From Indolivaga capnocytophagoides DSM 22835 (GTDB lineage Bacteria > Bacteroidota > Bacteroidia > Bacteroidales > Dysgonomonadaceae), in assembly GCF_000426485.1 (NCBI RefSeq), contig NZ_AUFL01000010.1, positions 62,001-126,000 on the forward strand: a stretch of 64,000 bases of DNA, in the 5' to 3' direction. Made by a program: the position numbers and the translations under genes. Below the pieces are notes generated by a model, which was given only the letters and a program-made list of their open reading frames with translations, made no database searches and was not told the origin of the DNA. This document shows positions 1-64,000 of the stretch, piece after piece (within the stretch, counting starts at the first letter, position 1; each line of letters begins with the position of its first letter).

Positions 1-23
1 GCAGAGCCTCGCGGCGCCAAAGA

Positions 24-79
24 CCTTTTGGTTCCTTTAGGGGCTTTGGCCAAAAGGAACACAAGCAATCTGTGATTGC
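24..79. other. Two hairpins at the left window edge
   Basis: GTTCCTTT at 31-38 is complementary to 53-60, and CCTTTTGG at 24-31 is complementary to 50-57, so two alternative stems compete. A second perfect hairpin pairs 65-70 with 74-79 (GCAATC/GATTGC). No convincing reading frame crosses this stretch. It may be the tail of a feature to the left, such as a terminator or repeat. The rest of 80-180 is AT-rich with nothing recognisable. Confidence 0.35.
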
Positions 80-187
80 GCGTAGTTAAATAGCATAATA
101 TAAAAGAACATTTTTATCAAACTAATTACTGATTGACATTAATAAGATAATGTAGAAATAAAGTGACATTAAAAGAACGTCATAAAG

Positions 188-300
188 TGTGTTACCTTTG
201 TAACCTTTTGACAATAATCAATGATCAATAAACAATTGCTAATAACTAATAACTGTTGACTGATAACTGGTCTTTGATTTTGTTACTTTTGTAACCTTCT
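188..300. repeat. GTTAC-palindrome repeat, two copies
   Basis: GTTACCTTTGTAACC (191-205) and GTTACTTTTGTAACC (282-296) are two near-identical short inverted repeats 77 bp apart. Each embeds a TAnnTTTG string, the Bacteroidetes -7 promoter box. They lie upstream of the thioredoxin gene. Related copies lie at 13552-13568, 36090-36104 and 36196-36210. The AT-rich filler between them (about 210-280) is made of short TAATAACT-like repeats. Confidence 0.5.
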
Positions 301-348
301 GGATGTTAAATGTCTGAAAATTAGAAATAACTTAAATAGGATAAAACA

Positions 349-711
349 ATGGGTACAATTCAACTTGATAAGATTGGTTTTCTAACCAAAGTAGCGAATT
401 ATGAAACAACTCACGAATGGAAATATCTGGGAGACCGTCCGGCTATAATTGATTTTTATGCCGATTGGTGCGGACCTTGTAAAACCTTAGCTCCTGTATT
501 GGAGGAACTGGCAGACGAATATAAAGATGATATCTATATTTATAAAGTGAATACGGAGCAGGAATTTGAATTAGCCGAATTGTTTAATATACGCAGTATT
601 CCTACTATTTTGCTTATACCTATGGGAGAAGAGCCTCAGATGGGGCAAGGTGCTGTTCCTAAGCACGAACTTAAAGATGCCATAGACCATTTCTTATTAA
701 AGAAACCGTAA
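349..711 (+). CDS. trxA: Thioredoxin
   Basis: A 120-residue protein with the thioredoxin active site WCGPC at about residues 40-44 and the cis-proline loop SIPT around residue 85. It is expected to be a cytoplasmic disulfide reductase recycled by thioredoxin reductase. There is no signal peptide. The N-terminus runs about 10-15 residues longer than the E. coli protein. The start is an ATG 38 bases after the last GTTAC repeat box, in an A-rich leader without a Shine-Dalgarno site, as is normal in this phylum. It stands alone: the next gene is convergent. I see no clear terminator in the 78-bp gap. The family is unambiguous; which thioredoxin paralogue this is cannot be told from the window. 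Confidence 0.95.
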   Translation: MGTIQLDKIGFLTKVANYETTHEWKYLGDRPAIIDFYADWCGPCKTLAPVLEELADEYKDDIYIYKVNTEQEFELAELFNIRSIPTILLIPMGEEPQMGQGAVPKHELKDAIDHFLLKKP

Positions 712-789
712 AAGGAAAACAATGTCGGGTCTTCTTTAAGCTCTTACCTTGCCCCAAATGAAGCTCTTGTGATTAAGTAAAATAGTAGT

Positions 790-3081
790 TTATTGTTGCC
801 CGAATCGGGAAGTATCTACATCTTTTCTTTCTTTGGCTTTATAGCCGCCGAACTTATAAGAGAATGATACGGTCAGGTATCTGGAGTCCTGGTACGGGTG
901 CATCTTTATATTTTGTGTCGAATATTGTAACCGCATTTTGGGATTCCATGATTTGAACATATCAAAGGCTTTAAGTTTTAATTCGGCTTTATCTCCGGCA
1001 AAACTCCATTTCACCCCGGCATCGATACGCCACATACGAGTAATATTTCCAGGACCTTGTATGATCGGGGTCAGATAAGCTGCCGACAGTTCAGCTTTGA
1101 TATTGGGTTTTGATGATATGTTGATTGTATTATTTAAAGATGAATATAAGGCCCATTTACTGTTATCGAACGATATATCATTAAAGTTACTGTTTTTCGA
1201 GCGGGTGTAAAAGCCGTCCATATCCAGACGGGTGTTTAACCAGCTGCCAACGGTAAAAGGTGCGGAAAGAGATGCTCCGAGTGATTGCTGAAAATCGAAG
1301 TTAGTCGTTTTGTATATAAGAGCCAATCTGTCTGATGCCTGATAGGGTAACTGAACAAAGTAATCATCTTCGTACGAGGTATACAATGAGAATGTATATT
1401 TACTCCTGAATATATAATTCATACGGAGATTGTAGTCTTTGCTGGGTCTCAGATAAGGATTGCCGTGTATTTCGGTATATCCGTTAAGATAACTTACCGC
1501 TCCGTGCATTTCCCAATAATCCGGATACGACTTGTCTGATGACAGGGATAGTTGCATAACATGTTCGGGAGCGATCATGTAAGTCATTTCAAGAGTAGGG
1601 AATACAGACCATTGGCTGAAATCGCCCAGTTTGTAATATTCTCCGGCTATTGATGCCGAAAGAGAGACCTTTTCCCCGAAGGATTTCTCAAATCCGGAAT
1701 AAAAGTTGTAAGTGTACTCTTTGAGCTGATTCTGAGTGTCGGTAAGAGGCTGGTCGGTACTTTTGTTGCTGTATGTTTGACTGCCATTGTCTGAGGCATA
1801 GGTAAATGCTCCGCCATAGTTGAGAGTCCAGCTATTGCTTAAGTCGTGGCTTTGGTCGGCATAAAGCTTTAATCGGTTGATCTTTTGCGAAGACATCGAT
1901 ATGAAACTTTTATTCGCATCATTTTTGTTATCGATAAAGTTTTGTATAGTATTATCTTTATAATAAGTATAGTCTATTCCAGAACTAAGACCGAAATGTG
2001 AAGTGTACGACAGTGCTATATTATGCATTTGCCCTGGAGACTCATTTGTTTTATGATTTTTTGAGTCGGAAAATGTTCCGTAAGAACGGAGAGTACTATT
2101 ATATGAAGTATTAAGTTTTGAAGTATATGTCAGGCTTAATTTATCCTGATCCGAGATCTTATACTCCGATCCTATACGTATATTATGATTCTGGAAGTGA
2201 GACTTGCCTCTGTCAGATTGTTGAATATCATATAAGCTGCCGTTATATGAATGTTTCGAGTCTAAATCGAGATTAGTTATGTTTCTACCATTATTGATAT
2301 TGTACATAAAGTCCGTAGAAAATTTAGGTGTGGAGTATACCAAAGTCAATCCCATATCAACCCGCTCATATGTGCGTTGGGAATAAGAAGAGTTGAATTG
2401 GCCCTGGAACGTATTTTGGTCGGTTATTCCTCCGTCAAGAATCAGATTGATAGCAGCTCCACGGACATGATATTGAGGAGGTGCGCTGTACATTATTTCA
2501 GCTTTAACGATACGGGTCTGGGGTGTATTCTTCAATAGTTCGATCAGTTGATCTATGGACATGGTCGAAGGTTTTCCATTGAGGATGATAGTTATGCCAT
2601 TGGTTCCGGCTAAAATGATCTTGCCGTCTTGCTCTCTTACACCCGGTAACTGTAGTATCGATTCGTAAGCATTACTTACAGCCTTGTTTTCTAATAGTCG
2701 AGGCATGTCATAAGTAAGTTTACCATTAGCCACGGTTACTGCAGGGCGATATCCTTTAACTGTAATTTCGTCTAAGGCACGAGATGAGTCATCCAATACA
2801 ATATTGCCGGTATTGGCCGAGTTATACAGCAACTCTTTGGTATTGTATAACAAGTGCTGTATAATCAGTCTGTATGGGTTTTGTGAAGATTTGAATGTAA
2901 AGTAGCCTAGAGAGTCTGTCATTACTGAATTAATATAGACCGAGTCGGGAGTTTGCAAAACAACGGTAGCATATTCCACAGGACGATGATCCGCATCTAC
3001 AATGCATCCTTTGATCGTTTGTGATTGTACGCTGAAGCTAATAGCAATTAGAATAGTGAAAATCGTAAATAAGTGTTTCAT
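790..3081 (-). CDS. Outer-membrane beta-barrel receptor, TonB-dependent type
   Basis: A 763-residue protein with a signal peptide (residues 1-20). It continues with a carboxypeptidase-regulatory-like domain (about 22-105), a short plug-like region (about 110-215) and a long beta-strand-rich C-terminal barrel like the OMP_b-brl_3 family, rich in alternating aromatic and polar residues. It is shorter than SusC proteins (about 1000 residues) and has no SusD partner, so it is not a standard glycan importer. Members of this group are annotated as TonB-dependent or outer-membrane beta-barrel family proteins of unknown substrate. It is monocistronic and followed by the convergent thioredoxin gene. 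It reads in the same direction as the carboxylase operon but is separated from it by a terminator at 3186-3218. Confidence 0.85.
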   Translation of the reverse strand: MKHLFTIFTILIAISFSVQSQTIKGCIVDADHRPVEYATVVLQTPDSVYINSVMTDSLGYFTFKSSQNPYRLIIQHLLYNTKELLYNSANTGNIVLDDSSRALDEITVKGYRPAVTVANGKLTYDMPRLLENKAVSNAYESILQLPGVREQDGKIILAGTNGITIILNGKPSTMSIDQLIELLKNTPQTRIVKAEIMYSAPPQYHVRGAAINLILDGGITDQNTFQGQFNSSYSQRTYERVDMGLTLVYSTPKFSTDFMYNINNGRNITNLDLDSKHSYNGSLYDIQQSDRGKSHFQNHNIRIGSEYKISDQDKLSLTYTSKLNTSYNSTLRSYGTFSDSKNHKTNESPGQMHNIALSYTSHFGLSSGIDYTYYKDNTIQNFIDNKNDANKSFISMSSQKINRLKLYADQSHDLSNSWTLNYGGAFTYASDNGSQTYSNKSTDQPLTDTQNQLKEYTYNFYSGFEKSFGEKVSLSASIAGEYYKLGDFSQWSVFPTLEMTYMIAPEHVMQLSLSSDKSYPDYWEMHGAVSYLNGYTEIHGNPYLRPSKDYNLRMNYIFRSKYTFSLYTSYEDDYFVQLPYQASDRLALIYKTTNFDFQQSLGASLSAPFTVGSWLNTRLDMDGFYTRSKNSNFNDISFDNSKWALYSSLNNTINISSKPNIKAELSAAYLTPIIQGPGNITRMWRIDAGVKWSFAGDKAELKLKAFDMFKSWNPKMRLQYSTQNIKMHPYQDSRYLTVSFSYKFGGYKAKERKDVDTSRFGQQ

Positions 3082-3185
3082 GTTTTCCTCTGTTTAAATT
3101 TGATAATACAAAGGAGTAAAACATAAATATCAATACGGGTTAACACTTACTTACGAAGTCTTATCTAGTCTTAACGGATATAAAA

Positions 3186-3218
3186 AAGATACACTAAGAA
3201 TAAATCCGAGTGTATCTT
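3186..3218 (-). terminator. Rho-independent terminator of the carboxylase operon
   Basis: A 10-bp perfect stem (3186-3195 with 3209-3218, AAGATACACT/AGTGTATCTT) is followed on the minus strand by a run of six T. It lies 25 bases past the stop of the biotin carrier gene. Confidence 0.8.
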
Positions 3219-3242
3219 CCTTAATAAATATGATATTTTTGA

Positions 3243-3767
3243 TTAAATATCTTTTTCTAACTCAATCAGTAAGTCGCTTTTGCTTGTTGTTGCTCCTTCT
3301 TTGACCAATACTTTCTTGATGATGCCTTTAGTGCTGGCTAGAATAGCATTCTGCATTTTCATAGCCTCAAGAATAAGCAATGTGTCTCCGGCTTTTACCG
3401 AATCTCCTGTTTTAACCAATACTTCAAGTATTTTACCGGGCATAGGTGCTTTCAAGCGGATTGTTGTCGATTCGCTGGCTTCCGAACTTAGCATCTTTTG
3501 GCGTTGCAGCGAGAAAGGTGTCTCTACCGAAAAAATATATCCGACTCCGTTAACCAGCAGTTCATATTCATTCTGATGGTGGGATACTATCTCTACCGGA
3601 TAACTGACCCCGTTGACTGTCATAATTGAGAAGCCATCGGGAGTTGTTTGTATATCGACATCCAACTGCTTTCCGTCGAATGTGTATTTTTCTCCTTCTT
3701 CAATACCGAAAGGATATTCTTTTGCCGAAGCTTTATCTAAAGCTATAAGTGTTTTATCTTTACTCAT
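3243..3767 (-). CDS. Biotin carboxyl carrier subunit of acyl-CoA carboxylase
   Basis: A 174-residue protein with a C-terminal biotinyl-lipoyl domain (about 100-172). It carries the biotin attachment motif EAMKM, the modified lysine being about residue 137, flanked by the usual APMPG turn. The first 95 residues are a less conserved domain typical of propionyl-CoA carboxylase and decarboxylase carriers. The swinging biotin moves CO2 from the biotin carboxylase to the carboxyltransferase. It is the last gene of a three-gene operon, 11 bp after the biotin carboxylase stop, and is followed by a terminator. The neighbouring carboxylase subunits make a propionyl-CoA/acyl-CoA carboxylase more likely than a sodium-pumping decarboxylase, which would need a membrane subunit not seen here. 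Confidence 0.92.
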   Translation of the reverse strand: MSKDKTLIALDKASAKEYPFGIEEGEKYTFDGKQLDVDIQTTPDGFSIMTVNGVSYPVEIVSHHQNEYELLVNGVGYIFSVETPFSLQRQKMLSSEASESTTIRLKAPMPGKILEVLVKTGDSVKAGDTLLILEAMKMQNAILASTKGIIKKVLVKEGATTSKSDLLIELEKDI

Positions 3768-3778
3768 TATATCCTCAT

Positions 3779-5281
3779 TTACATATTATTGATTCTATTG
3801 CGCAAAGCCCACAAGTCTGAGTCTTCTTTCTTTTCGGTAATAGGCTTATTTTGCTTTTGGTAATGCGATACAGCAAATAAAGCAGCAAGTAGTTCTTCGT
3901 CTTTTTCGACATACACGGTAGATTCCAAATCCTTTTCAATGAAAGACGTATCGAAGTTTCCTTTGCGGAATACCTCATTGTGTAGAACAGCTTTATCAAA
4001 TGGAATAGTTGTCTTAATACCCTTTATCTGAAAATTATTCAATGCGGCAAGAGTTCGTTCAATTACAGCTTCTCTGCTTTCGGCATGAACGATAAGTTTT
4101 GCTATCATCGAATCGAAAAACGGTGTTATTTCCGAGCCTACCACAACTCCCTTATCTACTCTGATTCCTTCACCTTCGGGTATACGCAAAGCCTTTATTG
4201 TACCGGTACAAGGCGAAAATCCCGATTGTACATCTTCGGCATTAATCCTGCATTCTATTGCCCATCCATTCAGTTTTACATCATCCTGAGTGATTGGAAG
4301 TTTCTCGCCGTTTGCAATTCTGATTTGTAATTCAATAAGATCCAGCCCTGTGATCATTTCGGTTACGGGATGCTCTACCTGTACCCGTGTGTTCATTTCC
4401 ATGAAGAAGAAGTCTCCGTGCTTATCTAACAGAAACTCTACAGTACCAAGGCTTATATAACCTGCTTCGCGAGCCAGAGATACTGCTGCATCCGTGATCT
4501 TCTTTCGTAATTTGTCATCTAATGCCGGAGAAGGGGCTTCTTCCAGTAGTTTTTGGTGCTTACGTTGCACCGAACATTCACGTTCCCATAAATGGACTAC
4601 ATTGCCATGAGCATCCGCCACAATCTGTACTTCAATATGTTTCGGATTTTCAAGGTACTTTTCGATAAATACCGATGGATTGTTGAATGCCGATAATGCT
4701 TCGGTAGATGCCGAATGATACATTTGTTTTATCTCGGATTGTTTGCGGACAATGCGCATACCTCGTCCTCCTCCTCCTGCTACCGCTTTGATAATAAGAG
4801 GAAACCCGATTTCCTTAGCAATTTGTATTGCTTCATCAAGTGTATCTACGCTGCCGTGGCTGCCTCCAAGCATAGGAACCTTTCCTTTAGCTGCTATTTC
4901 CTTGGCAATCACTTTATCACCCATATTCTGGATAATGCGTGGAGAAGGTCCTATAAAGATGATTCCTTCTTCGGTGCAGCGGATTGCAAATTGTGCATTT
5001 TCCGACAAATAACCATATCCCGGATGTATGGCGTCTATCTTATTACGTTTTGCTAATAGTACAAGGCTTTCTATATCGAGAAATTCAGGTACATCGTTTT
5101 TCTCCCTGTCGGGAAAATCAACTATCTGGTCGACCTGAGTCAGATAATATGCATTAGGCTCTTTCGCTGTGCGTATTCCGACCGATGTTATTCCCATCTT
5201 CTTAGCTGTTTGAGCGATTCTTATTGCAATCTCGCCTCTGTTAGCTATGAGAATAGATGTGATTCTATTTTTGTTTTTCAT
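3779..5281 (-). CDS. accC: Biotin carboxylase subunit of acyl-CoA carboxylase
   Basis: A 500-residue ATP-grasp enzyme that carboxylates carrier-bound biotin using ATP and bicarbonate. The N-terminal domain begins with IANRGEIAIR. It is followed by the glycine-rich ATP loop GGGGRGM, the conserved RKHQKLLEEAP segment and the catalytic MNTRVQVEHPVTE stretch near residue 290. It is about 50 residues longer than E. coli AccC; the extra C-terminal tail is charged and matches the catabolic acyl-CoA carboxylase type. It sits between the carboxyltransferase (52-bp gap holding a palindromic repeat) and the biotin carrier. The symbol reflects the family; the operon role is probably propionyl-CoA carboxylase alpha rather than fatty-acid synthesis. 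Confidence 0.93.
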   Translation of the reverse strand: MKNKNRITSILIANRGEIAIRIAQTAKKMGITSVGIRTAKEPNAYYLTQVDQIVDFPDREKNDVPEFLDIESLVLLAKRNKIDAIHPGYGYLSENAQFAIRCTEEGIIFIGPSPRIIQNMGDKVIAKEIAAKGKVPMLGGSHGSVDTLDEAIQIAKEIGFPLIIKAVAGGGGRGMRIVRKQSEIKQMYHSASTEALSAFNNPSVFIEKYLENPKHIEVQIVADAHGNVVHLWERECSVQRKHQKLLEEAPSPALDDKLRKKITDAAVSLAREAGYISLGTVEFLLDKHGDFFFMEMNTRVQVEHPVTEMITGLDLIELQIRIANGEKLPITQDDVKLNGWAIECRINAEDVQSGFSPCTGTIKALRIPEGEGIRVDKGVVVGSEITPFFDSMIAKLIVHAESREAVIERTLAALNNFQIKGIKTTIPFDKAVLHNEVFRKGNFDTSFIEKDLESTVYVEKDEELLAALFAVSHYQKQNKPITEKKEDSDLWALRNRINNM

Positions 5282-5282
5282 T

Positions 5283-5335
5283 CTGTTTTCTGTTTTATGC
5301 TTACGAAATAGTAAATAAACAGGTCTGAGACCTTA
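5283..5335 (+). repeat. Dispersed palindromic element, half copy
   Basis: This carries the right half of the element: a TGTTTTATGCTTAC core, then GTAAATAAAC, then the terminal palindrome AGGTCTGAGACCT at 5321-5333 followed by TA. The last bases coincide with the TAA stop of the minus-strand carboxyltransferase gene. It fills the whole gap between two operon genes. Confidence 0.7.
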
Positions 5336-6874
5336 TAATGGCACATTGCCATGTTTACGTTTCGGGCGATATTCGGTCTTTCTGTCCAAAGCTTTCAAGC
5401 ATGTGATAATTTTGGAACGTGTCATTGCCGGATCTATCACTTCGTCAATAAAGCCTTTTTCGTCAGCCAGATAAGGGTTTGTTACTTCTTCCCTGTATTT
5501 TTGTGTTAATTCTTTTTTCAGCATAACAGGATCTTCTGATTCTGCTAACTCTTTGCGATAAAGGATGGCTATAGCTCCGTCGGGTCCCATTACCGCAATT
5601 TCGGCAGTAGGCCAAGCAAAAACGAAGTCTCCACCGATACCTTTACTGTTCATTACAATATATGCTCCACCGTATGCTTTACGCAAAATAACGGTAATCT
5701 TCGGAACAGATGCGAATGTATAAGCATATAACAATTTAGCACCGTGTCGGATAATGCCGTCATGCTCCTGATCTGTACCCGGTAGGAATCCCGGAACGTC
5801 TTCGAGAGTGATGATCGGAACATTAAAAGAGTTACAAATATTGATAAATCGAGCTCCTTTCACGGATGAATCGATATCTAATGTACCTGCCATTACTTTA
5901 GGTTGATTGGCCACGATACCGACAACCTGACCATCAATACGGGCAAATGCCGTAAAAATATTACCGGCATGATTTTCTGCTACTTCCATATATTCGCCAT
6001 TATCTACCAATAATTCTACGATCTCTTTTACATCGTAAGGTTTATCGGGGTCTTCCGGTACGATATTACGTAACTGATCTGTGATCTGTTTAACATCATC
6101 CTCGGAAGCTATTAATGGAGGATTCTCCATATTGTTGGATGGAAGATAAGAGAGTAATTTTTTTACGCCAAGAATGGTGTTCTCGTCGTCTTTGTACACA
6201 AAATCGGCAACACCCGATTTTGTTCCATGCACAGATGCACCGCCCAGATCTTCGGTTGATACTGTTTCATTCAAAACTTCCTTTACAACATTAGGGCCTG
6301 TTACAAACATGTAGCTGGTATCGGCTGTCATAAAGATAAAGTCGGTCAAAGCAGGAGAATATACTGCACCTCCGGCAGCCGGTCCCATGATAACTGAGAT
6401 TTGAGGGATAACGCCTGATGAATAAACATTGCGCTTGAAAATATCTCCATATCCGTTCAGTCCGGTGATGCCCTCCTGGATGCGTGCCCCCCCGGAGTCT
6501 ATAAGCCCTACAACAGGAGATCCTGTTTTCAGAGCCATATCTTGTATTTTAACTATTTTAGCGGCATGTCTCGAGCCTAGTGAGCCTCCTAATACGTTGA
6601 AGTCTTGCGAATAAGCATAAACCAAACGGCCGTTTACTCTTCCGTATCCGGTTACGACACCGTCTCCGAATGCTTTTACCGATTTTCCGAATGAAGCGTC
6701 AGCCGGAGGAATGTATGCGTCGGTTTCTTCAAAAGTACCTTCATCAAACAATAATAAAATCCGTTCGTGTGCCGTAAGCTTTCCTCGTTTATGCTGCTTT
6801 TGCACATACGCCTCGTCATACTGCTTGTCGAGAAGCTCTTGACGTGCCGAAAATTGTTCGTACGATTTCTTCAT
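5333..6874 (-). CDS. Acyl-CoA carboxylase carboxyltransferase subunit (propionyl-CoA type)
   Basis: A 513-residue crotonase-fold carboxyltransferase of the PccB/MmdA family. Both halves of the family signature are present: the N-half acyl-CoA site with DSGGARIQEG and GPAAGGAVYSPA, and the C-half with GGAYIVMNSKGIGGD and the MGPDGA turn. It moves CO2 between carboxybiotin and propionyl-CoA to give methylmalonyl-CoA, or the reverse. It is the first gene of the operon and follows a cobalamin riboswitch by 69 bases. That links it to B12-dependent methylmalonyl-CoA mutase in the succinate-propionate route. Full length and intact. The substrate is inferred from the riboswitch and family, not from a residue I can point to. 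Confidence 0.92.
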   Translation of the reverse strand: MKKSYEQFSARQELLDKQYDEAYVQKQHKRGKLTAHERILLLFDEGTFEETDAYIPPADASFGKSVKAFGDGVVTGYGRVNGRLVYAYSQDFNVLGGSLGSRHAAKIVKIQDMALKTGSPVVGLIDSGGARIQEGITGLNGYGDIFKRNVYSSGVIPQISVIMGPAAGGAVYSPALTDFIFMTADTSYMFVTGPNVVKEVLNETVSTEDLGGASVHGTKSGVADFVYKDDENTILGVKKLLSYLPSNNMENPPLIASEDDVKQITDQLRNIVPEDPDKPYDVKEIVELLVDNGEYMEVAENHAGNIFTAFARIDGQVVGIVANQPKVMAGTLDIDSSVKGARFINICNSFNVPIITLEDVPGFLPGTDQEHDGIIRHGAKLLYAYTFASVPKITVILRKAYGGAYIVMNSKGIGGDFVFAWPTAEIAVMGPDGAIAILYRKELAESEDPVMLKKELTQKYREEVTNPYLADEKGFIDEVIDPAMTRSKIITCLKALDRKTEYRPKRKHGNVPL

Positions 6875-6943
6875 TATATATGTATTTAGAATCTTTACAT
6901 GTATTTCTATGAGCTTTATTTACCCGAAAGCTACAGAATATAT

Positions 6944-7187
6944 AGTCTTGGCAGGTCTTCTGGCTTGCTCCATCTTCGAATATCCTTCCCGTTTTTAAGT
7001 TACCGGTTTTCAGCAGGCAGTTATCAAAAATAAACTGTTCCGCATAAACTGTACACTGAGAAAAACAGTGGCATGAGTATTTATTCAAAGACTTTGGCGT
7101 GGAGTTTACAGCAGCGGGTCTGCCCGGGATTTACACCCGGTTCCCTTTTCACCACCACGAACGAATGTCCGAAGTGACACCAAAACC
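6944..7187 (-). ncRNA. Cobalamin (B12) riboswitch
   Basis: On the minus strand the closing P1 stem pairs GGTTTTGG (7187-7180) with CCAAGACT (6951-6944). Between them is the conserved aptamer core, in order: GGTGAAAAGGGAA, then CGGGTGTAAATCCCGGGCAG, then CCCGCTGCTGT, and near the 3' end the B12-box motif GCCAGAAGACCTGCC. The length, about 244 bases, is on the long side because of an extended middle arm. The aptamer ends 69 bases before the carboxyltransferase ATG. Between lies a 6-bp hairpin (about 6912-6934) without a U-run, so control is more likely at translation than by termination. Aptamer class is clear; the on/off direction is assumed to be repression by B12. Confidence 0.93.
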
Positions 7188-7191
7188 GCTA

Positions 7192-7199
7192 CAAAGGTA
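7192..7199 (-). promoter_or_regulatory. -7 promoter box of the riboswitch-carboxylase operon
   Basis: TACCTTTG on the minus strand fits the Bacteroidetes -7 consensus TAnnTTTG. It lies 5 bases before the riboswitch P1 stem, which places transcription start at the first bases of the aptamer. No clean -33 TTTG is seen. Confidence 0.55.
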
Positions 7200-7261
7200 G
7201 ATATTTTTCTTGATTAGGATTATAGTCCTGTTTATTATTTTTATCCCTTGCTTCTTTCTTA

Positions 7262-8452
7262 CTATTCGACATATACCACCAATCCTTTCAGGTATTCACC
7301 TTCGGGATGGTATATATTGATGGGGTGATCGGCTGGCTGTGTAAGTTGATGTAATATCTTAACACTTCTGCCGGATTGTGCCGCTGCAGTGAAAACCGCC
7401 AGACGGAAAGCATCTTTGGTTATCACCTGCGAACATGAGAATGTGAATAGTATTCCTCCCGGTGCAATCTTATCAAATGCAGCTGCATTCAGTCGTTTGT
7501 ATCCCTGTAGCGCATTTTTTATTGCTCCCCGATGCTTGGCGAATGCCGGAGGGTCAAGTATTATAAGGTCATAATCTCCCTTGTTGGTATGCCCAAGGTA
7601 TTTGAATGCATCTTCAGCGAATGCTGCATGTCTTTTGTCATCCGGAAAATTTAACTTGACATTGTTTTCTGTCAGCATGATGGCTTTAGCCGAACTATCA
7701 ACTGAATGTACGAGTTTCGCACCTCCCCGCATGGCGTAGAACGAAAATCCTCCTGTGTAACAAAACATGTTTAATAGAGAGCGGTCTCTAGCATATTTTT
7801 CAAGTAACGAGCGGTTATCCCGTTGGTCAACAAAGAAGCCGGTTTTTTGCCCTTTGACCCAATCGGCATGGAACTTTAGTCCGTTTTCGAGAGCTATTCC
7901 GTCAATATCACCTTTTCCTCCGTACAGATATTCATTTTCTGCTCCCAAATCTGCTTTGTATGGGAGAGTTGTTTCCGATTTATAATAAATGTTCTGCAAC
8001 TTTTCTCCGAATACTTTTATCAGGGCGTTGCATATCTCTTTTCTGTTTTCGTGCATACCGACCGAGTGAGACTGCATAACAGCTGTAGCACCGTATACGT
8101 CAATAATCAGTCCGGGTAGATTGTCCCCTTCTCCGTGAATAAGGCGAAAAGCATTGTTGTTTTCAGAAACAACACCTATCGCTTTTCTAAGATTGTAAGC
8201 TACTTGCAGACGTTCTTCCCAAAATAGACTGTCGATCTTTCTTTCTTCAAAGCTTAATACTCTGACTTCAATACTGCCTATCTGATAATGTCCGACAGCA
8301 ATAAAATCGTCATTTGCAGTATAAACATTAACGATTTCGCCTTCGGTCAGATTTGTGTCTTTATGGGCAACGGCTCCAGAGAAAATCCATGGGTGAAAAC
8401 GTCTTAGCGAGTCTTCTTTTTTAGGTTTTAGGGTGACTTTTTTATAGCTCAT
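7262..8452 (-). CDS. rlmI: Class I rRNA (cytosine-C5) methyltransferase, RlmI-like
   Basis: A 396-residue protein with an N-terminal PUA RNA-binding domain (about 1-75, including the HPWIFSGAV start), a linker domain, and a C-terminal SAM-dependent methyltransferase domain. The SAM site is LLNMFCYTGGFSFYA around residue 225. The catalytic motif DPPAFAKHR lies near residue 300, and the SCSQ motif supplies the catalytic cysteine. E. coli RlmI makes m5C1962 in 23S rRNA, and a similar role is inferred. The stop lies 63 bases before the riboswitch promoter. It follows the exonuclease gene by 13 bp, so the two are probably cotranscribed. Confidence 0.9.
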   Translation of the reverse strand: MSYKKVTLKPKKEDSLRRFHPWIFSGAVAHKDTNLTEGEIVNVYTANDDFIAVGHYQIGSIEVRVLSFEERKIDSLFWEERLQVAYNLRKAIGVVSENNNAFRLIHGEGDNLPGLIIDVYGATAVMQSHSVGMHENRKEICNALIKVFGEKLQNIYYKSETTLPYKADLGAENEYLYGGKGDIDGIALENGLKFHADWVKGQKTGFFVDQRDNRSLLEKYARDRSLLNMFCYTGGFSFYAMRGGAKLVHSVDSSAKAIMLTENNVKLNFPDDKRHAAFAEDAFKYLGHTNKGDYDLIILDPPAFAKHRGAIKNALQGYKRLNAAAFDKIAPGGILFTFSCSQVITKDAFRLAVFTAAAQSGRSVKILHQLTQPADHPINIYHPEGEYLKGLVVYVE

Positions 8453-8465
8453 ATATTTTTTCTAT

Positions 8466-9062
8466 CTACTTCGTTTTTTCAGAAAGGTCAGGGTTAAGCC
8501 TTACCAGTTTATTGTATATCTGCAGGCAGGCCCACGCATCCAGTGCTGCGTATTTTTGCTGAGCCTCGGTCAGTATATCAGCTTCCCAATTGGATAGACG
8601 TTGTCCTTTCGATATCCGTTCTCCAAATAATATCGCGTATATCCTTTGCAGTCCATTGTCTTCGATTCCAAATTTCTTAACAAACGATTGCAGTTCAATA
8701 AATCCCTTGGGTTCGAGTTGTATCCGTTTTCGGATAGCTGCAAAATCATCTTTCAGCGACAACCCTATCTTGGTAATATCCGAAGCTATTAGTAACCGGA
8801 TTAAACATTCGGGAATGCCGATGAGGTTAAGGCGGAACAGAAAACAGGTATCGTTTGTCGAAAGTTGCATTAAGGCAATCTTACGTACCACTCCTTTGGT
8901 AAACGAAGGCCGTGTTTCAGTATCAAACCCTATCAGCTCGAACTTTTCGAGATACGATACTGCCTTTTCGGCCTCCGATTCGGATTGTATTACAATAATC
9001 CGTCCCGGAAACACTGCGGTCTCTAGTTCTGCTACTTGTTCTTTTGATATTTTTGTCACCAC
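8466..9062 (-). CDS. DEDDy-type 3'-5' exonuclease
   Basis: A 198-residue single-domain exonuclease of the DnaQ/RNase D superfamily. Motif I is IGFDTETRP around residue 45-53; motif II lies in the segment with LSLKDDFAAI; motif III is YAALDAWACLQIY, with the Tyr four residues before Asp that defines the DEDDy group. It resembles the exonuclease half of RNase D and WRN proteins without extra domains. The frame opens with two adjacent GTG codons (9062 and 9059). The upstream gene overlaps it by 7 bases, so a GTG start with translational coupling is the best reading. DNA versus RNA substrate cannot be decided. Confidence 0.88.
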   Translation of the reverse strand: MVTKISKEQVAELETAVFPGRIIVIQSESEAEKAVSYLEKFELIGFDTETRPSFTKGVVRKIALMQLSTNDTCFLFRLNLIGIPECLIRLLIASDITKIGLSLKDDFAAIRKRIQLEPKGFIELQSFVKKFGIEDNGLQRIYAILFGERISKGQRLSNWEADILTEAQQKYAALDAWACLQIYNKLVRLNPDLSEKTK

Positions 9063-9640
9063 TCGGCCTGTATATTTTCGGGAAGAGAATCGTCCTCTTC
9101 ATTATCGTCAGTCATCGTATATCTGATAGAATGTAATGCACGCAAAACATTGACCAGCTTTTGTCCCCAGTATAGTTTGAAGTTGTCATAGCATGTAAAC
9201 AGAGCCTCATACATCGTTTCGTCTAATCCTTGTTGATATACCGATATGAAATTTTTAATATCCTGATATATATCCGCCAGATCTTCCGAGATACTTGCCG
9301 AGATCGGAGTATCACTATACTTCATATCTTCCAGAAATACTTCCAGATAGGTGTCATTGCTTTTGAATGTCGAATATAGTCTGGTTACAATATTCTCATA
9401 ATCTTCTTCGGTAACGGAAACTTCGGGGTAAATATCATACTCTACTTCCAGTTCGGGCAATAATGTACCCTTGAGGTATAGCAGAGGCAGTAGTTTTGTT
9501 AATTTACCGGATAAGTCTGTCGCAGTCTGTTCTTCATAAGTTTCTAAAAAAGAGCAGAATTGTACTCCAACAGCAACAAACTCAACTACATTTTTTGAAA
9601 AAACTATATTTTGAGACAAATCATTCTCCATTGTAAACAT
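9056..9640 (-). CDS. DUF5063 family protein
   Basis: A 194-residue acidic, mostly helical protein matching the Bacteroidetes DUF5063 family by its opening (NIVFSKNVVEFVAVGVQFC) and overall composition. No catalytic motif, signal peptide or membrane segment is visible. It leads a three-gene operon with an exonuclease (7-base overlap) and an rRNA methyltransferase, which suggests a housekeeping or nucleic-acid role, but the function is unknown. Two ATGs are possible (9640 and 9631), and the second gives a more family-like start. A TAAATTTG -7-like box lies upstream on the minus strand at 9762-9769. Confidence 0.75.
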   Translation of the reverse strand: MFTMENDLSQNIVFSKNVVEFVAVGVQFCSFLETYEEQTATDLSGKLTKLLPLLYLKGTLLPELEVEYDIYPEVSVTEEDYENIVTRLYSTFKSNDTYLEVFLEDMKYSDTPISASISEDLADIYQDIKNFISVYQQGLDETMYEALFTCYDNFKLYWGQKLVNVLRALHSIRYTMTDDNEEDDSLPENIQAEW

Positions 9641-9761
9641 CGTTTGTGGACTATTTACAGTCCGTTTATATTATCACTAGTTAAAAATATATAGATAAAA
9701 TATCTAAAACTACATCTGATACAGTTTGCTTTGTCAGTATAGTTAGAAATATTCCATCCTA

Positions 9762-9769
9762 CAAATTTA
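9762..9769 (-). promoter_or_regulatory. Candidate -7 promoter box for the DUF5063 operon
   Basis: TAAATTTG on the minus strand fits TAnnTTTG and lies about 120 bases before the ATG. The stretch 9641-9761 between them is AT-rich and shows nothing else. Confidence 0.35.
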
Positions 9770-9837
9770 GGAAATTATATTAAAACCCGATACCCTAAGC
9801 CAATATCTTGCAAAAGTGTTTATTCTCTGACTGATAA

Positions 9838-9863
9838 AGGTCTCAGGCCTTTTCTTAACTTTG
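9838..9863 (+). promoter_or_regulatory. Palindrome AGGTCTCAGGCCT with a -7 box for the WG-repeat gene
   Basis: A copy of the dispersed palindrome (9838-9850) lies six bases before TAACTTTG (9856-9863), which fits the -7 consensus. It would therefore lie between the -33 and -7 boxes, where an operator would act. The leader to the ATG at 10006 is about 135 bases. Confidence 0.4.
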
Positions 9864-10005
9864 ACCGAAGTAAATACAACTTAAAAGTTTTGTTAGAATA
9901 TTGTAATATTGAGTACTTAGCTGTTACTTATTTTGTTAAATACACAGGTAAATATTAAATTTGTCTCAGCATTTCCAAAAACAAACAAAACGATTGACTT
10001 ATTTA

Positions 10006-10992
10006 ATGAAAAAAGCACTATTAGCACTAATTGCATTTATAACACTCGGTACACTTTCTTATTCGCAATCTTACGAAATCATCCAAAAGAAAGATAAATT
10101 CGGAATAACCGACGGTAAAAAGACTTTGGTAAAACCTCAGTATGAATCAATCTCGAAATTGGAAAACAGTAATTTCTGTGCCAAAAAAGAAGGAAGATGT
10201 GGAGTCATAACATCAATGGGTACAGTGTTGATTCCTTTAGCGTATGATGATGTGAAAGACTTCGGGGCAGGATTGTTCCTTGTGAAGGATCAGAATGTAT
10301 GGGGGATAGTAGACCGGATGAATAAGCTGGTTCTGCCTATTGGTTATAATAACTTCAAGTTTATTGACGATTATTTATGTAAAGTGTCGTCACAAGGCAA
10401 ATATGGCTTGATCAGTAAATATGGCAAAGTGCTTATTCCGGCGGTGTATGACGGTATCGATGAATTTAACCAGTCGACCTTTGTTATTAAGCAGAACGGA
10501 AAATCGGGATTAATAGATCATCAGGGTGATATCATTGTTCCCGCGTTATACGATGATTTCGAGAAGATGTCGGACAGGGATCTTTATTGCATGAAGTCGT
10601 CAGGAAAGATCGGACTGATGGATACCAACGGCCGAGTGATTCTCGAAGCTGTATATGATTCCATAGATTATAAATCGCCTGTAGGAATGCAACTGTCACA
10701 AAACGGAAAGATAGGCTTTTACACTCTTACCGGAAAAGTAGTGGCTCCCGTATATAGCAAAATATTGTTTACTCAGCCCGAACTGGGACTTGCTGTGGTG
10801 AAAGAAGGAGAGAAGTATGCCATTGTAACTGCCCGTGGTACGGTTACAGCGGCTCTTTATGAGAATATAAGCCGATTTTCGCCTAATGGAGTAGCCTTTG
10901 TGGAGAAATCGGGTAAGCTTATGGCAGTCAATTCCGAGGGTAAAGAAATGGTACTTCAGGAGATAATGGGCGGTGTTAGACCTCCTCAATAA
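10006..10992 (+). CDS. WG-repeat protein, secreted
   Basis: A 328-residue protein built almost entirely of WG (KWGF-type) beta repeats. About eight to ten copies follow the pattern K-x-G-L/I-h-x-x-x-G-x-h-h-h-P-x-x-Y-D, for example KYGLISKYGKVLIPAVYD. The frame is open from a TTG at 9961, but the ATG at 10006 starts a good signal peptide (MKKALLALIAFITLGTLSYS), so I chose it. The protein is probably periplasmic or surface-exposed. WG repeats are common in Bacteroidetes, and their ligand is generally unknown. It stands alone and converges on the nucleotidyltransferase gene with a shared terminator. Confidence 0.88.
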   Translation: MKKALLALIAFITLGTLSYSQSYEIIQKKDKFGITDGKKTLVKPQYESISKLENSNFCAKKEGRCGVITSMGTVLIPLAYDDVKDFGAGLFLVKDQNVWGIVDRMNKLVLPIGYNNFKFIDDYLCKVSSQGKYGLISKYGKVLIPAVYDGIDEFNQSTFVIKQNGKSGLIDHQGDIIVPALYDDFEKMSDRDLYCMKSSGKIGLMDTNGRVILEAVYDSIDYKSPVGMQLSQNGKIGFYTLTGKVVAPVYSKILFTQPELGLAVVKEGEKYAIVTARGTVTAALYENISRFSPNGVAFVEKSGKLMAVNSEGKEMVLQEIMGGVRPPQ

Positions 10993-11010
10993 TGTAAAAT
11001 ATCAAGTGCA

Positions 11011-11058
11011 TATATAACAAAAAAGGACATCAGTAAAGATGCCCTTTTTTGTTATATA
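11011..11058. terminator. Bidirectional terminator
   Basis: A 21-bp stem with one mismatch (11011-11031 with 11038-11058) and a 6-base loop. Its flanks are A-rich on the left and T-rich on the right, so it can end both the WG-repeat gene (+) and the nucleotidyltransferase gene (-), which stop 18 and 10 bases away. Confidence 0.9.
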
Positions 11059-11068
11059 ACTTCTTGTT

Positions 11069-11971
11069 TTAAAAGAGCTTTTCGGGATATATACCTTTGT
11101 CGATCAAGTCGCGGATGCGTTGTACGACCTCAGGTTTATCTTCTGCGTAAGTTACTCCAAACCATTGAGCAGGAGTATTGACCAGCTTCACTTTTACTTC
11201 GCCATTAGCTACAAGCGTATTGACCAATGTTGGGATAAGGAACTCTGCTTTAGGTTTATCTTTGTTTTCGTTCAGAAAATCAACAAATCCTTTTTCTGAC
11301 AGGTCGAAGTAATCGGGTGTAAATCCCCACATATTCATAGACACAGGGGTCGCACTCGAAACATTCTTCCAAGTTCCGTCATCGTCTTTAAAACGGGGGA
11401 CGTCATTTAGCAGTTCAATCTGAGTACGCTCTACAATTTTTGTAAGGTAGTTTTCCCTATCTATTTCACATATACCTCTGGCTACAGATCCTCTTTCCGA
11501 TAGAGTGTATCCCAGAAGATAACCGATCATACAGTAGCTGCGTTCTTGTCCTTCCATGTTTTTCAACTGCCCTGCTAATAACTGAAAGCTTTCTCTTCCG
11601 TAAAAATCATCCGCGTTGATTATTCCGAAAGGTTCTTTTATTACATCCTTACCCATTAGTAAAGCATGGTTAGTGCCCCATGGCTTTTCACGTTCGGGAT
11701 TAAGGGTAAACCCTTCGGGAAGATTATCCAGCTCCTGAAAAACAATTTCTACAGGAACAGACTTTTCATATTTTGACACAATCTTTTCTCTGAAGTCTTT
11801 TTCGAAAGATTTGCGGATCACAAATACAATCTTACCGAATCCCGAACGGAGAGCATCATAAACAGAATAATCCATGATTGTTTCTCCATTAGGCCCGACT
11901 CCGTCAAGCTGCTTGAGCCCTCCGTAACGGCTTCCCATCCCTGCCGCTAATACAAATAATGTAGGTTTCAT
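11069..11971 (-). CDS. Sugar-phosphate nucleotidyltransferase
   Basis: A 300-residue NTP_transferase-fold protein. The nucleotide-binding signature LAAGMGSRYGGLKQ is at residues 8-21, and a metal-binding NADDFYG loop is near residue 120. It should join a sugar 1-phosphate to an NTP to give an activated sugar for glycan synthesis. It lacks the left-handed helix domain of GlmU. It resembles stand-alone Bacteroidetes proteins annotated only as nucleotidyltransferases, so the exact sugar is open. Monocistronic; a TATATTTG -7 box lies 87 bases upstream of the ATG. Confidence 0.85.
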   Translation of the reverse strand: MKPTLFVLAAGMGSRYGGLKQLDGVGPNGETIMDYSVYDALRSGFGKIVFVIRKSFEKDFREKIVSKYEKSVPVEIVFQELDNLPEGFTLNPEREKPWGTNHALLMGKDVIKEPFGIINADDFYGRESFQLLAGQLKNMEGQERSYCMIGYLLGYTLSERGSVARGICEIDRENYLTKIVERTQIELLNDVPRFKDDDGTWKNVSSATPVSMNMWGFTPDYFDLSEKGFVDFLNENKDKPKAEFLIPTLVNTLVANGEVKVKLVNTPAQWFGVTYAEDKPEVVQRIRDLIDKGIYPEKLF

Positions 11972-12057
11972 CTTGTTTCTAATATATTTTGTGGTTAAAA
12001 GGTGCTTCCTGTATTTTTCTTAAGCCGCCGATGGCATTTGATGTCTTAAGAACAAAA

Positions 12058-12065
12058 CAAATATA
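12058..12065 (-). promoter_or_regulatory. -7 promoter box of the nucleotidyltransferase gene
   Basis: TATATTTG on the minus strand fits TAnnTTTG, 87 bases before the ATG. A T-run stands where the -33 box would be. Confidence 0.45.
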
Positions 12066-12139
12066 CTAATCTATTGTTGTTAAAAAAACTCATATCTGAA
12101 GTTTCAGGAGTAAACCTTTTGCTGGAAACTGCTTTCTGT

Positions 12140-13456
12140 TCAGAATCGGGTGAATTCCAAGATTTGTACCTTTTCCGGAGCTACATCCGCTTTGCCTTCT
12201 CCGTCAATTTGGACCGCTTTTTGCACAAATATATTCAACTGTTTTTTGTCTTTCCACAATTCTGTATCGTAAGTCGGTTCCCATGCGCCTACCGGGAATG
12301 TGGTAAGATCTTCTATTATCCATTTGTTATTGTTTACATCCGAACATTTGGCTATCGAAACTTTTGATCCTCTTTCTTCATCTCTGAATAAAAGATACAG
12401 GTTTACCTGTTTTCCTTTCAGATAGGCTACTATCTGAGGGCGTGATATCGGAATACTTTTGGTTCCTCCTCCCTTCAGAGAAAAAGCGGTTTTACGAAAA
12501 TTCAGATTAATGCTGTTCCATTTTTTTCCATCGAAAAATACGACATGATATTGAGGTATATCTGAGCCTTGTTCACGCCAGTATGTTGCTACATAAGGAT
12601 TACCTTTGCTGTCGGCGGTCATAGACGTTTGATTTATCAACTCGCTGTTCTGTGGTATTTTGCAGGCATATTCTGCTGAAGAAGCGGTGATCGGCAATTT
12701 GTATGGCTGGTTTGATGAGTTTATCCATGTTTTGCCGCCGTCCGTCGAACGGGCATAACATAAGTCGTGATTCGTTGATACATCCCATGTTTCACGCCAT
12801 ACCCACGATATATGAATGACTCCTTTATGGTCGACAAATGCCTGCCAATATGCATTTCTTGAGTTTTCACCGTCTATCAGGTTGGACTGTATTTGTGTCC
12901 ATGTTTTTGATTTCAGCGTATAACGGTTCATGACAAGGTTGCCTTTGCCCGATTGTCCGTCACGGAACATGAATATCAGATCGCCATTCGGCATTTTGAA
13001 AAATTCAGGATAGGTTACATTCGTTTCGTTGTTTCCACTCATCGCTTGTTTATCGCCTAGTTCGAGTGAATAAGGAGCTGTACTTTTTGCATAATTCAAG
13101 GGATGCCCGTGATGATCCCATGATACATGAAGATATCCGTCTCCGTCTACCATCAGGCTGATAACATTGTGTGCATCATTTACATTTCCTTTGTATTGAG
13201 TGGGGTTAATGATCCAGTTATCTGTTCCCAATTTGCGCTTGCCCAATACTACATACCCATCCTGATCGTAGTAGGCTGTGTATTGTATTCCCTTATGTGT
13301 GACCAGTGAATTTTTACGGAATACGGTGACATTCACAGAATTGTTTGCCCACCCTTCACCTACGGTTGTCAGGTGTTGAGCTTCTGCCTGGTAAGGTAAG
13401 ATTATACTCAATACCGAAAGAAGAAATAATTTGTATGTCTTATTTGCTAACTTCAT
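12140..13456 (-). CDS. BNR_4 beta-propeller carbohydrate enzyme (PL24/PL25/GH145-like)
   Basis: A 438-residue secreted protein (signal peptide 1-26) of the BNR_4 seven-bladed propeller family. It contains Asp-box-like repeats such as STDGGKTW. This fold houses ulvan lyases (PL24, PL25), rhamnose-glucuronate lyases and the GH145 rhamnosidases. His96 (NDAHN) and His116 (WDHHGH) are 20 residues apart, the spacing I recall for the catalytic pair of PL25-type lyases. His54 (LVTHKGIQY) lies where GH145 uses a catalytic histidine. Its neighbours, a DUF2264/GH154-like protein, a GH105 and a GH2, favour attack on Rha-GlcA caps of arabinogalactan. Lyase versus rhamnosidase cannot be settled here. A TACCTTTG box at 13557-13564 (minus) is a possible promoter. 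Confidence 0.82.
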   Translation of the reverse strand: MKLANKTYKLFLLSVLSIILPYQAEAQHLTTVGEGWANNSVNVTVFRKNSLVTHKGIQYTAYYDQDGYVVLGKRKLGTDNWIINPTQYKGNVNDAHNVISLMVDGDGYLHVSWDHHGHPLNYAKSTAPYSLELGDKQAMSGNNETNVTYPEFFKMPNGDLIFMFRDGQSGKGNLVMNRYTLKSKTWTQIQSNLIDGENSRNAYWQAFVDHKGVIHISWVWRETWDVSTNHDLCYARSTDGGKTWINSSNQPYKLPITASSAEYACKIPQNSELINQTSMTADSKGNPYVATYWREQGSDIPQYHVVFFDGKKWNSINLNFRKTAFSLKGGGTKSIPISRPQIVAYLKGKQVNLYLLFRDEERGSKVSIAKCSDVNNNKWIIEDLTTFPVGAWEPTYDTELWKDKKQLNIFVQKAVQIDGEGKADVAPEKVQILEFTRF

Positions 13457-13485
13457 TTGAAATTCAATGCTTTAAAGATGAAAAG

Positions 13486-13630
13486 GTAACGTCGAATCAG
13501 TCAAAGGTGATCAGTTATCAATTGCTTCGCACCCATTTTTCATTTTCAAAAGGTAACAAAGGTAACACCCTTTATGTACACTTTCGGATGTTACTTTTTC
13601 AGTTGATCACTGTTGCCTGTTAACTGATTT
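13486..13630. repeat. GTTAC-palindrome repeat cluster
   Basis: GGTAACAAAGGTAAC (13552-13566) is followed by ACCCTTTATGTACACTTTCGGATG. The same arrangement recurs at 36090-36129. A third partial copy (AAAGGTAAC, about 13486) and inverted GTTATC/GATAAC-like strings flank it. It separates the BNR_4 gene from the DUF2264 gene and contains a minus-strand TACCTTTG box. Confidence 0.5.
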
Positions 13631-13682
13631 CAAAGAATTTCTTACCCTATAGATAAAAAATTGAACAAAAGGGTTTGTGCCC

Positions 13683-14912
13683 CTAGAAACTAACGGCGTG
13701 ATCTTTTGGAAAATCTTGTCCGCTCCAAGCCTTCTTTGATGTCCAGTCTTGGGGAGAAGATGTCCAGAAGGAATCATCGGCAGGTAATCCCAATGGAAGA
13801 AAAGCGAGTGATGTAAGATATAGACTTCCGTTGTTGGTATACCAGTCAGCTAATTTCGGTTGATGTCCGGCAAATCCCAGTTGTAAAAATCCTTTTTGAG
13901 TAAAATTTCCTTCTGCGGAAAACATTCGTTTCAATACCGACGTCATCGCTGCCCGTACCTGTCCTTCGGGGAGCTCCTGTGGCAGATTTTTACGCCATGA
14001 CAATAGAGCTAAAGGCTGGAATACTCCTGCTCTGTATGTCATCGAACGACCGAATACAGGGAAAGTACCTTCTGGCGAAACGAGCCTTTCGAGAATCATG
14101 CTGTAACGCTGCATCCTTTTGCGGGCTGTTTCCAATTGTTCGGGTTTTACCATTCGTTTCTTTTCTATAAGATGTTCCAAAACTTCTACATACATAGGTT
14201 GTATAACAAAGCTGTTGTAATAATCGAAAGCGAAATGTTCTCCATCGGCATACCATCCGTCTCCTACATACCATTCTTCGATTTTACGGATAGCACTGTG
14301 TATGCGGTAGGCATCATATTGCTCATCGATAGACATCAGAAATGTTTCTACCATTGCCGAGAATAGCAGCCAGTTTGTGTAAGGCGGATCAACTCTTCGC
14401 AGTTGTTTGAACTCTTCTATATATCGTTTTTTTGTCAATTCATCCAAAGGTTCCCACAGTTGTTTCGGTGCACGTAAGAAGCTGTTTGCAATATAAGCTG
14501 CATCTACTAATGGTTGTCCTTCATTTCTCCATAGCAGATAATCGGGGCTATTAGGGTCAACGGAATGTGCATAACTCTTGAGAGCCCATTCTCGAAGCTG
14601 TTTTCGTTTCTTTCCCTCCGATGTGTTATCGTCGGGTAATGCCAGCCAGGGAGCCAGTCCCGACATTAATCTGCCGAAACACTCCATATAGGTTACACGC
14701 TTGTCACGTCCATCCCATGTCGGACTGAGTTCGAGTTCCATATTTTTACTGAGTTCACCTTTGCTCATATTACTAAGTACAGGTTCTGATACTTTGTACA
14801 TAAGATCTGCCCAATATGTACGGTCGTCAGTCTGCGATTGTTTGTTTTGGGCATTTATCGAAAGTATGCAGGTATATAGTGCTATTATGGATAGAATCAG
14901 GTTTTTTTTCAT
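13683..14912 (-). CDS. DUF2264 protein, GH154-like
   Basis: A 409-residue secreted protein (signal peptide 1-21) of the DUF2264 family, an (alpha/alpha) toroid fold rich in Trp and Tyr. Conserved features include the ECFGRLMSGLAPWL helix and the GDGWYADGEHFAFDYYN segment, which carries candidate acidic catalytic residues. CAZy groups DUF2264-type proteins in GH154, for which exo-beta-glucuronidase activity on arabinogalactan has been described, as I recall. In this locus it would remove terminal GlcA from galactan side chains after uncapping. It is separated from the GH105 gene by 79 bp and from the BNR_4 gene by a 226-bp repeat-bearing gap. Confidence 0.82.
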   Translation of the reverse strand: MKKNLILSIIALYTCILSINAQNKQSQTDDRTYWADLMYKVSEPVLSNMSKGELSKNMELELSPTWDGRDKRVTYMECFGRLMSGLAPWLALPDDNTSEGKKRKQLREWALKSYAHSVDPNSPDYLLWRNEGQPLVDAAYIANSFLRAPKQLWEPLDELTKKRYIEEFKQLRRVDPPYTNWLLFSAMVETFLMSIDEQYDAYRIHSAIRKIEEWYVGDGWYADGEHFAFDYYNSFVIQPMYVEVLEHLIEKKRMVKPEQLETARKRMQRYSMILERLVSPEGTFPVFGRSMTYRAGVFQPLALLSWRKNLPQELPEGQVRAAMTSVLKRMFSAEGNFTQKGFLQLGFAGHQPKLADWYTNNGSLYLTSLAFLPLGLPADDSFWTSSPQDWTSKKAWSGQDFPKDHAVSF

Positions 14913-14991
14913 GTTTTATCTTACTATAGTTAATAATGTCAATTTGGATTGGTGAAATCATTCTTTATATACTACGCGCAATTATAAAGAC

Positions 14992-16152
14992 CTATTTTTT
15001 ATCGACATACTTAGTCATTTCGGATGCCGCAAGCAGAAATGCTCCTACTCCAAAATCGGCAGTGGTTTCAGGTCCTACATTCTTATGTTGATCAGCTCTT
15101 TCTCCTATTGGTTGTACATATCCGATTTTTCCATTGGGTTGTAATGCTGTTTTGGTCAGATAATTCCATCCTTTGGTTACAACAGGCAGATAAGTTGCTT
15201 TATCTAAAAAGCCATTATTAATACCCCAAAGGTATCCGTATATAAAGAATGCGGTTCCGCTGGTTTCAAATCCGGGGGCTTGTGCCGGATCGAGCAGACT
15301 GCGGGTCCAATGCCCTTCCTTTTGTTGAGATGCGGCTAGTGATTTTGCGAGGGCATTGTATACTTCTATGTATTCTGCTCTGTGGATATCTGATTCGGGT
15401 AAATCTTCAAGAGTTTTAGCTAACCCAGCGAATACCCATCCGTTACCCCTCGACCAGAAATCTTTCAGGCCTGCATTGGTTTTATGCTCGGGATAAATGT
15501 ATTTTGCATCACGGTAAAAAAGTCCTGATTCCGAGTCATACATCAATTCTTTTGCATAGGCGAAGTATTCATGTAATTTTTTCAAATAAAGGTCATTTCC
15601 TGTGATTTTATAGAGTTTAGTCATAACAGGCATAACCATATAAAGACCGTCGGCCCACCACCAGTAATCGTTATTAGGTGTTGACATCTCGTATTCCATC
15701 ACTTCTTTAGCTCGGGCTATTTTTTTATCGTCAGGTGATAAGTTATACAAATCGGCATATACCTGAAAACAAGTTTGCCAGTCGCCGAACAAAACGTAAT
15801 CGTCGGTTTCTCCATACGAGTATTTCCATGTCTTTTTATCGTCTGACTTTGCTCCTTTCCATTCATTTGTTTCTGCCCATGCTTCGGAGTACGCTTTATA
15901 TTCTTCTATTCCGGTAACTTCGTATGCCGCCATATTTCCGGTATGGTATGCGGCTCTGTGCCAAAAAGCATTTTCGTGTGTAGGATGTGTCGATTGCCAG
16001 TATCCGTTTGCTTTCTTAATTATATCTACAACTTCCGTTTTCGACTTCGGTAGAGTATCGTTGTTTTTGGGTGCTTGTTTTGTGCTGTTTCCTGAACACG
16101 AGGTTATAAGTAATATGAAAGGTAATAGTAATAAAGTCGTTTTCTTTCCCAT
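14992..16152 (-). CDS. GH105 unsaturated uronyl hydrolase, lipoprotein
   Basis: A 386-residue protein with a lipoprotein signal (LLITSC, Cys at about 19), so it is probably membrane-anchored. The GH105/GH88 signature is clear: WWWADGLYM near residue 168 carries the catalytic Asp, and SRGNGW near residue 235 is family-typical. It hydrolyses the 4,5-unsaturated uronic acid left at the non-reducing end by a polysaccharide lyase. That is the main argument that the neighbouring BNR_4 protein acts as a lyase, or that lyase products of another source are processed here. It lies between DUF2264 and GH2 genes in the same direction; a 266-bp gap and a terminator suggest GH2 is transcribed separately. 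Confidence 0.92.
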   Translation of the reverse strand: MGKKTTLLLLPFILLITSCSGNSTKQAPKNNDTLPKSKTEVVDIIKKANGYWQSTHPTHENAFWHRAAYHTGNMAAYEVTGIEEYKAYSEAWAETNEWKGAKSDDKKTWKYSYGETDDYVLFGDWQTCFQVYADLYNLSPDDKKIARAKEVMEYEMSTPNNDYWWWADGLYMVMPVMTKLYKITGNDLYLKKLHEYFAYAKELMYDSESGLFYRDAKYIYPEHKTNAGLKDFWSRGNGWVFAGLAKTLEDLPESDIHRAEYIEVYNALAKSLAASQQKEGHWTRSLLDPAQAPGFETSGTAFFIYGYLWGINNGFLDKATYLPVVTKGWNYLTKTALQPNGKIGYVQPIGERADQHKNVGPETTADFGVGAFLLAASEMTKYVDKK

Positions 16153-16362
16153 TATTTATTTTATTAAGTTACTGTAAGTTTTTAATAATAGACTAATTCT
16201 ATTTAGTTATCTGTTGTTACGATTATCAAGGTAGTAAAAGATATTAGACCTTAATAATTATATTTTGATCTCGAATTTGATAATGGTTACAAAGATTAAA
16301 AAATAGAAGAGTTTAGAGCAGGAGTAATAAATCAAAAAGGGGTAGAATATCATTCATTGACA

Positions 16363-16397
16363 GAAAAACCCCGCCTATATACTGTCGGCGGGGTTTT
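16363..16397 (-). terminator. Terminator of the beta-galactosidase gene
   Basis: An 11-bp GC-rich stem (16365-16375 AAAACCCCGCC with 16387-16397) with an 11-base loop and a T-run on the minus strand. It lies 22 bases after the GH2 stop. The remaining gap to the GH105 ATG (16153-16362) is AT-rich and holds no recognisable element beyond an isolated TTAGACCTTAA half-site near 16245. Confidence 0.88.
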
Positions 16398-16405
16398 CTT
16401 TAAAT

Positions 16406-16418
16406 AGGTCTGTGACCT
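16406..16418. repeat. Dispersed palindrome at the GH2 stop codon
   Basis: AGGTCTGTGACCT directly abuts the stop codon of the minus-strand GH2 gene (TAA at 16421-16419), giving TAAAGGTCACAGACCT in the sense of that gene. It lies between the stop codon and the terminator. Confidence 0.6.
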
Positions 16419-19400
16419 TTATTTTATAATACTGATTGTATAACTGTATGTGTATTCTTTGCCAAAGAAGCGGTATTGGTCAAGAGGAGCAGCTCCCCAA
16501 GAATTCAAACCTGCAACCCCGCGTTGGAACAAATCCACGCACAATACAACTTCTTTGCGGGGAAGTATATCCGATGAGTGCTGCTGTTTCTTTGTCATTC
16601 CCGGATCAAGATCTTCGGGCATATTATTGGTAGCACTTACCGATAAAGGCTGCAATCCATCTATACGGATACCCGAATTGTTTTTGTCTTTCAATGTCAG
16701 CCAGCGTACATCCGTTTTATTACCTGTTTCCTGAGGCCTGAAATATGGATATGCCTGTTCTTCTACATCTCCGGTCCAGATTCCCATAAATGTATCGTGA
16801 TGGCGGTCTACATAGTTTTCCCAAGGACCACGTCCGTACCATGTGAAGTTGTCATATTCTTTAGGTAAGGTCATAAGCATACCGAAACGCATCATTTCGG
16901 GCAGGTCATCCGAAAGTGCTTGATAATAAGCGGTCGTTGTCAGGCTTCCGTCTTTGTTTACCAGATAGGTGATCTCTACCTGAGCTTCTATACCTCTTAG
17001 TTTAGCCAGATATGAAATAGATGTGCCGTCTGCTGTTTCCTGCATTCCTTTGTATGTGTAAATAAGATTATGTCCGGCTGCATCCCATAAGCGAAGTCTG
17101 TATTGAGACCAATCTCCAAAATCGTTATCGGTAGGAGCTCTCCAGAAATTTAAACGAGGAAGTTCATCAAATACACGCTTGCCGTCGTTAGTTACCGACA
17201 TCAGCGATTTACCGTCTTTTGCAGAGAATTCATAGTTTAGCGATCCCGATTTAATAATAATTTTATCATCGGTTTTCTCTACGTTCAATGCTCCGGAGTA
17301 ATTTTTCTTTGCAAAAAATTGATTTTTAGCGAATGCAAATTCTTCTTTTGCTACCTCAAATCCGGCAGGAAGAAATTCTGTTTTCTCCTTATTATATGCA
17401 AACACCTGTAAATAATATTCAGTTCCGGCTTCAAAAGAAATTGCGGGCAAGTTCAGTTTTACATCTTTCTGTGTATCGGCAGGTACAGTTGCCTCGAAAT
17501 TCTGTTCGGCAACTTTTTCGCCATTCTTTAGTAATACCCATTTGTAAGTGTAATTCTTATCGGTAAGGTCTGTGAATTTATAATCATTTATAACAGTGAT
17601 GATTCCATTATCAAGATCTTTTGCTTTGAACATGATATTCTGGTACACTTTCTTTACGATATGTGTATGTGGCATGTAAGTTTGGTCGGGAGCGATCACC
17701 CCATCCATACAGAAGTTACCGTCATTCATTTTATTGTAGCCTTTCAGGTCGCCGCCATAAGCAAAGTATTCTCTTCCTTGCTCGTCTTTGGTTTTGTAGC
17801 CGTGGTTATACCATTCCCAGATAAATCCACCTTGCATATTTTTACTGGTACGCATCAAATCCCAGTAATCTTGGAAGTTACCCATACTATTGCCCATAGC
17901 ATGAGCATATTCGCACATGATATAAGGACGTCCGAGATCTTTGGCTGCATCACGTTTCATATTTTCCCAAGAAGGGTACATGTGGCAGATGATATCTGTA
18001 TTGCGGTCTTTCTGATAAGCTTGTTCGTATTGTACAGGACGGCTGTTGTCACGTGCTTTCGCCCAATCGTACATATCGAAAAATGCTTTTCCGTTACTTG
18101 CTTCGTTTCCTAATGACCAGAAAATTACTGAAGGATGGTTTTTGTCTCTTTCTATCAGTCTTTGAATGCGATCCATGTGTGTGGCATGCCATTCTGGAAA
18201 ATTCGAAACGTTGTCAGGTCCGTATCCTAAGCCATGAGATTCGAGGTTTGCTTCGTCAACCAGATAAATTCCGTATTCGTCACACAGTTTGTACCATAGA
18301 GGTTGTTGAGGATAATGAGATGTACGGACAGCATTGATGTTCAGTTCTTTCATTAATTGAAGGTTGCGCATCATGGTCTCACGAGTCACTACTTGTCCTG
18401 TGTTGGTGTTGAATTCATGCAGGTTTACACCTTTGAAGTATATCTTTTTACCATTGATAAAGACTTGACCGTCTTTTATTTCAATCTTGCGAAATCCTAT
18501 TTTACTGGATGTACTTTCAACGATATTTCCTTTATTGTCTTTTAGTGTAATCAACAGTGTATAAAGATTAGGGGTCTCGGCTGTCCATTTTAATGGAGCT
18601 GACACTGTTCCGTTGAGTTTTAGGTCGGTTTTATCTCCTGACGGAATAGATATATTCTGCGATTTGGACAGTACCTTTTTACCGGCTTTGTCGATAATAG
18701 ATATTTCTACTTTCTGATTTTGTGCTTCAGTTGCATAATTCTTTAAAGAAAGATCGATGCTGAAAAGACCGTTTTTGTAACTCTTATCCAAATCGGGATG
18801 AGCAAAATAGTCAAGGATACGGGTTTGTGCTGTACTATATAAATATACACTCCGGTTGATTCCTCCCAAACGCCACATATCCTGATCTTCGATATATGTA
18901 CCGTCACTAAATTTATGTACTTCACAGGCTAAGGTATTCTGCCCTTTGCGTATATATTTGGTAATATCGAACTCGGCCGGACTTTTGGCATTTTCGGTAT
19001 ATCCAACTTCCTGACCGTTGATCCATACATACATTGAGTTTGTGCCTCCTTCGAAGTGTAGATATACACGTCGTCCATCCCAATCGGAAGGGATATTGAA
19101 TGTATGTCGGTATGCTCCGACCGGAGCGTCTTCCCTGTCGATAAAAGGAGGGTTTTTAGGAAATCCAAAGCCTGTATTTACATACATGGGTATTCCGTAC
19201 CCGTTGAATTCCCAGTTTCCGGGAACAGGCATATTCGCCCATTTGGAGACATCGTAGCTCTCATTATAAAATCCGGATGGAACTTCTGCCGGTTTCGGAA
19301 CCCAAAAGAATTTCCATGTACCATCGAGAGATTGAAAATAAGGTGATTCGGAATAATTGTCTTTCAGGGCTTGCCGTTCATTCTGATAAGGAACAGACGT

Positions 19401-19523
19401 TGCACGGGTAGCCTCTTTATTTACGGCAAATACTTCGGGGTTTTCCCAGTTCGGTACTGATTGCTGTGCAAAGAGTGCTCCTCCTCCCAACAACAATAAT
19501 GACAGACTTAAAGTTTTTCTCAT
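16419..19523 (-). CDS. GH2 beta-galactosidase, secreted
   Basis: A 1034-residue LacZ-type enzyme with a signal peptide (1-19). Domains in order: jelly-roll sugar-binding domain (about 50-225), Ig-like domain (about 228-335), TIM barrel (about 336-630), second Ig-like domain, and beta-galactosidase small domain (about 745-1030). The acid/base glutamate is in WSLGNEASNG (near residue 474). The nucleophile glutamate is in CEYAHAMGNS (near residue 537). It releases beta-linked galactose, here probably from arabinogalactan side chains. Its leader carries a TATATTTG box and a copy of the dispersed palindrome. Full length and intact. Confidence 0.94.
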   Translation of the reverse strand: MRKTLSLSLLLLGGGALFAQQSVPNWENPEVFAVNKEATRATSVPYQNERQALKDNYSESPYFQSLDGTWKFFWVPKPAEVPSGFYNESYDVSKWANMPVPGNWEFNGYGIPMYVNTGFGFPKNPPFIDREDAPVGAYRHTFNIPSDWDGRRVYLHFEGGTNSMYVWINGQEVGYTENAKSPAEFDITKYIRKGQNTLACEVHKFSDGTYIEDQDMWRLGGINRSVYLYSTAQTRILDYFAHPDLDKSYKNGLFSIDLSLKNYATEAQNQKVEISIIDKAGKKVLSKSQNISIPSGDKTDLKLNGTVSAPLKWTAETPNLYTLLITLKDNKGNIVESTSSKIGFRKIEIKDGQVFINGKKIYFKGVNLHEFNTNTGQVVTRETMMRNLQLMKELNINAVRTSHYPQQPLWYKLCDEYGIYLVDEANLESHGLGYGPDNVSNFPEWHATHMDRIQRLIERDKNHPSVIFWSLGNEASNGKAFFDMYDWAKARDNSRPVQYEQAYQKDRNTDIICHMYPSWENMKRDAAKDLGRPYIMCEYAHAMGNSMGNFQDYWDLMRTSKNMQGGFIWEWYNHGYKTKDEQGREYFAYGGDLKGYNKMNDGNFCMDGVIAPDQTYMPHTHIVKKVYQNIMFKAKDLDNGIITVINDYKFTDLTDKNYTYKWVLLKNGEKVAEQNFEATVPADTQKDVKLNLPAISFEAGTEYYLQVFAYNKEKTEFLPAGFEVAKEEFAFAKNQFFAKKNYSGALNVEKTDDKIIIKSGSLNYEFSAKDGKSLMSVTNDGKRVFDELPRLNFWRAPTDNDFGDWSQYRLRLWDAAGHNLIYTYKGMQETADGTSISYLAKLRGIEAQVEITYLVNKDGSLTTTAYYQALSDDLPEMMRFGMLMTLPKEYDNFTWYGRGPWENYVDRHHDTFMGIWTGDVEEQAYPYFRPQETGNKTDVRWLTLKDKNNSGIRIDGLQPLSVSATNNMPEDLDPGMTKKQQHSSDILPRKEVVLCVDLFQRGVAGLNSWGAAPLDQYRFFGKEYTYSYTISIIK

Positions 19524-19539
19524 GATATATATAGTTTTA

Positions 19540-19578
19540 AGGTCTTAGACCTATTTATTATCGGATAATACAAATATA
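19540..19578 (-). promoter_or_regulatory. GH2 promoter and leader with palindrome
   Basis: On the minus strand TATATTTG (19578-19571) fits the -7 box. The leader then holds a small hairpin (TATTATCCGATAATA, 19570-19556) and the palindrome AGGTCTAAGACCT (19552-19540), ending 16 bases before the ATG. The palindrome would be in the 5' untranslated RNA. Confidence 0.5.
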
Positions 19579-19985
19579 TGTATAATATAGGTGTCAATAT
19601 GTTCAGTAATCAGTCATATATGTAGTCTTTTTATATCAAATAAGGACATTTCTTCGTTTTCAGATTTTTTTTGGAGAAGATACTCTTCGTTTTCTTCCTT
19701 GTGTATGTCTCATTCATTTTTTTCAGTGCTCTTTTTTTGTTTTTTTAATAAAAGAGAAGAATCGTTCATTGAAAAGCTCCTTTATATGGGTTTTTCCCCT
19801 TCATAATCCTTTATTGAGACTTATTTCACTACTTCTTGAATGAAAGAAATATCATCTTCTTTGAATGAATTTTAAACCGTGAATCATTATTTAAATCGCA
19901 TTTTTGCACATGGAAGTTTAACTTTTATTTAGTACAGAAATTCTAAACCTTAAAAAACTCTAACCGATTTTAATGTAAAACAAGT
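19579..19985. other. Divergent intergenic region, nothing recognised
   Basis: This is the AT-rich, T-tract-rich stretch between the GH2 and SusC genes. I see no credible small gene or RNA. The SusC promoter should lie in its right part or just beyond, but I cannot pick a convincing -7 box. Confidence 0.4.
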
Positions 19986-19998
19986 ATCAAATGATTTA

Positions 19999-20054
19999 TG
20001 GCAGGCTTTAGTCTGCTTTATTAAGTAAAGTTATAAATAAGGTCTCTGACCTTT
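19999..20054 (+). repeat. Dispersed element in the SusC leader
   Basis: A 7-bp inverted repeat (GCAGGCT/AGTCTGC, 20001-20016) precedes AAGTAAAGTTATAAATA and the palindrome AGGTCTCTGACCT (20040-20052). This is the same order, hairpin then AATAAAT-like spacer then palindrome, as in the longer copies, although the hairpin sequence differs. It is in sense orientation 140 bases before the SusC ATG. Confidence 0.55.
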
Positions 20055-20194
20055 ATAAAATTAATCCGCAAAAGAAACCTTAATTTTTTTTTATTCAGAC
20101 CACATTTTAAATGATCGTGAACAGGATTCTTTCGATAATAAGAAGACTGGCTTAAAATTCTAAAACTATATTTAATTTAATACCTAATGAAATT

Positions 20195-23100
20195 ATGAGA
20201 GAAACTACAAACATTAAGAGATTAGTGTTTCTTCTTATCTTGGTGATGACTTACTCCATACAACTATTTGCCCAAAATAAAGTGCAGGGGACAGTTGTGG
20301 ACAGCTCTACAGGGGAGCCTTTGATCGGAGTGGCCATTTCTGTTGAAGGAACAACACAAGGTACTATCACTGACATTGACGGGCGGTTTTCGATTGCAGC
20401 ATCTCAGGGTGCAACTTTAAAAGTCGCTTATATGGGATATATAACACAGTCTCTGAAACTGGGGGCACAGTCTACTATTCAGATTAAGCTTGTAGAAGAT
20501 ACTCAGCTTCTGGACGAAGTTGTTGTAGTGGGATACGGTGTTCAGAAAAAATCTGATGTTACAGGTTCTGTTACATCAATTAATAAAGACAGGCTGGGTA
20601 AACTTCCGGTTACAAACGTTTTACAGGCTGTTCAAGGGGCTGCCGCTGGTATAACTATTACTCAAACTTCTTCTATTCCGGGAGATGCTCCTGATGCGTT
20701 GGTGAGAGGAAAGAACTCAATAAATGCTTCTACAGGACCTTATATAGTTGTCGATGGAATTCCTATCAGTAAATCGGGTGGTACGCTTAATGATATCAAC
20801 CCCAATGATATCGAATCTATGGAAATTCTGAAAGATGCTTCTGCTACTGCTATTTATGGAACAAATGGAGCGAATGGTGTAATTCTTATCACAACAAAAA
20901 GAGGAAAATCGGGCAAACCGACTATCCGTTATGCCGGTTATGTGGGAATTGAAGATTTCTCTCATAAGCTGAAATTCGGAAGCGGACAGCAAATGATCGA
21001 TCGTTATGCTGAGGCTGCAAGAATTAATAATACCAGCTTATGGAATAATACTCCGGTCAGAAACGAATATGAATATGATAATTATCTGGCAGGAAAAGAA
21101 ATTGACTGGATTGATGAGATTTCCCGAACAGGAGTTATTCAAGACCATAATGTGAGTATCGCCGGAGGAGCCGAAAATGTAAAATATTATATTTCTGCAG
21201 ACTTTTTAGATCAGAAGGGTATAATTAAAGGATTCGATTACAAACGTTATTCTATTCGTACCAATATAGATGTGGATGTTACAAAATATATGAAGGTAGG
21301 AACCAATTCTTATATTGTATCACATAATAACGATGGAGGGCGTGCCAGCTTATTAATGGCTGAGGCTATGTCTCCTTACGGACGCATGTATTACCGTACC
21401 TATGCAGGTGACGATAGTTATACCGAAAATGGAAGTTATGAGATATATCCGATGGCACAGGAAAAATTGTTTACAAATCCATTGATGCGTACAACAACCA
21501 ACCCCGAACGTCGAAACTGGAATGTAAATATAAATGGATATGCAGAACTTGATTTTGGGAAAATATTAAAGGGTTTAGATGGTCTTAAATATAAGTTTAA
21601 CGGAGGATATACATATTCCCCTAAACGTACAAACGAATATGATGGAGAATCGGTTAATAATCTTACCGGATGGGCAAGAATATATAACGAAGAATCTCAA
21701 ACCTATACTATTGAAAATATATTCTCGTATGCCCGTGACTTCAATAAACATCATATCGATTTTACAGGGTTATATGCAGCTTCCCGTAAAAAATGGCAGA
21801 ACTCCAAAGCTGAGGCTTCTGTATTCATAAATGACAGTCAGGAATGGAATAATATCGGTTCGGCTCAGACTCAATCTGTTGGATCTCAAACAACGTTGTA
21901 CACTACGCTTTCTCAGATGGGACGTTTGAACTATTCTTTCGACAGCCGTTATCTGTTTACATTTACCGTACGTCGTGACGGTTCTTCAGTCTTTGGTGAT
22001 AATAACAAATATGGGGTATTTCCATCTGTTGCTGCTGGTTGGAATGTAACTAATGAATCATTTATGAAGAGTACAGAGGATATTCTTAGTTCATTGAAGT
22101 TGAGATTATCGTATGGTAAAGCCGGAAATGAGGCTATTGGAGTATATCAGACTTTAGCTAAAATGGATAATGGTATGCTTGCAATGGGAGGAGCATCCAA
22201 TACAGCTCTTTATCCTAATGATATGATGGGGAACTCTAATCTAAGCTGGGAAACAACGAAGAGTTTCAATGTTGGTCTGGACTTTGGGTTATTGAAGAAT
22301 GGAAGAATAACAGGTAATATTGATTTCTATTCGTCTACTACAACTGATTTGCTGTTGAAACGAAATCTGCCTAAAATATCAGGATTTAATTCGATGTATG
22401 CCAATATGGGTAAAACCGCAAATAAGGGTATTGAAATAACTTTAAGTTCACGTAATATTGTTACCAAAGATTTTACATGGACAACAAATCTGGTATATTC
22501 TTGGAATAAAAATGAAATTAAAGACCTTTATGGTGATAAAAAATCCGATCTGGGAAACCGTTGGTTTATAGGACAGCCTATCGGTGTAATTTATGATTAT
22601 ACAATGGTAGGTGTATGGCAGGAAAAAGAAATAGCTAATGGAGATCATCTCAAGTGGGATCCTCAAGCTAAAGCGGGAGATATAAAACTTGCTGATATTA
22701 GTGGTCCCGATGGTGTGCCTGATGGTAAGATCGATGATAATGACCGTAAAATACTGGGACAGACTTCTCCGAAATGGATTGGAGGATTGACAAATACATT
22801 TACTTATAAAGATTTCAGTTTAAGTGTGTTTATTCAGACTGTTCAAGGCTTAAAGAAAAACAACTCTATGATAGGTATTGCAGGTGACGAAATGGGACGA
22901 CGTAATATAGCATCGGAAATAGGTTATTGGACTCCTGAAAATCAAAGTAATAAATGGAGGTCTCTTAGTAATACTTCAAACAGATATGGATACGGATTTC
23001 CGTCTGATGCAAGTTTTACCCGTATTAAGGACATAACATTGAGTTATAACTTACCGACAAGTGCTACAAGTAAATTAGGAATAAGTGCTCTGACTGTTTA

Positions 23101-23275
23101 TATGAGCGGACGTAATCTGGCAACTATTACTGATTGGATTGGTTGGGATCCTGAAGCAAGACAAGTTGCAAGGGGAAATAGCTCATGGGACTCAACAAGA
23201 GGTGAAACGGTATATGATACCAGTAACTACCCTATGACTAAGAGCGTTGTATTTGGGTTGAATTTAACTTTTTGA
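20195..23275 (+). CDS. SusC-like TonB-dependent glycan transporter
   Basis: A 1026-residue outer-membrane transporter. It has a signal peptide (1-26), a carboxypeptidase-regulatory-like domain (about 29-110) with the typical GTVVDSSTGEPLIGVAISV opening, the DEVVVVGYG TonB-box region (about 108-117), a plug domain (about 118-235, with DIESMEILKDASATAIYG), and a C-terminal beta-barrel ending in a hydrophobic-aromatic strand (VVFGLNLTF). It imports oligosaccharides across the outer membrane with energy from TonB. It pairs with the SusD-like gene 12 bp downstream. The divergent enzymes imply import of arabinogalactan fragments. It has no extra N-terminal anti-sigma-interacting domain, in line with control by a hybrid two-component regulator rather than an ECF sigma factor. 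Confidence 0.95.
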   Translation: MRETTNIKRLVFLLILVMTYSIQLFAQNKVQGTVVDSSTGEPLIGVAISVEGTTQGTITDIDGRFSIAASQGATLKVAYMGYITQSLKLGAQSTIQIKLVEDTQLLDEVVVVGYGVQKKSDVTGSVTSINKDRLGKLPVTNVLQAVQGAAAGITITQTSSIPGDAPDALVRGKNSINASTGPYIVVDGIPISKSGGTLNDINPNDIESMEILKDASATAIYGTNGANGVILITTKRGKSGKPTIRYAGYVGIEDFSHKLKFGSGQQMIDRYAEAARINNTSLWNNTPVRNEYEYDNYLAGKEIDWIDEISRTGVIQDHNVSIAGGAENVKYYISADFLDQKGIIKGFDYKRYSIRTNIDVDVTKYMKVGTNSYIVSHNNDGGRASLLMAEAMSPYGRMYYRTYAGDDSYTENGSYEIYPMAQEKLFTNPLMRTTTNPERRNWNVNINGYAELDFGKILKGLDGLKYKFNGGYTYSPKRTNEYDGESVNNLTGWARIYNEESQTYTIENIFSYARDFNKHHIDFTGLYAASRKKWQNSKAEASVFINDSQEWNNIGSAQTQSVGSQTTLYTTLSQMGRLNYSFDSRYLFTFTVRRDGSSVFGDNNKYGVFPSVAAGWNVTNESFMKSTEDILSSLKLRLSYGKAGNEAIGVYQTLAKMDNGMLAMGGASNTALYPNDMMGNSNLSWETTKSFNVGLDFGLLKNGRITGNIDFYSSTTTDLLLKRNLPKISGFNSMYANMGKTANKGIEITLSSRNIVTKDFTWTTNLVYSWNKNEIKDLYGDKKSDLGNRWFIGQPIGVIYDYTMVGVWQEKEIANGDHLKWDPQAKAGDIKLADISGPDGVPDGKIDDNDRKILGQTSPKWIGGLTNTFTYKDFSLSVFIQTVQGLKKNNSMIGIAGDEMGRRNIASEIGYWTPENQSNKWRSLSNTSNRYGYGFPSDASFTRIKDITLSYNLPTSATSKLGISALTVYMSGRNLATITDWIGWDPEARQVARGNSSWDSTRGETVYDTSNYPMTKSVVFGLNLTF

Positions 23276-23287
23276 AAATAGATAGTT

Positions 23288-24979
23288 ATGAAAATAAAAA
23301 ATATAATATTAAAAACATTCGCAGTATCACTTGTCACATTAGGATCGATATCGTGCAGCGATAGTTTTCTTGATGAGAAAATGTATTCAAATTTTGATCC
23401 TTCGGTCAATGACGTAGAATCTAAAGTTGTAGGGCTGTATCGTCAGTATGCTGCAATTTGGGGGATGTCCGGCCAACAAGGTTTCTTGAGTTGCTTTCAG
23501 GTTGGAACAGATGTCTGTTCACCCGGGCAGACACAGGGTGTAGAAGTCGGCTTCTATAATTATCCGAATCTTAATTCGGAAAATGCAGGCGTTAGTTTCT
23601 TGTGGGAAAAATTGTATGAGATTATCAATAGTGCCAATCTTATTATCGATTCTCAGGGAGAGAACGGAGATAAAGCTGCTGTAGCTGAAGCTAAATTTTT
23701 TAGAGCTTATGCTTACAATATGTTAGTTACTCTATGGGGAGGTGTACCTTTGGTTACAAAATATGATGGTGCAAATCCAAGGACAGACTACGTTCGTGAG
23801 ACTGTTGATAAAGTTGATGAGGTAATTGATGCCGATTTACAATATGCGATGACTTATTTGCCTAACGTAGATACTTCGAACAGAAAGGAGAGCCGTGCGA
23901 CAAAAGACTTTGCACGTCAGTTGGCTGGAGAAGCTTATCTTCGTATGGGTATGCGTGATGCATCATTCTTTAAGAAAGCTGAAGATGCCTTGACCTTGAT
24001 CATTAGCGAAGGGAAGTATAAGCTGATCGATGCCCGTTATGGAAAATACCTAGCTGAAGGAGGTGACTCTTACAGGGATATGTTCAGATTTGGAAATCAA
24101 CGCCGTTCGGAGGGAAATACCGAAGGGATATGGACTTTCGAAATGGAATACAACCGTGATGTAAACGGTGGTACTATTGATAATCCGCAACATCGCCGTG
24201 TATGGGTTCCCGGGTATTACAATATAGATGGTATGGTTAATGCCGATTCTTTGGGCGGACGTGGTATCGGACGTTTGCGTTTAAGTAATTTTACTAAATA
24301 TCACTTATTCCAAAAAGGAGATATACGAAACTCTAACTATAATATCCGACGTACAATGTATTATAATAAACCCGGTTTCCATACAACGATAGGTATTGAT
24401 GCCAACGGGTTTAAGGTTACCGCCGGTAAAGGAGTAAAGGATATTGTTGTTAAAACAGGAGATAAAGTGGTTCCGGCAGCAGGAGATTCACTTGGATTCT
24501 ATTATCCGCATCCAACGAAATGGGGAGGGTATGATCCTAATGATGACTTTGGATATGCCGTAGTGAAAGATTGGCCGGTAATGCGTTATTCCGAAACATA
24601 TCTGCTTAGAGCTGAAGCTCGTTTCAGGCAAAATAACCTGACAGGTGCAGCAGAAGATATAAATGTGATAAGAGATCGGGCGTTCAAAGCATATCGTACC
24701 GAAATAAGCAATCCGTCATATGGGAAGGTAAGTGCTTCTGATATTAATATCGATTTTATTTTGGATGAGCGGGCCCGGGAACTTATAGCCGAAGAAAACC
24801 GCCGTATGACCTTAATAAGAACCAATACTTTGTCAAGTCGTATTCTGAAGAATGGTGATGCATCTCCGGATAATAAAATTATAGTCGGATTTAAAGATTA
24901 TAATACATTGTTACCTATACCATTAACAGAAATCCAATTAAATAAGGATGCTGTTCTTGAACAGAATACCGGATATTGA
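23288..24979 (+). CDS. SusD-like glycan-binding lipoprotein
   Basis: A 563-residue RagB/SusD family lipoprotein. The lipobox is LGSISCS with Cys at about 23. The TPR-like helical scaffold is evident, with AKFFRAYAYNMLVTLWGGVP near residue 135-155 and the C-terminal ERARELIAEENRRM helix that caps family members. It forms the lid of the SusC channel on the cell surface and captures substrate. It follows SusC by 12 bp, so the two are cotranscribed. Transcription ends at the stem-loop at 25087-25127. Confidence 0.95.
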   Translation: MKIKNIILKTFAVSLVTLGSISCSDSFLDEKMYSNFDPSVNDVESKVVGLYRQYAAIWGMSGQQGFLSCFQVGTDVCSPGQTQGVEVGFYNYPNLNSENAGVSFLWEKLYEIINSANLIIDSQGENGDKAAVAEAKFFRAYAYNMLVTLWGGVPLVTKYDGANPRTDYVRETVDKVDEVIDADLQYAMTYLPNVDTSNRKESRATKDFARQLAGEAYLRMGMRDASFFKKAEDALTLIISEGKYKLIDARYGKYLAEGGDSYRDMFRFGNQRRSEGNTEGIWTFEMEYNRDVNGGTIDNPQHRRVWVPGYYNIDGMVNADSLGGRGIGRLRLSNFTKYHLFQKGDIRNSNYNIRRTMYYNKPGFHTTIGIDANGFKVTAGKGVKDIVVKTGDKVVPAAGDSLGFYYPHPTKWGGYDPNDDFGYAVVKDWPVMRYSETYLLRAEARFRQNNLTGAAEDINVIRDRAFKAYRTEISNPSYGKVSASDINIDFILDERARELIAEENRRMTLIRTNTLSSRILKNGDASPDNKIIVGFKDYNTLLPIPLTEIQLNKDAVLEQNTGY

Positions 24980-24980
24980 T

Positions 24981-25069
24981 TGAAAGAAAGCATTTAATAA
25001 TGTATCTTAAAGCGATAACCAGATCTTGCTGTCATGCTTGTAAAATCAGCAGAAAGGTCTGAGACCTTA
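24981..25069 (+). repeat. Dispersed 95-bp element, copy downstream of SusD
   Basis: It begins one base after the SusD stop and contains AAGCATTTAATAATG, GATAACCAGATCTTGCTGTCATG (hairpin region, 25014-25036) and the terminal palindrome AGGTCTGAGACCT at 25055-25067 followed by TAA. It lies before the operon terminator, so it would be part of the SusCD transcript. Confidence 0.75.
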
Positions 25070-25086
25070 ATCAGGTATATTGATTT

Positions 25087-25127
25087 AAAAAATACCTCTG
25101 GAGATAAAACTCTTAGAGGTATTTTTT
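25087..25127 (+). terminator. Terminator of the SusCD operon
   Basis: A 13-bp perfect stem (25087-25099 with 25115-25127, AAAAAATACCTCT/AGAGGTATTTTTT) with a 15-base loop and a T-run. Confidence 0.88.
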
Positions 25128-25156
25128 ATCTTTGATATATACATCTATCTTTATAG

Positions 25157-25251
25157 GATAAGTAACAGCAAGTGTTTAATGAGGTGTTTTAAGACGATAA
25201 CCAGCTCATGCTGTTATGTTTGCTAAGTTAATAAATCGGTCTGAGACCTTA
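25157..25251 (+). repeat. Dispersed 95-bp element, copy in the leader of the hybrid regulator
   Basis: One of the best copies: GTAACAGCAAGTGTTTAATG, then GATAACCAGC-TCAT-GCTGTTATG forming a hairpin (25195-25217), TTTGCTAAGTTAATAAAT, and the palindrome CGGTCTGAGACCT at 25237-25249. It ends two bases before the ATG at 25254. It is the second tandem copy in this gap, beyond the SusCD terminator. Confidence 0.8.
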
Positions 25252-25253
25252 AT

Positions 25254-28200
25254 ATGTCTTCTGAAATGAAAAATAAAATACTCCGTTATCTCATTACATG
25301 CAGCCTGCTTACATTTTTATTGACAAATGTAGCAGCGCAAAAAGTAACGATGAATTCTATACCCCAGTTAGATCAGTATTCGTCTTATTCGGTGCTGAGG
25401 GTATATCAGGATCGGGCAGGATATATATGGCTTGGGACGATGGATGGCATATGCCGGTATGATGGCTACAGAATTCTTGTATTCAGAACCGATTTTAACC
25501 GCTCTCATCTATTATCGAATAATCAGATATCAAGTATTACCGAAGATGACAAATATATCTGGATAGGAACCGAAGAAGGAATAAATCTTTTAGATAAGCA
25601 AACCTATATTGTAACGCCTTTTGCAGATAAAGAAATACAATCACAGCCAATAAAATCGATATTAGTGGCTTCCGATAAATCTATATGGATCGGTACAGAC
25701 AGGTATCTATATCATTATACCAAAGACCGGACTCTTATAAAGCGGTTCGATGATTTTCCGAATCTCTCCATAAACCAGATATATCAGGACTCATACGAAA
25801 ATATCTGGGTACTGGGGTGGGGACCGGGCTTGTTTAAGTACGATAAAGAAAATTCAACTCTGATCAAGTATCCTAAAATAGGCTCAACCAACAGTCCATT
25901 CCGTATGTTTCAGGACTCCAACAAACATTATTGGATATGTACATGGGGCGATGGATTGTTTAGTTTCAGACCCAATAAAAATGAAGATGAGATGTATGTC
26001 TCGCAGAAAGTAAATAACACAGAAGATAATCAACCTCAGAAAACATTTTTCAGTATAACCCAGGATCATCAGCAGGGCTATATCTGGGTGATGTCTTTTT
26101 CGGGGGTGCATGCATTTAAATACACGGATGTATCCGATCCGGTACTTGAAGAGGTTAATGTATCTCCTCTTTTCAGGGAATCGAATAATATATTCAGCGA
26201 ATTGGTTACAGACCGAAAAGGCAATATCTGGATTGGTACTTATAGCGAAGGAACTATTACCATAAATTTCGACAAGCCTTCAATCAAAAATTATTCACTC
26301 GACAATGTTAAGCAGCGATTTGGTATCGCATCCAATATAAAAGTTCTTTTTCAGGATAAAACAGGGCTGTTCTGGCTGTTTCAGAATAGGGTAGGCTTAG
26401 GAACTTTCAATCCCGAATCCAATCAATTTAATTATTATACAGAATATTCGGATTTGAGAGATCAGTCAGATCTTCGGTTGATTAATTGTATTTCAGCCCC
26501 TCCTTCTACAGACGAAGTTTGGGTGGGAGCCGAGAAAGCCCCTTTTATATACCGGCTCAAAAAGAACGGTAATAATATATCATTAAGTGGTAAAATAGAT
26601 TTAACGAAATATACAAAAAGTCCCGGACTGCCTTTGATATTCTTTAATGATGCCAAAAATAATACATGGCTGGGTACATCTACGGGTGTCTTCATGAAGA
26701 AATACAATGAAGAAGAACTTCATCTGATCAGCGATACATTGGGAAATGTGACGGGTATTACCGAAGACAATAATGGAACTATATGGATAAGTACCAGCAA
26801 ATCGGGGTTATACAATATCCCGATTAAACATAACACTTCTATTGATAATCTGAAATTATTCAATTTCAGAAAAGGATGGAACGGCTTATCCAGTGATAAT
26901 ATACAATCGGTCTGTGCCGATCAGTCAGGAAGAATCTGGATCGGGTCTAAAAACGGAACTATTGAAGTTTATAATACCATAACTGATAAAATAGACGATT
27001 ACACACGGAGTTGTGGTATGACAGGAGACCCTATTCTTAATATTATTGTAGATAGGATGTCCCATGTTTGGATTCTGACGAGTCGCTATGTGACGGAGTT
27101 TAATCCTGAAAATAAAGCCTACCGGAATTATAAAAGTACAGACGGGTTGTCAGTCAACTATTTTCACAAAAATTCGGTGTTTGTCAACAACGACGGGGTT
27201 ATATATTTTGGCGGAAATAAAGGTTTTGCGGCATTTAGCCCATCCGAAAATTTATCGGCTCAGCCCGGTTCTGAGAAAGTACTTGTGACAGATATTAAAA
27301 TTCAGAATCAATCTATTTTTTATCAGAATGCAAATAATAAGTTTGATCTGGATAAACAAACCTTGACTTTAGATCCGAATGATAAAAATATAGAAATAGA
27401 TTTCTCGTCACTTAACTATACTTATCCTTCAAAAATCAGATATGCCTACAAATTGGAAGGGATTGATGAGGACTGGATTTATACAGATAGTAATAGGCAA
27501 TTTGCCACATATAACCAGTTGAGTAAAGGTAAATATATCTTGATGATTAAATCTACAGATGAGAATGGCTTGTGGAGTGATCAGGTTACCGAACTTATCA
27601 TATATAAGCTGCCGGCTTTTTATGAAACATGGTGGGCATATACCTTTTATGCAGTGATTGTGATTGTGTTTATGTATTTGGCTTTGCGGATTGCAACAAA
27701 CAGAATCAGGCTGAGGAATAAGCTGAAAATCACACAGATCGAGAAAGAAAAGACAGAAGAGTTGACGCAGACCAAACTTCGTTATTTTACAAATATATCG
27801 CATGATTTCCTTACGCCCCTCACAATTATTTCATGTCTGATTGACGATCTGGAAACAACGTCAAAAACAAAAGTTCCTCAGTATGAGACAATGCGTTCGA
27901 ATGTAAGTCGTTTGAAGCGTTTGCTTCAACAGGTTCTTGATTTTAGAAAAATGGAAAGTGGTAATATGAAATTAAAAGTGACTAATGGTAACATTATCAT
28001 TTTTATTAAAGACATCTGTTATACACATTTTGCCCCCTTAATTAAAAAGAACAATATCAACTTTTCGTTTACCTCCGAAGTGTCGGATATCAATGCTTAT
28101 TTCGATCCTGATAAAATAGATAAGATTGTATTTAATCTCTTATCAAATGCATTTAAATATACCCCTGTTGATGGTGCCATCTCTGTTGATATATCGTTAT

Positions 28201-29318
28201 CAACCCGAAACCGACACAATTATCTGACGTTGAATGTCTCGGATACAGGTATAGGTATTGCTGAAAATCATCTCAAAGATGTATTTACAAGGTTTTATAC
28301 AGACAGCCAAAGAGCTAGAGGTGAGACTAACGGCATAGGTTTATCCTTAACAAAAGATTTGGTGGAACTGCATCATGGAACTATTGCTGTGAGTAGCTCG
28401 GTAGATATAGGTACAGTATTTACAGTGGTTATTCCTGTTGATAAAGAAAGTTATACCGAAACAGATATTGTAAATACTCCCGATATTATATTTAGTGAAG
28501 AGAGCTCTTTCCGTCACAATGAAGAGCCCCAGTTTTCAGAAGGACAACAAACTGAAGGGGTGGATCGGGTAACAATACTTCTGGTTGAAGACAATGAAGA
28601 GCTCTTAGTACTGATACGGAATATTTTATCGAAACAATATAATGTAATTACCGCAGCCAATGGTAAAGAAGCTCTGGTAAAGCTGCGAAATAATAATATC
28701 GATATTATTATCAGCGATGTGATGATGCCGGAAATGGATGGATTTGAATTGTGCCGAGAAGTGAAATCAAATATTGAGACAAGCCATATATCCATCTTAT
28801 TATTGACAGCAAAAAACAGTGCCGAAGACCGCATCGAATGTTATAATGCCGGAGCAGACGGATACATGTCGAAACCGTTCGAAATAAAAGTGCTTGAAGC
28901 CCGTATCAACAATCTGGTGAGTAATAAAGAAAGTAAGCAGCAAGAATTCAAATCGAATGTCGAAATCAATATATCTTCTCTCGAATACCCTTCGGCAGAT
29001 GAACAGTTTCTGAATAGTGCGGTAAAACTAATTGAAGAATACTTATCCGAAACAGAATTCGATATAAATACTTTTGCGGAACATCTGCATATGTCGAAAT
29101 CATCTTTGTATCGGAAAATCAAGTCAATGACAGGATTGTCTCCCATAGAGTTTATCCGCAATATTCGCCTGAAACATGCCTGCAATATGTTGAAAGATAA
29201 ATCGATTTCGATAGCCGAAATTGCATATTCAGTCGGCTTTTCCGATCCTAAATATTTCACATCCTGCTTTAAAACTGAATTTGGAATGACTCCAAGTGAG
29301 TATCAAAAGCAAATGTAA
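25254..29318 (+). CDS. Hybrid two-component system regulator (HTCS)
   Basis: A 1354-residue one-protein sensor and regulator. It has a signal peptide (about 1-29), a periplasmic double beta-propeller of Reg_prop repeats (about 45-700, with repeated GYIWLGT and NIWIGT strings), a Y_Y_Y domain (about 710-785) and one membrane segment (about 792-812). The kinase has its His in SHDFLTPLT near 850, N-box NLLSNAFKY near 960 and G2 box GIGLSL near 1026. The receiver has its Asp in ISDVMMPEMDG near 1155, and an AraC-type DNA-binding domain lies at about 1260-1354. It binds an oligosaccharide in the periplasm and controls the adjacent SusCD and enzyme genes. A second ATG (25266) is equally possible. 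Confidence 0.96.
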   Translation: MSSEMKNKILRYLITCSLLTFLLTNVAAQKVTMNSIPQLDQYSSYSVLRVYQDRAGYIWLGTMDGICRYDGYRILVFRTDFNRSHLLSNNQISSITEDDKYIWIGTEEGINLLDKQTYIVTPFADKEIQSQPIKSILVASDKSIWIGTDRYLYHYTKDRTLIKRFDDFPNLSINQIYQDSYENIWVLGWGPGLFKYDKENSTLIKYPKIGSTNSPFRMFQDSNKHYWICTWGDGLFSFRPNKNEDEMYVSQKVNNTEDNQPQKTFFSITQDHQQGYIWVMSFSGVHAFKYTDVSDPVLEEVNVSPLFRESNNIFSELVTDRKGNIWIGTYSEGTITINFDKPSIKNYSLDNVKQRFGIASNIKVLFQDKTGLFWLFQNRVGLGTFNPESNQFNYYTEYSDLRDQSDLRLINCISAPPSTDEVWVGAEKAPFIYRLKKNGNNISLSGKIDLTKYTKSPGLPLIFFNDAKNNTWLGTSTGVFMKKYNEEELHLISDTLGNVTGITEDNNGTIWISTSKSGLYNIPIKHNTSIDNLKLFNFRKGWNGLSSDNIQSVCADQSGRIWIGSKNGTIEVYNTITDKIDDYTRSCGMTGDPILNIIVDRMSHVWILTSRYVTEFNPENKAYRNYKSTDGLSVNYFHKNSVFVNNDGVIYFGGNKGFAAFSPSENLSAQPGSEKVLVTDIKIQNQSIFYQNANNKFDLDKQTLTLDPNDKNIEIDFSSLNYTYPSKIRYAYKLEGIDEDWIYTDSNRQFATYNQLSKGKYILMIKSTDENGLWSDQVTELIIYKLPAFYETWWAYTFYAVIVIVFMYLALRIATNRIRLRNKLKITQIEKEKTEELTQTKLRYFTNISHDFLTPLTIISCLIDDLETTSKTKVPQYETMRSNVSRLKRLLQQVLDFRKMESGNMKLKVTNGNIIIFIKDICYTHFAPLIKKNNINFSFTSEVSDINAYFDPDKIDKIVFNLLSNAFKYTPVDGAISVDISLSTRNRHNYLTLNVSDTGIGIAENHLKDVFTRFYTDSQRARGETNGIGLSLTKDLVELHHGTIAVSSSVDIGTVFTVVIPVDKESYTETDIVNTPDIIFSEESSFRHNEEPQFSEGQQTEGVDRVTILLVEDNEELLVLIRNILSKQYNVITAANGKEALVKLRNNNIDIIISDVMMPEMDGFELCREVKSNIETSHISILLLTAKNSAEDRIECYNAGADGYMSKPFEIKVLEARINNLVSNKESKQQEFKSNVEINISSLEYPSADEQFLNSAVKLIEEYLSETEFDINTFAEHLHMSKSSLYRKIKSMTGLSPIEFIRNIRLKHACNMLKDKSISIAEIAYSVGFSDPKYFTSCFKTEFGMTPSEYQKQM

Positions 29319-29370
29319 GCATCTGAAGTATAGATCTTTTTTAAATAAAACCGACTGTCCAGTTTTGTTT

Positions 29371-31653
29371 TTAAGATTGATGAGTTTTATCGTCAGAACA
29401 GATAAGAACGGACGTTGTTTTGCCAATCCATTCCTTACGCAGTAAGAAGAGATTTTCGCAGCTGTCTAGACTTACAATTATCAGGTTTTGCTTACTCATG
29501 AAATCTTCACTGACATAATCCATACTGATATTACGGATATGGTTTGGTGCATTATGTTCTATCAGCCGGATCCGCTCTTTTATTGCATTGTTACTTTTTC
29601 CGGATTGGTCTAGTATCGAAATCTGAGCTCCTGCATTGTGTATAAATTTCTGTGCATAAGTAATCAGGAATTCATCTTTTTCGTTGAAAATAGGGATGAA
29701 AATGTTATCTGTACTCGATAGATCTTTATCTATAAGTATACCTACGGGAATTCTGCTTTTAGATAAGATCAGGCGGGTGTTATTATCTATAAGATTGCTT
29801 TCTATCAGTTTTTCTTTGCCTGTAACTGTATTGATTAGTTTTTCGGGATTAAATATCTGAGTAGTAAATCCCAGAACCCGACCCAATACTGTTCCTTCAA
29901 AAATTGATTCTTCAAGGTTCATCAGCAACAGGTCATAGTCTCCTTTATTGGCTACATTTACTACATTATCCCCGATGTCTGTTGTTATTTTGAATAGTGA
30001 AATGATTTTGCGGTTTAGTGATTGAGCCTCATCAATTAAGGGGGAGAATGCTTCTTTTTCGTATACATCGGCATCTATCTGGTGTAATCCTTGAGGAGAT
30101 GTAAGATGAATAGCTGTTATTGAAGTATTATCGTCAACACGTCTGGTCAGGCTATTTGCCAATCTGACCAAAGCTCTCCCTTTTTCGGGATTTTTGAAGA
30201 ATAAGAGCAGCTTGTACCTTGCCAGATCGTACATTTTTTCGTTGGCTGCTTCTTCATCTTTCTTGAATATTTTGTTGATAATATTCAGTGAGGGGCCTGT
30301 CATAAATGTAGTGACAAGAGCCATGATCACCATCATTGCAAATATCTCGGCATTGAGTACTCCCAGATCGTACCCGATATTAAGAACAACCAGCTCCATC
30401 AATCCTCGGGTATTCATTAGCGTGCCTATGGTAAGACTGTCTTTCCAGTTTTGACCGACAAATCTGGCTGCGATGGCACTTCCTGCAAACTTTCCCACAA
30501 CAGCCACAAGAATGATCAAGCCTGTGATTTTCCAAAGTTCGGGATCGTTAATCAATCCGATTTCTGTACGCAATCCGCTGATCACAAAGAATAGAGGAAG
30601 GAAAAGAACTAATGCAACATCTTCTATCTTTTCGGTAAACATACTTCTAAACCGTATATTGGCGGGCATCATTACGCCTGCCATAAATGCTCCGAAAAGA
30701 GCATGGATCCCTATTGTTTCGGTAATAAAGGAAGATATAAGCAATACAAGGAAGAAGAGAGCTACAAGCGATTTACTCAGGTTTTTATCCGACTGATACA
30801 ATTCGCCGACTCTGCGTAAAAACGGGCGTACAAGCTTTACCATGAATATGACATAGGCTATAGCTAATACTATTGTATAGAGAGAGCTTAGAACTGATCC
30901 GGCTTTCACTATTGCTATTACTACAGCAAGCAGACACCAAGCGGTAATATCATCGGCAGCAGCACAAGTAATTACTATCGCTCCGAGTTTTGTTTTATGG
31001 ATACCTCTTTCCTGTATGATACGCGCCAGTACCGGAAAGGCTGTTATGCTCATAGATATACCTATAAAGAGTGCAAATGACGAAAATTCGACATGTTCGG
31101 GAGCATGGGCTTTGTATATCAGGTAAGCTAGTCCGACTCCTAACGCAAAAGGGATAATGATACTGGCATGACTGATGACTACAGCTTCGTGAGCTTTAGT
31201 TTTCAATACTTTCAGATTTAGTTCCATTCCTATAACGAACATGAATAGTATAAGTCCTATTTGGCTCAAAATACTCAAATTACCGAGGGATTGAGTCGGG
31301 AAAATGAAATTCGACACATCAGGGAAGTATAAACCTAACAAAGATGGTCCGAGAACAATACCAGCCAGGATTTCACCAATAACCATTGGTTGTCCGATCT
31401 TTTTAAATATCCAGCCAAACAGGCGTGATACAATAATAATTGCGATAATCTGAAGAACAAGAAGTCCGATGGAGTGATGTAAGTTATCAATCAAAGAATT
31501 GAAAAACTCTTCGAGAGGAGTTCTCTCTGAAATGTTCGAAACAATTCCGCGTCCTTCTTCTAACGATTTTCCACTAAATATTATCCAGTAAATAAGGATA
31601 GAAAAACCACCGATTGTAATTACATAGAATAGTATATCTCTTAGTTTTTTCAT
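29371..31653 (-). CDS. CPA2-type cation/proton antiporter with C-terminal USP-like region
   Basis: A 760-residue membrane protein. Residues 1-450 hold an extra N-terminal helix plus about 12-13 transmembrane segments of the Na+/H+ exchanger (Kef/NhaS) fold. Typical strings are [21 protein letters not shown] near 90, and the ion-site segment [13 protein letters not shown] with the paired acidic residues near 235. Residues about 475-760 are soluble and resemble two universal-stress-protein-like domains, a common cytoplasmic regulatory tail in this group. It should exchange K+ or Na+ for protons at the inner membrane. Monocistronic; it converges on the HTCS gene with a 52-bp gap. A palindrome (GGGTTTCAGACCC) stands 21 bases before the ATG. 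Confidence 0.9.
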
Positions 31654-31674
31654 AAGTCGTAAACAAGTGTAAAA

Positions 31675-31687
31675 GGGTCTGAAACCC
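31675..31687. repeat. Dispersed palindrome in the antiporter leader
   Basis: GGGTCTGAAACCC is a variant of the dispersed palindrome, with compensating G/C changes at both ends that keep the symmetry. It stands 21 bases upstream of the antiporter ATG. A weaker copy, AGGTCGCAGCCT, lies at 31779-31790 in the same gap. Confidence 0.5.
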
Positions 31688-31848
31688 TAAAATTAGAGAT
31701 ATAAATAGTTTCTGAGTCGGTTTAGCAATAAAAGCTGCATAAAATGTAATGAAACCTTGGTATTTTGTAATGAAATTAAGGTCGCAGCCTTATTAACAAC
31801 CAGAGTCTGTTATGACTTGAAAATGTATCATTAAATACTTTCGTTTAC

Positions 31849-32574
31849 TTATTTACCTGAGTTTTCTACCTTATAGATAAAATCATCCCGATATACTTCG
31901 GATAGTGAAAACCGGATTGTATTATCGTTATGAATAATGTCGGATATTATCTCATCATAGGAGAAATATTGTATCGTGCGTAAGGCTATTATCTCCCTTT
32001 TATTGATACGGCAAAAACGCTTGGAGGGAAGAAGACTTATCAGCTTATCGAATGAGATATTTTTCAGGGTCAGATTTTTTCCGTCTTTCAGGTACACAAT
32101 TTTGTCTCTGCTGTCTAAAGCTGCTATAGTTATGTAATCTATCTGGTCGAAATAGAGAAGGACTTTTCCTTTTTCACTGTTCAGTTGGGTGAATGCTTTT
32201 GTTGTTCCCGGCTTTTCCAGATATTTGATTGCTTTGTCTATGGCTTGCTTAAGCCTGTCTCTCTGTATCGGCTTACGAACGTAGTCGATAGCATTCAGGT
32301 CGAATGCTTCTGCTGCATATTCTTTATATGCTGTTACAAATATGATTGCTTTGTCCTTTAATATATTAGCGATCTGTAATCCATTCATTTCTCCCATTTC
32401 GATATCAAGAATACAAGCGTCGAATTGCAGCTGTCCTATTTCATTCAGAAACGCTTTCGGATCATCAAAAGCTTTGACAACCTCTACTTCCGGAAACTGC
32501 TGGCAAAGCATTTTCAGATAAGCTAGTCCTGGTAATTCATCCTCAAGGATGAGGCATCGAAGTTTTGAATCCAT
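31849..32574 (-). CDS. LytTR-family response regulator
   Basis: A 241-residue regulator. The receiver domain (about 4-118) has acidic pocket residues at 11-13, phospho-acceptor Asp57 in ILDIEMGEMNG and a conserved Lys in VRKPIQ. The C-terminal LytTR DNA-binding domain (about 145-238) includes KRFCRINKREII. It is phosphorylated by the LytS-type kinase encoded just upstream, whose gene overlaps it by 32 bases, implying translational coupling. Targets are unknown; nothing nearby is an obvious client. Confidence 0.92.
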   Translation of the reverse strand: MDSKLRCLILEDELPGLAYLKMLCQQFPEVEVVKAFDDPKAFLNEIGQLQFDACILDIEMGEMNGLQIANILKDKAIIFVTAYKEYAAEAFDLNAIDYVRKPIQRDRLKQAIDKAIKYLEKPGTTKAFTQLNSEKGKVLLYFDQIDYITIAALDSRDKIVYLKDGKNLTLKNISFDKLISLLPSKRFCRINKREIIALRTIQYFSYDEIISDIIHNDNTIRFSLSEVYRDDFIYKVENSGK

Positions 32575-33283
32575 TCAGATCAATTTTTAAGTGGGCAATA
32601 TATGCATCGTCATCAATGATGCGTTCCAATTCATAACAGCCCTTGTAGAGCATATTTAATCGTTGGTCGAAGGTTATGTTCCCGATACCGCTTTTCTCTT
32701 TTTTAAGATTGTTTCGGGGTGATATTTTATTTGAAACAGTGAGGCTGAATATATTATCTTTAAACCCGAATACAATTGAAATATACGAACCCTTGCTTTG
32801 GAGATCGGCATGTTTAAAGGCATTTTCAATCAGGTCGATGCTTATAAGCGGAGCTAGTACACGCTGCCTGTATAATGCCGAGGTCTCGTCTATTTTTGTT
32901 TTTACGGTCAATTCGAACAATGGACTGAGCTTGATCCGGTTTACCTCTATCAGATCTTTGGCAAAGTCTATTTCCTCCTGAGGAGTCACGTATTTGTTTT
33001 TACTCTCATATAGAATGTAATCAAGAATATTTGCGAGTTTATCTAAAGCAAAGTATGTCTGGTATGCATGAGATTGTACCGAGTTTAGTATATTCTTGAA
33101 TAGATGAGGATTCAGAACCGTTGCTATCGTTTCGGGGTACATATTCGAATTGTTCTCTCGGATTGTACTTAGGCGGGTTTCCAGTAATTTCTCTTGTCTT
33201 CTTGATTTTTGGAGCAAGAGAAAGAGTATTACGGCTGCAGCCATAAATAAAATAAGCAGGATCAATAAAACTTCTGTCATCAT
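32543..33283 (-). CDS. LytS-type sensor histidine kinase, short form
   Basis: A 246-residue kinase with one N-terminal membrane helix (about 3-25), a short coiled coil, and a His_kinase domain with the phospho-acceptor histidine in LNPHLFKNILNS near residue 60. The ATPase half carries IDLIENAFKHAD near residue 150. There is no periplasmic sensor domain, so it must sense through the membrane helix or a partner. It is the upstream partner of the LytTR regulator. A TAATTTTG -7 box (33303-33310) lies 20 bases before the ATG. Confidence 0.9.
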   Translation of the reverse strand: MMTEVLLILLILFMAAAVILFLLLQKSRRQEKLLETRLSTIRENNSNMYPETIATVLNPHLFKNILNSVQSHAYQTYFALDKLANILDYILYESKNKYVTPQEEIDFAKDLIEVNRIKLSPLFELTVKTKIDETSALYRQRVLAPLISIDLIENAFKHADLQSKGSYISIVFGFKDNIFSLTVSNKISPRNNLKKEKSGIGNITFDQRLNMLYKGCYELERIIDDDAYIAHLKIDLNGFKTSMPHP

Positions 33284-33302
33284 ATAGCGTACTACTATAT
33301 GG

Positions 33303-33310
33303 CAAAATTA
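33303..33310 (-). promoter_or_regulatory. -7 promoter box of the LytS-LytTR pair
   Basis: TAATTTTG on the minus strand fits TAnnTTTG and would give a leader of about 12-15 bases. A TTGA string 18 bases upstream could serve as the -33 box. Confidence 0.45.
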
Positions 33311-33369
33311 AGTATTTATATCGGATTTCAACATGTTGCTCATATTAAGTCTTTAAAGTATATCTCAGG

Positions 33370-33413
33370 AATGATTTGTGCTTGCAACGTTAAAAATAGG
33401 GTATGAGACCTTA
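33370..33413 (+). repeat. Dispersed element, diverged copy at the DUF4421 stop
   Basis: TGCTTGCAACGTTAAAAATA (33379-33398) is followed by the palindrome GGGTATGAGACCT (33399-33411) and TA. Its end supplies the TAA stop (33413-33411) of the reconstructed minus-strand DUF4421 frame. The left half of the element is too diverged to place with confidence. Confidence 0.5.
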
Positions 33414-34347
33414 TTTCCGTAAAAAAGGTATTTTATAGAATCGCTTTATTGCAAAAAGTTGTACTTGTCCCGAATGAATACCTATACTTCGATCATTAAG
33501 CATTGATGGGAATACCACATTTCCTACATAATAAGCTCCGAATGCCCACGAATCATGGTTATATCCTACAGCTATTCTGGATGTGGCAGTAGGTGAAACC
33601 TCTAGTTTTGCTTTCCTATATTATCCAGTTTCTCGTATCCTAGACCTACTCCGGCTGTGATGGCTCCGGTGGCATACCAATGACGTCTCATAATCCACGT
33701 GTAGGCATATCCTCCGCTAATACCGAACTGGATATTATCGAATGAGTGCTTATCGGTATAAGTAAATGAACTGTCTGATTCTATTTTGCTTTTGTATAGA
33801 CTTATGCCTGCCAGAAATGTTCCTGCAGATTTGAGCTGTCTCTCATTGTGAACAAATGCGGCTTTGTAAGAAAATTTACGGTTGTTGAATATATATTGCA
33901 GGCTAGCTCCGTACTGGCTTACTTTTAGATCAGTACAGTTTCTTATATTCTTCCCCTTATCATCTTCCCAGTCAAATCCCTTATATCTTTGAAGATACAA
34001 GTCGAATGCCAGTTTCCGGCTGTAATTGTGAAGCTGAAAGTCAAACGATTTTGTTTTGCTTCTTGTTTGTCTTTCATAAAGTTAAAGCTCCGGCCATAGC
34101 TTAAACTTATGATCGTGTTATTTATAGAAAAGCCCAGACCCAGTTTGGGTGGGTTGTTTGGTACATAAGATCCTGATTCTTCGGGTCTGTCATCCGAATC
34201 CATTATGAGATTGAGCACGTCTTTGGCAAAATATGCCCTTACAGAAAACACATCACCGTAAGAACTTATGTATGTGCTGTCGGTTTGCGCATGTATGTAG
34301 AAAGACGCAAGGGATAAAAGAAAGATCAGGCAGATTATTCTTAGCAT
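33411..34347 (-). pseudogene. DUF4421 family outer-membrane-type protein, two frameshifts
   Basis: Three frames must be joined to read this gene. Frame 1 (from the ATG at 34347, signal peptide MLRIICLIFLLSLASFYIHA) runs to about 34055. Frame 2 covers about 34050 to 33612, including YLQRYKGFDWEDDKG. Frame 3 runs from about 33610 to the TAA at 33411 (KLEVSPTATSRIAVGYN to IPFLRK). Each break falls in a GCAAAAC run, and one extra A at each site restores a single 312-residue DUF4421 protein, a Bacteroidetes barrel-like family. Either the gene is recently dead or both sites are sequencing errors. Function unknown. It lies between the ahcY terminator and the LytS-LytTR pair. Confidence 0.82.
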
Positions 34348-34377
34348 TGAGTGTTGTTGTTTCTTCTAAAAAATAAA

Positions 34378-34410
34378 GGGGTTGCCTATAATCTAATATC
34401 AGACAACCCC
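34378..34410 (-). terminator. Terminator of ahcY
   Basis: GGGGTTG (34378-34384) pairs with CAACCCC (34404-34410). On the minus strand the stem is followed by TTTATTTTTT. It lies 28 bases after the ahcY stop. Confidence 0.8.
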
Positions 34411-34438
34411 TCTTTGTATCTATAAGGTACTATATACC

Positions 34439-35857
34439 TTAATATCTGTAATGCTCAGGCTTGAATGGACCTTCTTGCGGTACACCTAGATAATCGGCTT
34501 GCTCTTTTGAGAGTTTTGTAAGTTTTACACCGATTTGTTCGAGGTGAAGTCGTGCCACTTCTTCGTCAAGATGCTTAGGCAGGCGGTACACGTCTACAGC
34601 ATAATCTTTCTGCCACAATTCGATCTGAGCTAAAGTCTGATTTGTAAATGAATTACTCATCACGAATGATGGGTGACCAGTTGCACAACCTAAATTCACA
34701 AGTCGTCCTTCAGCTAGCAGGAATATAGAATTACCTCTAGGGAAAGTATATTTATCTACCTGAGGTTTGATATTTGTATGTTTTATACCGGCGAAAGTTA
34801 CCAGCTTCTCAACCTGTATTTCGTTATCGAAGTGACCTATATTACATACGATAGCCTGATCTTTCATTGCTTTCAAATGATCGATAGTAATGATATCTTT
34901 GTTACCGGTAGTTGTTACGAATATATTTCCTTCTTTTACCGCTTCTTCCATTGTGGTTACTTCAAAGCCTTCCATTGCAGCTTGTAAAGCACAGATAGGA
35001 TCTATTTCGGTAACGATCACACGTGCTCCGTACGAACGCATTGAGTGTGCACAACCTTTACCTACATCACCGTATCCTGCAACAACAGCTACTTTTCCGG
35101 CAATCATAACATCTGTCGCACGTTTGATTCCGTCGGCAAGAGATTCACGGCATCCGTATAGGTTATCGAATTTCGATTTTGTAACAGAGTCGTTTACATT
35201 GATAGCAGGAATAAGCAGTTCGCCGCGCTCCATCATCTGATATAAGCGGTGAACACCTGTTGTGGTTTCTTCCGAAACGCCTTTCCATTCGGCTACTGTA
35301 CGATGCCATCTTTGGTTATCTTCTTTCAATATTCTGTTCAGGGTGTCAAGTATTACCTGTTCTTCGTGATTTCCGCCTTTACGGTCGATGGTTTTCGCAT
35401 CTTCTTCGGCTTTGAATCCCCAATGTATAAGCAGAGTTGCATCACCTCCGTCATCAACGATAAGGTTGGGCCCTTTTCCTCCGGGGAAACTCAATGCTTG
35501 TTCTGTACACCACCAATATTCTTCAAGCGTTTCACCTTTCCATGCAAATACAGGAATCCCTGAAGCTGCGATAGCCGCTGCGGCATGGTCTTGTGTCGAG
35601 AATATGTTACAGCTGCACCAACGTACATCAGCTCCTAAGTCTTTAAGAGTTTCAATAAGTACCGCTGTTTGGATAGTCATGTGCAATGATCCCATAACTC
35701 TTGCACCTTTCAACGGTTTCTGAGCACCATATTTTTTGCGAAGTGCCATTAATCCCGGCATTTCGTGTTCTGCTATTTCTATTTCTTTTCTCCCGAAATC
35801 GGCAAGACTGATATCTGCCACCAGATAAGGCAGATTGGGCAGTAATTGTTTAGACAT
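34439..35857 (-). CDS. ahcY: S-adenosylhomocysteine hydrolase
   Basis: A 472-residue enzyme that splits S-adenosylhomocysteine to homocysteine and adenosine, clearing the product of SAM-dependent methylation. The NAD-binding motif [10 protein letters not shown] is near residue 260, catalytic-site strings such as [13 protein letters not shown] occur in the N-half, and the invariant C-terminus ends in KPEHYRY. It is the longer bacterial form (about 470 residues) with the insert common in Gram-negative bacteria. Monocistronic. Its leader contains a full sense-oriented copy of the dispersed 95-bp element, between a TATATTTG -7 box and the ATG. Confidence 0.97.
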
Positions 35858-35882
35858 ACTGAGTAATTATTTGTTTGTTTGT

Positions 35883-35979
35883 TAAGGTCTCAGACCTATT
35901 TATTAACTTTGTAAGTATAAATGCAACAGCGTAGTTAACGCTTTGATATATAACATAAATGCTTTCTGTTACTTATTAT
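35883..35979 (-). repeat. Dispersed 95-bp element in the ahcY leader
   Basis: A full copy on the minus strand, sense for ahcY. It reads GTAACAGAAAGCATTTATG, GCGTTAACTACGCTGTTGC (hairpin region), ACTTACAAAGTTAATAAAT, then the palindrome AGGTCTGAGACCT at 35897-35885 and TTAAC. It ends 25 bases before the ATG and begins about 10 bases after the -7 box, so it makes up nearly the whole 5' leader. Confidence 0.75.
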
Positions 35980-35988
35980 GTTATCCGG

Positions 35989-35996
35989 CAAATATA
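35989..35996 (-). promoter_or_regulatory. -7 promoter box of ahcY
   Basis: TATATTTG on the minus strand fits TAnnTTTG. The distance implies transcription start at the first bases of the dispersed element. Confidence 0.5.
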
Positions 35997-36084
35997 CGGA
36001 TTATTTTCTTTTTATCTCGATAATAAACCCTTTTCATAAAAGGCTCAGATGATGCTGAGTCTTATCTTTCAGTAGATTAACCTG

Positions 36085-36215
36085 TAAAAGGTTACAAAAG
36101 TAACAGCCTTTATATTCATCTTTCGGATGCTTCCTTTTATTACTTTATAGGCATCTTCTCAACATCCGATTCTGAACTTTCAATGCAATGAAAAAGGTAA
36201 CAAAGGTTACTCCGA
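36085..36215. repeat. GTTAC-palindrome repeats upstream of ahcY
   Basis: GGTTACAAAAGTAAC (36090-36104) is followed by AGCCTTTATATTCATC and TTTCGGATG, matching the copy at 13552-13590. A second box, GGTAACAAAGGTTAC, is at 36196-36210. The gap 35858-36337 is otherwise empty of genes. It spans the ahcY leader and the tail of the DUF3108 transcript, and I see no clear terminator for the latter. Confidence 0.5.
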
Positions 36216-36337
36216 GATTACCTTTTTGGTGATGATACCATTTCTTTTTTTCCTAATTTCTGAAAGAACGCTTTGTAAACAAGTGAGCTGCACCCTCTTT
36301 CTGTATAGATAAATAAATTATAAAGGGCTCTGATATC

Positions 36338-37156
36338 TCATCTCACTATATTTACAGGATGTTTATTTCCTTTATAGCTTTTAAGAATAACACGGGTCGA
36401 ACCGACTTTTAGCTTTGTTTCCAGTTTTATGGGCATACGGTTATCATCATCTGTGATGTACACTTTCATGGCTTCTTTTCCATTGTCAAAAGCTTCATCC
36501 GCAACATAAAGAGTCAGCTTCAGACAGTTGTATTTGTTTCCGTCATTGGCTTTTACTGTTTCTTTTCCGTTATAGATAATACGCATATGAACATTCGATT
36601 TTCCGGTTATAAACCGTACTTTAGTTTCGGTGATATCATTCATTTTACCGTAATCGAGGGTACGTGCGTAGAATAAAACACTCATCAGGTCGTATGTACA
36701 GGCATCGTTTTCGATGGTTTCATCGAATTTGAAATTACCATTCTTATGTCTGATTGATCGGGTTTTTACCTTTCCGTTTGCATAAGAGTATCCGAGACGT
36801 TCTTTGGTATAATCGCCGCCTTCGTGGGCATCCTTCGTATAACCGAGAGGTACGATATCTTTTGTCGTGTAGCAGACAAGAGTATCGTTAAGTTCAAACA
36901 TTTTCCGTGCGAATCCTTGTGATTCAGAGATCAATGTCATCTTATATGCATCTTTACCTGCATATTTTACATTTTGGGTAGTCAGGCTTGCGTATCCACC
37001 CTTAATGGTCGCTGCAAATTTGATGTAAAGATCATAAGTGAGATGTTCTCCTGCCTGAAAATATTTATTGTCGATACTGCATTGCGCCGAAACATGGTGT
37101 AAGGGCAGTAAAGACAATAGTAAGATAAATGAGTAAAGAATCTTCTTCATAAGCAT
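36338..37156 (-). CDS. DUF3108 protein, exported
   Basis: A 272-residue protein with a signal peptide (about 1-25). The remainder is a beta-rich DUF3108 domain; family members are periplasmic or outer-membrane-associated proteins of unknown function. Conserved-looking strings include GEHLTYDLYIKFAATIKGGYA near the N-terminus and TYDLMSVLFYARTLDY near the middle. Two start ATGs are possible (37156 and 37150). It follows the Ig-like lipoprotein by 19 bp, and that gap is filled by the dispersed palindrome. The pairing with an Ig-like lipoprotein suggests an envelope role. Confidence 0.82.
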   Translation of the reverse strand: MLMKKILYSFILLLSLLPLHHVSAQCSIDNKYFQAGEHLTYDLYIKFAATIKGGYASLTTQNVKYAGKDAYKMTLISESQGFARKMFELNDTLVCYTTKDIVPLGYTKDAHEGGDYTKERLGYSYANGKVKTRSIRHKNGNFKFDETIENDACTYDLMSVLFYARTLDYGKMNDITETKVRFITGKSNVHMRIIYNGKETVKANDGNKYNCLKLTLYVADEAFDNGKEAMKVYITDDDNRMPIKLETKLKVGSTRVILKSYKGNKHPVNIVR

Positions 37157-37160
37157 CTTA

Positions 37161-37173
37161 AGGTCTCAGACCT
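37161..37173. repeat. Dispersed palindrome between two operon genes
   Basis: AGGTCTCAGACCT sits in the 19-bp gap between the Ig-lipoprotein stop and the DUF3108 ATG. On the coding strand the gap reads TAAATAGGTCTGAGACC then TTAAG, four bases before the ATG. Confidence 0.65.
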
Positions 37174-37175
37174 AT

Positions 37176-39191
37176 TTAATACGTATTATTTATGTTAGTT
37201 GTTCCTGTGTTATTATACCGATTCGTCGAGTTGGTTGTATTGGTCGAATTGGTCTGAGAGTTTTTCCGCCTTTTTTCATTGGCTTCTTTCCGTTCAAGAT
37301 CTTTCTTTTTCTTATCCTGATCTTTGGGCTTGTTTTTGGTGATATCAAGCGGTTTCTGCTTGTCGAGCGGAAGTTGGGTTATATCCCAGTCTTCTTCCAT
37401 CTCCCAATATGCTTTAAGATCTACGCTTTTGTCGTAATAATATACCATTTCGGGTTGCAGGTTTTTCTCATAATCCCCGGTATCCCATTTTCCGTTTCCG
37501 TTTGTATCTATAATGATACGTGCGTAATACAGACCCGGATTTAAGTTTATAATAGAGGTTTTTGGTAATTTTACTTTTTCTTTTCTGACTACTTTGTCTG
37601 ACTTATCGAGTATTTCAATAAAGGCAGGTATACTATCGGGTACGTTATTCAGGTAAAATGTAATTATCCCGTATTGATCTTCCGTTTTTACCTTAAATCC
37701 GGCATCAAATTTATTATTCCATTTACCGTCATAACTATATATGGCAGCAGAGTCTATCGCAAACTTGTATTGACTGCCCTGTTTCCACTTATGCTGCAAA
37801 CTATACTTTCGAGGGTTTAGAGTATCTTTCTTCAATACAAAGTCAATATCTTTATATGTTGAGTCTACCAACTCCTGTAGGCGCAGCTGTTTCTTTTCGA
37901 GATCTGCTATCGGTCTTTCAAATTCGACGTTTATATCCTTATATACATCGAATGCTTGTGCTATATCGGTTTGTATTGATAGAAATTCTATTTTTTCTTC
38001 TTCGTTTTTCTTCTTTCGTTTCTCTCTTTCTTTTTCCTGCTTTTCATGTTCTTTCTCTTCCTGTTTTCTATGCCGGTTTACAAAACTGAGTGTGTCGGTT
38101 ACAGGTTGCAGCCTGTTTAGTGTATCAGTTGCAAAATAAGAAACTTTCAGATTGATGGTATCCATTTCTGCAATCGCAGGCTTGGTAATCCAGAATTTTA
38201 ATGTGTCATTTCCGGCTGTTCTTTCCAATACAGACCATTCATTGATGCCTGCCGGTATATCCAAAGGTTCTATCTTAGGCATTTGAGTAGCCGATCCGAA
38301 GAAAATATTCAGAATATTACTCGATGGCCGGTCTACCTTTTGCAGATACTGACGTTTAAATGTTGAGGTGAATGATCTCAATACAATATTGTCCGGTAAG
38401 AATCGTGTGTAATTGACAGTCTTTATTGTGTCGAATATATGTTTTATGTCGAATATACTGTCCTGACGGCTTGCAGCCTCACTTGATGGGACGATCAGGT
38501 CGCTAAGAAAGGCTATTGCTTCCCCCGGATCGTTGTACATATAATCGCGGTTGATATCATTCAGCGCATATATTTTATATTTACCCGGAGAGATCCCCTT
38601 GATCGTGAATCTGCCCAATTCATTAGTTCGTGAAATACGAAGGAAAGGTTTTTTTGTAAAAGCAGTATCCGATAAGTCGGAATGTATACCTACATAAATA
38701 GCTGATACAGGTTCGAGATTATCGGCTGTTAGAACTTTACCCGAAATAGCGAGGCTATCGACAACATCTCCTGTCGAAAAAGAAACGGCGAAATTTTCGA
38801 GTACATTTTTTTCGTTATTATCGACTATTGCATCCGTAAAATCAATAGTATATGTTGTATTCTCCTGTAGAGTATCTTTCAGGTCAACAAGCACTCTGTT
38901 GTTTATTGCTCTGATATTCGGATAATTCTTTTGGGGAGGAGTTATTATTATTTTCTCTTCCGGCTTTTCGAGCTGGACAAGTTCATCAAATATGATTTCG
39001 ACTTTGCCTTTCTTTACATTTGTTTCATTGAAATTTGGGGTGACTTGTACGACTTTGGGCGGATCTAGGTCATAGTCTCCTCCCGAAGGTGAGCCTATAC
39101 TGGCGCATGCCGTAATAAATGCCGCAATACCGCATGCGGAAAGTATGCGGATAATATATTTATTTGAATCTGAGATGTATCGTCTGAACAT
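37176..39191 (-). CDS. Ig-like domain lipoprotein with charged and Asn/Thr-rich segments
   Basis: A 671-residue lipoprotein. After an N-terminal membrane anchor the lipobox is ITAC (Cys about 29). An SbsA-type Ig-like domain (Big_5, about 40-145) follows with the typical SPSGGDYDLDPPKVVQVTP opening. The middle holds a carboxypeptidase-regulatory-like fold (about 150-235) and long beta-rich stretches. Around residue 375-405 is a run of Lys and Glu that should form a single charged helix. The last 30 residues are almost only Asn, Thr and Ser. Such proteins are widespread and uncharacterised in Bacteroidetes. It leads the pair with DUF3108; a TATTTTTG -7 box lies at 39216-39223. Confidence 0.85.
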   Translation of the reverse strand: MFRRYISDSNKYIIRILSACGIAAFITACASIGSPSGGDYDLDPPKVVQVTPNFNETNVKKGKVEIIFDELVQLEKPEEKIIITPPQKNYPNIRAINNRVLVDLKDTLQENTTYTIDFTDAIVDNNEKNVLENFAVSFSTGDVVDSLAISGKVLTADNLEPVSAIYVGIHSDLSDTAFTKKPFLRISRTNELGRFTIKGISPGKYKIYALNDINRDYMYNDPGEAIAFLSDLIVPSSEAASRQDSIFDIKHIFDTIKTVNYTRFLPDNIVLRSFTSTFKRQYLQKVDRPSSNILNIFFGSATQMPKIEPLDIPAGINEWSVLERTAGNDTLKFWITKPAIAEMDTINLKVSYFATDTLNRLQPVTDTLSFVNRHRKQEEKEHEKQEKEREKRKKKNEEEKIEFLSIQTDIAQAFDVYKDINVEFERPIADLEKKQLRLQELVDSTYKDIDFVLKKDTLNPRKYSLQHKWKQGSQYKFAIDSAAIYSYDGKWNNKFDAGFKVKTEDQYGIITFYLNNVPDSIPAFIEILDKSDKVVRKEKVKLPKTSIINLNPGLYYARIIIDTNGNGKWDTGDYEKNLQPEMVYYYDKSVDLKAYWEMEEDWDITQLPLDKQKPLDITKNKPKDQDKKKKDLERKEANEKRRKNSQTNSTNTTNSTNRYNNTGTTNINNTY

Positions 39192-39215
39192 ATGTCACTT
39201 ACTTGCTATTTCGGA

Positions 39216-39223
39216 CAAAAATA
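39216..39223 (-). promoter_or_regulatory. -7 promoter box of the Ig-lipoprotein gene
   Basis: TATTTTTG on the minus strand fits TAnnTTTG, 25 bases before the ATG. A TTTG lies 16 bases further upstream, shorter than the usual spacing. Confidence 0.4.
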
Positions 39224-39320
39224 CAATGTTTTATCTAATCAAAGGTTGTAATGCCTTGTAAAGAGTGATCTTTGTTCGTAAATTTCATTTTTTTAAGTTC
39301 GTACTCTTTGGTGCTCGGTA

Positions 39321-40799
39321 TTACTTTTTCTTTCTTAACAGGTTTGGCAAGGATTTAAGCGGTAATATTTTATTGAATCTAAATGCTGATATTATGATAG
39401 ATACAATTAATAGAGGTACAAGTATTATTACACTGTATTCGCTGTAATATTGAGCAGATGCAAATCCAATACCGATAATAATAAGACTGAGTATTCCCAG
39501 CAGCGAATTTTCTTTTATCCATCCGAAAGCAATCAGTTTTCGCCCAGCTATATATACAACAGGAAGATATACGATATATCCGATAAAATAGGCTATACCG
39601 ATTGACTCAAAACCTAAATGAGGATATATCAGATATGCACTCCCCAGATATACTGTCAGATATAGCATTTCGGTAAAAAAATATACAGCCCCCTTTCCTT
39701 TAGCGAGAAGGATAAATCCTAAGGGCCATGAAACAACTTTCAGAAATGTGCCGGCTATCTGCCAGTTGAGGACATCCGATGCTCCGATAAAATCGTAACT
39801 GTAGAGAGTAATAAGCAGCAATTTCGAAAACAAGAGCAAGGCCAGTATGGCAGGGGCACATAGTATCAATACAATATGCGTTTGCTCATTGATCAATCGG
39901 GATGATGAGCTGTTGTCTTTGATGACACCGCATAAGCGGGGATAAAAATCGGCTCCCATTGATTTCAGTATAAGAGAAAGATAAACATTGGTAATTGTAG
40001 ATGCTGCCTGAAACAATCCAACCGCTTCCAATCCGGAGTTGTTAACCAAAAAAGCCCTGATAACAAACAGGCTTGCCGTGGTTGGTATTGCAGCCAGAGC
40101 AACAAAAAAACCCAGACGGAGCATTCCTGTTCCTCTTGTTCTTATTTCACTGAATGATAATTGTACTTTGGGTATTTTCAGTTTTCGCCGATAGTAATAC
40201 GCACTGCAATACATCCCTATACTTACGGCTATAAATACGGGAATCACCCCATTAAGATCAAAATATGCATACATCGGTATAGCCACAATCAGTCCGGCAA
40301 TATTCCATATAATAGATGATTTTACCAGATATGATATCTGTCGCAGTCCTTGCAGTACTACCGTTTGTCCTGCGGCGAGTACCATAAAGAATAAACTGAT
40401 GGATAACGCCCCTATCTGATAGGTATGTGTTGTGTCATCAAATAACCATATACTCACAGGATAAGCACAGGCAATACAGATAACCGTACTAAGTAAAGCC
40501 AGAATCAAAGACCATGTGTCTATGGTTGATATTGTTCTGTATAGCTCGGTTTTGTCCTCGTTTTCGGCGGATTGCGAAACATCCCGTACTCCGCTGGTTT
40601 CAATACCGAAACCGGATATGGATTTGATAACATCGAGAATCGATTGGTAAACACTGATAAGTCCGGCTCCGACTGTTCCGAGGAGTATGGCTATGACTTT
40701 GTTGCGGATGATCCCGATAAGAATTGTTATCAGTTGGGATCCTCCGAAAATTCCGGTCGATTTGATAATCCGTTTATATGAGTTATCTGTTTTTTGCAA
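39321..40799 (-). CDS. Wzx-like polysaccharide flippase (O-antigen translocase)
   Basis: A 492-residue integral membrane protein with about 12-14 helices and the MOP-superfamily opening (GIFGGSQLITILIGIIRNKVIAILLG). It matches proteins annotated as O-antigen translocases, which flip lipid-linked glycans to the periplasmic face. No ATG is available: the frame is closed by a stop 7 codons upstream, and the only candidate upstream of the first helix is the TTG at 40799. A TATCTTTG -7 box at 40830-40837 would give a leader of about 25 bases. It follows the short-chain dehydrogenase gene by 49 bp and the four PMT-like glycosyltransferases, which together suggest a surface-glycan pathway. Confidence 0.88.
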   Translation of the reverse strand: MQKTDNSYKRIIKSTGIFGGSQLITILIGIIRNKVIAILLGTVGAGLISVYQSILDVIKSISGFGIETSGVRDVSQSAENEDKTELYRTISTIDTWSLILALLSTVICIACAYPVSIWLFDDTTHTYQIGALSISLFFMVLAAGQTVVLQGLRQISYLVKSSIIWNIAGLIVAIPMYAYFDLNGVIPVFIAVSIGMYCSAYYYRRKLKIPKVQLSFSEIRTRGTGMLRLGFFVALAAIPTTASLFVIRAFLVNNSGLEAVGLFQAASTITNVYLSLILKSMGADFYPRLCGVIKDNSSSSRLINEQTHIVLILCAPAILALLLFSKLLLITLYSYDFIGASDVLNWQIAGTFLKVVSWPLGFILLAKGKGAVYFFTEMLYLTVYLGSAYLIYPHLGFESIGIAYFIGYIVYLPVVYIAGRKLIAFGWIKENSLLGILSLIIIGIGFASAQYYSEYSVIILVPLLIVSIIISAFRFNKILPLKSLPNLLRKKK

Positions 40800-40829
40800 G
40801 ATGTCTATTTTGATACTTTAGGATTTGTA

Positions 40830-40837
40830 CAAAGATA
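40830..40837 (-). promoter_or_regulatory. -7 promoter box of the flippase gene
   Basis: TATCTTTG on the minus strand fits TAnnTTTG. It lies in the 49-bp gap after the dehydrogenase gene, so the flippase may have its own promoter. Confidence 0.45.
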
Positions 40838-40848
40838 CTAACACTGGA

Positions 40849-41622
40849 TTATATTGTGTCGCTCTTTTCTAATTTCCTCTTTTCCAGTAACGAATATATG
40901 CTGAATATCGGAGGAAAGATATTCCCCGCATAATTAAACAGACGGAACACAGCCGATGGTGATACCGATGTTTTATCTTTTTCTATTCCTCTCATTATCG
41001 CTTTTGCTACCGTTATCGGGCTTTGGGTCGGGAAAGGGAGTGGAGGAGAGGTATTATTATGGGCTTTTTTGAAAAACTCGGTACGGGTTGCTACAGGATA
41101 AACGGTCATCGTATGAACACCTTGAGACTGCTCGAAGCGATATGTCTTCATAAACTGCCTGATTGCAGCTTTTGTGGAGCAGTACAACGAATAATAAGGC
41201 AGTGCAACAGTAGATACAGCCGATGAAATACTGACAAAAAAACTTGATCCTGTCTTATTAAATTCGATTTGTTTTTCGAGGGAATATATAGGAGAGATGG
41301 TATTCAAAGAGAATATCTGCTCTATATGATCCCAGTCGGGAGACGATAATTTCTCGATATAAGCAAATCCGGCATTGGCGATAAACAAATCAACTTTATC
41401 GAAGATGGTTTCAGTAAACAAAAACAATTTGTCAACACCTTCTTTATTGCTTACATCGCATGAATATGGATATATGACTCCCTCTTTTTCGGGTATAGGA
41501 GAGGTGTTTCGTGCTACGGCTATAATTTTTACACCCTCATAACGTGATAGTTGTTTTAATACTTCTAATCCTATTCCGGATGAAGCTCCTGTCAAAATAA
41601 TATTCTTACCATTGATATGCAT
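40849..41622 (-). CDS. Short-chain dehydrogenase/reductase
   Basis: A 257-residue classical SDR. The NAD(P)-binding motif TGASSGIG is at residues 11-18, NAG near residue 84, and the active site Ser (ISSAVS) plus YCSTK near residue 148. It has a C-terminal hydrophobic helix-rich tail typical of membrane-associated SDRs acting on lipids or long-chain substrates. The reaction is unknown. The position between glycosyltransferases and a flippase suggests modification of a lipid carrier or sugar, but this is inference. It starts 18 bp after the last glycosyltransferase stop, across a degenerate half-palindrome (TAAGGTCTTAATAC). Confidence 0.88.
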   Translation of the reverse strand: MHINGKNIILTGASSGIGLEVLKQLSRYEGVKIIAVARNTSPIPEKEGVIYPYSCDVSNKEGVDKLFLFTETIFDKVDLFIANAGFAYIEKLSSPDWDHIEQIFSLNTISPIYSLEKQIEFNKTGSSFFVSISSAVSTVALPYYSLYCSTKAAIRQFMKTYRFEQSQGVHTMTVYPVATRTEFFKKAHNNTSPPLPFPTQSPITVAKAIMRGIEKDKTSVSPSAVFRLFNYAGNIFPPIFSIYSLLEKRKLEKSDTI

Positions 41623-41640
41623 GTAATGTGTATTAAGACC

Positions 41641-43281
41641 TTACTCGCTCCAGAGAACGGTGTAATTGCTATCGGTATTTGTTTTAAAACCTTCAAGATT
41701 TATCGAGGGAACCATCTTGTTGGAGACGATATAGGCTGTGCCTTTTTTAGGTACAATATCAGCAGGAAGCCCGAAAGTCACATTTGCATATTCGTTTGCC
41801 AATTGTATGGATACGCCTTCTCTTTTTACGGTCGTATCGAATGTGCGGGGATTTATCGGGTTGTAAAATAGAACAATACTATGCACAATGTCATGAGGAT
41901 AATAAATCCTATCGAATTTCTTATCTTTTACGAAAAGCGTACTTTCTTTAATCATACGAGCATAGTATGTAAAGCCCGGTTTGAAAGTCTTGAAATTGAA
42001 ATAATTTATCAAAAAGAGAAGGAAAAGGATCGAGAACATCGACAAAAACAAGCCTTTACAAGGTGCGAAAGACTTAGCGAAATAATAAATTCCGTAACCC
42101 GTAAAAATTGCCAAGGGTAGCCATAACAGGTTCCAGTGTACAAGGCTTGCCCCTACGAGTACCAACAGAATACAAGACGATGCGAACATGATAAACAGCA
42201 AATACATTTCGGATCTCTTTTCTTTTAGAAAATACCAGATCCCGTAAGCAAGAAAAGGCAGAGCTACAATATTATAATAGATCCCGAAATAAGGCATGGC
42301 TATTTCGTTGCTTATGCCGTCTGTTCCTAAAAGAAACAATTTAGAAATAACCGGAATACTGTTCTTTATCTCGGAGAGTATATTATCAGATGCAAGGATA
42401 AAGGTTCCTGCATCATTTGCCCGGTTAAAATCTAGTTTGGGAATAGTCATTGCTCCGACTTTCATTTCATCGAAACCTAAGTATAGTATTCCTGCGAAAT
42501 ACATCAAAGGCCATGCTATAATAAACATCAACGCTATACCTGTACCGATTTGTTTCGGCGTGATTGCCTTCTGTTTGTATAAGAACAATATTATAAGAAT
42601 AACCAGGATAGGCAAAACAACCCACGATACTGCGTATCCGTATGCCGAAATAGCAAGTATAGCAAATCCTGTACAGTAAGCTGCCGTTTGTTTCCATCCG
42701 CTGTAAAATGTATAGCCAAGCATAAAACAGCATACCCCTATCAATATCAGGTCGGGAGCTACCATTGCATCCAGCCCGTATCTGCTTTTCATTATGTGCC
42801 AGGGAGTAATGGCTATGAATGAAGAAAGGACGCAAACAAGTAAAGTATCTTTTTGAGTCTTGCGTAATGTCCAATAGAAGAACATTACTGCAAATGCACC
42901 TAAGAAGGACATCGGCAAGCGAAACACTTCTTCCGACAGCCCGAATATTTTGACAAAGGGCATAGCCATGTATATGTACAATGCACTCATACCACTGCCC
43001 CAGACTTTCATGTATACCGGATAAGATACCATATGGCTGTCTACTCCGTAGTTGGCAAGACACCATGACTCGTATCCGGCCATTGCTTCGTCGGGATTTA
43101 CTCCTGCCATATAGTCGAGGTTAACTATACGAACCAATACTCCTATTAAAAGAAACAGCAGGCTCAGGTATAAATTCCTTTTATCTTGAGAATCGGAAAT
43201 TCCTTTTATCTTGAATATTTCCCAGATAATGAAGATGAGGGAAATTACGAAAAATACTATTTGAATATGTTCTACTGCCAT
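41641..43281 (-). CDS. PMT/ArnT-like membrane glycosyltransferase, paralogue 1 (last of four)
   Basis: A 546-residue GT-C-type enzyme with about 12 membrane helices. After the second helix comes the acidic loop GVNPDEAMAGYESWCLANYG (about 62-81), whose DE pair is the expected metal/acceptor-site dyad of PMT_2/ArnT enzymes. The C-terminal soluble region (about 425-546) ends in YTVLWSE. Such enzymes move a sugar from a polyprenyl phosphate donor to protein, lipid A or glycan on the periplasmic side. It is closest to paralogue 4, sharing the PYFGIYYNI/PFFGIFYNI block. It lies 123 bp after paralogue 2, a gap holding a full copy of the dispersed element. Confidence 0.9.
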   Translation of the reverse strand: MAVEHIQIVFFVISLIFIIWEIFKIKGISDSQDKRNLYLSLLFLLIGVLVRIVNLDYMAGVNPDEAMAGYESWCLANYGVDSHMVSYPVYMKVWGSGMSALYIYMAMPFVKIFGLSEEVFRLPMSFLGAFAVMFFYWTLRKTQKDTLLVCVLSSFIAITPWHIMKSRYGLDAMVAPDLILIGVCCFMLGYTFYSGWKQTAAYCTGFAILAISAYGYAVSWVVLPILVILIILFLYKQKAITPKQIGTGIALMFIIAWPLMYFAGILYLGFDEMKVGAMTIPKLDFNRANDAGTFILASDNILSEIKNSIPVISKLFLLGTDGISNEIAMPYFGIYYNIVALPFLAYGIWYFLKEKRSEMYLLFIMFASSCILLVLVGASLVHWNLLWLPLAIFTGYGIYYFAKSFAPCKGLFLSMFSILFLLFLINYFNFKTFKPGFTYYARMIKESTLFVKDKKFDRIYYPHDIVHSIVLFYNPINPRTFDTTVKREGVSIQLANEYANVTFGLPADIVPKKGTAYIVSNKMVPSINLEGFKTNTDSNYTVLWSE

Positions 43282-43284
43282 GTT

Positions 43285-43377
43285 GGGTAAATGAAAGTAT
43301 TTAATGATCTATTTTAATGTTATAACGCGCTCCGGCTATTGTACTTGCCAAAGTAATAAATAGGTCTGCAACCTAAA
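43285..43377 (+). repeat. Dispersed 95-bp element between glycosyltransferase paralogues
   Basis: GAAAGTATTTAATG, then TTATAACGCGCTCCGGC (hairpin region), TACTTGCCAAAGTAATAAAT and the palindrome AGGTCTGCAACCT at 43362-43374. It fills most of the 123-bp gap. On the coding (minus) strand it is antisense. Confidence 0.7.
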
Positions 43378-43404
43378 TCATTTTTTACTTGTAAAAAGAA
43401 AACT

Positions 43405-45024
43405 TCAGTCATTCCATAATACACTATAATATTCTCCCTTTTGAATACGGAATAGGTTTAAATCTATAGATGGTAACTGCTGATTAGAGATGACATATGC
43501 CGTTTTACTTATCGGTTGTATATCGGGAAGTCCGAAAGATATATTGTCGTACGACAATCCGGTGGATAGCATGCGTCCGTCCGAAACGAATGTCCTAGCG
43601 AATATATAAGGGCTGACCGGTGCATAGAAAAGCGTATAACTGTGCGTGAAATCTTTAGGATAGAATATTTTGTTGAAATGGTGATCTTTCGTGAATTTAA
43701 TCTCTTTCTCGAAAGTATAAGAATTGAACGGTTTGTATACTTCCCGATCAAAATAATTGCGAAGGAATAATAGAAACGAAATGGAATAGATAGAGCCGAC
43801 AATGACAAAATTAGTCTGTCCTATTTCGATAAATTTGAATATTCCGTATCCTGTAAAATAAATGACTGGAAACCACAATAGGTTCCAGTGGTTAATTGTC
43901 GGTTCTACGATCAGGAGCATTGGAAGACAGGATATCAACCAGATCAGAAAAATATCGTTGACCACACTTTTTTCTTTATATCCTTTGTATATGCCGAGAA
44001 TCAGAAACGGTAGTGATATTATATTATAGAAAATACCGGATACAGGAAGAGAACTTACATTTAAATTATCTACACCCAATACAACTACCTTGTATGCATA
44101 TTTGAGGTACAATAAGAATTGTTGTATGAAATGACCTGATCCGAATAATGTAGTGTCATTGTGCCTGCCATCGCTTAATTGAGTGATGGTAACTGGTCCG
44201 ATCGTAAATTGTTCCAATTTGAAGAACAGCGTAAATGCAAAAAGTATCAAGGGTAATAAAATAAGGAAAGAAATGCTTGCTGCAATTATTTCCTGTTTGA
44301 TGCTTAGATACTTTTTTCGATACAGATATAGAAACCCCCAAATAAAAATGAATGGTAAGACCATCCAGCTTACTCCGTATCCGTAAGCACTGAGAGCTAA
44401 TAAAGAAAAACCAGCTACAGTGAGTCCTGTTTTTCTATGTTGTGTATATAACGATAGAATTATAAGGCAGATTCCTATAAGTACCAGATCGGGGCATATA
44501 TTACAATCTACTGCAAAGCGGCTTTTTATGATATGCCAGGGATTAATTGCCAGAAATGCTGTGATACAAAATACAAGAGATCCGCTTTGTTGAGATTTCT
44601 TTAAAGTTTTGTAAAGGACGATTAAGGCTAAACAGCTGATCAAAGACATGGGTAGTCTGTATGCTTCTACATTTAGCCCGAATAGTTTAATGAATGGTAA
44701 TGCCAAGTAGGCATACAGTGCACTTTGTCCTGTTCCCCACGATTTAAGATAAACCGGATAGGAGGCAAGATTGCTATCCACTCCATAGTTAGCCAGCGAC
44801 CAGGAATCATAAGCCCCCATTGCTTCGTCAACAAATACCCCATGCGGATATGATAAATTGATAGAGCGAAGAAGTATCCCTATAAAAAGAATCAACAAAG
44901 TATATACAGCTAATTTTCTTTCTTTTGACGAACTGGCTCCGGTTATCCGAATTTCATGAATTATGAATGCCAGCACAAAAGCCAGAAATATTATCTGAAT
45001 AATTATATATGGTTTAAAGTCCAT
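43405..45024 (-). CDS. PMT/ArnT-like membrane glycosyltransferase, paralogue 2
   Basis: A 539-residue member of the same tandem family. The acidic loop reads GVFVDEAMGAYDSWSLANYG. The following block (SNLASYPVYLKSWGTGQSAL) is identical in paralogue 3, which is clearly its sister. About 12 helices precede a C-terminal soluble tail ending in YYSVLWND. Donor and acceptor are unknown, as for the others. Both DE residues and the conserved NPWHIIKSRFAVD segment (near residue 165) are intact, so it looks functional. A degenerate fragment of the dispersed element (GCTATAACAGCTTG) lies in the 56-bp gap before it. Confidence 0.9.
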   Translation of the reverse strand: MDFKPYIIIQIIFLAFVLAFIIHEIRITGASSSKERKLAVYTLLILFIGILLRSINLSYPHGVFVDEAMGAYDSWSLANYGVDSNLASYPVYLKSWGTGQSALYAYLALPFIKLFGLNVEAYRLPMSLISCLALIVLYKTLKKSQQSGSLVFCITAFLAINPWHIIKSRFAVDCNICPDLVLIGICLIILSLYTQHRKTGLTVAGFSLLALSAYGYGVSWMVLPFIFIWGFLYLYRKKYLSIKQEIIAASISFLILLPLILFAFTLFFKLEQFTIGPVTITQLSDGRHNDTTLFGSGHFIQQFLLYLKYAYKVVVLGVDNLNVSSLPVSGIFYNIISLPFLILGIYKGYKEKSVVNDIFLIWLISCLPMLLIVEPTINHWNLLWFPVIYFTGYGIFKFIEIGQTNFVIVGSIYSISFLLFLRNYFDREVYKPFNSYTFEKEIKFTKDHHFNKIFYPKDFTHSYTLFYAPVSPYIFARTFVSDGRMLSTGLSYDNISFGLPDIQPISKTAYVISNQQLPSIDLNLFRIQKGEYYSVLWND

Positions 45025-45080
45025 ACTCGATACTACTTATATTTGTATTAACGAACGCTATAACAGCTTGATTCTTAGTT

Positions 45081-46709
45081 TTAGTCATTCCATATAACGG
45101 AATAATATTTCCCTTGTTTTATTTTGAATTGCTTCCGGTCGATGTATTGTAATGTCACATTTGGAATCAGGTATGCTGTTTTGGGTGTTGGCTCCATATT
45201 GTTGGGTAACCCGATAACTGCATTATCAAAAGATTTGGCGATTTTGATTCCTTCTCCTCTGTCTATCCTTGTATTAGCAAAAACATAAGGTGAGATCGGA
45301 TTATAGAACAGAATCTCTCCCTGTGTGAACTCCCATGGATAGTATACCTTGGAGGGGTTAAGAGTCCTTATAAATTTCATTTCGTTTTCGTAAGTCCATG
45401 AATAAAAAGGACTGTTTTTTTCTTTGTTGAAATAAAATCTTAAGAAACATCCGAATATAATAATATATATTGGAATAGATAGCGCGAATATCTTTTTATA
45501 CTCAATAGCGATCCAAATGCCGTATGCGGAAAAATAAATGAGAGGGAACCAAAGTATATTCCAATGCCAGACGGATGGGGCGACTAATATTATTATGGGA
45601 ATACATGCGAGCAGCCATAATCCGAAGATAGTATTTAACGATCCTTTCTTTCGGTAGGCAGAATATATTCCGATAACGGTAAAAATTATAGTAAAAGCAT
45701 TATAAAACGTTCCATAAGGCGATATCGCATTCATGATGTCTCCCGAGTGGTAATCACTACCCAATATTACAATCTTTACAGCCGATTTTATATAGTTATA
45801 AATGATTGCAAGGTCTAAATCTCCAATAGGATTCATCGTGTGGTTATGTCTTCCTTCATTTAGTACGGGTATAGTGAGGGGCCCTAATTTTATGATATCC
45901 AATTTGAAAAAGAGGACTACGGCAAACAGGATTAGAGGTATGAGTAAAAGAATAGATGATATTGCAGTGTATATAATTTTTCTTTGATCTGATTTTCTGG
46001 ATTTAATGAGATATATAATAATGCAGATGTAAAATACAGGCAGCATCAGCCAGGAGACCCCATAGGCATAAGCAGCAAGGTATAGGAAGATAAACCCGAA
46101 TAAAAGAAACCAGAATCTTTTATTATTACAGCTATGTAAATATAAAAGAAAGAAGCAAGCTGCAATCAGTATCATATCGGGACAGATGTTACAATCCAGC
46201 CCAAATCTCGATTTCATGATGTGCCAAGGACTTATAGCCAAGAAGAAAGTGCATACTGCAACCAAGCTTACCGATTTTTGAGTTTTTCTTAATGTGTAAT
46301 AAAAAAAGATCAGAGAAAAACAGCCTATAAGTGATGCCGGCAATCTGTATGCTTCGGCATTAAGTCCTAGCAGTTTTATAAATGGAAGAGCTGCATAGGC
46401 ATATAATGCGCTTTGCCCCGTTCCCCACGATTTCAGGTAAACCGGATAGGATGCTAAGTTACTGTCTACTCCATAGTTCGCCAGACTCCATGAATCATAT
46501 GCACCCATTGATTCATCCACGTATACTCCGTGTGGATATGCCAGATTTACGGATCGGACAATAATGCCTATAAATAAAGCAGATAGAGTCAGAATTGATA
46601 TATTTCTGTTTGATTTTGAATCATTCCACGACTTTTTTAACTCATAAGTTATGAATATACTTACCAGTATTATAAATAGTCCTTGGATAATGTAAATGTC
46701 AGAATTCAT
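45081..46709 (-). CDS. PMT/ArnT-like membrane glycosyltransferase, paralogue 3
   Basis: A 542-residue member with the acidic loop GVYVDESMGAYDSWSLANYG. Here the third position of the DEA motif is Ser, but the DE dyad is kept. The SPWHIMKSRFGLD segment near residue 167 matches the others, and the tail ends in YYSVIWND. It starts 11 bp after paralogue 4. It is more AT-rich than paralogue 1 and shares long identical blocks with paralogue 2, which points to a recent duplication of the pair. Confidence 0.9.
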   Translation of the reverse strand: MNSDIYIIQGLFIILVSIFITYELKKSWNDSKSNRNISILTLSALFIGIIVRSVNLAYPHGVYVDESMGAYDSWSLANYGVDSNLASYPVYLKSWGTGQSALYAYAALPFIKLLGLNAEAYRLPASLIGCFSLIFFYYTLRKTQKSVSLVAVCTFFLAISPWHIMKSRFGLDCNICPDMILIAACFFLLYLHSCNNKRFWFLLFGFIFLYLAAYAYGVSWLMLPVFYICIIIYLIKSRKSDQRKIIYTAISSILLLIPLILFAVVLFFKLDIIKLGPLTIPVLNEGRHNHTMNPIGDLDLAIIYNYIKSAVKIVILGSDYHSGDIMNAISPYGTFYNAFTIIFTVIGIYSAYRKKGSLNTIFGLWLLACIPIIILVAPSVWHWNILWFPLIYFSAYGIWIAIEYKKIFALSIPIYIIIFGCFLRFYFNKEKNSPFYSWTYENEMKFIRTLNPSKVYYPWEFTQGEILFYNPISPYVFANTRIDRGEGIKIAKSFDNAVIGLPNNMEPTPKTAYLIPNVTLQYIDRKQFKIKQGKYYSVIWND

Positions 46710-46720
46710 TAATCAATATT

Positions 46721-48361
46721 TTATTTATTCCACAAAACAGAATAATATTTGCCATACTTAATATTAAAGGAGTCTTTATTTATATGGGGGATCATGTCAT
46801 TGGATATAACATAACCATTCCCTGATTGTGGTATAATTTCAGGAGGTAGTCCTTGTATGATAATACTGTTTATATTTTTATTAATGTTTTTATTGATGTC
46901 CGTAATTAAATATGATTGAGTGGTTTTTGGATCAGTCGGATTGTAAAATAAAACAATACATGGACTTATGTCATGTGGGTAATATATCTTTTTTAGATTG
47001 AGATTCTGAGCAAACTTCACTTCATTTTCAATCATGTACGATTGAATAGATATCGATGTTTTGTTACCAAAATATATAGATAAGAATAGGCCTAATATTA
47101 TGGCGTACATGCTAAAAAAAAGAGGCTGGCACTCTTTATATTTACTGGCGAAGTAATATATTCCATTTGCTGTTAAGAAAATAAGGGGAATCCATATCAA
47201 AGTCCAGTTTACGACTCCTGTAGAACCTATCGTTATTGTCATTATTGAAGATATAAGAGCAATACTTATTATAATCACTACAGGTTTTCTGTCTTTGTAG
47301 GCTTCAATTATTCCATAAACAAGAAAAGGCAGAGAGATGATATTATAAAATATGCCGAAAAAGGGCATGGATGTTTCTATAGATACTCCATCTGTCCCTA
47401 GTAATAATATCTTAGCCTTACTTAATAAAGACTGGAATATTGCAATTGCTAAGTTGTCATGCAGAAAAAGAGCTATAGAATTATTGGTTCGCGGATAGCT
47501 TAAGCCTGTAATAGTAAAAGGACCTACTTTCACGGGTGGAAAATCAAAGAAGAGTATTCCGCAAAAATATAGTAAAGGTAGAACTCCTATCGTGATTATG
47601 ATACTATTGATAAGAATGTATTGCTTTTTTATCTTACCAGTTTTATATAAATACAATGATGTCAAGAGCAAAAAGAAGGGGAGGACTGTCCATGATATAG
47701 CATATGAATATGCTGTTAGTACCATAAATAAACACCCGAAAGTATAATATGTGATTCTTTTTCTTGAGCTACCCTCGTAATAAGCAAGAATTAAAAAGCA
47801 TATACTGTATAACATTATCTCGGATGATAATATGGCATCCATCGAGAATCGGCTTTTCATTATATGCCATGGACTGATTGCTAATAAAGCACAGAAGCAT
47901 AAAATGAGTAGTGTATTCTGATTTGTTTTTCGAAGTGTCCAGTAAAAGAATAGCAAGCTAAAGCAGCCAATAATGGACATTGGTAATCTGATTACTTCGA
48001 CCGACAGTCCAAATATCTTAACAAGAGGAAGGCTGATATAGGTATAAAGAGCACTCATCCCTCCACCCCATGATTCAAGATATACAGGAAATGATTGTAG
48101 ATTTTGGTCGTATCCGAAGTTGGCTAAACACCACATATCATACCCCTGAAAAGCTTCGTCAATATTAACACCCTTCAAGTGGGAAAGATTGATGCTTCTT
48201 ACTATGATACCTATGAAGATGATAATCAAGGTTAAATACAATGTAAGCTTGTCGTTTTTATTATTATAATGCTGTCCGATAGATTTGTATTCGTTAAAAA
48301 AGAATACAAGCATAATAATGAAAAAGACGCCTTGCACTATCATATAAGGCTGAAATTCCAT
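46721..48361 (-). CDS. PMT/ArnT-like membrane glycosyltransferase, paralogue 4 (first of four)
   Basis: A 546-residue member, the first transcribed. The acidic loop is GVNIDEAFQGYDMWCLANFG. It shares the GTDGVSIETSMPFFGIFYNI block with paralogue 1 and not with 2 and 3. The tail ends in YYSVLWNK. It is visibly richer in A, T, Ile and Asn than the flanking housekeeping genes, which may reflect transfer. It follows the YitT gene by 61 bp, which holds a small 6-bp hairpin (48379-48396) without a T-run, so read-through from leuS-yitT is possible. Confidence 0.9.
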   Translation of the reverse strand: MEFQPYMIVQGVFFIIMLVFFFNEYKSIGQHYNNKNDKLTLYLTLIIIFIGIIVRSINLSHLKGVNIDEAFQGYDMWCLANFGYDQNLQSFPVYLESWGGGMSALYTYISLPLVKIFGLSVEVIRLPMSIIGCFSLLFFYWTLRKTNQNTLLILCFCALLAISPWHIMKSRFSMDAILSSEIMLYSICFLILAYYEGSSRKRITYYTFGCLFMVLTAYSYAISWTVLPFFLLLTSLYLYKTGKIKKQYILINSIIITIGVLPLLYFCGILFFDFPPVKVGPFTITGLSYPRTNNSIALFLHDNLAIAIFQSLLSKAKILLLGTDGVSIETSMPFFGIFYNIISLPFLVYGIIEAYKDRKPVVIIISIALISSIMTITIGSTGVVNWTLIWIPLIFLTANGIYYFASKYKECQPLFFSMYAIILGLFLSIYFGNKTSISIQSYMIENEVKFAQNLNLKKIYYPHDISPCIVLFYNPTDPKTTQSYLITDINKNINKNINSIIIQGLPPEIIPQSGNGYVISNDMIPHINKDSFNIKYGKYYSVLWNK

Positions 48362-48422
48362 ATAGTGTAAATTTGAATGAGTATCCCTTTATACTCTCAG
48401 TTGTATGAGAAAAAATATCCCT

Positions 48423-49292
48423 TTATCTTATTTTGTCAAAGCCTTCGCCGTATACACCCCTAACGGTACTCTGCGAAATAAAGGCTTTTTCATCTATGCT
48501 GCGAATCAGGCGGAACAATTCTACCGATTCGGCTCTCTTTGCCAAAACCATGATTACTTTGGTTGGCTTTTTAGTATACCATCCCATTCCATCGAGCATT
48601 GTGCATCCCCGGTGAAGCTCTTTATTGATGGCTGTAGCTATTATATCGTGTTTATCGGATATGATCAATACTTGAACCGATTGCCGGAAACCGTTTATAA
48701 CCATATCAATAGCGTACGTCATTACACCCATTACGATCAATCCGTAAACAATCTTATTGAAGTCCTGAAACACAAAATAGGAGCAGCAGATAATCGTAAA
48801 GTCACAGAGGAGCATTCCCCGTCCGAAAGCTATATTCTTATATTTATTGATGAGGGCAACTATAATGTCGGTTCCTCCCGTGCTTCCGTTTGCACTGAAT
48901 ACCAGACCGATGCCGCTCCCGCACATCATCCCGCCTATTACTCCCGAGAGAAGTGGTTCTCCTTCTATAATAGGCTCTTTCATTATTATTCCCAAAACGG
49001 TCATCATACCGGTTAGAACAACAACCCCGTAAATGGTTTTAACAAGAAATTTTAACCCCAGTATTTTCAATGCTACGATCAACAGTAGGCAGTTAACCAC
49101 AAAGTAGGTCTCCTGCAACGGAATTCTTCCGTTTGTTGCATATTCGACCAGCAATCCGATACCGGCAAGTCCTCCGGTTACGATTTCTCCGGGGCGGATG
49201 AAACAAATAAGACCAACTGCATATAATGCAAGACCTAAAGTGATATTCAGGTAGTCTTTCCAATAGAAATTCTTAAGATACCGTTTGGGCAT
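48423..49292 (-). CDS. YitT family membrane protein
   Basis: A 289-residue protein with five or six membrane helices (about 15-195) and a soluble C-terminal DUF2179 domain (about 210-289, beginning QVLIISDKHDIIATAI). It has the family string NGSTGGTDIIVALINKY near residue 135. Function in the cell is unknown; members are sometimes called putative efflux or chaperone-like membrane proteins. It starts 22 bp after leuS and is probably cotranscribed. A YitT gene next to leuS is, as I recall, a common arrangement in Bacteroidales. Confidence 0.9.
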   Translation of the reverse strand: MPKRYLKNFYWKDYLNITLGLALYAVGLICFIRPGEIVTGGLAGIGLLVEYATNGRIPLQETYFVVNCLLLIVALKILGLKFLVKTIYGVVVLTGMMTVLGIIMKEPIIEGEPLLSGVIGGMMCGSGIGLVFSANGSTGGTDIIVALINKYKNIAFGRGMLLCDFTIICCSYFVFQDFNKIVYGLIVMGVMTYAIDMVINGFRQSVQVLIISDKHDIIATAINKELHRGCTMLDGMGWYTKKPTKVIMVLAKRAESVELFRLIRSIDEKAFISQSTVRGVYGEGFDKIR

Positions 49293-49314
49293 ATAGATAT
49301 ATCCGTATAATTAA

Positions 49315-52116
49315 TTATAATACGACGTTTACGATTTTCTTTGGTACGATAATTACCTTCTTAGGTGTTTTTCCTTCGAGCCATTTCTGAGAATTGGCAT
49401 GATTTAAAACTGTCGATTCTATTTCGTTATTCGCTGCGTCAGCTGCAAATTCAATCGTGAATCGGGCTTTCCCATTAAAGGAGATGGTATAATTAATAAC
49501 ATCTTCTTTCAGATAATCTTCGTTGTGTTCTGGCCATTGTGCATCACATACAGTAGTTGTGTAGCCCAAAGTGTTCCACAATTGTTCGGCGATATGGGGA
49601 GCAAATGGAGCTATTACTGTAATAAGCTGCTCTAGTATTGCCTTTTTGTTGCATTTCAATGATGTCAATTCATTAACACAGATCATAAAGGCTGATACTG
49701 AGGTGTTGAAAGAGAAATTTTCAATGTCTTGAGTCACTTTCTTTATCAACTTATGCAATGATTTCAGTTCGTCTTTTGTAGGAGTATCATCTGAAATAGA
49801 AACTTCTTCTCCGTTATAGAATAAATTCCAGAAGCGGCGAAGGAATCGGTGTACTCCGTCTATTCCGTTTGTATCCCAAGGTTTGGATTGCTCCAAAGGT
49901 CCAAGGAACATTTCATACAAACGAAGTGTATCTGCTCCATATTTTTCGACAATGTTATCGGGATTAACCACATTGTATAGTGATTTTGACATTTTTTCTA
50001 CACCGTAACCACATATGTATTTATCCTCTTCAAGGATAAATTCTGCATTTGCAAATTCGGGACGCCATGCTTTGAATGCCTCTAAATCAAGGATATCGTT
50101 GCTCACAATATTTACATCTACATGCAACTCTGTTGTCTCGTGCTGATCTTTCAACCCGAAAGAAACGAACTTATTTGTTCCGTTGATACGATATACAAAA
50201 TTGCTTCGTCCTTGTATCATTCCCTGATTAATCAGCTTTTGGAATGGTTCATCCTCACATGAAACATTGATGTCGAATAGGAACTTATTCCAGAAGCGGC
50301 TGTATATCAAGTGACCGGTAGCATGCTCTGTTCCTCCGATGTATAAATCGACATTCCGCCAGTATTCGTCTTTAGCCTTACTCACTAATGCCTCATTATT
50401 ATGAGGATCCATATATCGAAGGTAATAAGCCGATGATCCTGCAAATCCGGGCATTGTATTCAATTCCAAGGGAAATATGGTAGTGTCGTTTATTTCCGAT
50501 TTGTCTACTATTTCTTGTTTTACACTGTCCCAAGCCCATTTTACGGCGTTTCCAAGAGGTGGTTCGCCTGTTTCGGTTGGTAAAAATTTGCTTACCTCCG
50601 GCAATTCCAAAGGAAGTTTATCTATTGGCAGCATATAAGGCATTCCGTCTTTGTAATAGACGGGGAATGGTTCGCCCCAGTATCTTTGACGCGAAAATAT
50701 AGCATCGCGAAGCCGGTAATTGGTTTTCACCTTTCCGATGCCTTTTTCTTCGATGTATTGTTTTGCTTTCGATATAGCTTCTTTTACAGTCAGTCCATTC
50801 AGAAAATCAGAATTAGTAACGATACCCTCTTTTGCATCATAACTCTCTTCCGAGATATCGCATCCTTCTACAAGCGGGATAATCGGCAGATTGAAATGTT
50901 TTGCAAAAGCATAGTCTCTGCTGTCGTGAGCAGGTACAGCCATAATTGCCCCCGTTCCGTATCCGGCAAGTACGTAATCCGCAATCCAGATCGGAATTTC
51001 TTTTCCGTTCAAAGGGTTGATAGCATGTGATCCGGAGAATACTCCCGATACTTTTTTCTCTGCCTGACGTTCTCGTTCCGTTCTCTTTTTGGTTGCTTGC
51101 AGATAAGCATCTACTTCAGCCTGCTGATTTGGTTTAGTCAACAATGACACATAATCGCTTTCGGGAGCAAGTACCATAAAGGTCACCCCAAAAACGGTAT
51201 CGGCACGGGTTGTAAATATTTCGAGTTCAATATCTGAATCTTTTACCTTGAATTTCATTTCGGCACCTTCCGAACGTCCGATCCAGTTTTTCTGGGTTTC
51301 TTTTAAAGAGTCTGTCCAGTCTATTTTATCCAACCCTTCCAACAATCGTTGTGCATAAGCCGAAACACGAAGGCACCATTGACGCATTTTGCGCTGTTCA
51401 ACGGGGTATCCGCCACGTTCCGACAAGCCGTTGATTACCTCATCATTGGCAAGAACAGTTCCTAGTGCAGCACACCAATTTACCATTGTTTCGCCCAGAT
51501 AAGCGATACGGTAATTTAAAAGGATTTCCTGTTTTTCTTTTTCAGTTTTGGATTTCCATTCATCAGCCGTGAATAATAATTCTTCGCTGCAAGCTATGTT
51601 CATACCCTCAGAACCCTGTTGTTCAAAAACGGAAATAAGTTCTGTTATTGGGCGGGCTTGTTGTTCGTCATAGCAATAATATGATTCAAACATTTGTACA
51701 AATGCCCATTGAGTCCATTTGTAATATTCGGGTTCGCAGGTTCTGATTTCACGATCCCAGTCAAAAGAAAAACCTATTTTGTCTAATTGTTCTTTGTATC
51801 TTTTGATATTCTGATTGGTTGTGATTGACGGATGCTGACCTGTTTGTATCGCATATTGCTCAGCGGGTAGTCCGTAGGCGTCATAACCCATAGGATGCAA
51901 TACATTGAAACCTTGCAAACGCTTGTAACGGCTGTAAATATCCGATGCAATGTAGCCAAGAGGGTGTCCAACGTGTAATCCTGCACCCGAAGGGTACGGA
52001 AACATGTCGAGGACATAGTATTTTGGTTTATCTTTGTTCTCTACAACTTTGTAGATTTTCTGATCTGTCCAAAACTCTTGCCAACGTTTTTCGATTTCTT
52101 TGAAATTGTATTCCAT
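49315..52116 (-). CDS. leuS: Leucyl-tRNA synthetase
   Basis: A 933-residue class I synthetase that charges tRNA-Leu. It has the HIGH motif as HVGHPLGY near residue 48-55, a CP1 editing domain (about 240-435), the KMSKS motif as EKMSKS near residue 710, an anticodon-binding domain and a C-terminal domain. It is somewhat longer than E. coli LeuS (860) because of extra sequence around residues 150-200, as seen in other Bacteroidetes. The leader is about 190 bases from a TACCTTTG box and contains an antisense-oriented copy of the dispersed element. Confidence 0.97.
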
Positions 52117-52140
52117 GACCTTTTTTTAGTGTTTCTATTC

Positions 52141-52240
52141 TAAGTCAGTAACAGAACGCATTTATAGACATATTTAAGAGAATAACAACTTAATAGCTGT
52201 TGTTCTTGAATCTGCCAGTAAATAGGACTGAGACCTTAAA
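52141..52240 (+). repeat. Dispersed 95-bp element in the leuS leader (antisense)
   Basis: GTAACAGAACGCATTTATAG, then GAATAACAACT-TAAT-AGCTGTTGTTC forming a strong hairpin (52180-52205), TGCCAGTAAATA and the palindrome AGGACTGAGACCT at 52225-52237. It lies between the leuS ATG and its -7 box, so it is transcribed as the complement in the leuS leader. Confidence 0.72.
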
Positions 52241-52307
52241 AGAACTTATTTGATGATATATTTTTTTTGCACAACAAAAATGTTCCGATTTCTCGAAACT
52301 TCAGCCG

Positions 52308-52315
52308 CAAAGGTA
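52308..52315 (-). promoter_or_regulatory. -7 promoter box of leuS
   Basis: TACCTTTG on the minus strand fits TAnnTTTG, 192 bases before the leuS ATG. Confidence 0.5.
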
Positions 52316-52442
52316 GTTATTTCTTTGGATTAAAAAGTATTGTCTAAAATGGAATTTTAGACATGTGCTATAACTATATTGTATTAGTTGTATGAAAAAG
52401 CAATGATTCTTATTTTGTTATGTATGTATTACATAAAATAAC

Positions 52443-52450
52443 TATATTTG
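52443..52450 (+). promoter_or_regulatory. -7 promoter box of the GltD-like gene
   Basis: TATATTTG fits TAnnTTTG, with a TTTTG about 25 bases upstream. It implies a leader of about 20 bases before the ATG at 52478. Confidence 0.5.
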
Positions 52451-52477
52451 CAAGGTTTGATTATCAATATTTGATTT

Positions 52478-53803
52478 ATGGAACTTCGTACAGAAGACAA
52501 GCGTAGTGGTAGCTTTGCTGAGATAAATGTAAGCTATACAATGAAAGAAGCAATTAAGGAAGCAAAAAGATGCCTTAATTGTAAAACTCCGCTCTGTATT
52601 CAGGGTTGCCCGATAGAACATGATATTCCCGGATTTATTCACGAATTATCAATGGGCAATATTGGAGGTGCAATGCAGATTATCAATGAAAAGAGTAATC
52701 TTCCTGCGATTTGCGGCAGAGTATGTCCTCATGAGAAGCAGTGCGAGGGGCATTGTATTCTTAACAAAAAGAATAATCCCGTGAGAGTGGGTAAGTTGGA
52801 GCGTTTTATTGCGGACTTCGATAGTGAGATGGAGTTGATAAAGCGTAAGCTAAAACCCAAAACAAGGGGAAAGGTGGCCGTTATTGGTTCGGGGCCTGCC
52901 GGATTGACTGTTGCTGGAGATCTTGCCCGGGAAGGTTTTAATGTTGTGGTTTTCGAAGGGCAGAAAGAGTCCGGAGGAGTATTGATGTACGGTATTCCCG
53001 AATATCGACTGCCTCATGAAATAGTCAGGCGGGAGGTGCAAAAGATCGAAGCATTGGGCGTGACATTTATTAATGATTGCGTTGTCGGCGAAAAAATTAC
53101 TGTTGATGGTATGTTGTCTCACGAATTTGATGCTGTGTTTATCGGATCTGGTACTTCCGTCCCCAAGACTTTAGATATAAAAGGAATAAAGTTATATAGA
53201 GTATTGCAGGCTTCTTATTTTCTTCGAATGGTTAGTTTGTTCAATAGTGAAGAGATAGGGCGGGCAGCCGTGCCCTTGATCGAGGGTGAAAATGTAATTG
53301 TGATCGGGGCCGGTAATGTTGCGATGGATACCGCCCGTACAGCAATACGGATGGGAGCCAAAGAAGTAACGATTGTTTCAAATGATACGATGGAAAACAT
53401 GCCTGCTCTGCAAACGGAATATAATGAGGCTCTGGAAGAAGGTGTGAAATTCAGATGGCAGACCGAAACCAGAGAGTTTCTTGGAGAAAATAATACCTTG
53501 AAAGCTTTGAAGGCAATAGATTTGTCGGGAGAAGTTACAATTCCGGTCGATCGTGTTTTGATTGCTATCGGGTCTAAGCCTGCAAACCGCATCGTGTCGA
53601 CCTCTCTTGGTATCGAAATAAATGAAGCAGGATATGTGATTACAAAAGATCATCCGTATGGGATGACTACACGAAAAGGAGTTTTTGCGGGAGGTGATGT
53701 GGTGCATACTCCTCAAACCGTTGTTTTAGCCATGAGAGATGCAAAGCGTGTGGCAATGGGAATTGCCCAATATGTGGATGCCGTAAAATTACTTAGCGAC
53801 TAG
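52478..53803 (+). CDS. Glutamate synthase small-subunit-like NAD(P) oxidoreductase (GltD/NfnB/SudA type)
   Basis: A 441-residue iron-sulfur flavoprotein. Two N-terminal cysteine clusters (CLNCKTPLCIQGCP near 32-45 and CGRVCPHEKQCEGHC near 77-91) bind [4Fe-4S]. The FAD motif GSGPAGLTVAG is near residue 130, the NAD(P) motif GAGNVAMDTA near residue 275, and the C-terminal FAD contact GGDVVHTPQTVVLAMRD near residue 408. GltD passes electrons to a large subunit that makes glutamate; NfnB and SudA relatives pair with other subunits. Neither partner is adjacent here: leuS is divergent and an ABC-F gene converges. The exact role stays open. Confidence 0.88.
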   Translation: MELRTEDKRSGSFAEINVSYTMKEAIKEAKRCLNCKTPLCIQGCPIEHDIPGFIHELSMGNIGGAMQIINEKSNLPAICGRVCPHEKQCEGHCILNKKNNPVRVGKLERFIADFDSEMELIKRKLKPKTRGKVAVIGSGPAGLTVAGDLAREGFNVVVFEGQKESGGVLMYGIPEYRLPHEIVRREVQKIEALGVTFINDCVVGEKITVDGMLSHEFDAVFIGSGTSVPKTLDIKGIKLYRVLQASYFLRMVSLFNSEEIGRAAVPLIEGENVIVIGAGNVAMDTARTAIRMGAKEVTIVSNDTMENMPALQTEYNEALEEGVKFRWQTETREFLGENNTLKALKAIDLSGEVTIPVDRVLIAIGSKPANRIVSTSLGIEINEAGYVITKDHPYGMTTRKGVFAGGDVVHTPQTVVLAMRDAKRVAMGIAQYVDAVKLLSD

Positions 53804-53841
53804 TTTTTATTATTATATTTAATGGATCGCAGAGATGCGAA

Positions 53842-53870
53842 AACGGCAGCCTAGTTATGGGGCTGCCGTT
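53842..53870. terminator. Terminator of the GltD-like gene
   Basis: A 10-bp GC-rich stem (AACGGCAGCC 53842-53851 with GGCTGCCGTT 53861-53870), 9-base loop, followed by ATTATTTTA. It lies between two convergent genes and may act both ways. Confidence 0.8.
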
Positions 53871-53905
53871 ATTATTTTAGGTTGTTAGATCGTAATCTTT
53901 AAATC

Positions 53906-55519
<1,614 letters not shown>

Positions 55520-55530
55520 TTACCTCAAAA

Positions 55531-55562
55531 TTAGAGGATAACCGATACTGGCTATCCTCTAA
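55531..55562 (-). terminator. Terminator of the PDZ/DUF4136 gene
   Basis: A 10-bp perfect stem (TTAGAGGATA 55531-55540 with TATCCTCTAA 55553-55562), 12-base loop, followed on the minus strand by TTTTGAGG. It lies between the PDZ gene stop and the ABC-F start. Confidence 0.75.
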
Positions 55563-55588
55563 TAATATTTATAATGTTTTTAAAATTA

Positions 55589-57022
55589 TCAGAGTGCCTT
55601 TATGTCTACCGAAGTCTGTAACTCGGGTATGATCTGAACATCTTTTGTATTGTTTCCGCTTTTCACCTCAACCTTCACCGATTTGGCGGAGTTGGATGGG
55701 ACGAATTTTTGGAATGCGTAAAGATAGCTAAAACATGGCGTATATATAGGCTCTTTTTTGAAAAGATCCGAAACTTCTGCATATTTGTTGATACTCCATA
55801 TCATACAGTCAGGGAATCCGTTGGCATCGATAAAGCGAGTTTTAGGATTTCGGTATTTCATTGATTCAATGATGAATCGCTTATAGCCGTTCTCCTGTTC
55901 TGCTTTTGTATATTTAAAGTTTACATTGTTGATCTTTTCAACAACATCACCGGCTCTTAGTCCGGCTTTGTAGGCAGGAGAGTTTTCGTCTACACTGGCA
56001 AGGGTTTTGAGGTCTTTGTTATCAAAATTCATACCTGTGTAATTAAATCCTTTGTAGTTGACAAGATATTTAGCTGATGTTTTGGCCGTGGTGTAAGGAT
56101 ATTGCATCATCATGAGAGGTGCATGTATACGGGTGTATTCAGATAAATCATAATCGGAAGTAAGGTATTCGGTTGCTTTGCAATCCCAAATCTGAGTCAT
56201 TTTATCTTTACTGATATACTTTTTGTCGAAAAATCTGATTCCTAATTCAAGTACATATTGTCCTTTTGTTTCTGCATTCACATCATCGCCCGAAAGTATC
56301 GGAACCTGAATCATCTGACGGGTTTCAGGATCGAATCTCCATGTCTTTTGATTTTGAATTCTACCTGCAGAACTGTATTTAACATTCGGCTGATAACTGT
56401 AGTACGATTGTACAATAATGTCAGGATCGTTGCTGCTTCTTGTTAAACCTCGATCAATAAGAGCTTCTTCAATTATTTTGTTTATGTAATGGTCTATTTC
56501 GGGAACAGATGTACCCTCATTGATGAAATCGAATGTGTGATAATCCGAAAAGTCAACATTTTGATTCGGATTCACTTTCAGAGGTAAGGTAAATGATCTG
56601 TCGCTGGTGCTTTCTATGCTATAAAAAGAATACATAGATGCCAGATCAAATTCACTGATGGAATTCATAACTCTGGTCTCTGCCTCTACTTTGTATTCTT
56701 TAAAATAGGTATTGATATTTCTAATAGTTAAAGTCATATCCCTTTCGCTGCCTCCGGTAAGCCATCCTGCTATTGTTTGGCTGTTTCTTAGATAGGTTGC
56801 AGAGCCGTTGACTTCCATTATGATGTCGCCACGTTTCAATCCCGCATTGTATGCAGAAGAGAAAGGCTGTACGTATGTTATTACGGGTTCGCCGTATCCC
56901 CAGTTTGGGTTATTACTAACTTCGAATAAAATACCGCAATCTCGATATTTACGGTTTGGTTGAGCATTTATCCCTGATACGATTAGTGCTATAAGAAATA
57001 AAATAAGACTTACTTTCTTCAT
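55589..57022 (-). CDS. Exported PDZ - DUF4136 - PDZ protein
   Basis: A 477-residue protein with a signal peptide (1-20). A first PDZ domain (about 35-115) carries YNAGLKRGDIIMEVNGSA. A DUF4136-like domain (about 145-315) has DFSDYHTFDFINEG and the repeated DPDIIVQSYYSY pattern. A second PDZ domain (about 330-400) carries YKAGLRAGDVVEKINNV, and a beta-rich tail follows. There is no protease domain, so the PDZ domains probably bind peptides or partner proteins in the envelope. The function is unknown. Monocistronic, divergent from riboflavin synthase, with a well-spaced promoter at 57182-57211. Confidence 0.82.
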   Translation of the reverse strand: MKKVSLILFLIALIVSGINAQPNRKYRDCGILFEVSNNPNWGYGEPVITYVQPFSSAYNAGLKRGDIIMEVNGSATYLRNSQTIAGWLTGGSERDMTLTIRNINTYFKEYKVEAETRVMNSISEFDLASMYSFYSIESTSDRSFTLPLKVNPNQNVDFSDYHTFDFINEGTSVPEIDHYINKIIEEALIDRGLTRSSNDPDIIVQSYYSYQPNVKYSSAGRIQNQKTWRFDPETRQMIQVPILSGDDVNAETKGQYVLELGIRFFDKKYISKDKMTQIWDCKATEYLTSDYDLSEYTRIHAPLMMMQYPYTTAKTSAKYLVNYKGFNYTGMNFDNKDLKTLASVDENSPAYKAGLRAGDVVEKINNVNFKYTKAEQENGYKRFIIESMKYRNPKTRFIDANGFPDCMIWSINKYAEVSDLFKKEPIYTPCFSYLYAFQKFVPSNSAKSVKVEVKSGNNTKDVQIIPELQTSVDIKAL

Positions 57023-57181
57023 TTATTTAGTTAATTTTACGTTTGTTGCTCTTTGTTTATGTGGTTGAATATGAGGTTTTATATCTTTTTGTTAATATGT
57101 AAGTATGTCAGTTTTTTATGCTGAGTTTAACAAATTCGGTCATCAAAACCTTATAGATCTTTAAATATACGTTTCAGTTTG

Positions 57182-57211
57182 CAAAGATACACTATTAGTC
57201 TAATAATCAAA
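57182..57211 (-). promoter_or_regulatory. Promoter of the PDZ gene (-33 and -7 boxes)
   Basis: On the minus strand TTTG (57211-57208), an 18-base spacer and TATCTTTG (57189-57182) match the Bacteroidetes sigma factor layout. The leader to the ATG is about 155 bases and AT-rich, with nothing recognisable in it. Confidence 0.6.
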
Positions 57212-57233
57212 CGCTAAATTTCAGATAATTTTT

Positions 57234-57269
57234 TTTGCTCTTTTCTCTGGTTTTTATTTTGTATCTTTG
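57234..57269 (+). promoter_or_regulatory. Promoter of riboflavin synthase
   Basis: TATCTTTG (57262-57269) fits the -7 box, and TTTG at 57234-57237 is a candidate -33 box with a long 24-base spacer. The 100-base leader shows no FMN riboswitch motif. Confidence 0.5.
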
Positions 57270-57369
57270 TATCCCTTTAAGGGTTGAGTCCTTTTTGTAT
57301 TGGCTATATTGTTGATATGATTGTAGTTAATTGTAAACATAGATTGAATAATCAAAAAAATATAAGGAT

Positions 57370-57972
57370 ATGTTTTCAGGAATTGTTGAAGATGCAGCTA
57401 TTATAAAAAATATCCGGAAGGAAAATGAAAATATACATCTGACTCTCGGTTGTTCTTTTGTGAAAGAGCTGAAAATAGATCAAAGCATCGCCCATAATGG
57501 GGTGTGTCTTACGGTTGTAGATCTTACCGAAGATTCTTATACTGTGACAGCTGTAAAGGAAACGTTGGAAAGATCGAATCTCGGATTGTTAAATCTCGGA
57601 GATAAGGTAAATGTGGAGCGCAGTATGTTAATGAACGGACGCCTTGACGGGCATATCGTTCAAGGACATGTTGACCAGACCGCCCGTTGCATCGCTATTG
57701 ATGAAGCGGATGGCAGCTGGTATTTTACTTTTGAGTATGATTACGATAAAGAGATGGCAAAAAAAGGATATCTTACAGTAGATAAAGGATCGGTTACGGT
57801 AAATGGTGTAAGCCTTACTGTATGTAATCCTACAGATAATTCTTTTCAGGTAGCTATTATTCCATTTACATACGAGCATACAAACTTTCATCAGTTTAAA
57901 GTAGGCTCGGTTATTAATTTAGAATTCGATATTATCGGAAAATATATCAGTCGTATTGCAGCAATAAAGTAA
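57370..57972 (+). CDS. ribE: Riboflavin synthase alpha chain
   Basis: A 200-residue enzyme that turns two 6,7-dimethyl-8-ribityllumazines into riboflavin and a pyrimidinedione. It begins with the family signature MFSGIVED. It contains two lumazine-binding repeats, each with the NGVCLTV or NGVSLTV motif (near residues 46 and 142), and the GHIVQGHVD string near residue 95. Length matches the family. It stands alone without other rib genes and without an FMN riboswitch, so it is probably constitutive. A terminator follows at 58021-58045. Confidence 0.96.
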   Translation: MFSGIVEDAAIIKNIRKENENIHLTLGCSFVKELKIDQSIAHNGVCLTVVDLTEDSYTVTAVKETLERSNLGLLNLGDKVNVERSMLMNGRLDGHIVQGHVDQTARCIAIDEADGSWYFTFEYDYDKEMAKKGYLTVDKGSVTVNGVSLTVCNPTDNSFQVAIIPFTYEHTNFHQFKVGSVINLEFDIIGKYISRIAAIK

Positions 57973-58020
57973 TACTTAAAGATTGATTTATTTACGGTTT
58001 GCCTAAGTATTTGATAAATG

Positions 58021-58045
58021 AGGCCGGAAGTTTTTCTTCCGGTCT
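58021..58045 (+). terminator. Terminator of ribE
   Basis: A 10-bp stem (58021-58030 with 58036-58045, one G-U pair), 5-base loop, followed by TATTTGCTTTT. It lies 48 bases after the ribE stop. Confidence 0.8.
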
Positions 58046-58198
58046 TATTTGCTTTTATTGGTATGTACTTTTGAATAATAGATAAGATAGGTAGTATAAT
58101 AAGTCGGTGAGACTGTTTGATAAACTTCTGATTTTAAGAATTGACAGATATATAATTTTATGATACGAAATGAAATCTGTTAATTAAATTTGTTTGCT

Positions 58199-60943
58199 AT
58201 GAAAAGAATATTGTTAATTGCGTTCATGCTATTCTCAGTCTTATCTGTTGAGATTTGGAGCAAGAGTGTTACTTCGGTCAAGGATTTGAAAGCGGGAGAT
58301 TCGTTTAGCTTGAAAATTACTGTTCCTGTCGGAAAGTCAGAGCCTTCGTCGGTCTGGAGTTATGATAATGTACAGAAAATAGATGTCGAATTTATTGTTT
58401 TATCTGTAGATAAAGATTCAGTACGCATGGCTGTAAGACCTTTTAACTGGTATATATGCTATCCGAATCTGAATTATCCGGATTTATTAAAGAGAGAAGG
58501 TGTAGGAGTAAATAATTATTTAGACTTCAGTTATTACGGCGATTATTTTGATGGAAAGTCGCGTTTCTTTCTTTTTGAGAATAACTTGGTTACAGCATCG
58601 CTAGCTAATAATACCGGAGAGGTGAGCGTTAATTTTCCGAAACAGACTGACGACCCGAAAAGTGGGAGGTCAGCTAAAATGTGGTATGCACAGATCTTCG
58701 AGATACCAAAGGGGTTAAGTATGGTTCATTTTGATGGAACGATATTAGATTATACTCTGAATTTTGATTTTATAGTAAAATCTGCTCTGCAATCTTATTT
58801 TAATCGATGGACGAAGAATCTTAAAGAAGGACTGTCCATGCCTTGGCTGATTGATTTGAGTCCCGATGTTAAAAAAAATTCTGAAAGTCCTGCATTTATT
58901 CAGTTAAGTTCGGCTTCATTCGATTTAAATCCGAATACTCAGATAAAACTGACTGTTCCTGTAGATATTGAAGAAGATCAGGTTTTTATTTCTAACGGAG
59001 ACATTAAAATAAAGCCGGTTCATAAAGATGAAAATACTTATCAGTTTGATTTATTTTTATCCGAACCTAAGCGGGTTTATTTTGAAAACGTTATACTGGA
59101 TCTTACTCCCGGAGATTCTCTTAATGTAGCTTCCATTAATAGCGAATATAAGATCTCAGGTAAAGGGTCTATAAATAGTATATTTACGAATGCAATAGTG
59201 CCGCTATTATATAAGGGGGAGAAGAGGTCAGGCGACTTTTTTGCACAAGCTGAGTCGGTTTTCAATACAGAGTTCAGCAAATATGAATCTTCGATGAATG
59301 AGTATTGGGTAAAATCAGCCAAGCTTTCATTCGACTATTGGTATGCGGCTCAGAAGATGATAATCTATAATGAGAATGTAATGAGAGATTGGGGACAGAG
59401 GTATCATGACGAGAGCAATATACCTTGGGGTGATAAGCATTTTACGAATCTCTATCCTTTTACCGATTATTTGTACCAGCCCTATAATTACGGGGATCTT
59501 ATTCAGACATTTTTTGACTTTAAAGCACGGCAGGCAAATAATAGTATACTCACCGGTATAAGGTATTTACAAGGGAATATTATGAAATTTTATTTTGCCG
59601 ATGCTATCTTCTGGGGATATCCGAGGTTTTATTTGACAAGCGAAGCCTTGAAAGATCAAATGATTTATTTTCAGTTGAATGAAAGCGAAAGGGAGTATAA
59701 ATATTTTATTGAAAGATGTAGTATTCCTGAGTTTCGGACTCCGGTTGTCGATTTGCATGAGAAATTATTGAAAGTTGAGCCGGGAGCCAATTTGAAAGGC
59801 TTGGATCTGGATGTCGAGAAATACCTTTCGATTGGAAATAAGTCTGATGAATACATAGTTCTCTTTGTAAGCGACAATTTAGGTAACAATCCGGATGATC
59901 GGTTTTTCGAAAAAAGACTAAGCAATTTCGAAGACGAGATTAAAAAAGCCAAATTGGAGAAGAAAGTAAAAGTTTATATTGTTACCGGAGAATCCCAAAA
60001 ATCTCTTTTTGAGAAAAATAATAAGATTCATCAGTTCTTGTATTTTGTGCCCGATAAAGTCATCAGAGATTATCGATATAAGGTAGCGTCTAATCCAGAT
60101 GCTTATATCGTGATGAGGAATGACGGTACTATTGTAGATCGATGGCAAAACAGCAAATATATAGATTCTCCTCACTTTCTGATTCGGTTGATACAGGATG
60201 ATATGGATACCTTAAAAACAAAAGACTCTGCTTTGAGCAGGGTCTTACCCTTTGTTTTGATTATATTAGCGGCTGTTCTTGTTACATTCTTTCTTGTGCG
60301 TTTCTTCGTGAAAAGGCAGGAGAGGGTGAGGAGGCAGTTACTTGAACTCGAACTCAAGGCTATCAGGGCACAGATGAATCCTCATTTTACATTTAATGCT
60401 TTAGGTTCTATTCAAAATCTTATAGCTCAGGATAAAAGGAAGGAAGCAGATGAATATCTCGTTAATTTTGCAAAACTTCTTCGTATTGTGTTGAATTCTT
60501 CAGAGAAAAGGCTGATTCCTTTGTCGGATGAGATAGCTCTCATTAGTTTATATTTGCACTTAGAGCAATTGCGTGTTCCTTTTACTTATTCTATTGTGGT
60601 CGATGAAAATATAGAAACTGAGATAGAGGAAATTCCGGGAATGCTTATTCAGCCTATTGTTGAAAATGCGATAAAACATGGGATTGTTCCTTATGGAGGA
60701 GGAAATGTTATAATTGATTTCAGTCTGAAAGATCAAATTTTATATGCTCAGGTAACTGATACCGGTAGTGGATTTATGCCGGATATAGAGAGTAAAACGA
60801 AAGGTTTCGGTTTGAAATCTACCCGAGAGCGGCTAGCTTTATTGAATAAAGACTTGCACTTGAATATAGGCATACAAATAGAAAATGTAGAGCAGGATGG
60901 AATAACAAAAGGATGCAGGGTTATTCTTAGTATTCCTGTTTGA
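58199..60943 (+). CDS. LytS-type sensor kinase with an apparent thioredoxin-like periplasmic domain
   Basis: A 914-residue kinase. The frame opens with a TTG at 58190, but the ATG at 58199 begins a clean signal peptide (MKRILLIAFMLFSVLSVEIWS), so I chose it. A large periplasmic part (about 25-675) follows. Its end (about 540-655) reads like a TlpA/peroxiredoxin domain: a YIVLFVSD strand, then a YIVMRNDGTIVDRW strand-turn, but without the CxxC pair. One membrane helix lies at about 678-702. The kinase has its His in MNPHFTFNALGS near 727 and its ATPase motif VENAIKHG near 822. It pairs with the LytTR gene whose ATG overlaps its stop by one base (TGATG). The ligand is unknown. Confidence 0.88.
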   Translation: MKRILLIAFMLFSVLSVEIWSKSVTSVKDLKAGDSFSLKITVPVGKSEPSSVWSYDNVQKIDVEFIVLSVDKDSVRMAVRPFNWYICYPNLNYPDLLKREGVGVNNYLDFSYYGDYFDGKSRFFLFENNLVTASLANNTGEVSVNFPKQTDDPKSGRSAKMWYAQIFEIPKGLSMVHFDGTILDYTLNFDFIVKSALQSYFNRWTKNLKEGLSMPWLIDLSPDVKKNSESPAFIQLSSASFDLNPNTQIKLTVPVDIEEDQVFISNGDIKIKPVHKDENTYQFDLFLSEPKRVYFENVILDLTPGDSLNVASINSEYKISGKGSINSIFTNAIVPLLYKGEKRSGDFFAQAESVFNTEFSKYESSMNEYWVKSAKLSFDYWYAAQKMIIYNENVMRDWGQRYHDESNIPWGDKHFTNLYPFTDYLYQPYNYGDLIQTFFDFKARQANNSILTGIRYLQGNIMKFYFADAIFWGYPRFYLTSEALKDQMIYFQLNESEREYKYFIERCSIPEFRTPVVDLHEKLLKVEPGANLKGLDLDVEKYLSIGNKSDEYIVLFVSDNLGNNPDDRFFEKRLSNFEDEIKKAKLEKKVKVYIVTGESQKSLFEKNNKIHQFLYFVPDKVIRDYRYKVASNPDAYIVMRNDGTIVDRWQNSKYIDSPHFLIRLIQDDMDTLKTKDSALSRVLPFVLIILAAVLVTFFLVRFFVKRQERVRRQLLELELKAIRAQMNPHFTFNALGSIQNLIAQDKRKEADEYLVNFAKLLRIVLNSSEKRLIPLSDEIALISLYLHLEQLRVPFTYSIVVDENIETEIEEIPGMLIQPIVENAIKHGIVPYGGGNVIIDFSLKDQILYAQVTDTGSGFMPDIESKTKGFGLKSTRERLALLNKDLHLNIGIQIENVEQDGITKGCRVILSIPV

Positions 60944-61728
60944 TGGATAAAGAATCTGATAATATGGAAGATATAAAATATAAGATAAGAGGTGTAATTG
61001 TTGAAGATGAACAGCACAACAGAGAGAATCTCTATAGTAAACTCAAAGATTATTGTCCTGATTTGGAGGTTGTAGCTCTTTGCTCTTCAGCTTTGGAAGG
61101 GAGACAAAAGATCTTAGAGCTGAAACCCGATTTGGTTTTTCTCGACATTGAAATGCCCGGAGGTGATGGTTTTTCGATGATGGAAAGTTTATCTGACTTG
61201 AATTTTGAAGTCATTTTTGTGACAGCATTTACGAATTATGCGGTTAAGGCTATTAAGTTTTCTGCGTTGGATTATATTGTAAAGCCTATCGATACAATCG
61301 AACTCCTCCGGGCAGTGGATAAAGCCGCAAAATCAATACAGAATAGGATGACTAATCTCCGTATGGTTAATCTGCTTGAAAACCAACACCGTGATTCTCT
61401 TAATAAGGTTATCGCTCTGCCTTTGTCTGATAAGATAGAGTTTGTAGCAGTGGCTGATATCGTTCGTTGTCAAGCTGATGGAAACTATACAAATTTTTAT
61501 CTGAAAAATGGAGATAAGCTATTAATTTCAAAGACGCTGAAAGAGTACGATGAGCTGCTGACTGCATATGATTTTCTGAGGGTACACCAGTCGCATCTTA
61601 TAAATCTGAATGAAGTGAAGAGCTTTGTGAAAACTGATGGCGGATATATTCAAATGAAAGATGGAACTAGTATTGTTATCTCAAGGCAGCGTCGGGAGAT
61701 GGTTTTGAGGATATTAAACCAGAGATGA
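60943..61728 (+). CDS. LytTR-family response regulator
   Basis: A 261-residue regulator with a receiver domain (about 15-130; acidic pair in VEDE, phospho-acceptor Asp near 68 in FLDIEMPGGDG, Lys in YIVKPI) and a C-terminal LytTR DNA-binding domain (about 160-258) with FLRVHQSHLINL. It is translationally coupled to the upstream sensor kinase through a TGATG overlap. A TTG three bases upstream also opens the frame, but the ATG is preferred. Its targets are not evident. It converges on the EamA transporter gene with only a 6-bp gap and no terminator between. Confidence 0.94.
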   Translation: MDKESDNMEDIKYKIRGVIVEDEQHNRENLYSKLKDYCPDLEVVALCSSALEGRQKILELKPDLVFLDIEMPGGDGFSMMESLSDLNFEVIFVTAFTNYAVKAIKFSALDYIVKPIDTIELLRAVDKAAKSIQNRMTNLRMVNLLENQHRDSLNKVIALPLSDKIEFVAVADIVRCQADGNYTNFYLKNGDKLLISKTLKEYDELLTAYDFLRVHQSHLINLNEVKSFVKTDGGYIQMKDGTSIVISRQRREMVLRILNQR

Positions 61729-61734
61729 AAAATA

Positions 61735-62679
61735 CTATCTCCATCTAAAATACTTCTGTAATGTATGTCTGGCATTATTGACCGTTGCCAGTAAAAACTG
61801 AGGGTGTAAAGACTTTCCCGCAATTATAAGAATTACAGCAAATAAAATCATCAGTATACCCACTGCCATCCGCATAGAGAAGAGTTCTCCAAAAGCGGAA
61901 ACTCCTATGACAACAGCTGTCAGTGGCTCTAGTGCTCCCATAATAGCTGTCGGGGTAGAACCAATAGCATGTACAGCCTTAACCATCGTTATTAAGGATA
62001 TTATAGTAGGAACTAAAGCCAGCATTCCAGCCCACATCCACATGGATGGTGTGGTCAGCATCTGTAAATGGTTGGCCTCTGAGCTGAGGGAGTGTATAGC
62101 AATTGTCAGCATACAGAAAAGAAGCACATAAAATGTGAGTTTCACCGATGACATGGTTAATGACGATTTGTTTACAATTATAATATAGACGGCATAGCTA
62201 AGGGAAGATGTCATGACTAACAGTACACCGATAGAACTTAATGTACTGCCTCCCTCATTCTTGTAAAGGAGAGAAATTCCGGCTAGAGCAAAAAGAATCG
62301 ATAAAGCGGTAGTGAGTGATACTTTCTCTTTAAAGACCATAGCCATTATTACTGCAACCATTACAGGGTATACAAATAATATAGTAGAAGCTATTCCTGC
62401 ATCCATATAATGAAAACTAGTGAACAGGCTTAGCGATGATATTCCAAAAAGTATCCCTAAGCTGCTGATAATAAGTAATTCCTTCGGAGTTATCCTGAAA
62501 GACTTTTTTTGAACGAGCATTAGTCCTCCGAGAATGATTGCAGCTAAGGAAAATCTGTAAAACAGAACGGAATTGGCATTTACCCCTTCTTTGTATAAGG
62601 ATAGTGCTCCTAGTGGATTTGTTCCATAGCTTACCGCAGAAATAACGGCATATAGAGTTCCTTTCAGTTTTGAATTCAT
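61735..62679 (-). CDS. EamA/DMT family transporter
   Basis: A 314-residue inner-membrane protein with ten predicted helices in two EamA repeats (about 5-135 and 150-285). It has the typical opening GTLYAVISAVSYGTNPLGAL and the end-of-repeat helix EPLTAVVIGVSAFGE near residue 245. Drug/metabolite transporters of this type move amino acids, nucleosides or other small molecules; the substrate cannot be predicted. Monocistronic. The first repeat keeps the proline-broken helix after YPVMVAVIMA, and nothing looks damaged. Confidence 0.9.
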   Translation of the reverse strand: MNSKLKGTLYAVISAVSYGTNPLGALSLYKEGVNANSVLFYRFSLAAIILGGLMLVQKKSFRITPKELLIISSLGILFGISSLSLFTSFHYMDAGIASTILFVYPVMVAVIMAMVFKEKVSLTTALSILFALAGISLLYKNEGGSTLSSIGVLLVMTSSLSYAVYIIIVNKSSLTMSSVKLTFYVLLFCMLTIAIHSLSSEANHLQMLTTPSMWMWAGMLALVPTIISLITMVKAVHAIGSTPTAIMGALEPLTAVVIGVSAFGELFSMRMAVGILMILFAVILIIAGKSLHPQFLLATVNNARHTLQKYFRWR

Positions 62680-62752
62680 GGAATACTTTTTGAAGTAAAA
62701 TTACAGAAAAGCCCCGAATATCTATTCTCTGAAATAATAAGAAAAACAAATA

Positions 62753-62848
62753 AATAAGCAACAGAAAGTGTTTAATGTAGTATTCTAATATGATAACTTA
62801 CTCTTGCTGTTATGCTTGCTAAGTCAATAAAACGGTCTGAGACCTTAA
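62753..62848 (+). repeat. Dispersed 95-bp element before the GH28 stop
   Basis: A near-full copy: CAACAGAAAGTGTTTAATG, GATAACTTACTCTTGCTG and TTATGCTTGCTAAG, TCAATAAAA, and the palindrome CGGTCTGAGACCT at 62833-62845. It is over 70 percent identical by eye to the copy at 25157-25251, 37 kb away. It ends 11 bases before the end of the GH28 gene. Confidence 0.78.
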
Positions 62849-62858
62849 GACAATCTTC

Positions 62859-64000
62859 TTATTCATCATTTTTGCTTATTAATTTTCCATTGACTTCGAC
62901 ATTCTCAAGTTTTAGATTAACCACGTTTTTCATTTGAGTTGCTTTCGGGGCATTCTTTACCTTTATATTCCGTAATGTTATGTCGTGTAATTTAGCTTCG
63001 GGAACCCCGTTTGCCATAATAGCGACACTATCTACTCTGTTGCACACAATGTTTTCGACTGTAATATTCCTGAATTGAGTGGGGTAGTTGCCCCCTCTGT
63101 ATCCATGATAATCGGTACGGAAGTTAACGACTCCCCACGAGCAAATGTCAGCTTCGATATTTCTCATGTACAGATTTTCGAAGAAGCCTCCTCTATCGAG
63201 ATTCGACTTAAAATATATGGCATTTCTACAGCTGTCTATTTTACAGTCTTCGATAAATATATTGCGTACTCCTCCCGACATCTCACTCCCGATAGTTATA
63301 GCCCAACGTGCAAAGTGGCAATTTCTGATGATCACATTTTCGGTTGCGCGTCCTATTTGCCAACCTTCCTGGTCTCTTCCCGATTTGATGGCTATTCCAT
63401 CATCTCCTACATTAAAATCGACATTTTCGATCAATACATTTGATGACGATTCGGGGTCACATCCATCATTGTTAAGATTATTACTGTCGATATATACATT
63501 TCGCACGATTACGTTATCACAATATACAGGATGGATAATCCAAAATGGAGAGTCGTATATTTTTAGATCTTCAACTAATACATTCTTGCAGCCGAAAAAT
63601 TGAATCATCCCGGGACGAAGATACCAACCTTCCCCGAAGACACGTTCATAGACCGGAATAGAGTCGTTGCCCATTTGGCGCAGTCTATCTGTTGCCGGAT
63701 CTTGTTTTTGCCGCCAGCTGTTAAATTCAACAGATCCATTGCCATCGATTTCTCCTTTACCTGTTAGTGCTACGTTTACTGACTGGTAGCTGTATATGAA
63801 TGGGCTGTAGTTATAACATTCGGTTCCTTCCCATTTAGTAAGTACCATCGGTAGATAATCTTTAGGGTTGGTCGAAAACTCTAATCTTGCACCTTCCTCG
63901 AGATGTAGGTTAACATTACTTTTCAGCATGATTGAGCCCTTCACTAAATAAGACCCCTTAGGAATCAGAACCTTTCCTCCTCCATTCGTATTACACGCAT
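62859..64000 (-). CDS. GH28 polygalacturonase-like enzyme, 5' end cut by the window
   Basis: A right-handed beta-helix glycoside hydrolase. The frame stays open to the window edge: upstream of an internal ATG at 63944 it reads NGGGKVLIPKGSYLVKGSIM, which is the normal GH28 N-terminal helix start, so the true start lies beyond 64000. About 380 residues are visible. Catalytic-core strings are NNDGCDPESSSN and VGDDGIAIKSG, giving the three Asp residues. The usual GHG histidine site reads HFARWAITIGSEMSGG instead, and the Arg/Lys site is FKSNLDRGG. It probably acts on pectin-type galacturonides and may belong to another polysaccharide locus to the right. Confidence 0.9.
   Translation of the reverse strand, partial: ACNTNGGGKVLIPKGSYLVKGSIMLKSNVNLHLEEGARLEFSTNPKDYLPMVLTKWEGTECYNYSPFIYSYQSVNVALTGKGEIDGNGSVEFNSWRQKQDPATDRLRQMGNDSIPVYERVFGEGWYLRPGMIQFFGCKNVLVEDLKIYDSPFWIIHPVYCDNVIVRNVYIDSNNLNNDGCDPESSSNVLIENVDFNVGDDGIAIKSGRDQEGWQIGRATENVIIRNCHFARWAITIGSEMSGGVRNIFIEDCKIDSCRNAIYFKSNLDRGGFFENLYMRNIEADICSWGVVNFRTDYHGYRGGNYPTQFRNITVENIVCNRVDSVAIMANGVPEAKLHDITLRNIKVKNAPKATQMKNVVNLKLENVEVNGKLISKNDE

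Follow-up and report, generated by a model that had tools for sequence, protein, structure and literature searches.

Results

An intergenic repeat in the 64-kb window

The window, by which we mean the whole 64-kb stretch of DNA analysed here, carries six long copies of a short repeat next to genes that include ahcY and leuS, as well as several degraded copies and solo palindromes (Table 1). All six near-full copies listed in the preliminary description were confirmed by direct reading and alignment, which also refined their ends. The shortened copies that it reported are present as well, but some of their coordinates were off: those placed at 5283, 19999 and 33370 are the palindromes at 5320-5335, 20038-20053 and 33398-33413, that placed at 31675 is a full copy with a deletion (about 31775-31851, minus strand), and that placed at 9838 is a diverged copy of full length (9835-9930, minus strand). 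When up to three mismatches are allowed, the palindrome TAGGTCTGAGACCTTA has 15 matches in the window, as against 0.31 expected in shuffles.

Table 1. Copies of the element and parts of it in the window
Feature	Position	Strand	Context
Full-length copy, 94 nt	24977-25070	+	Opens with TGA, which serves ORF 23288-24979 as its stop codon
Full-length copy	25159-25252	+	One base separates its end from the ATG of ORF 25254-29318
Full-length copy	35882-35975	-	Upstream of ahcY, between what we take to be a promoter-like motif (TATATTTG) and the start codon
Full-length copy	43283-43377	+	Palindrome mutated (AGGTCTGCAACCT)
Full-length copy	52142-52239	+	Antisense, upstream of leuS (49315-52116, -)
Full-length copy	62755-62848	+	Between ORFs 61735-62679 (-) and 62859-63944 (-)
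Copy with internal deletion, both ends kept	31775-31851 (about)	-	
Strongly diverged full-length copy	9835-9930	-	
3' part of the element	5295-5337	+	At the stop of ORF 5333-6874 (-); palindrome at 5320-5335
Degraded 3' end (AGGGTATGAGACCTTA)	33398-33413	+	
Solo palindrome	16405-16420	+	At the stop of ORF 16419-19523 (-)
Solo palindrome	19538-19553	-	Just upstream of ORF 16419-19523 (-)
Palindrome of a degraded copy	20038-20053	-	Orientation uncertain, + by another reading
Solo palindrome	37159-37174	-	Fills the 19 nt that separate ORF 37176-39191 from ORF 36338-37156

Anatomy of the element

The consensus of 61 copies from the window genome is 94 nt long, with sharp ends and random flanks; the alignment is the first round of an HMM iteration that included flanks, which later drifted and was dropped. 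The element runs TAAGTAACAGAAAGTATTTAATG...ATAAC...GTTAT...AATAAATAGGTCTGAGACCTTAA from end to end, and its consensus letters are TAAGTAACAGAAAGTATTTAATGATATATTTTAAAG..ATAAC...CT.TTGCTGTTAT.CTTGCAAAGTCAATAAATAGGTCTGAGACCTTAA. A non-coding body of about 89 bp (AGTA...GACCT) is set between two TA dinucleotides, and its two ends differ, the left one being AGTAACAGAAAGTATTTAATGA and the last 13 bp on the right forming the near-palindrome AGGTCNNNGACCT. The bounds are TAAGTA... on the left and ...AGGTCNNNGACCTTA on the right, with TAAGTA and CTTA as the tips; in the consensus, AAAT and TTAA flank the palindrome, and neither a GTAG nor a CGTC tag is seen there. Read by eye on the consensus, the two ends make a weak inverted repeat, matching at 12 of 22 positions, with 9 of 10 matching in the inner block TATTTAATGA/TATTTATTGA. 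A longer subfamily, carrying an inserted domain, also exists. The long copies are 69% to 94% identical to the consensus. Because pairwise identity among the 61 copies averages 0.72 and the closest pair reaches 0.926, these copies show no sign of recent activity.

The structure first predicted from the six copies comprised a 5-bp palindrome alone. The earlier statement that the hairpin arms vary but keep pairing finds moderate support in an alignment of 87 distinct rows, in which 70 cells were doubly changed in a compensatory manner as against 43 in shuffles, and the covariation score of 0.140 exceeded both that of shuffles (0.118) and those of slid versions. The excess falls mainly on two pairs of the inner stem. 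As the structure was built by hand from the same sequences that were then scored, and as related subfamilies can also produce such an excess, the inner-stem covariation counts as moderate evidence, due in part to two subfamilies. An alternative pairing of the loop was rejected, with fewer paired cells and pair types than in shuffles, though with a higher covariation score.

Copy number in the genome

The window genome (G000; 4.38 Mb in 38 contigs) belongs to the genus Dysgonomonas; its AhcY found a match of 93% identity in Dysgonomonas sp. HGC4. It contains 345+341 matches to a 17-mer of the element at three mismatches or fewer, compared with 7+6 for the reversed control. The preliminary description had proposed a covariance-model search that starts from the six copies, and such a model matched 150 of 150 scored candidates, each with E below 3e-7; these were drawn from 4,282 first-look candidates, so that the genome holds at least 150 long copies. 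With nhmmer, 44 matches at E<0.01 were obtained in 464 kb of this genome, a density that extrapolates to roughly 400 copies overall.

Position relative to genes

The statement that all copies lie between genes is nearly correct: in a 984-kb sample of G000 and two further Dysgonomonas genomes (G001 and G002), a simple custom gene caller (coding fraction 0.85-0.88) placed 128 of the 135 palindromes with one mismatch or none between genes. The other seven fall inside gene calls, six of them with a mismatched core and one, a perfect palindrome, near the 5' edge of its gene. Palindromes lie within 60 nt of a gene start in 46% of cases, compared with 25.5% of random intergenic positions. For 54 full copies, the TA positions of the same gap, with the element taken out, served as the reference: of 49 copies, 20.7 would be expected to have a start within 40 nt, and 30 do (p 0.0007); of 40 copies, 5.8 would be expected to have a stop within 6 nt, and 16 do, a number that no simulation out of 20,000 reached. 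No strand bias was seen in gaps between tandem genes (19 copies in the same orientation, 16 in the opposite one). The excess at stop codons fits element ends that supply the gene before them with TAA (or TGA), as happens at 24977-24979, and the excess near starts may come either from insertions that spare promoters or from a function.

At most 60 of the 128 palindrome sites are without a recognisable 5' part, an upper bound given that some are visibly diverged full copies, and decay may not explain all of the solo palindromes. The genes listed as lying between two palindromes or element ends look, by eye, like ordinary host genes, and no transposase was recognised among them.

Empty sites, TA boundaries and conservation in place

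Comparison with sister species (G001, G002 and G005 are 81-86% identical to one another over the compared stretches) revealed sites that differ by the presence of the element. The ahcY site is occupied in the window genome and G002, and is an empty leader in G001 and G005, while G004 is likewise without the copy; at ahcY and leuS alike, sister species have no copy or only a remnant. Among 13 distinct candidate sites with printed alignments, four have a clean empty counterpart, namely ahcY and three G002 sites that are empty in G001. As regards the target-site duplications raised in the preliminary description, the boundary is clear, TA standing at both ends of 44 of the 61 copies, compared with a flank frequency of 0.125 for this dinucleotide, but the duplication itself is less so: when the rejoined flanks were compared with the empty sequence at four filled/empty sites, two spoke for it, one was neutral and one, the TAA run at ahcY, spoke against it.

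Seven orthologous G001/G002 pairs of similar spacing were aligned, and two were left out, the palindrome lying mostly in gaps. In the five that keep it, a small sample, identity was 55/65 in the palindrome and 309/354 in the body, compared with 304/347 and 269/294 in the flanks. The palindrome is thus no better conserved than its surroundings, as expected for a decaying insertion. What looked like a nested copy in G002 is, on inspection by eye, a tandem duplication of 34 nt.

Relatives across the Bacteroidales

Of 393 genomes sampled from the order, 20 contain the pattern AAATAGGTCNNNGACCTTAA with at most one mismatch, in numbers from 1 to 559+583, the controls giving 0-2. Matches were most numerous in G052 (559+583), followed by G000 (131+137), G195 (96+95), G119 (69+80), G001 (48+52) and G105 (7+11), with a few in other genomes. 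Outside the family of the host, related elements are spread patchily through the order and share the 3' sequence AATAAATAGGTCNNNGACCTTAA; a TAAGTA or TAAGCA stands at a fitting distance on the left in 44 of 89 copies from eight groups (G260 7/8, G105 5/6, G052 16/38, G195 6/14, G119 4/14, the rest 6/9). Their interiors differ from group to group, and the centre of the palindrome reads GAA, TTA or AAA in other lineages, GAGACC not being kept. The covariance model of the Dysgonomonas form found no match in G052, and these are therefore related groups rather than the same subfamily.

Some of the relatives are young. A 106-nt sequence is shared without a single difference by three full-length copies in G105 (the query among them) and one in G208, which is a mark of recent movement, and the copies in G260 are near-identical by eye. 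Further groups in G105 and G208 have the left end alone in common and finish in ATTCCTTA or CTACTTA, without the hairpin end. In viral contigs, 4 and 22 matches were obtained, nearly all of them chance by eye, while L394 and L403 look like real ends.

Candidate transposase partners

Three transposase families were searched for in Dysgonomonas. The IS630 domain (PF13358) was absent from all five genomes searched (G000, G001, G002, G004 and G005); the IS4/IS5 domain (PF01609) gave no match in G000, G001, G004 and G005 and one in G002; and the Y1 domain (PF01797) was absent from G000 and G005, as well as from G119 (77% complete), with one divergent gene each in G001, G002 and G004. Across the 14 genomes searched for it, PF13358 was also absent from G019, G119, G260 (an 82%-complete assembly) and G293, and was matched in five, G010, G052, G105, G195 and G208.

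Eight IS630 loci were fetched, of which five were scored and three (L281, L282 and L284) inspected by eye only. Two of the eight, both in relatives only, bear a strong match to an end of the repeat, at one end each. At L278, in G052, a stretch that precedes the first ORF fragment of IS630 by about 144 nt is identical at 27 of 27 nt to the left (5') end of a copy in L249 of the same genome, and at 26 of 27 to three other G052 copies; no palindrome was found in this locus. At L283, in G105, an IS630 fragment ends in a stop codon, and right behind it lies an inverted copy of the left end (21/25 to a G105 copy), with CA rather than TA at its tip; the fragment itself scores 27.3 bits, just under the Pfam cut-off of 28.6. 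For both loci none of 2,000 mononucleotide shuffles did as well, the motifs having been chosen after the loci were viewed. L277, in G208, has TAAGCACC directly after the stop codon, 17/25 to the nearest G105 end, which is suggestive by eye but not significant against shuffles (p 0.27); L279 and L280 gave no terminal match in the same scoring. Among plasmid records, 754 match the L277 ORF, none of them at 60% identity or more, and nine of the 15 listed are annotated as IS630 family transposase. No IS630 relatives were found in viral contigs.

Thirty Y1 loci were likewise fetched and 18 inspected. The palindrome was near two of these, L137 in G052 and L146 in G195, genomes in which copies are spaced by a few tens of kb at most, and was not found near the Y1 loci of Dysgonomonas (L143-L145) or G019 (L142 and L156).

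Discussion

A miniature element, probably of IS630 type

The repeat is short, non-coding and dispersed, with many copies, defined ends and insertion polymorphism, as a MITE should be. The preliminary description had proposed a non-autonomous mobile element as one option, and it is this option that the present/absent sites, the TA boundaries, the identical copies in relatives and the IS630 fragments with the same terminal repeat uphold. Elements of the IS630/Tc1-mariner group target TA, which is duplicated on insertion. We class the present element as a new MITE family, probably of this type, with no transposase found in the host genus by the PF13358 search. A DDE transposase of the IS630 family would act in trans, binding both ends, excising the element and inserting it at a TA. 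Copies would then spread by way of intergenic gaps, where insertion is tolerated since either end can supply a stop codon and promoters can stay intact, and would decay after insertion. The copies in Dysgonomonas are old, and their transposase appears to have been lost from the genus; in other Bacteroidales, relatives with ends of the same kind are young, and the matching terminal repeat is still borne by IS630 genes. That this group of IS630 elements moved the Dysgonomonas copies, and that TA was duplicated, is what we infer. Several observations pull the other way: PF13358 is absent from the five Dysgonomonas genomes, only two of eight loci match strongly, the ends agree with each other at little more than half of their positions, the ahcY site speaks against a TA duplication, and solo palindromes are perhaps not all products of decay.

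Among other enzymes, a single-strand transposase of the HUH/Y1, RAYT or PATE-like kind could in principle have moved the element, recognising the 3' hairpin and the TTAA that follows and leaving the target unduplicated. The asymmetric ends, one of them a hairpin followed by a near-constant tetranucleotide, would suit such an enzyme, as would the compensatory changes in the inner stem, the ahcY empty site, which fits better without duplication, and the divergent Y1 genes of G001, G002 and G004. Yet these Dysgonomonas genes are not flanked by the palindrome, no PF01797 match exists in G000, G005 and G119, all of them rich in copies, and the related groups in G105 and G208 that are without the hairpin end keep the 5' end. 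We consider this reading unlikely, and it was rejected as the main one on the absence of Y1 from G000, G005 and G119 and the unflanked Y1 genes of the other Dysgonomonas genomes.

A regulatory role has to be weighed in two forms. Since up to half of the palindrome sites are solo, and since palindromes near starts and at stops exceed chance, the AGGTCNNNGACCT end of the IS630-type element might in addition have been co-opted in Dysgonomonas as a gene-edge signal, that is, a leader, a 3'-end hairpin or a binding site; the odds of this seem slim. The other form, in which the repeat is from the outset a cis-regulatory RNA or a protein-binding site under selection, a leader or a genome-wide regulon spread by some further process, is quite improbable. 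This is the RNA leader or regulator-binding site of the preliminary description, to which the closeness of palindromes and full copies to gene starts leaves some room and the changes in the inner stem add a little; but there is no strand bias, the palindrome shows no extra conservation in the five pairs, Rfam has no match, some copies directly adjoin a stop codon, and in sister species the ahcY and leuS genes have no copy or just a remnant. Finally, descent from IS5-family elements, as for BrickBuilt and MITE464 of Porphyromonas gingivalis, is hardly credible: the palindrome does include GAGACCT and AGGTCTC, which recall the terminal repeats in Table 2 of PMC4596501, but GAGACC is not at the tip of the element and is not kept in other lineages, and PF01609 is absent from four of the five Dysgonomonas genomes and matched once in G002.

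Comparison with known repeats

No Rfam family matched the element, the only match in the window being a cobalamin riboswitch elsewhere, and on 24900-25300, which holds two copies, nothing came near the gathering score. The titles and abstracts of open-licence PMC papers on REP, MITE and IS630 elements in Bacteroidetes likewise yielded no description of it, in agreement with the preliminary description, which had recognised no described family. The closest analogue is RUP of Streptococcus pneumoniae, a 107-bp repeat for which IS630-Spn1 is the proposed mover (PMC3049150). The likeness lies in a length of about 100 bp, AT-richness, about 100 or more copies, IS630-like ends and predicted folding (PMC3049150). 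RUP is nevertheless from another phylum, with no known sequence relation, and in the present case a short AGGTCNNNGACCT hairpin forms one end, the host genus yielded no IS630, and the related groups are spread over several families of an order. Prokaryotic MITEs such as the Correia elements of Neisseria are likewise dispersed, in over 120 copies and often just upstream of genes (PMC10969869, PMC3049150). The 26-bp inverted repeats quoted for Correia elements differ from the weakly matching ends described here, and there is no known sequence relation. REP elements of the GTAG and CGTC types share a short palindrome, many copies and, in part, a position next to coding regions, and those of the CGTC type are also without a dedicated transposase (PMC3733652). 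The present element, in contrast, has no GTAG or CGTC tag, its palindrome ends a 94-nt unit, and no RAYT (PF01797) was found in the genome.

MITEs also occur in Porphyromonas gingivalis, a species that we take to belong to the same bacterial order as the present host. The terminal repeats of its BrickBuilt and MITE464 elements read like GAGACCTTTGCA...TGCAAAGGTCTC, and among BrickBuilt, MITE464/PgRS, MITE239 and MITE700 some share the letters GAGACC/GGTCTC with the present element (PMC4596501). They differ from it in having IS5-type ends, around 10-20 copies and no TAAGTA end, and in being longer, with names from 239 to 700 and BrickBuilt_5 at 991 nt; internal tandem repeats are present in two of these elements (PMC4596501).

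Naming the repeat that occupies many intergenic gaps in Dysgonomonas and other Bacteroidales means that it need not be mistaken for a regulon or a riboswitch. With copies immediately in front of housekeeping genes (ahcY and leuS among them) and with the stop codons that it supplies, the element may shift expression between species. If the link to IS630 is true, the order would offer a series that leads from young copies with a partner, in G052, G105 and G208, to the orphaned remnants of Dysgonomonas, and such a series would be useful for understanding how MITEs outlive their transposase.

Variants, relatives and possible carriers of the element

An inserted domain with GCRGTGAGAGCA marks a longer subfamily of the 94-nt element, and in most of its copies the motif TGCCRAATCGC precedes the terminal palindrome. 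Two additional groups of MITEs were found in the sampled genomes G105 (loci L368-L379) and G208 (L380-L386); common to both is the left end TAAGTA..CATACAAAAGTTT, while the right end is either ATTCCTTA, with internal ATTGTATCATTGAACC repeats present, or CTACTTA. Other mini-elements seem to sit as insertions within copies of these MITEs.

Features located in the window and in the fetched loci (L numbers)
Feature	Position	Strand	Evidence
Cobalamin riboswitch (RF00174)	window 6933-7199	-	Rfam match, 90.7 bits
Longer-subfamily copy	L066 about 617-790		
Longer-subfamily copy	L067 about 13496-13665		
Longer-subfamily copy	L008 about 1350-1520		
Longer-subfamily copy	L058 near 1309		
Other mini-elements (GGGCATTTTTCACGAG..., GTGTGCGTCCATAAAGTCAGG...), apparent insertions in G105/G208 MITE copies	L374:3893 and L384:3061		

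The 3' end of the element is tandemly duplicated (34-nt) in L243 near 7599, on contig C3 of the Dysgonomonas genome G002. The same AGGTCTGTGACCT palindrome is also included in a GC-rich tandem repeat at L211:5131 and 5201, from a MAG titled Prevotellaceae; this repeat is apparently unrelated to the element.

Divergent RAYT-like Y1 (PF01797) transposase genes with MPNHFH or MSNHLH motifs occur at L142, L143, L144, L145 and L156, in G019 and the Dysgonomonas genomes G004, G002 and G001. The palindrome of the element flanks none of these five genes, which possibly belong to a separate REP system.

Element-like 3' ends are seen at L394:4956 and in L403, both on contigs filed as viral, and the element may therefore travel on phages or prophages.
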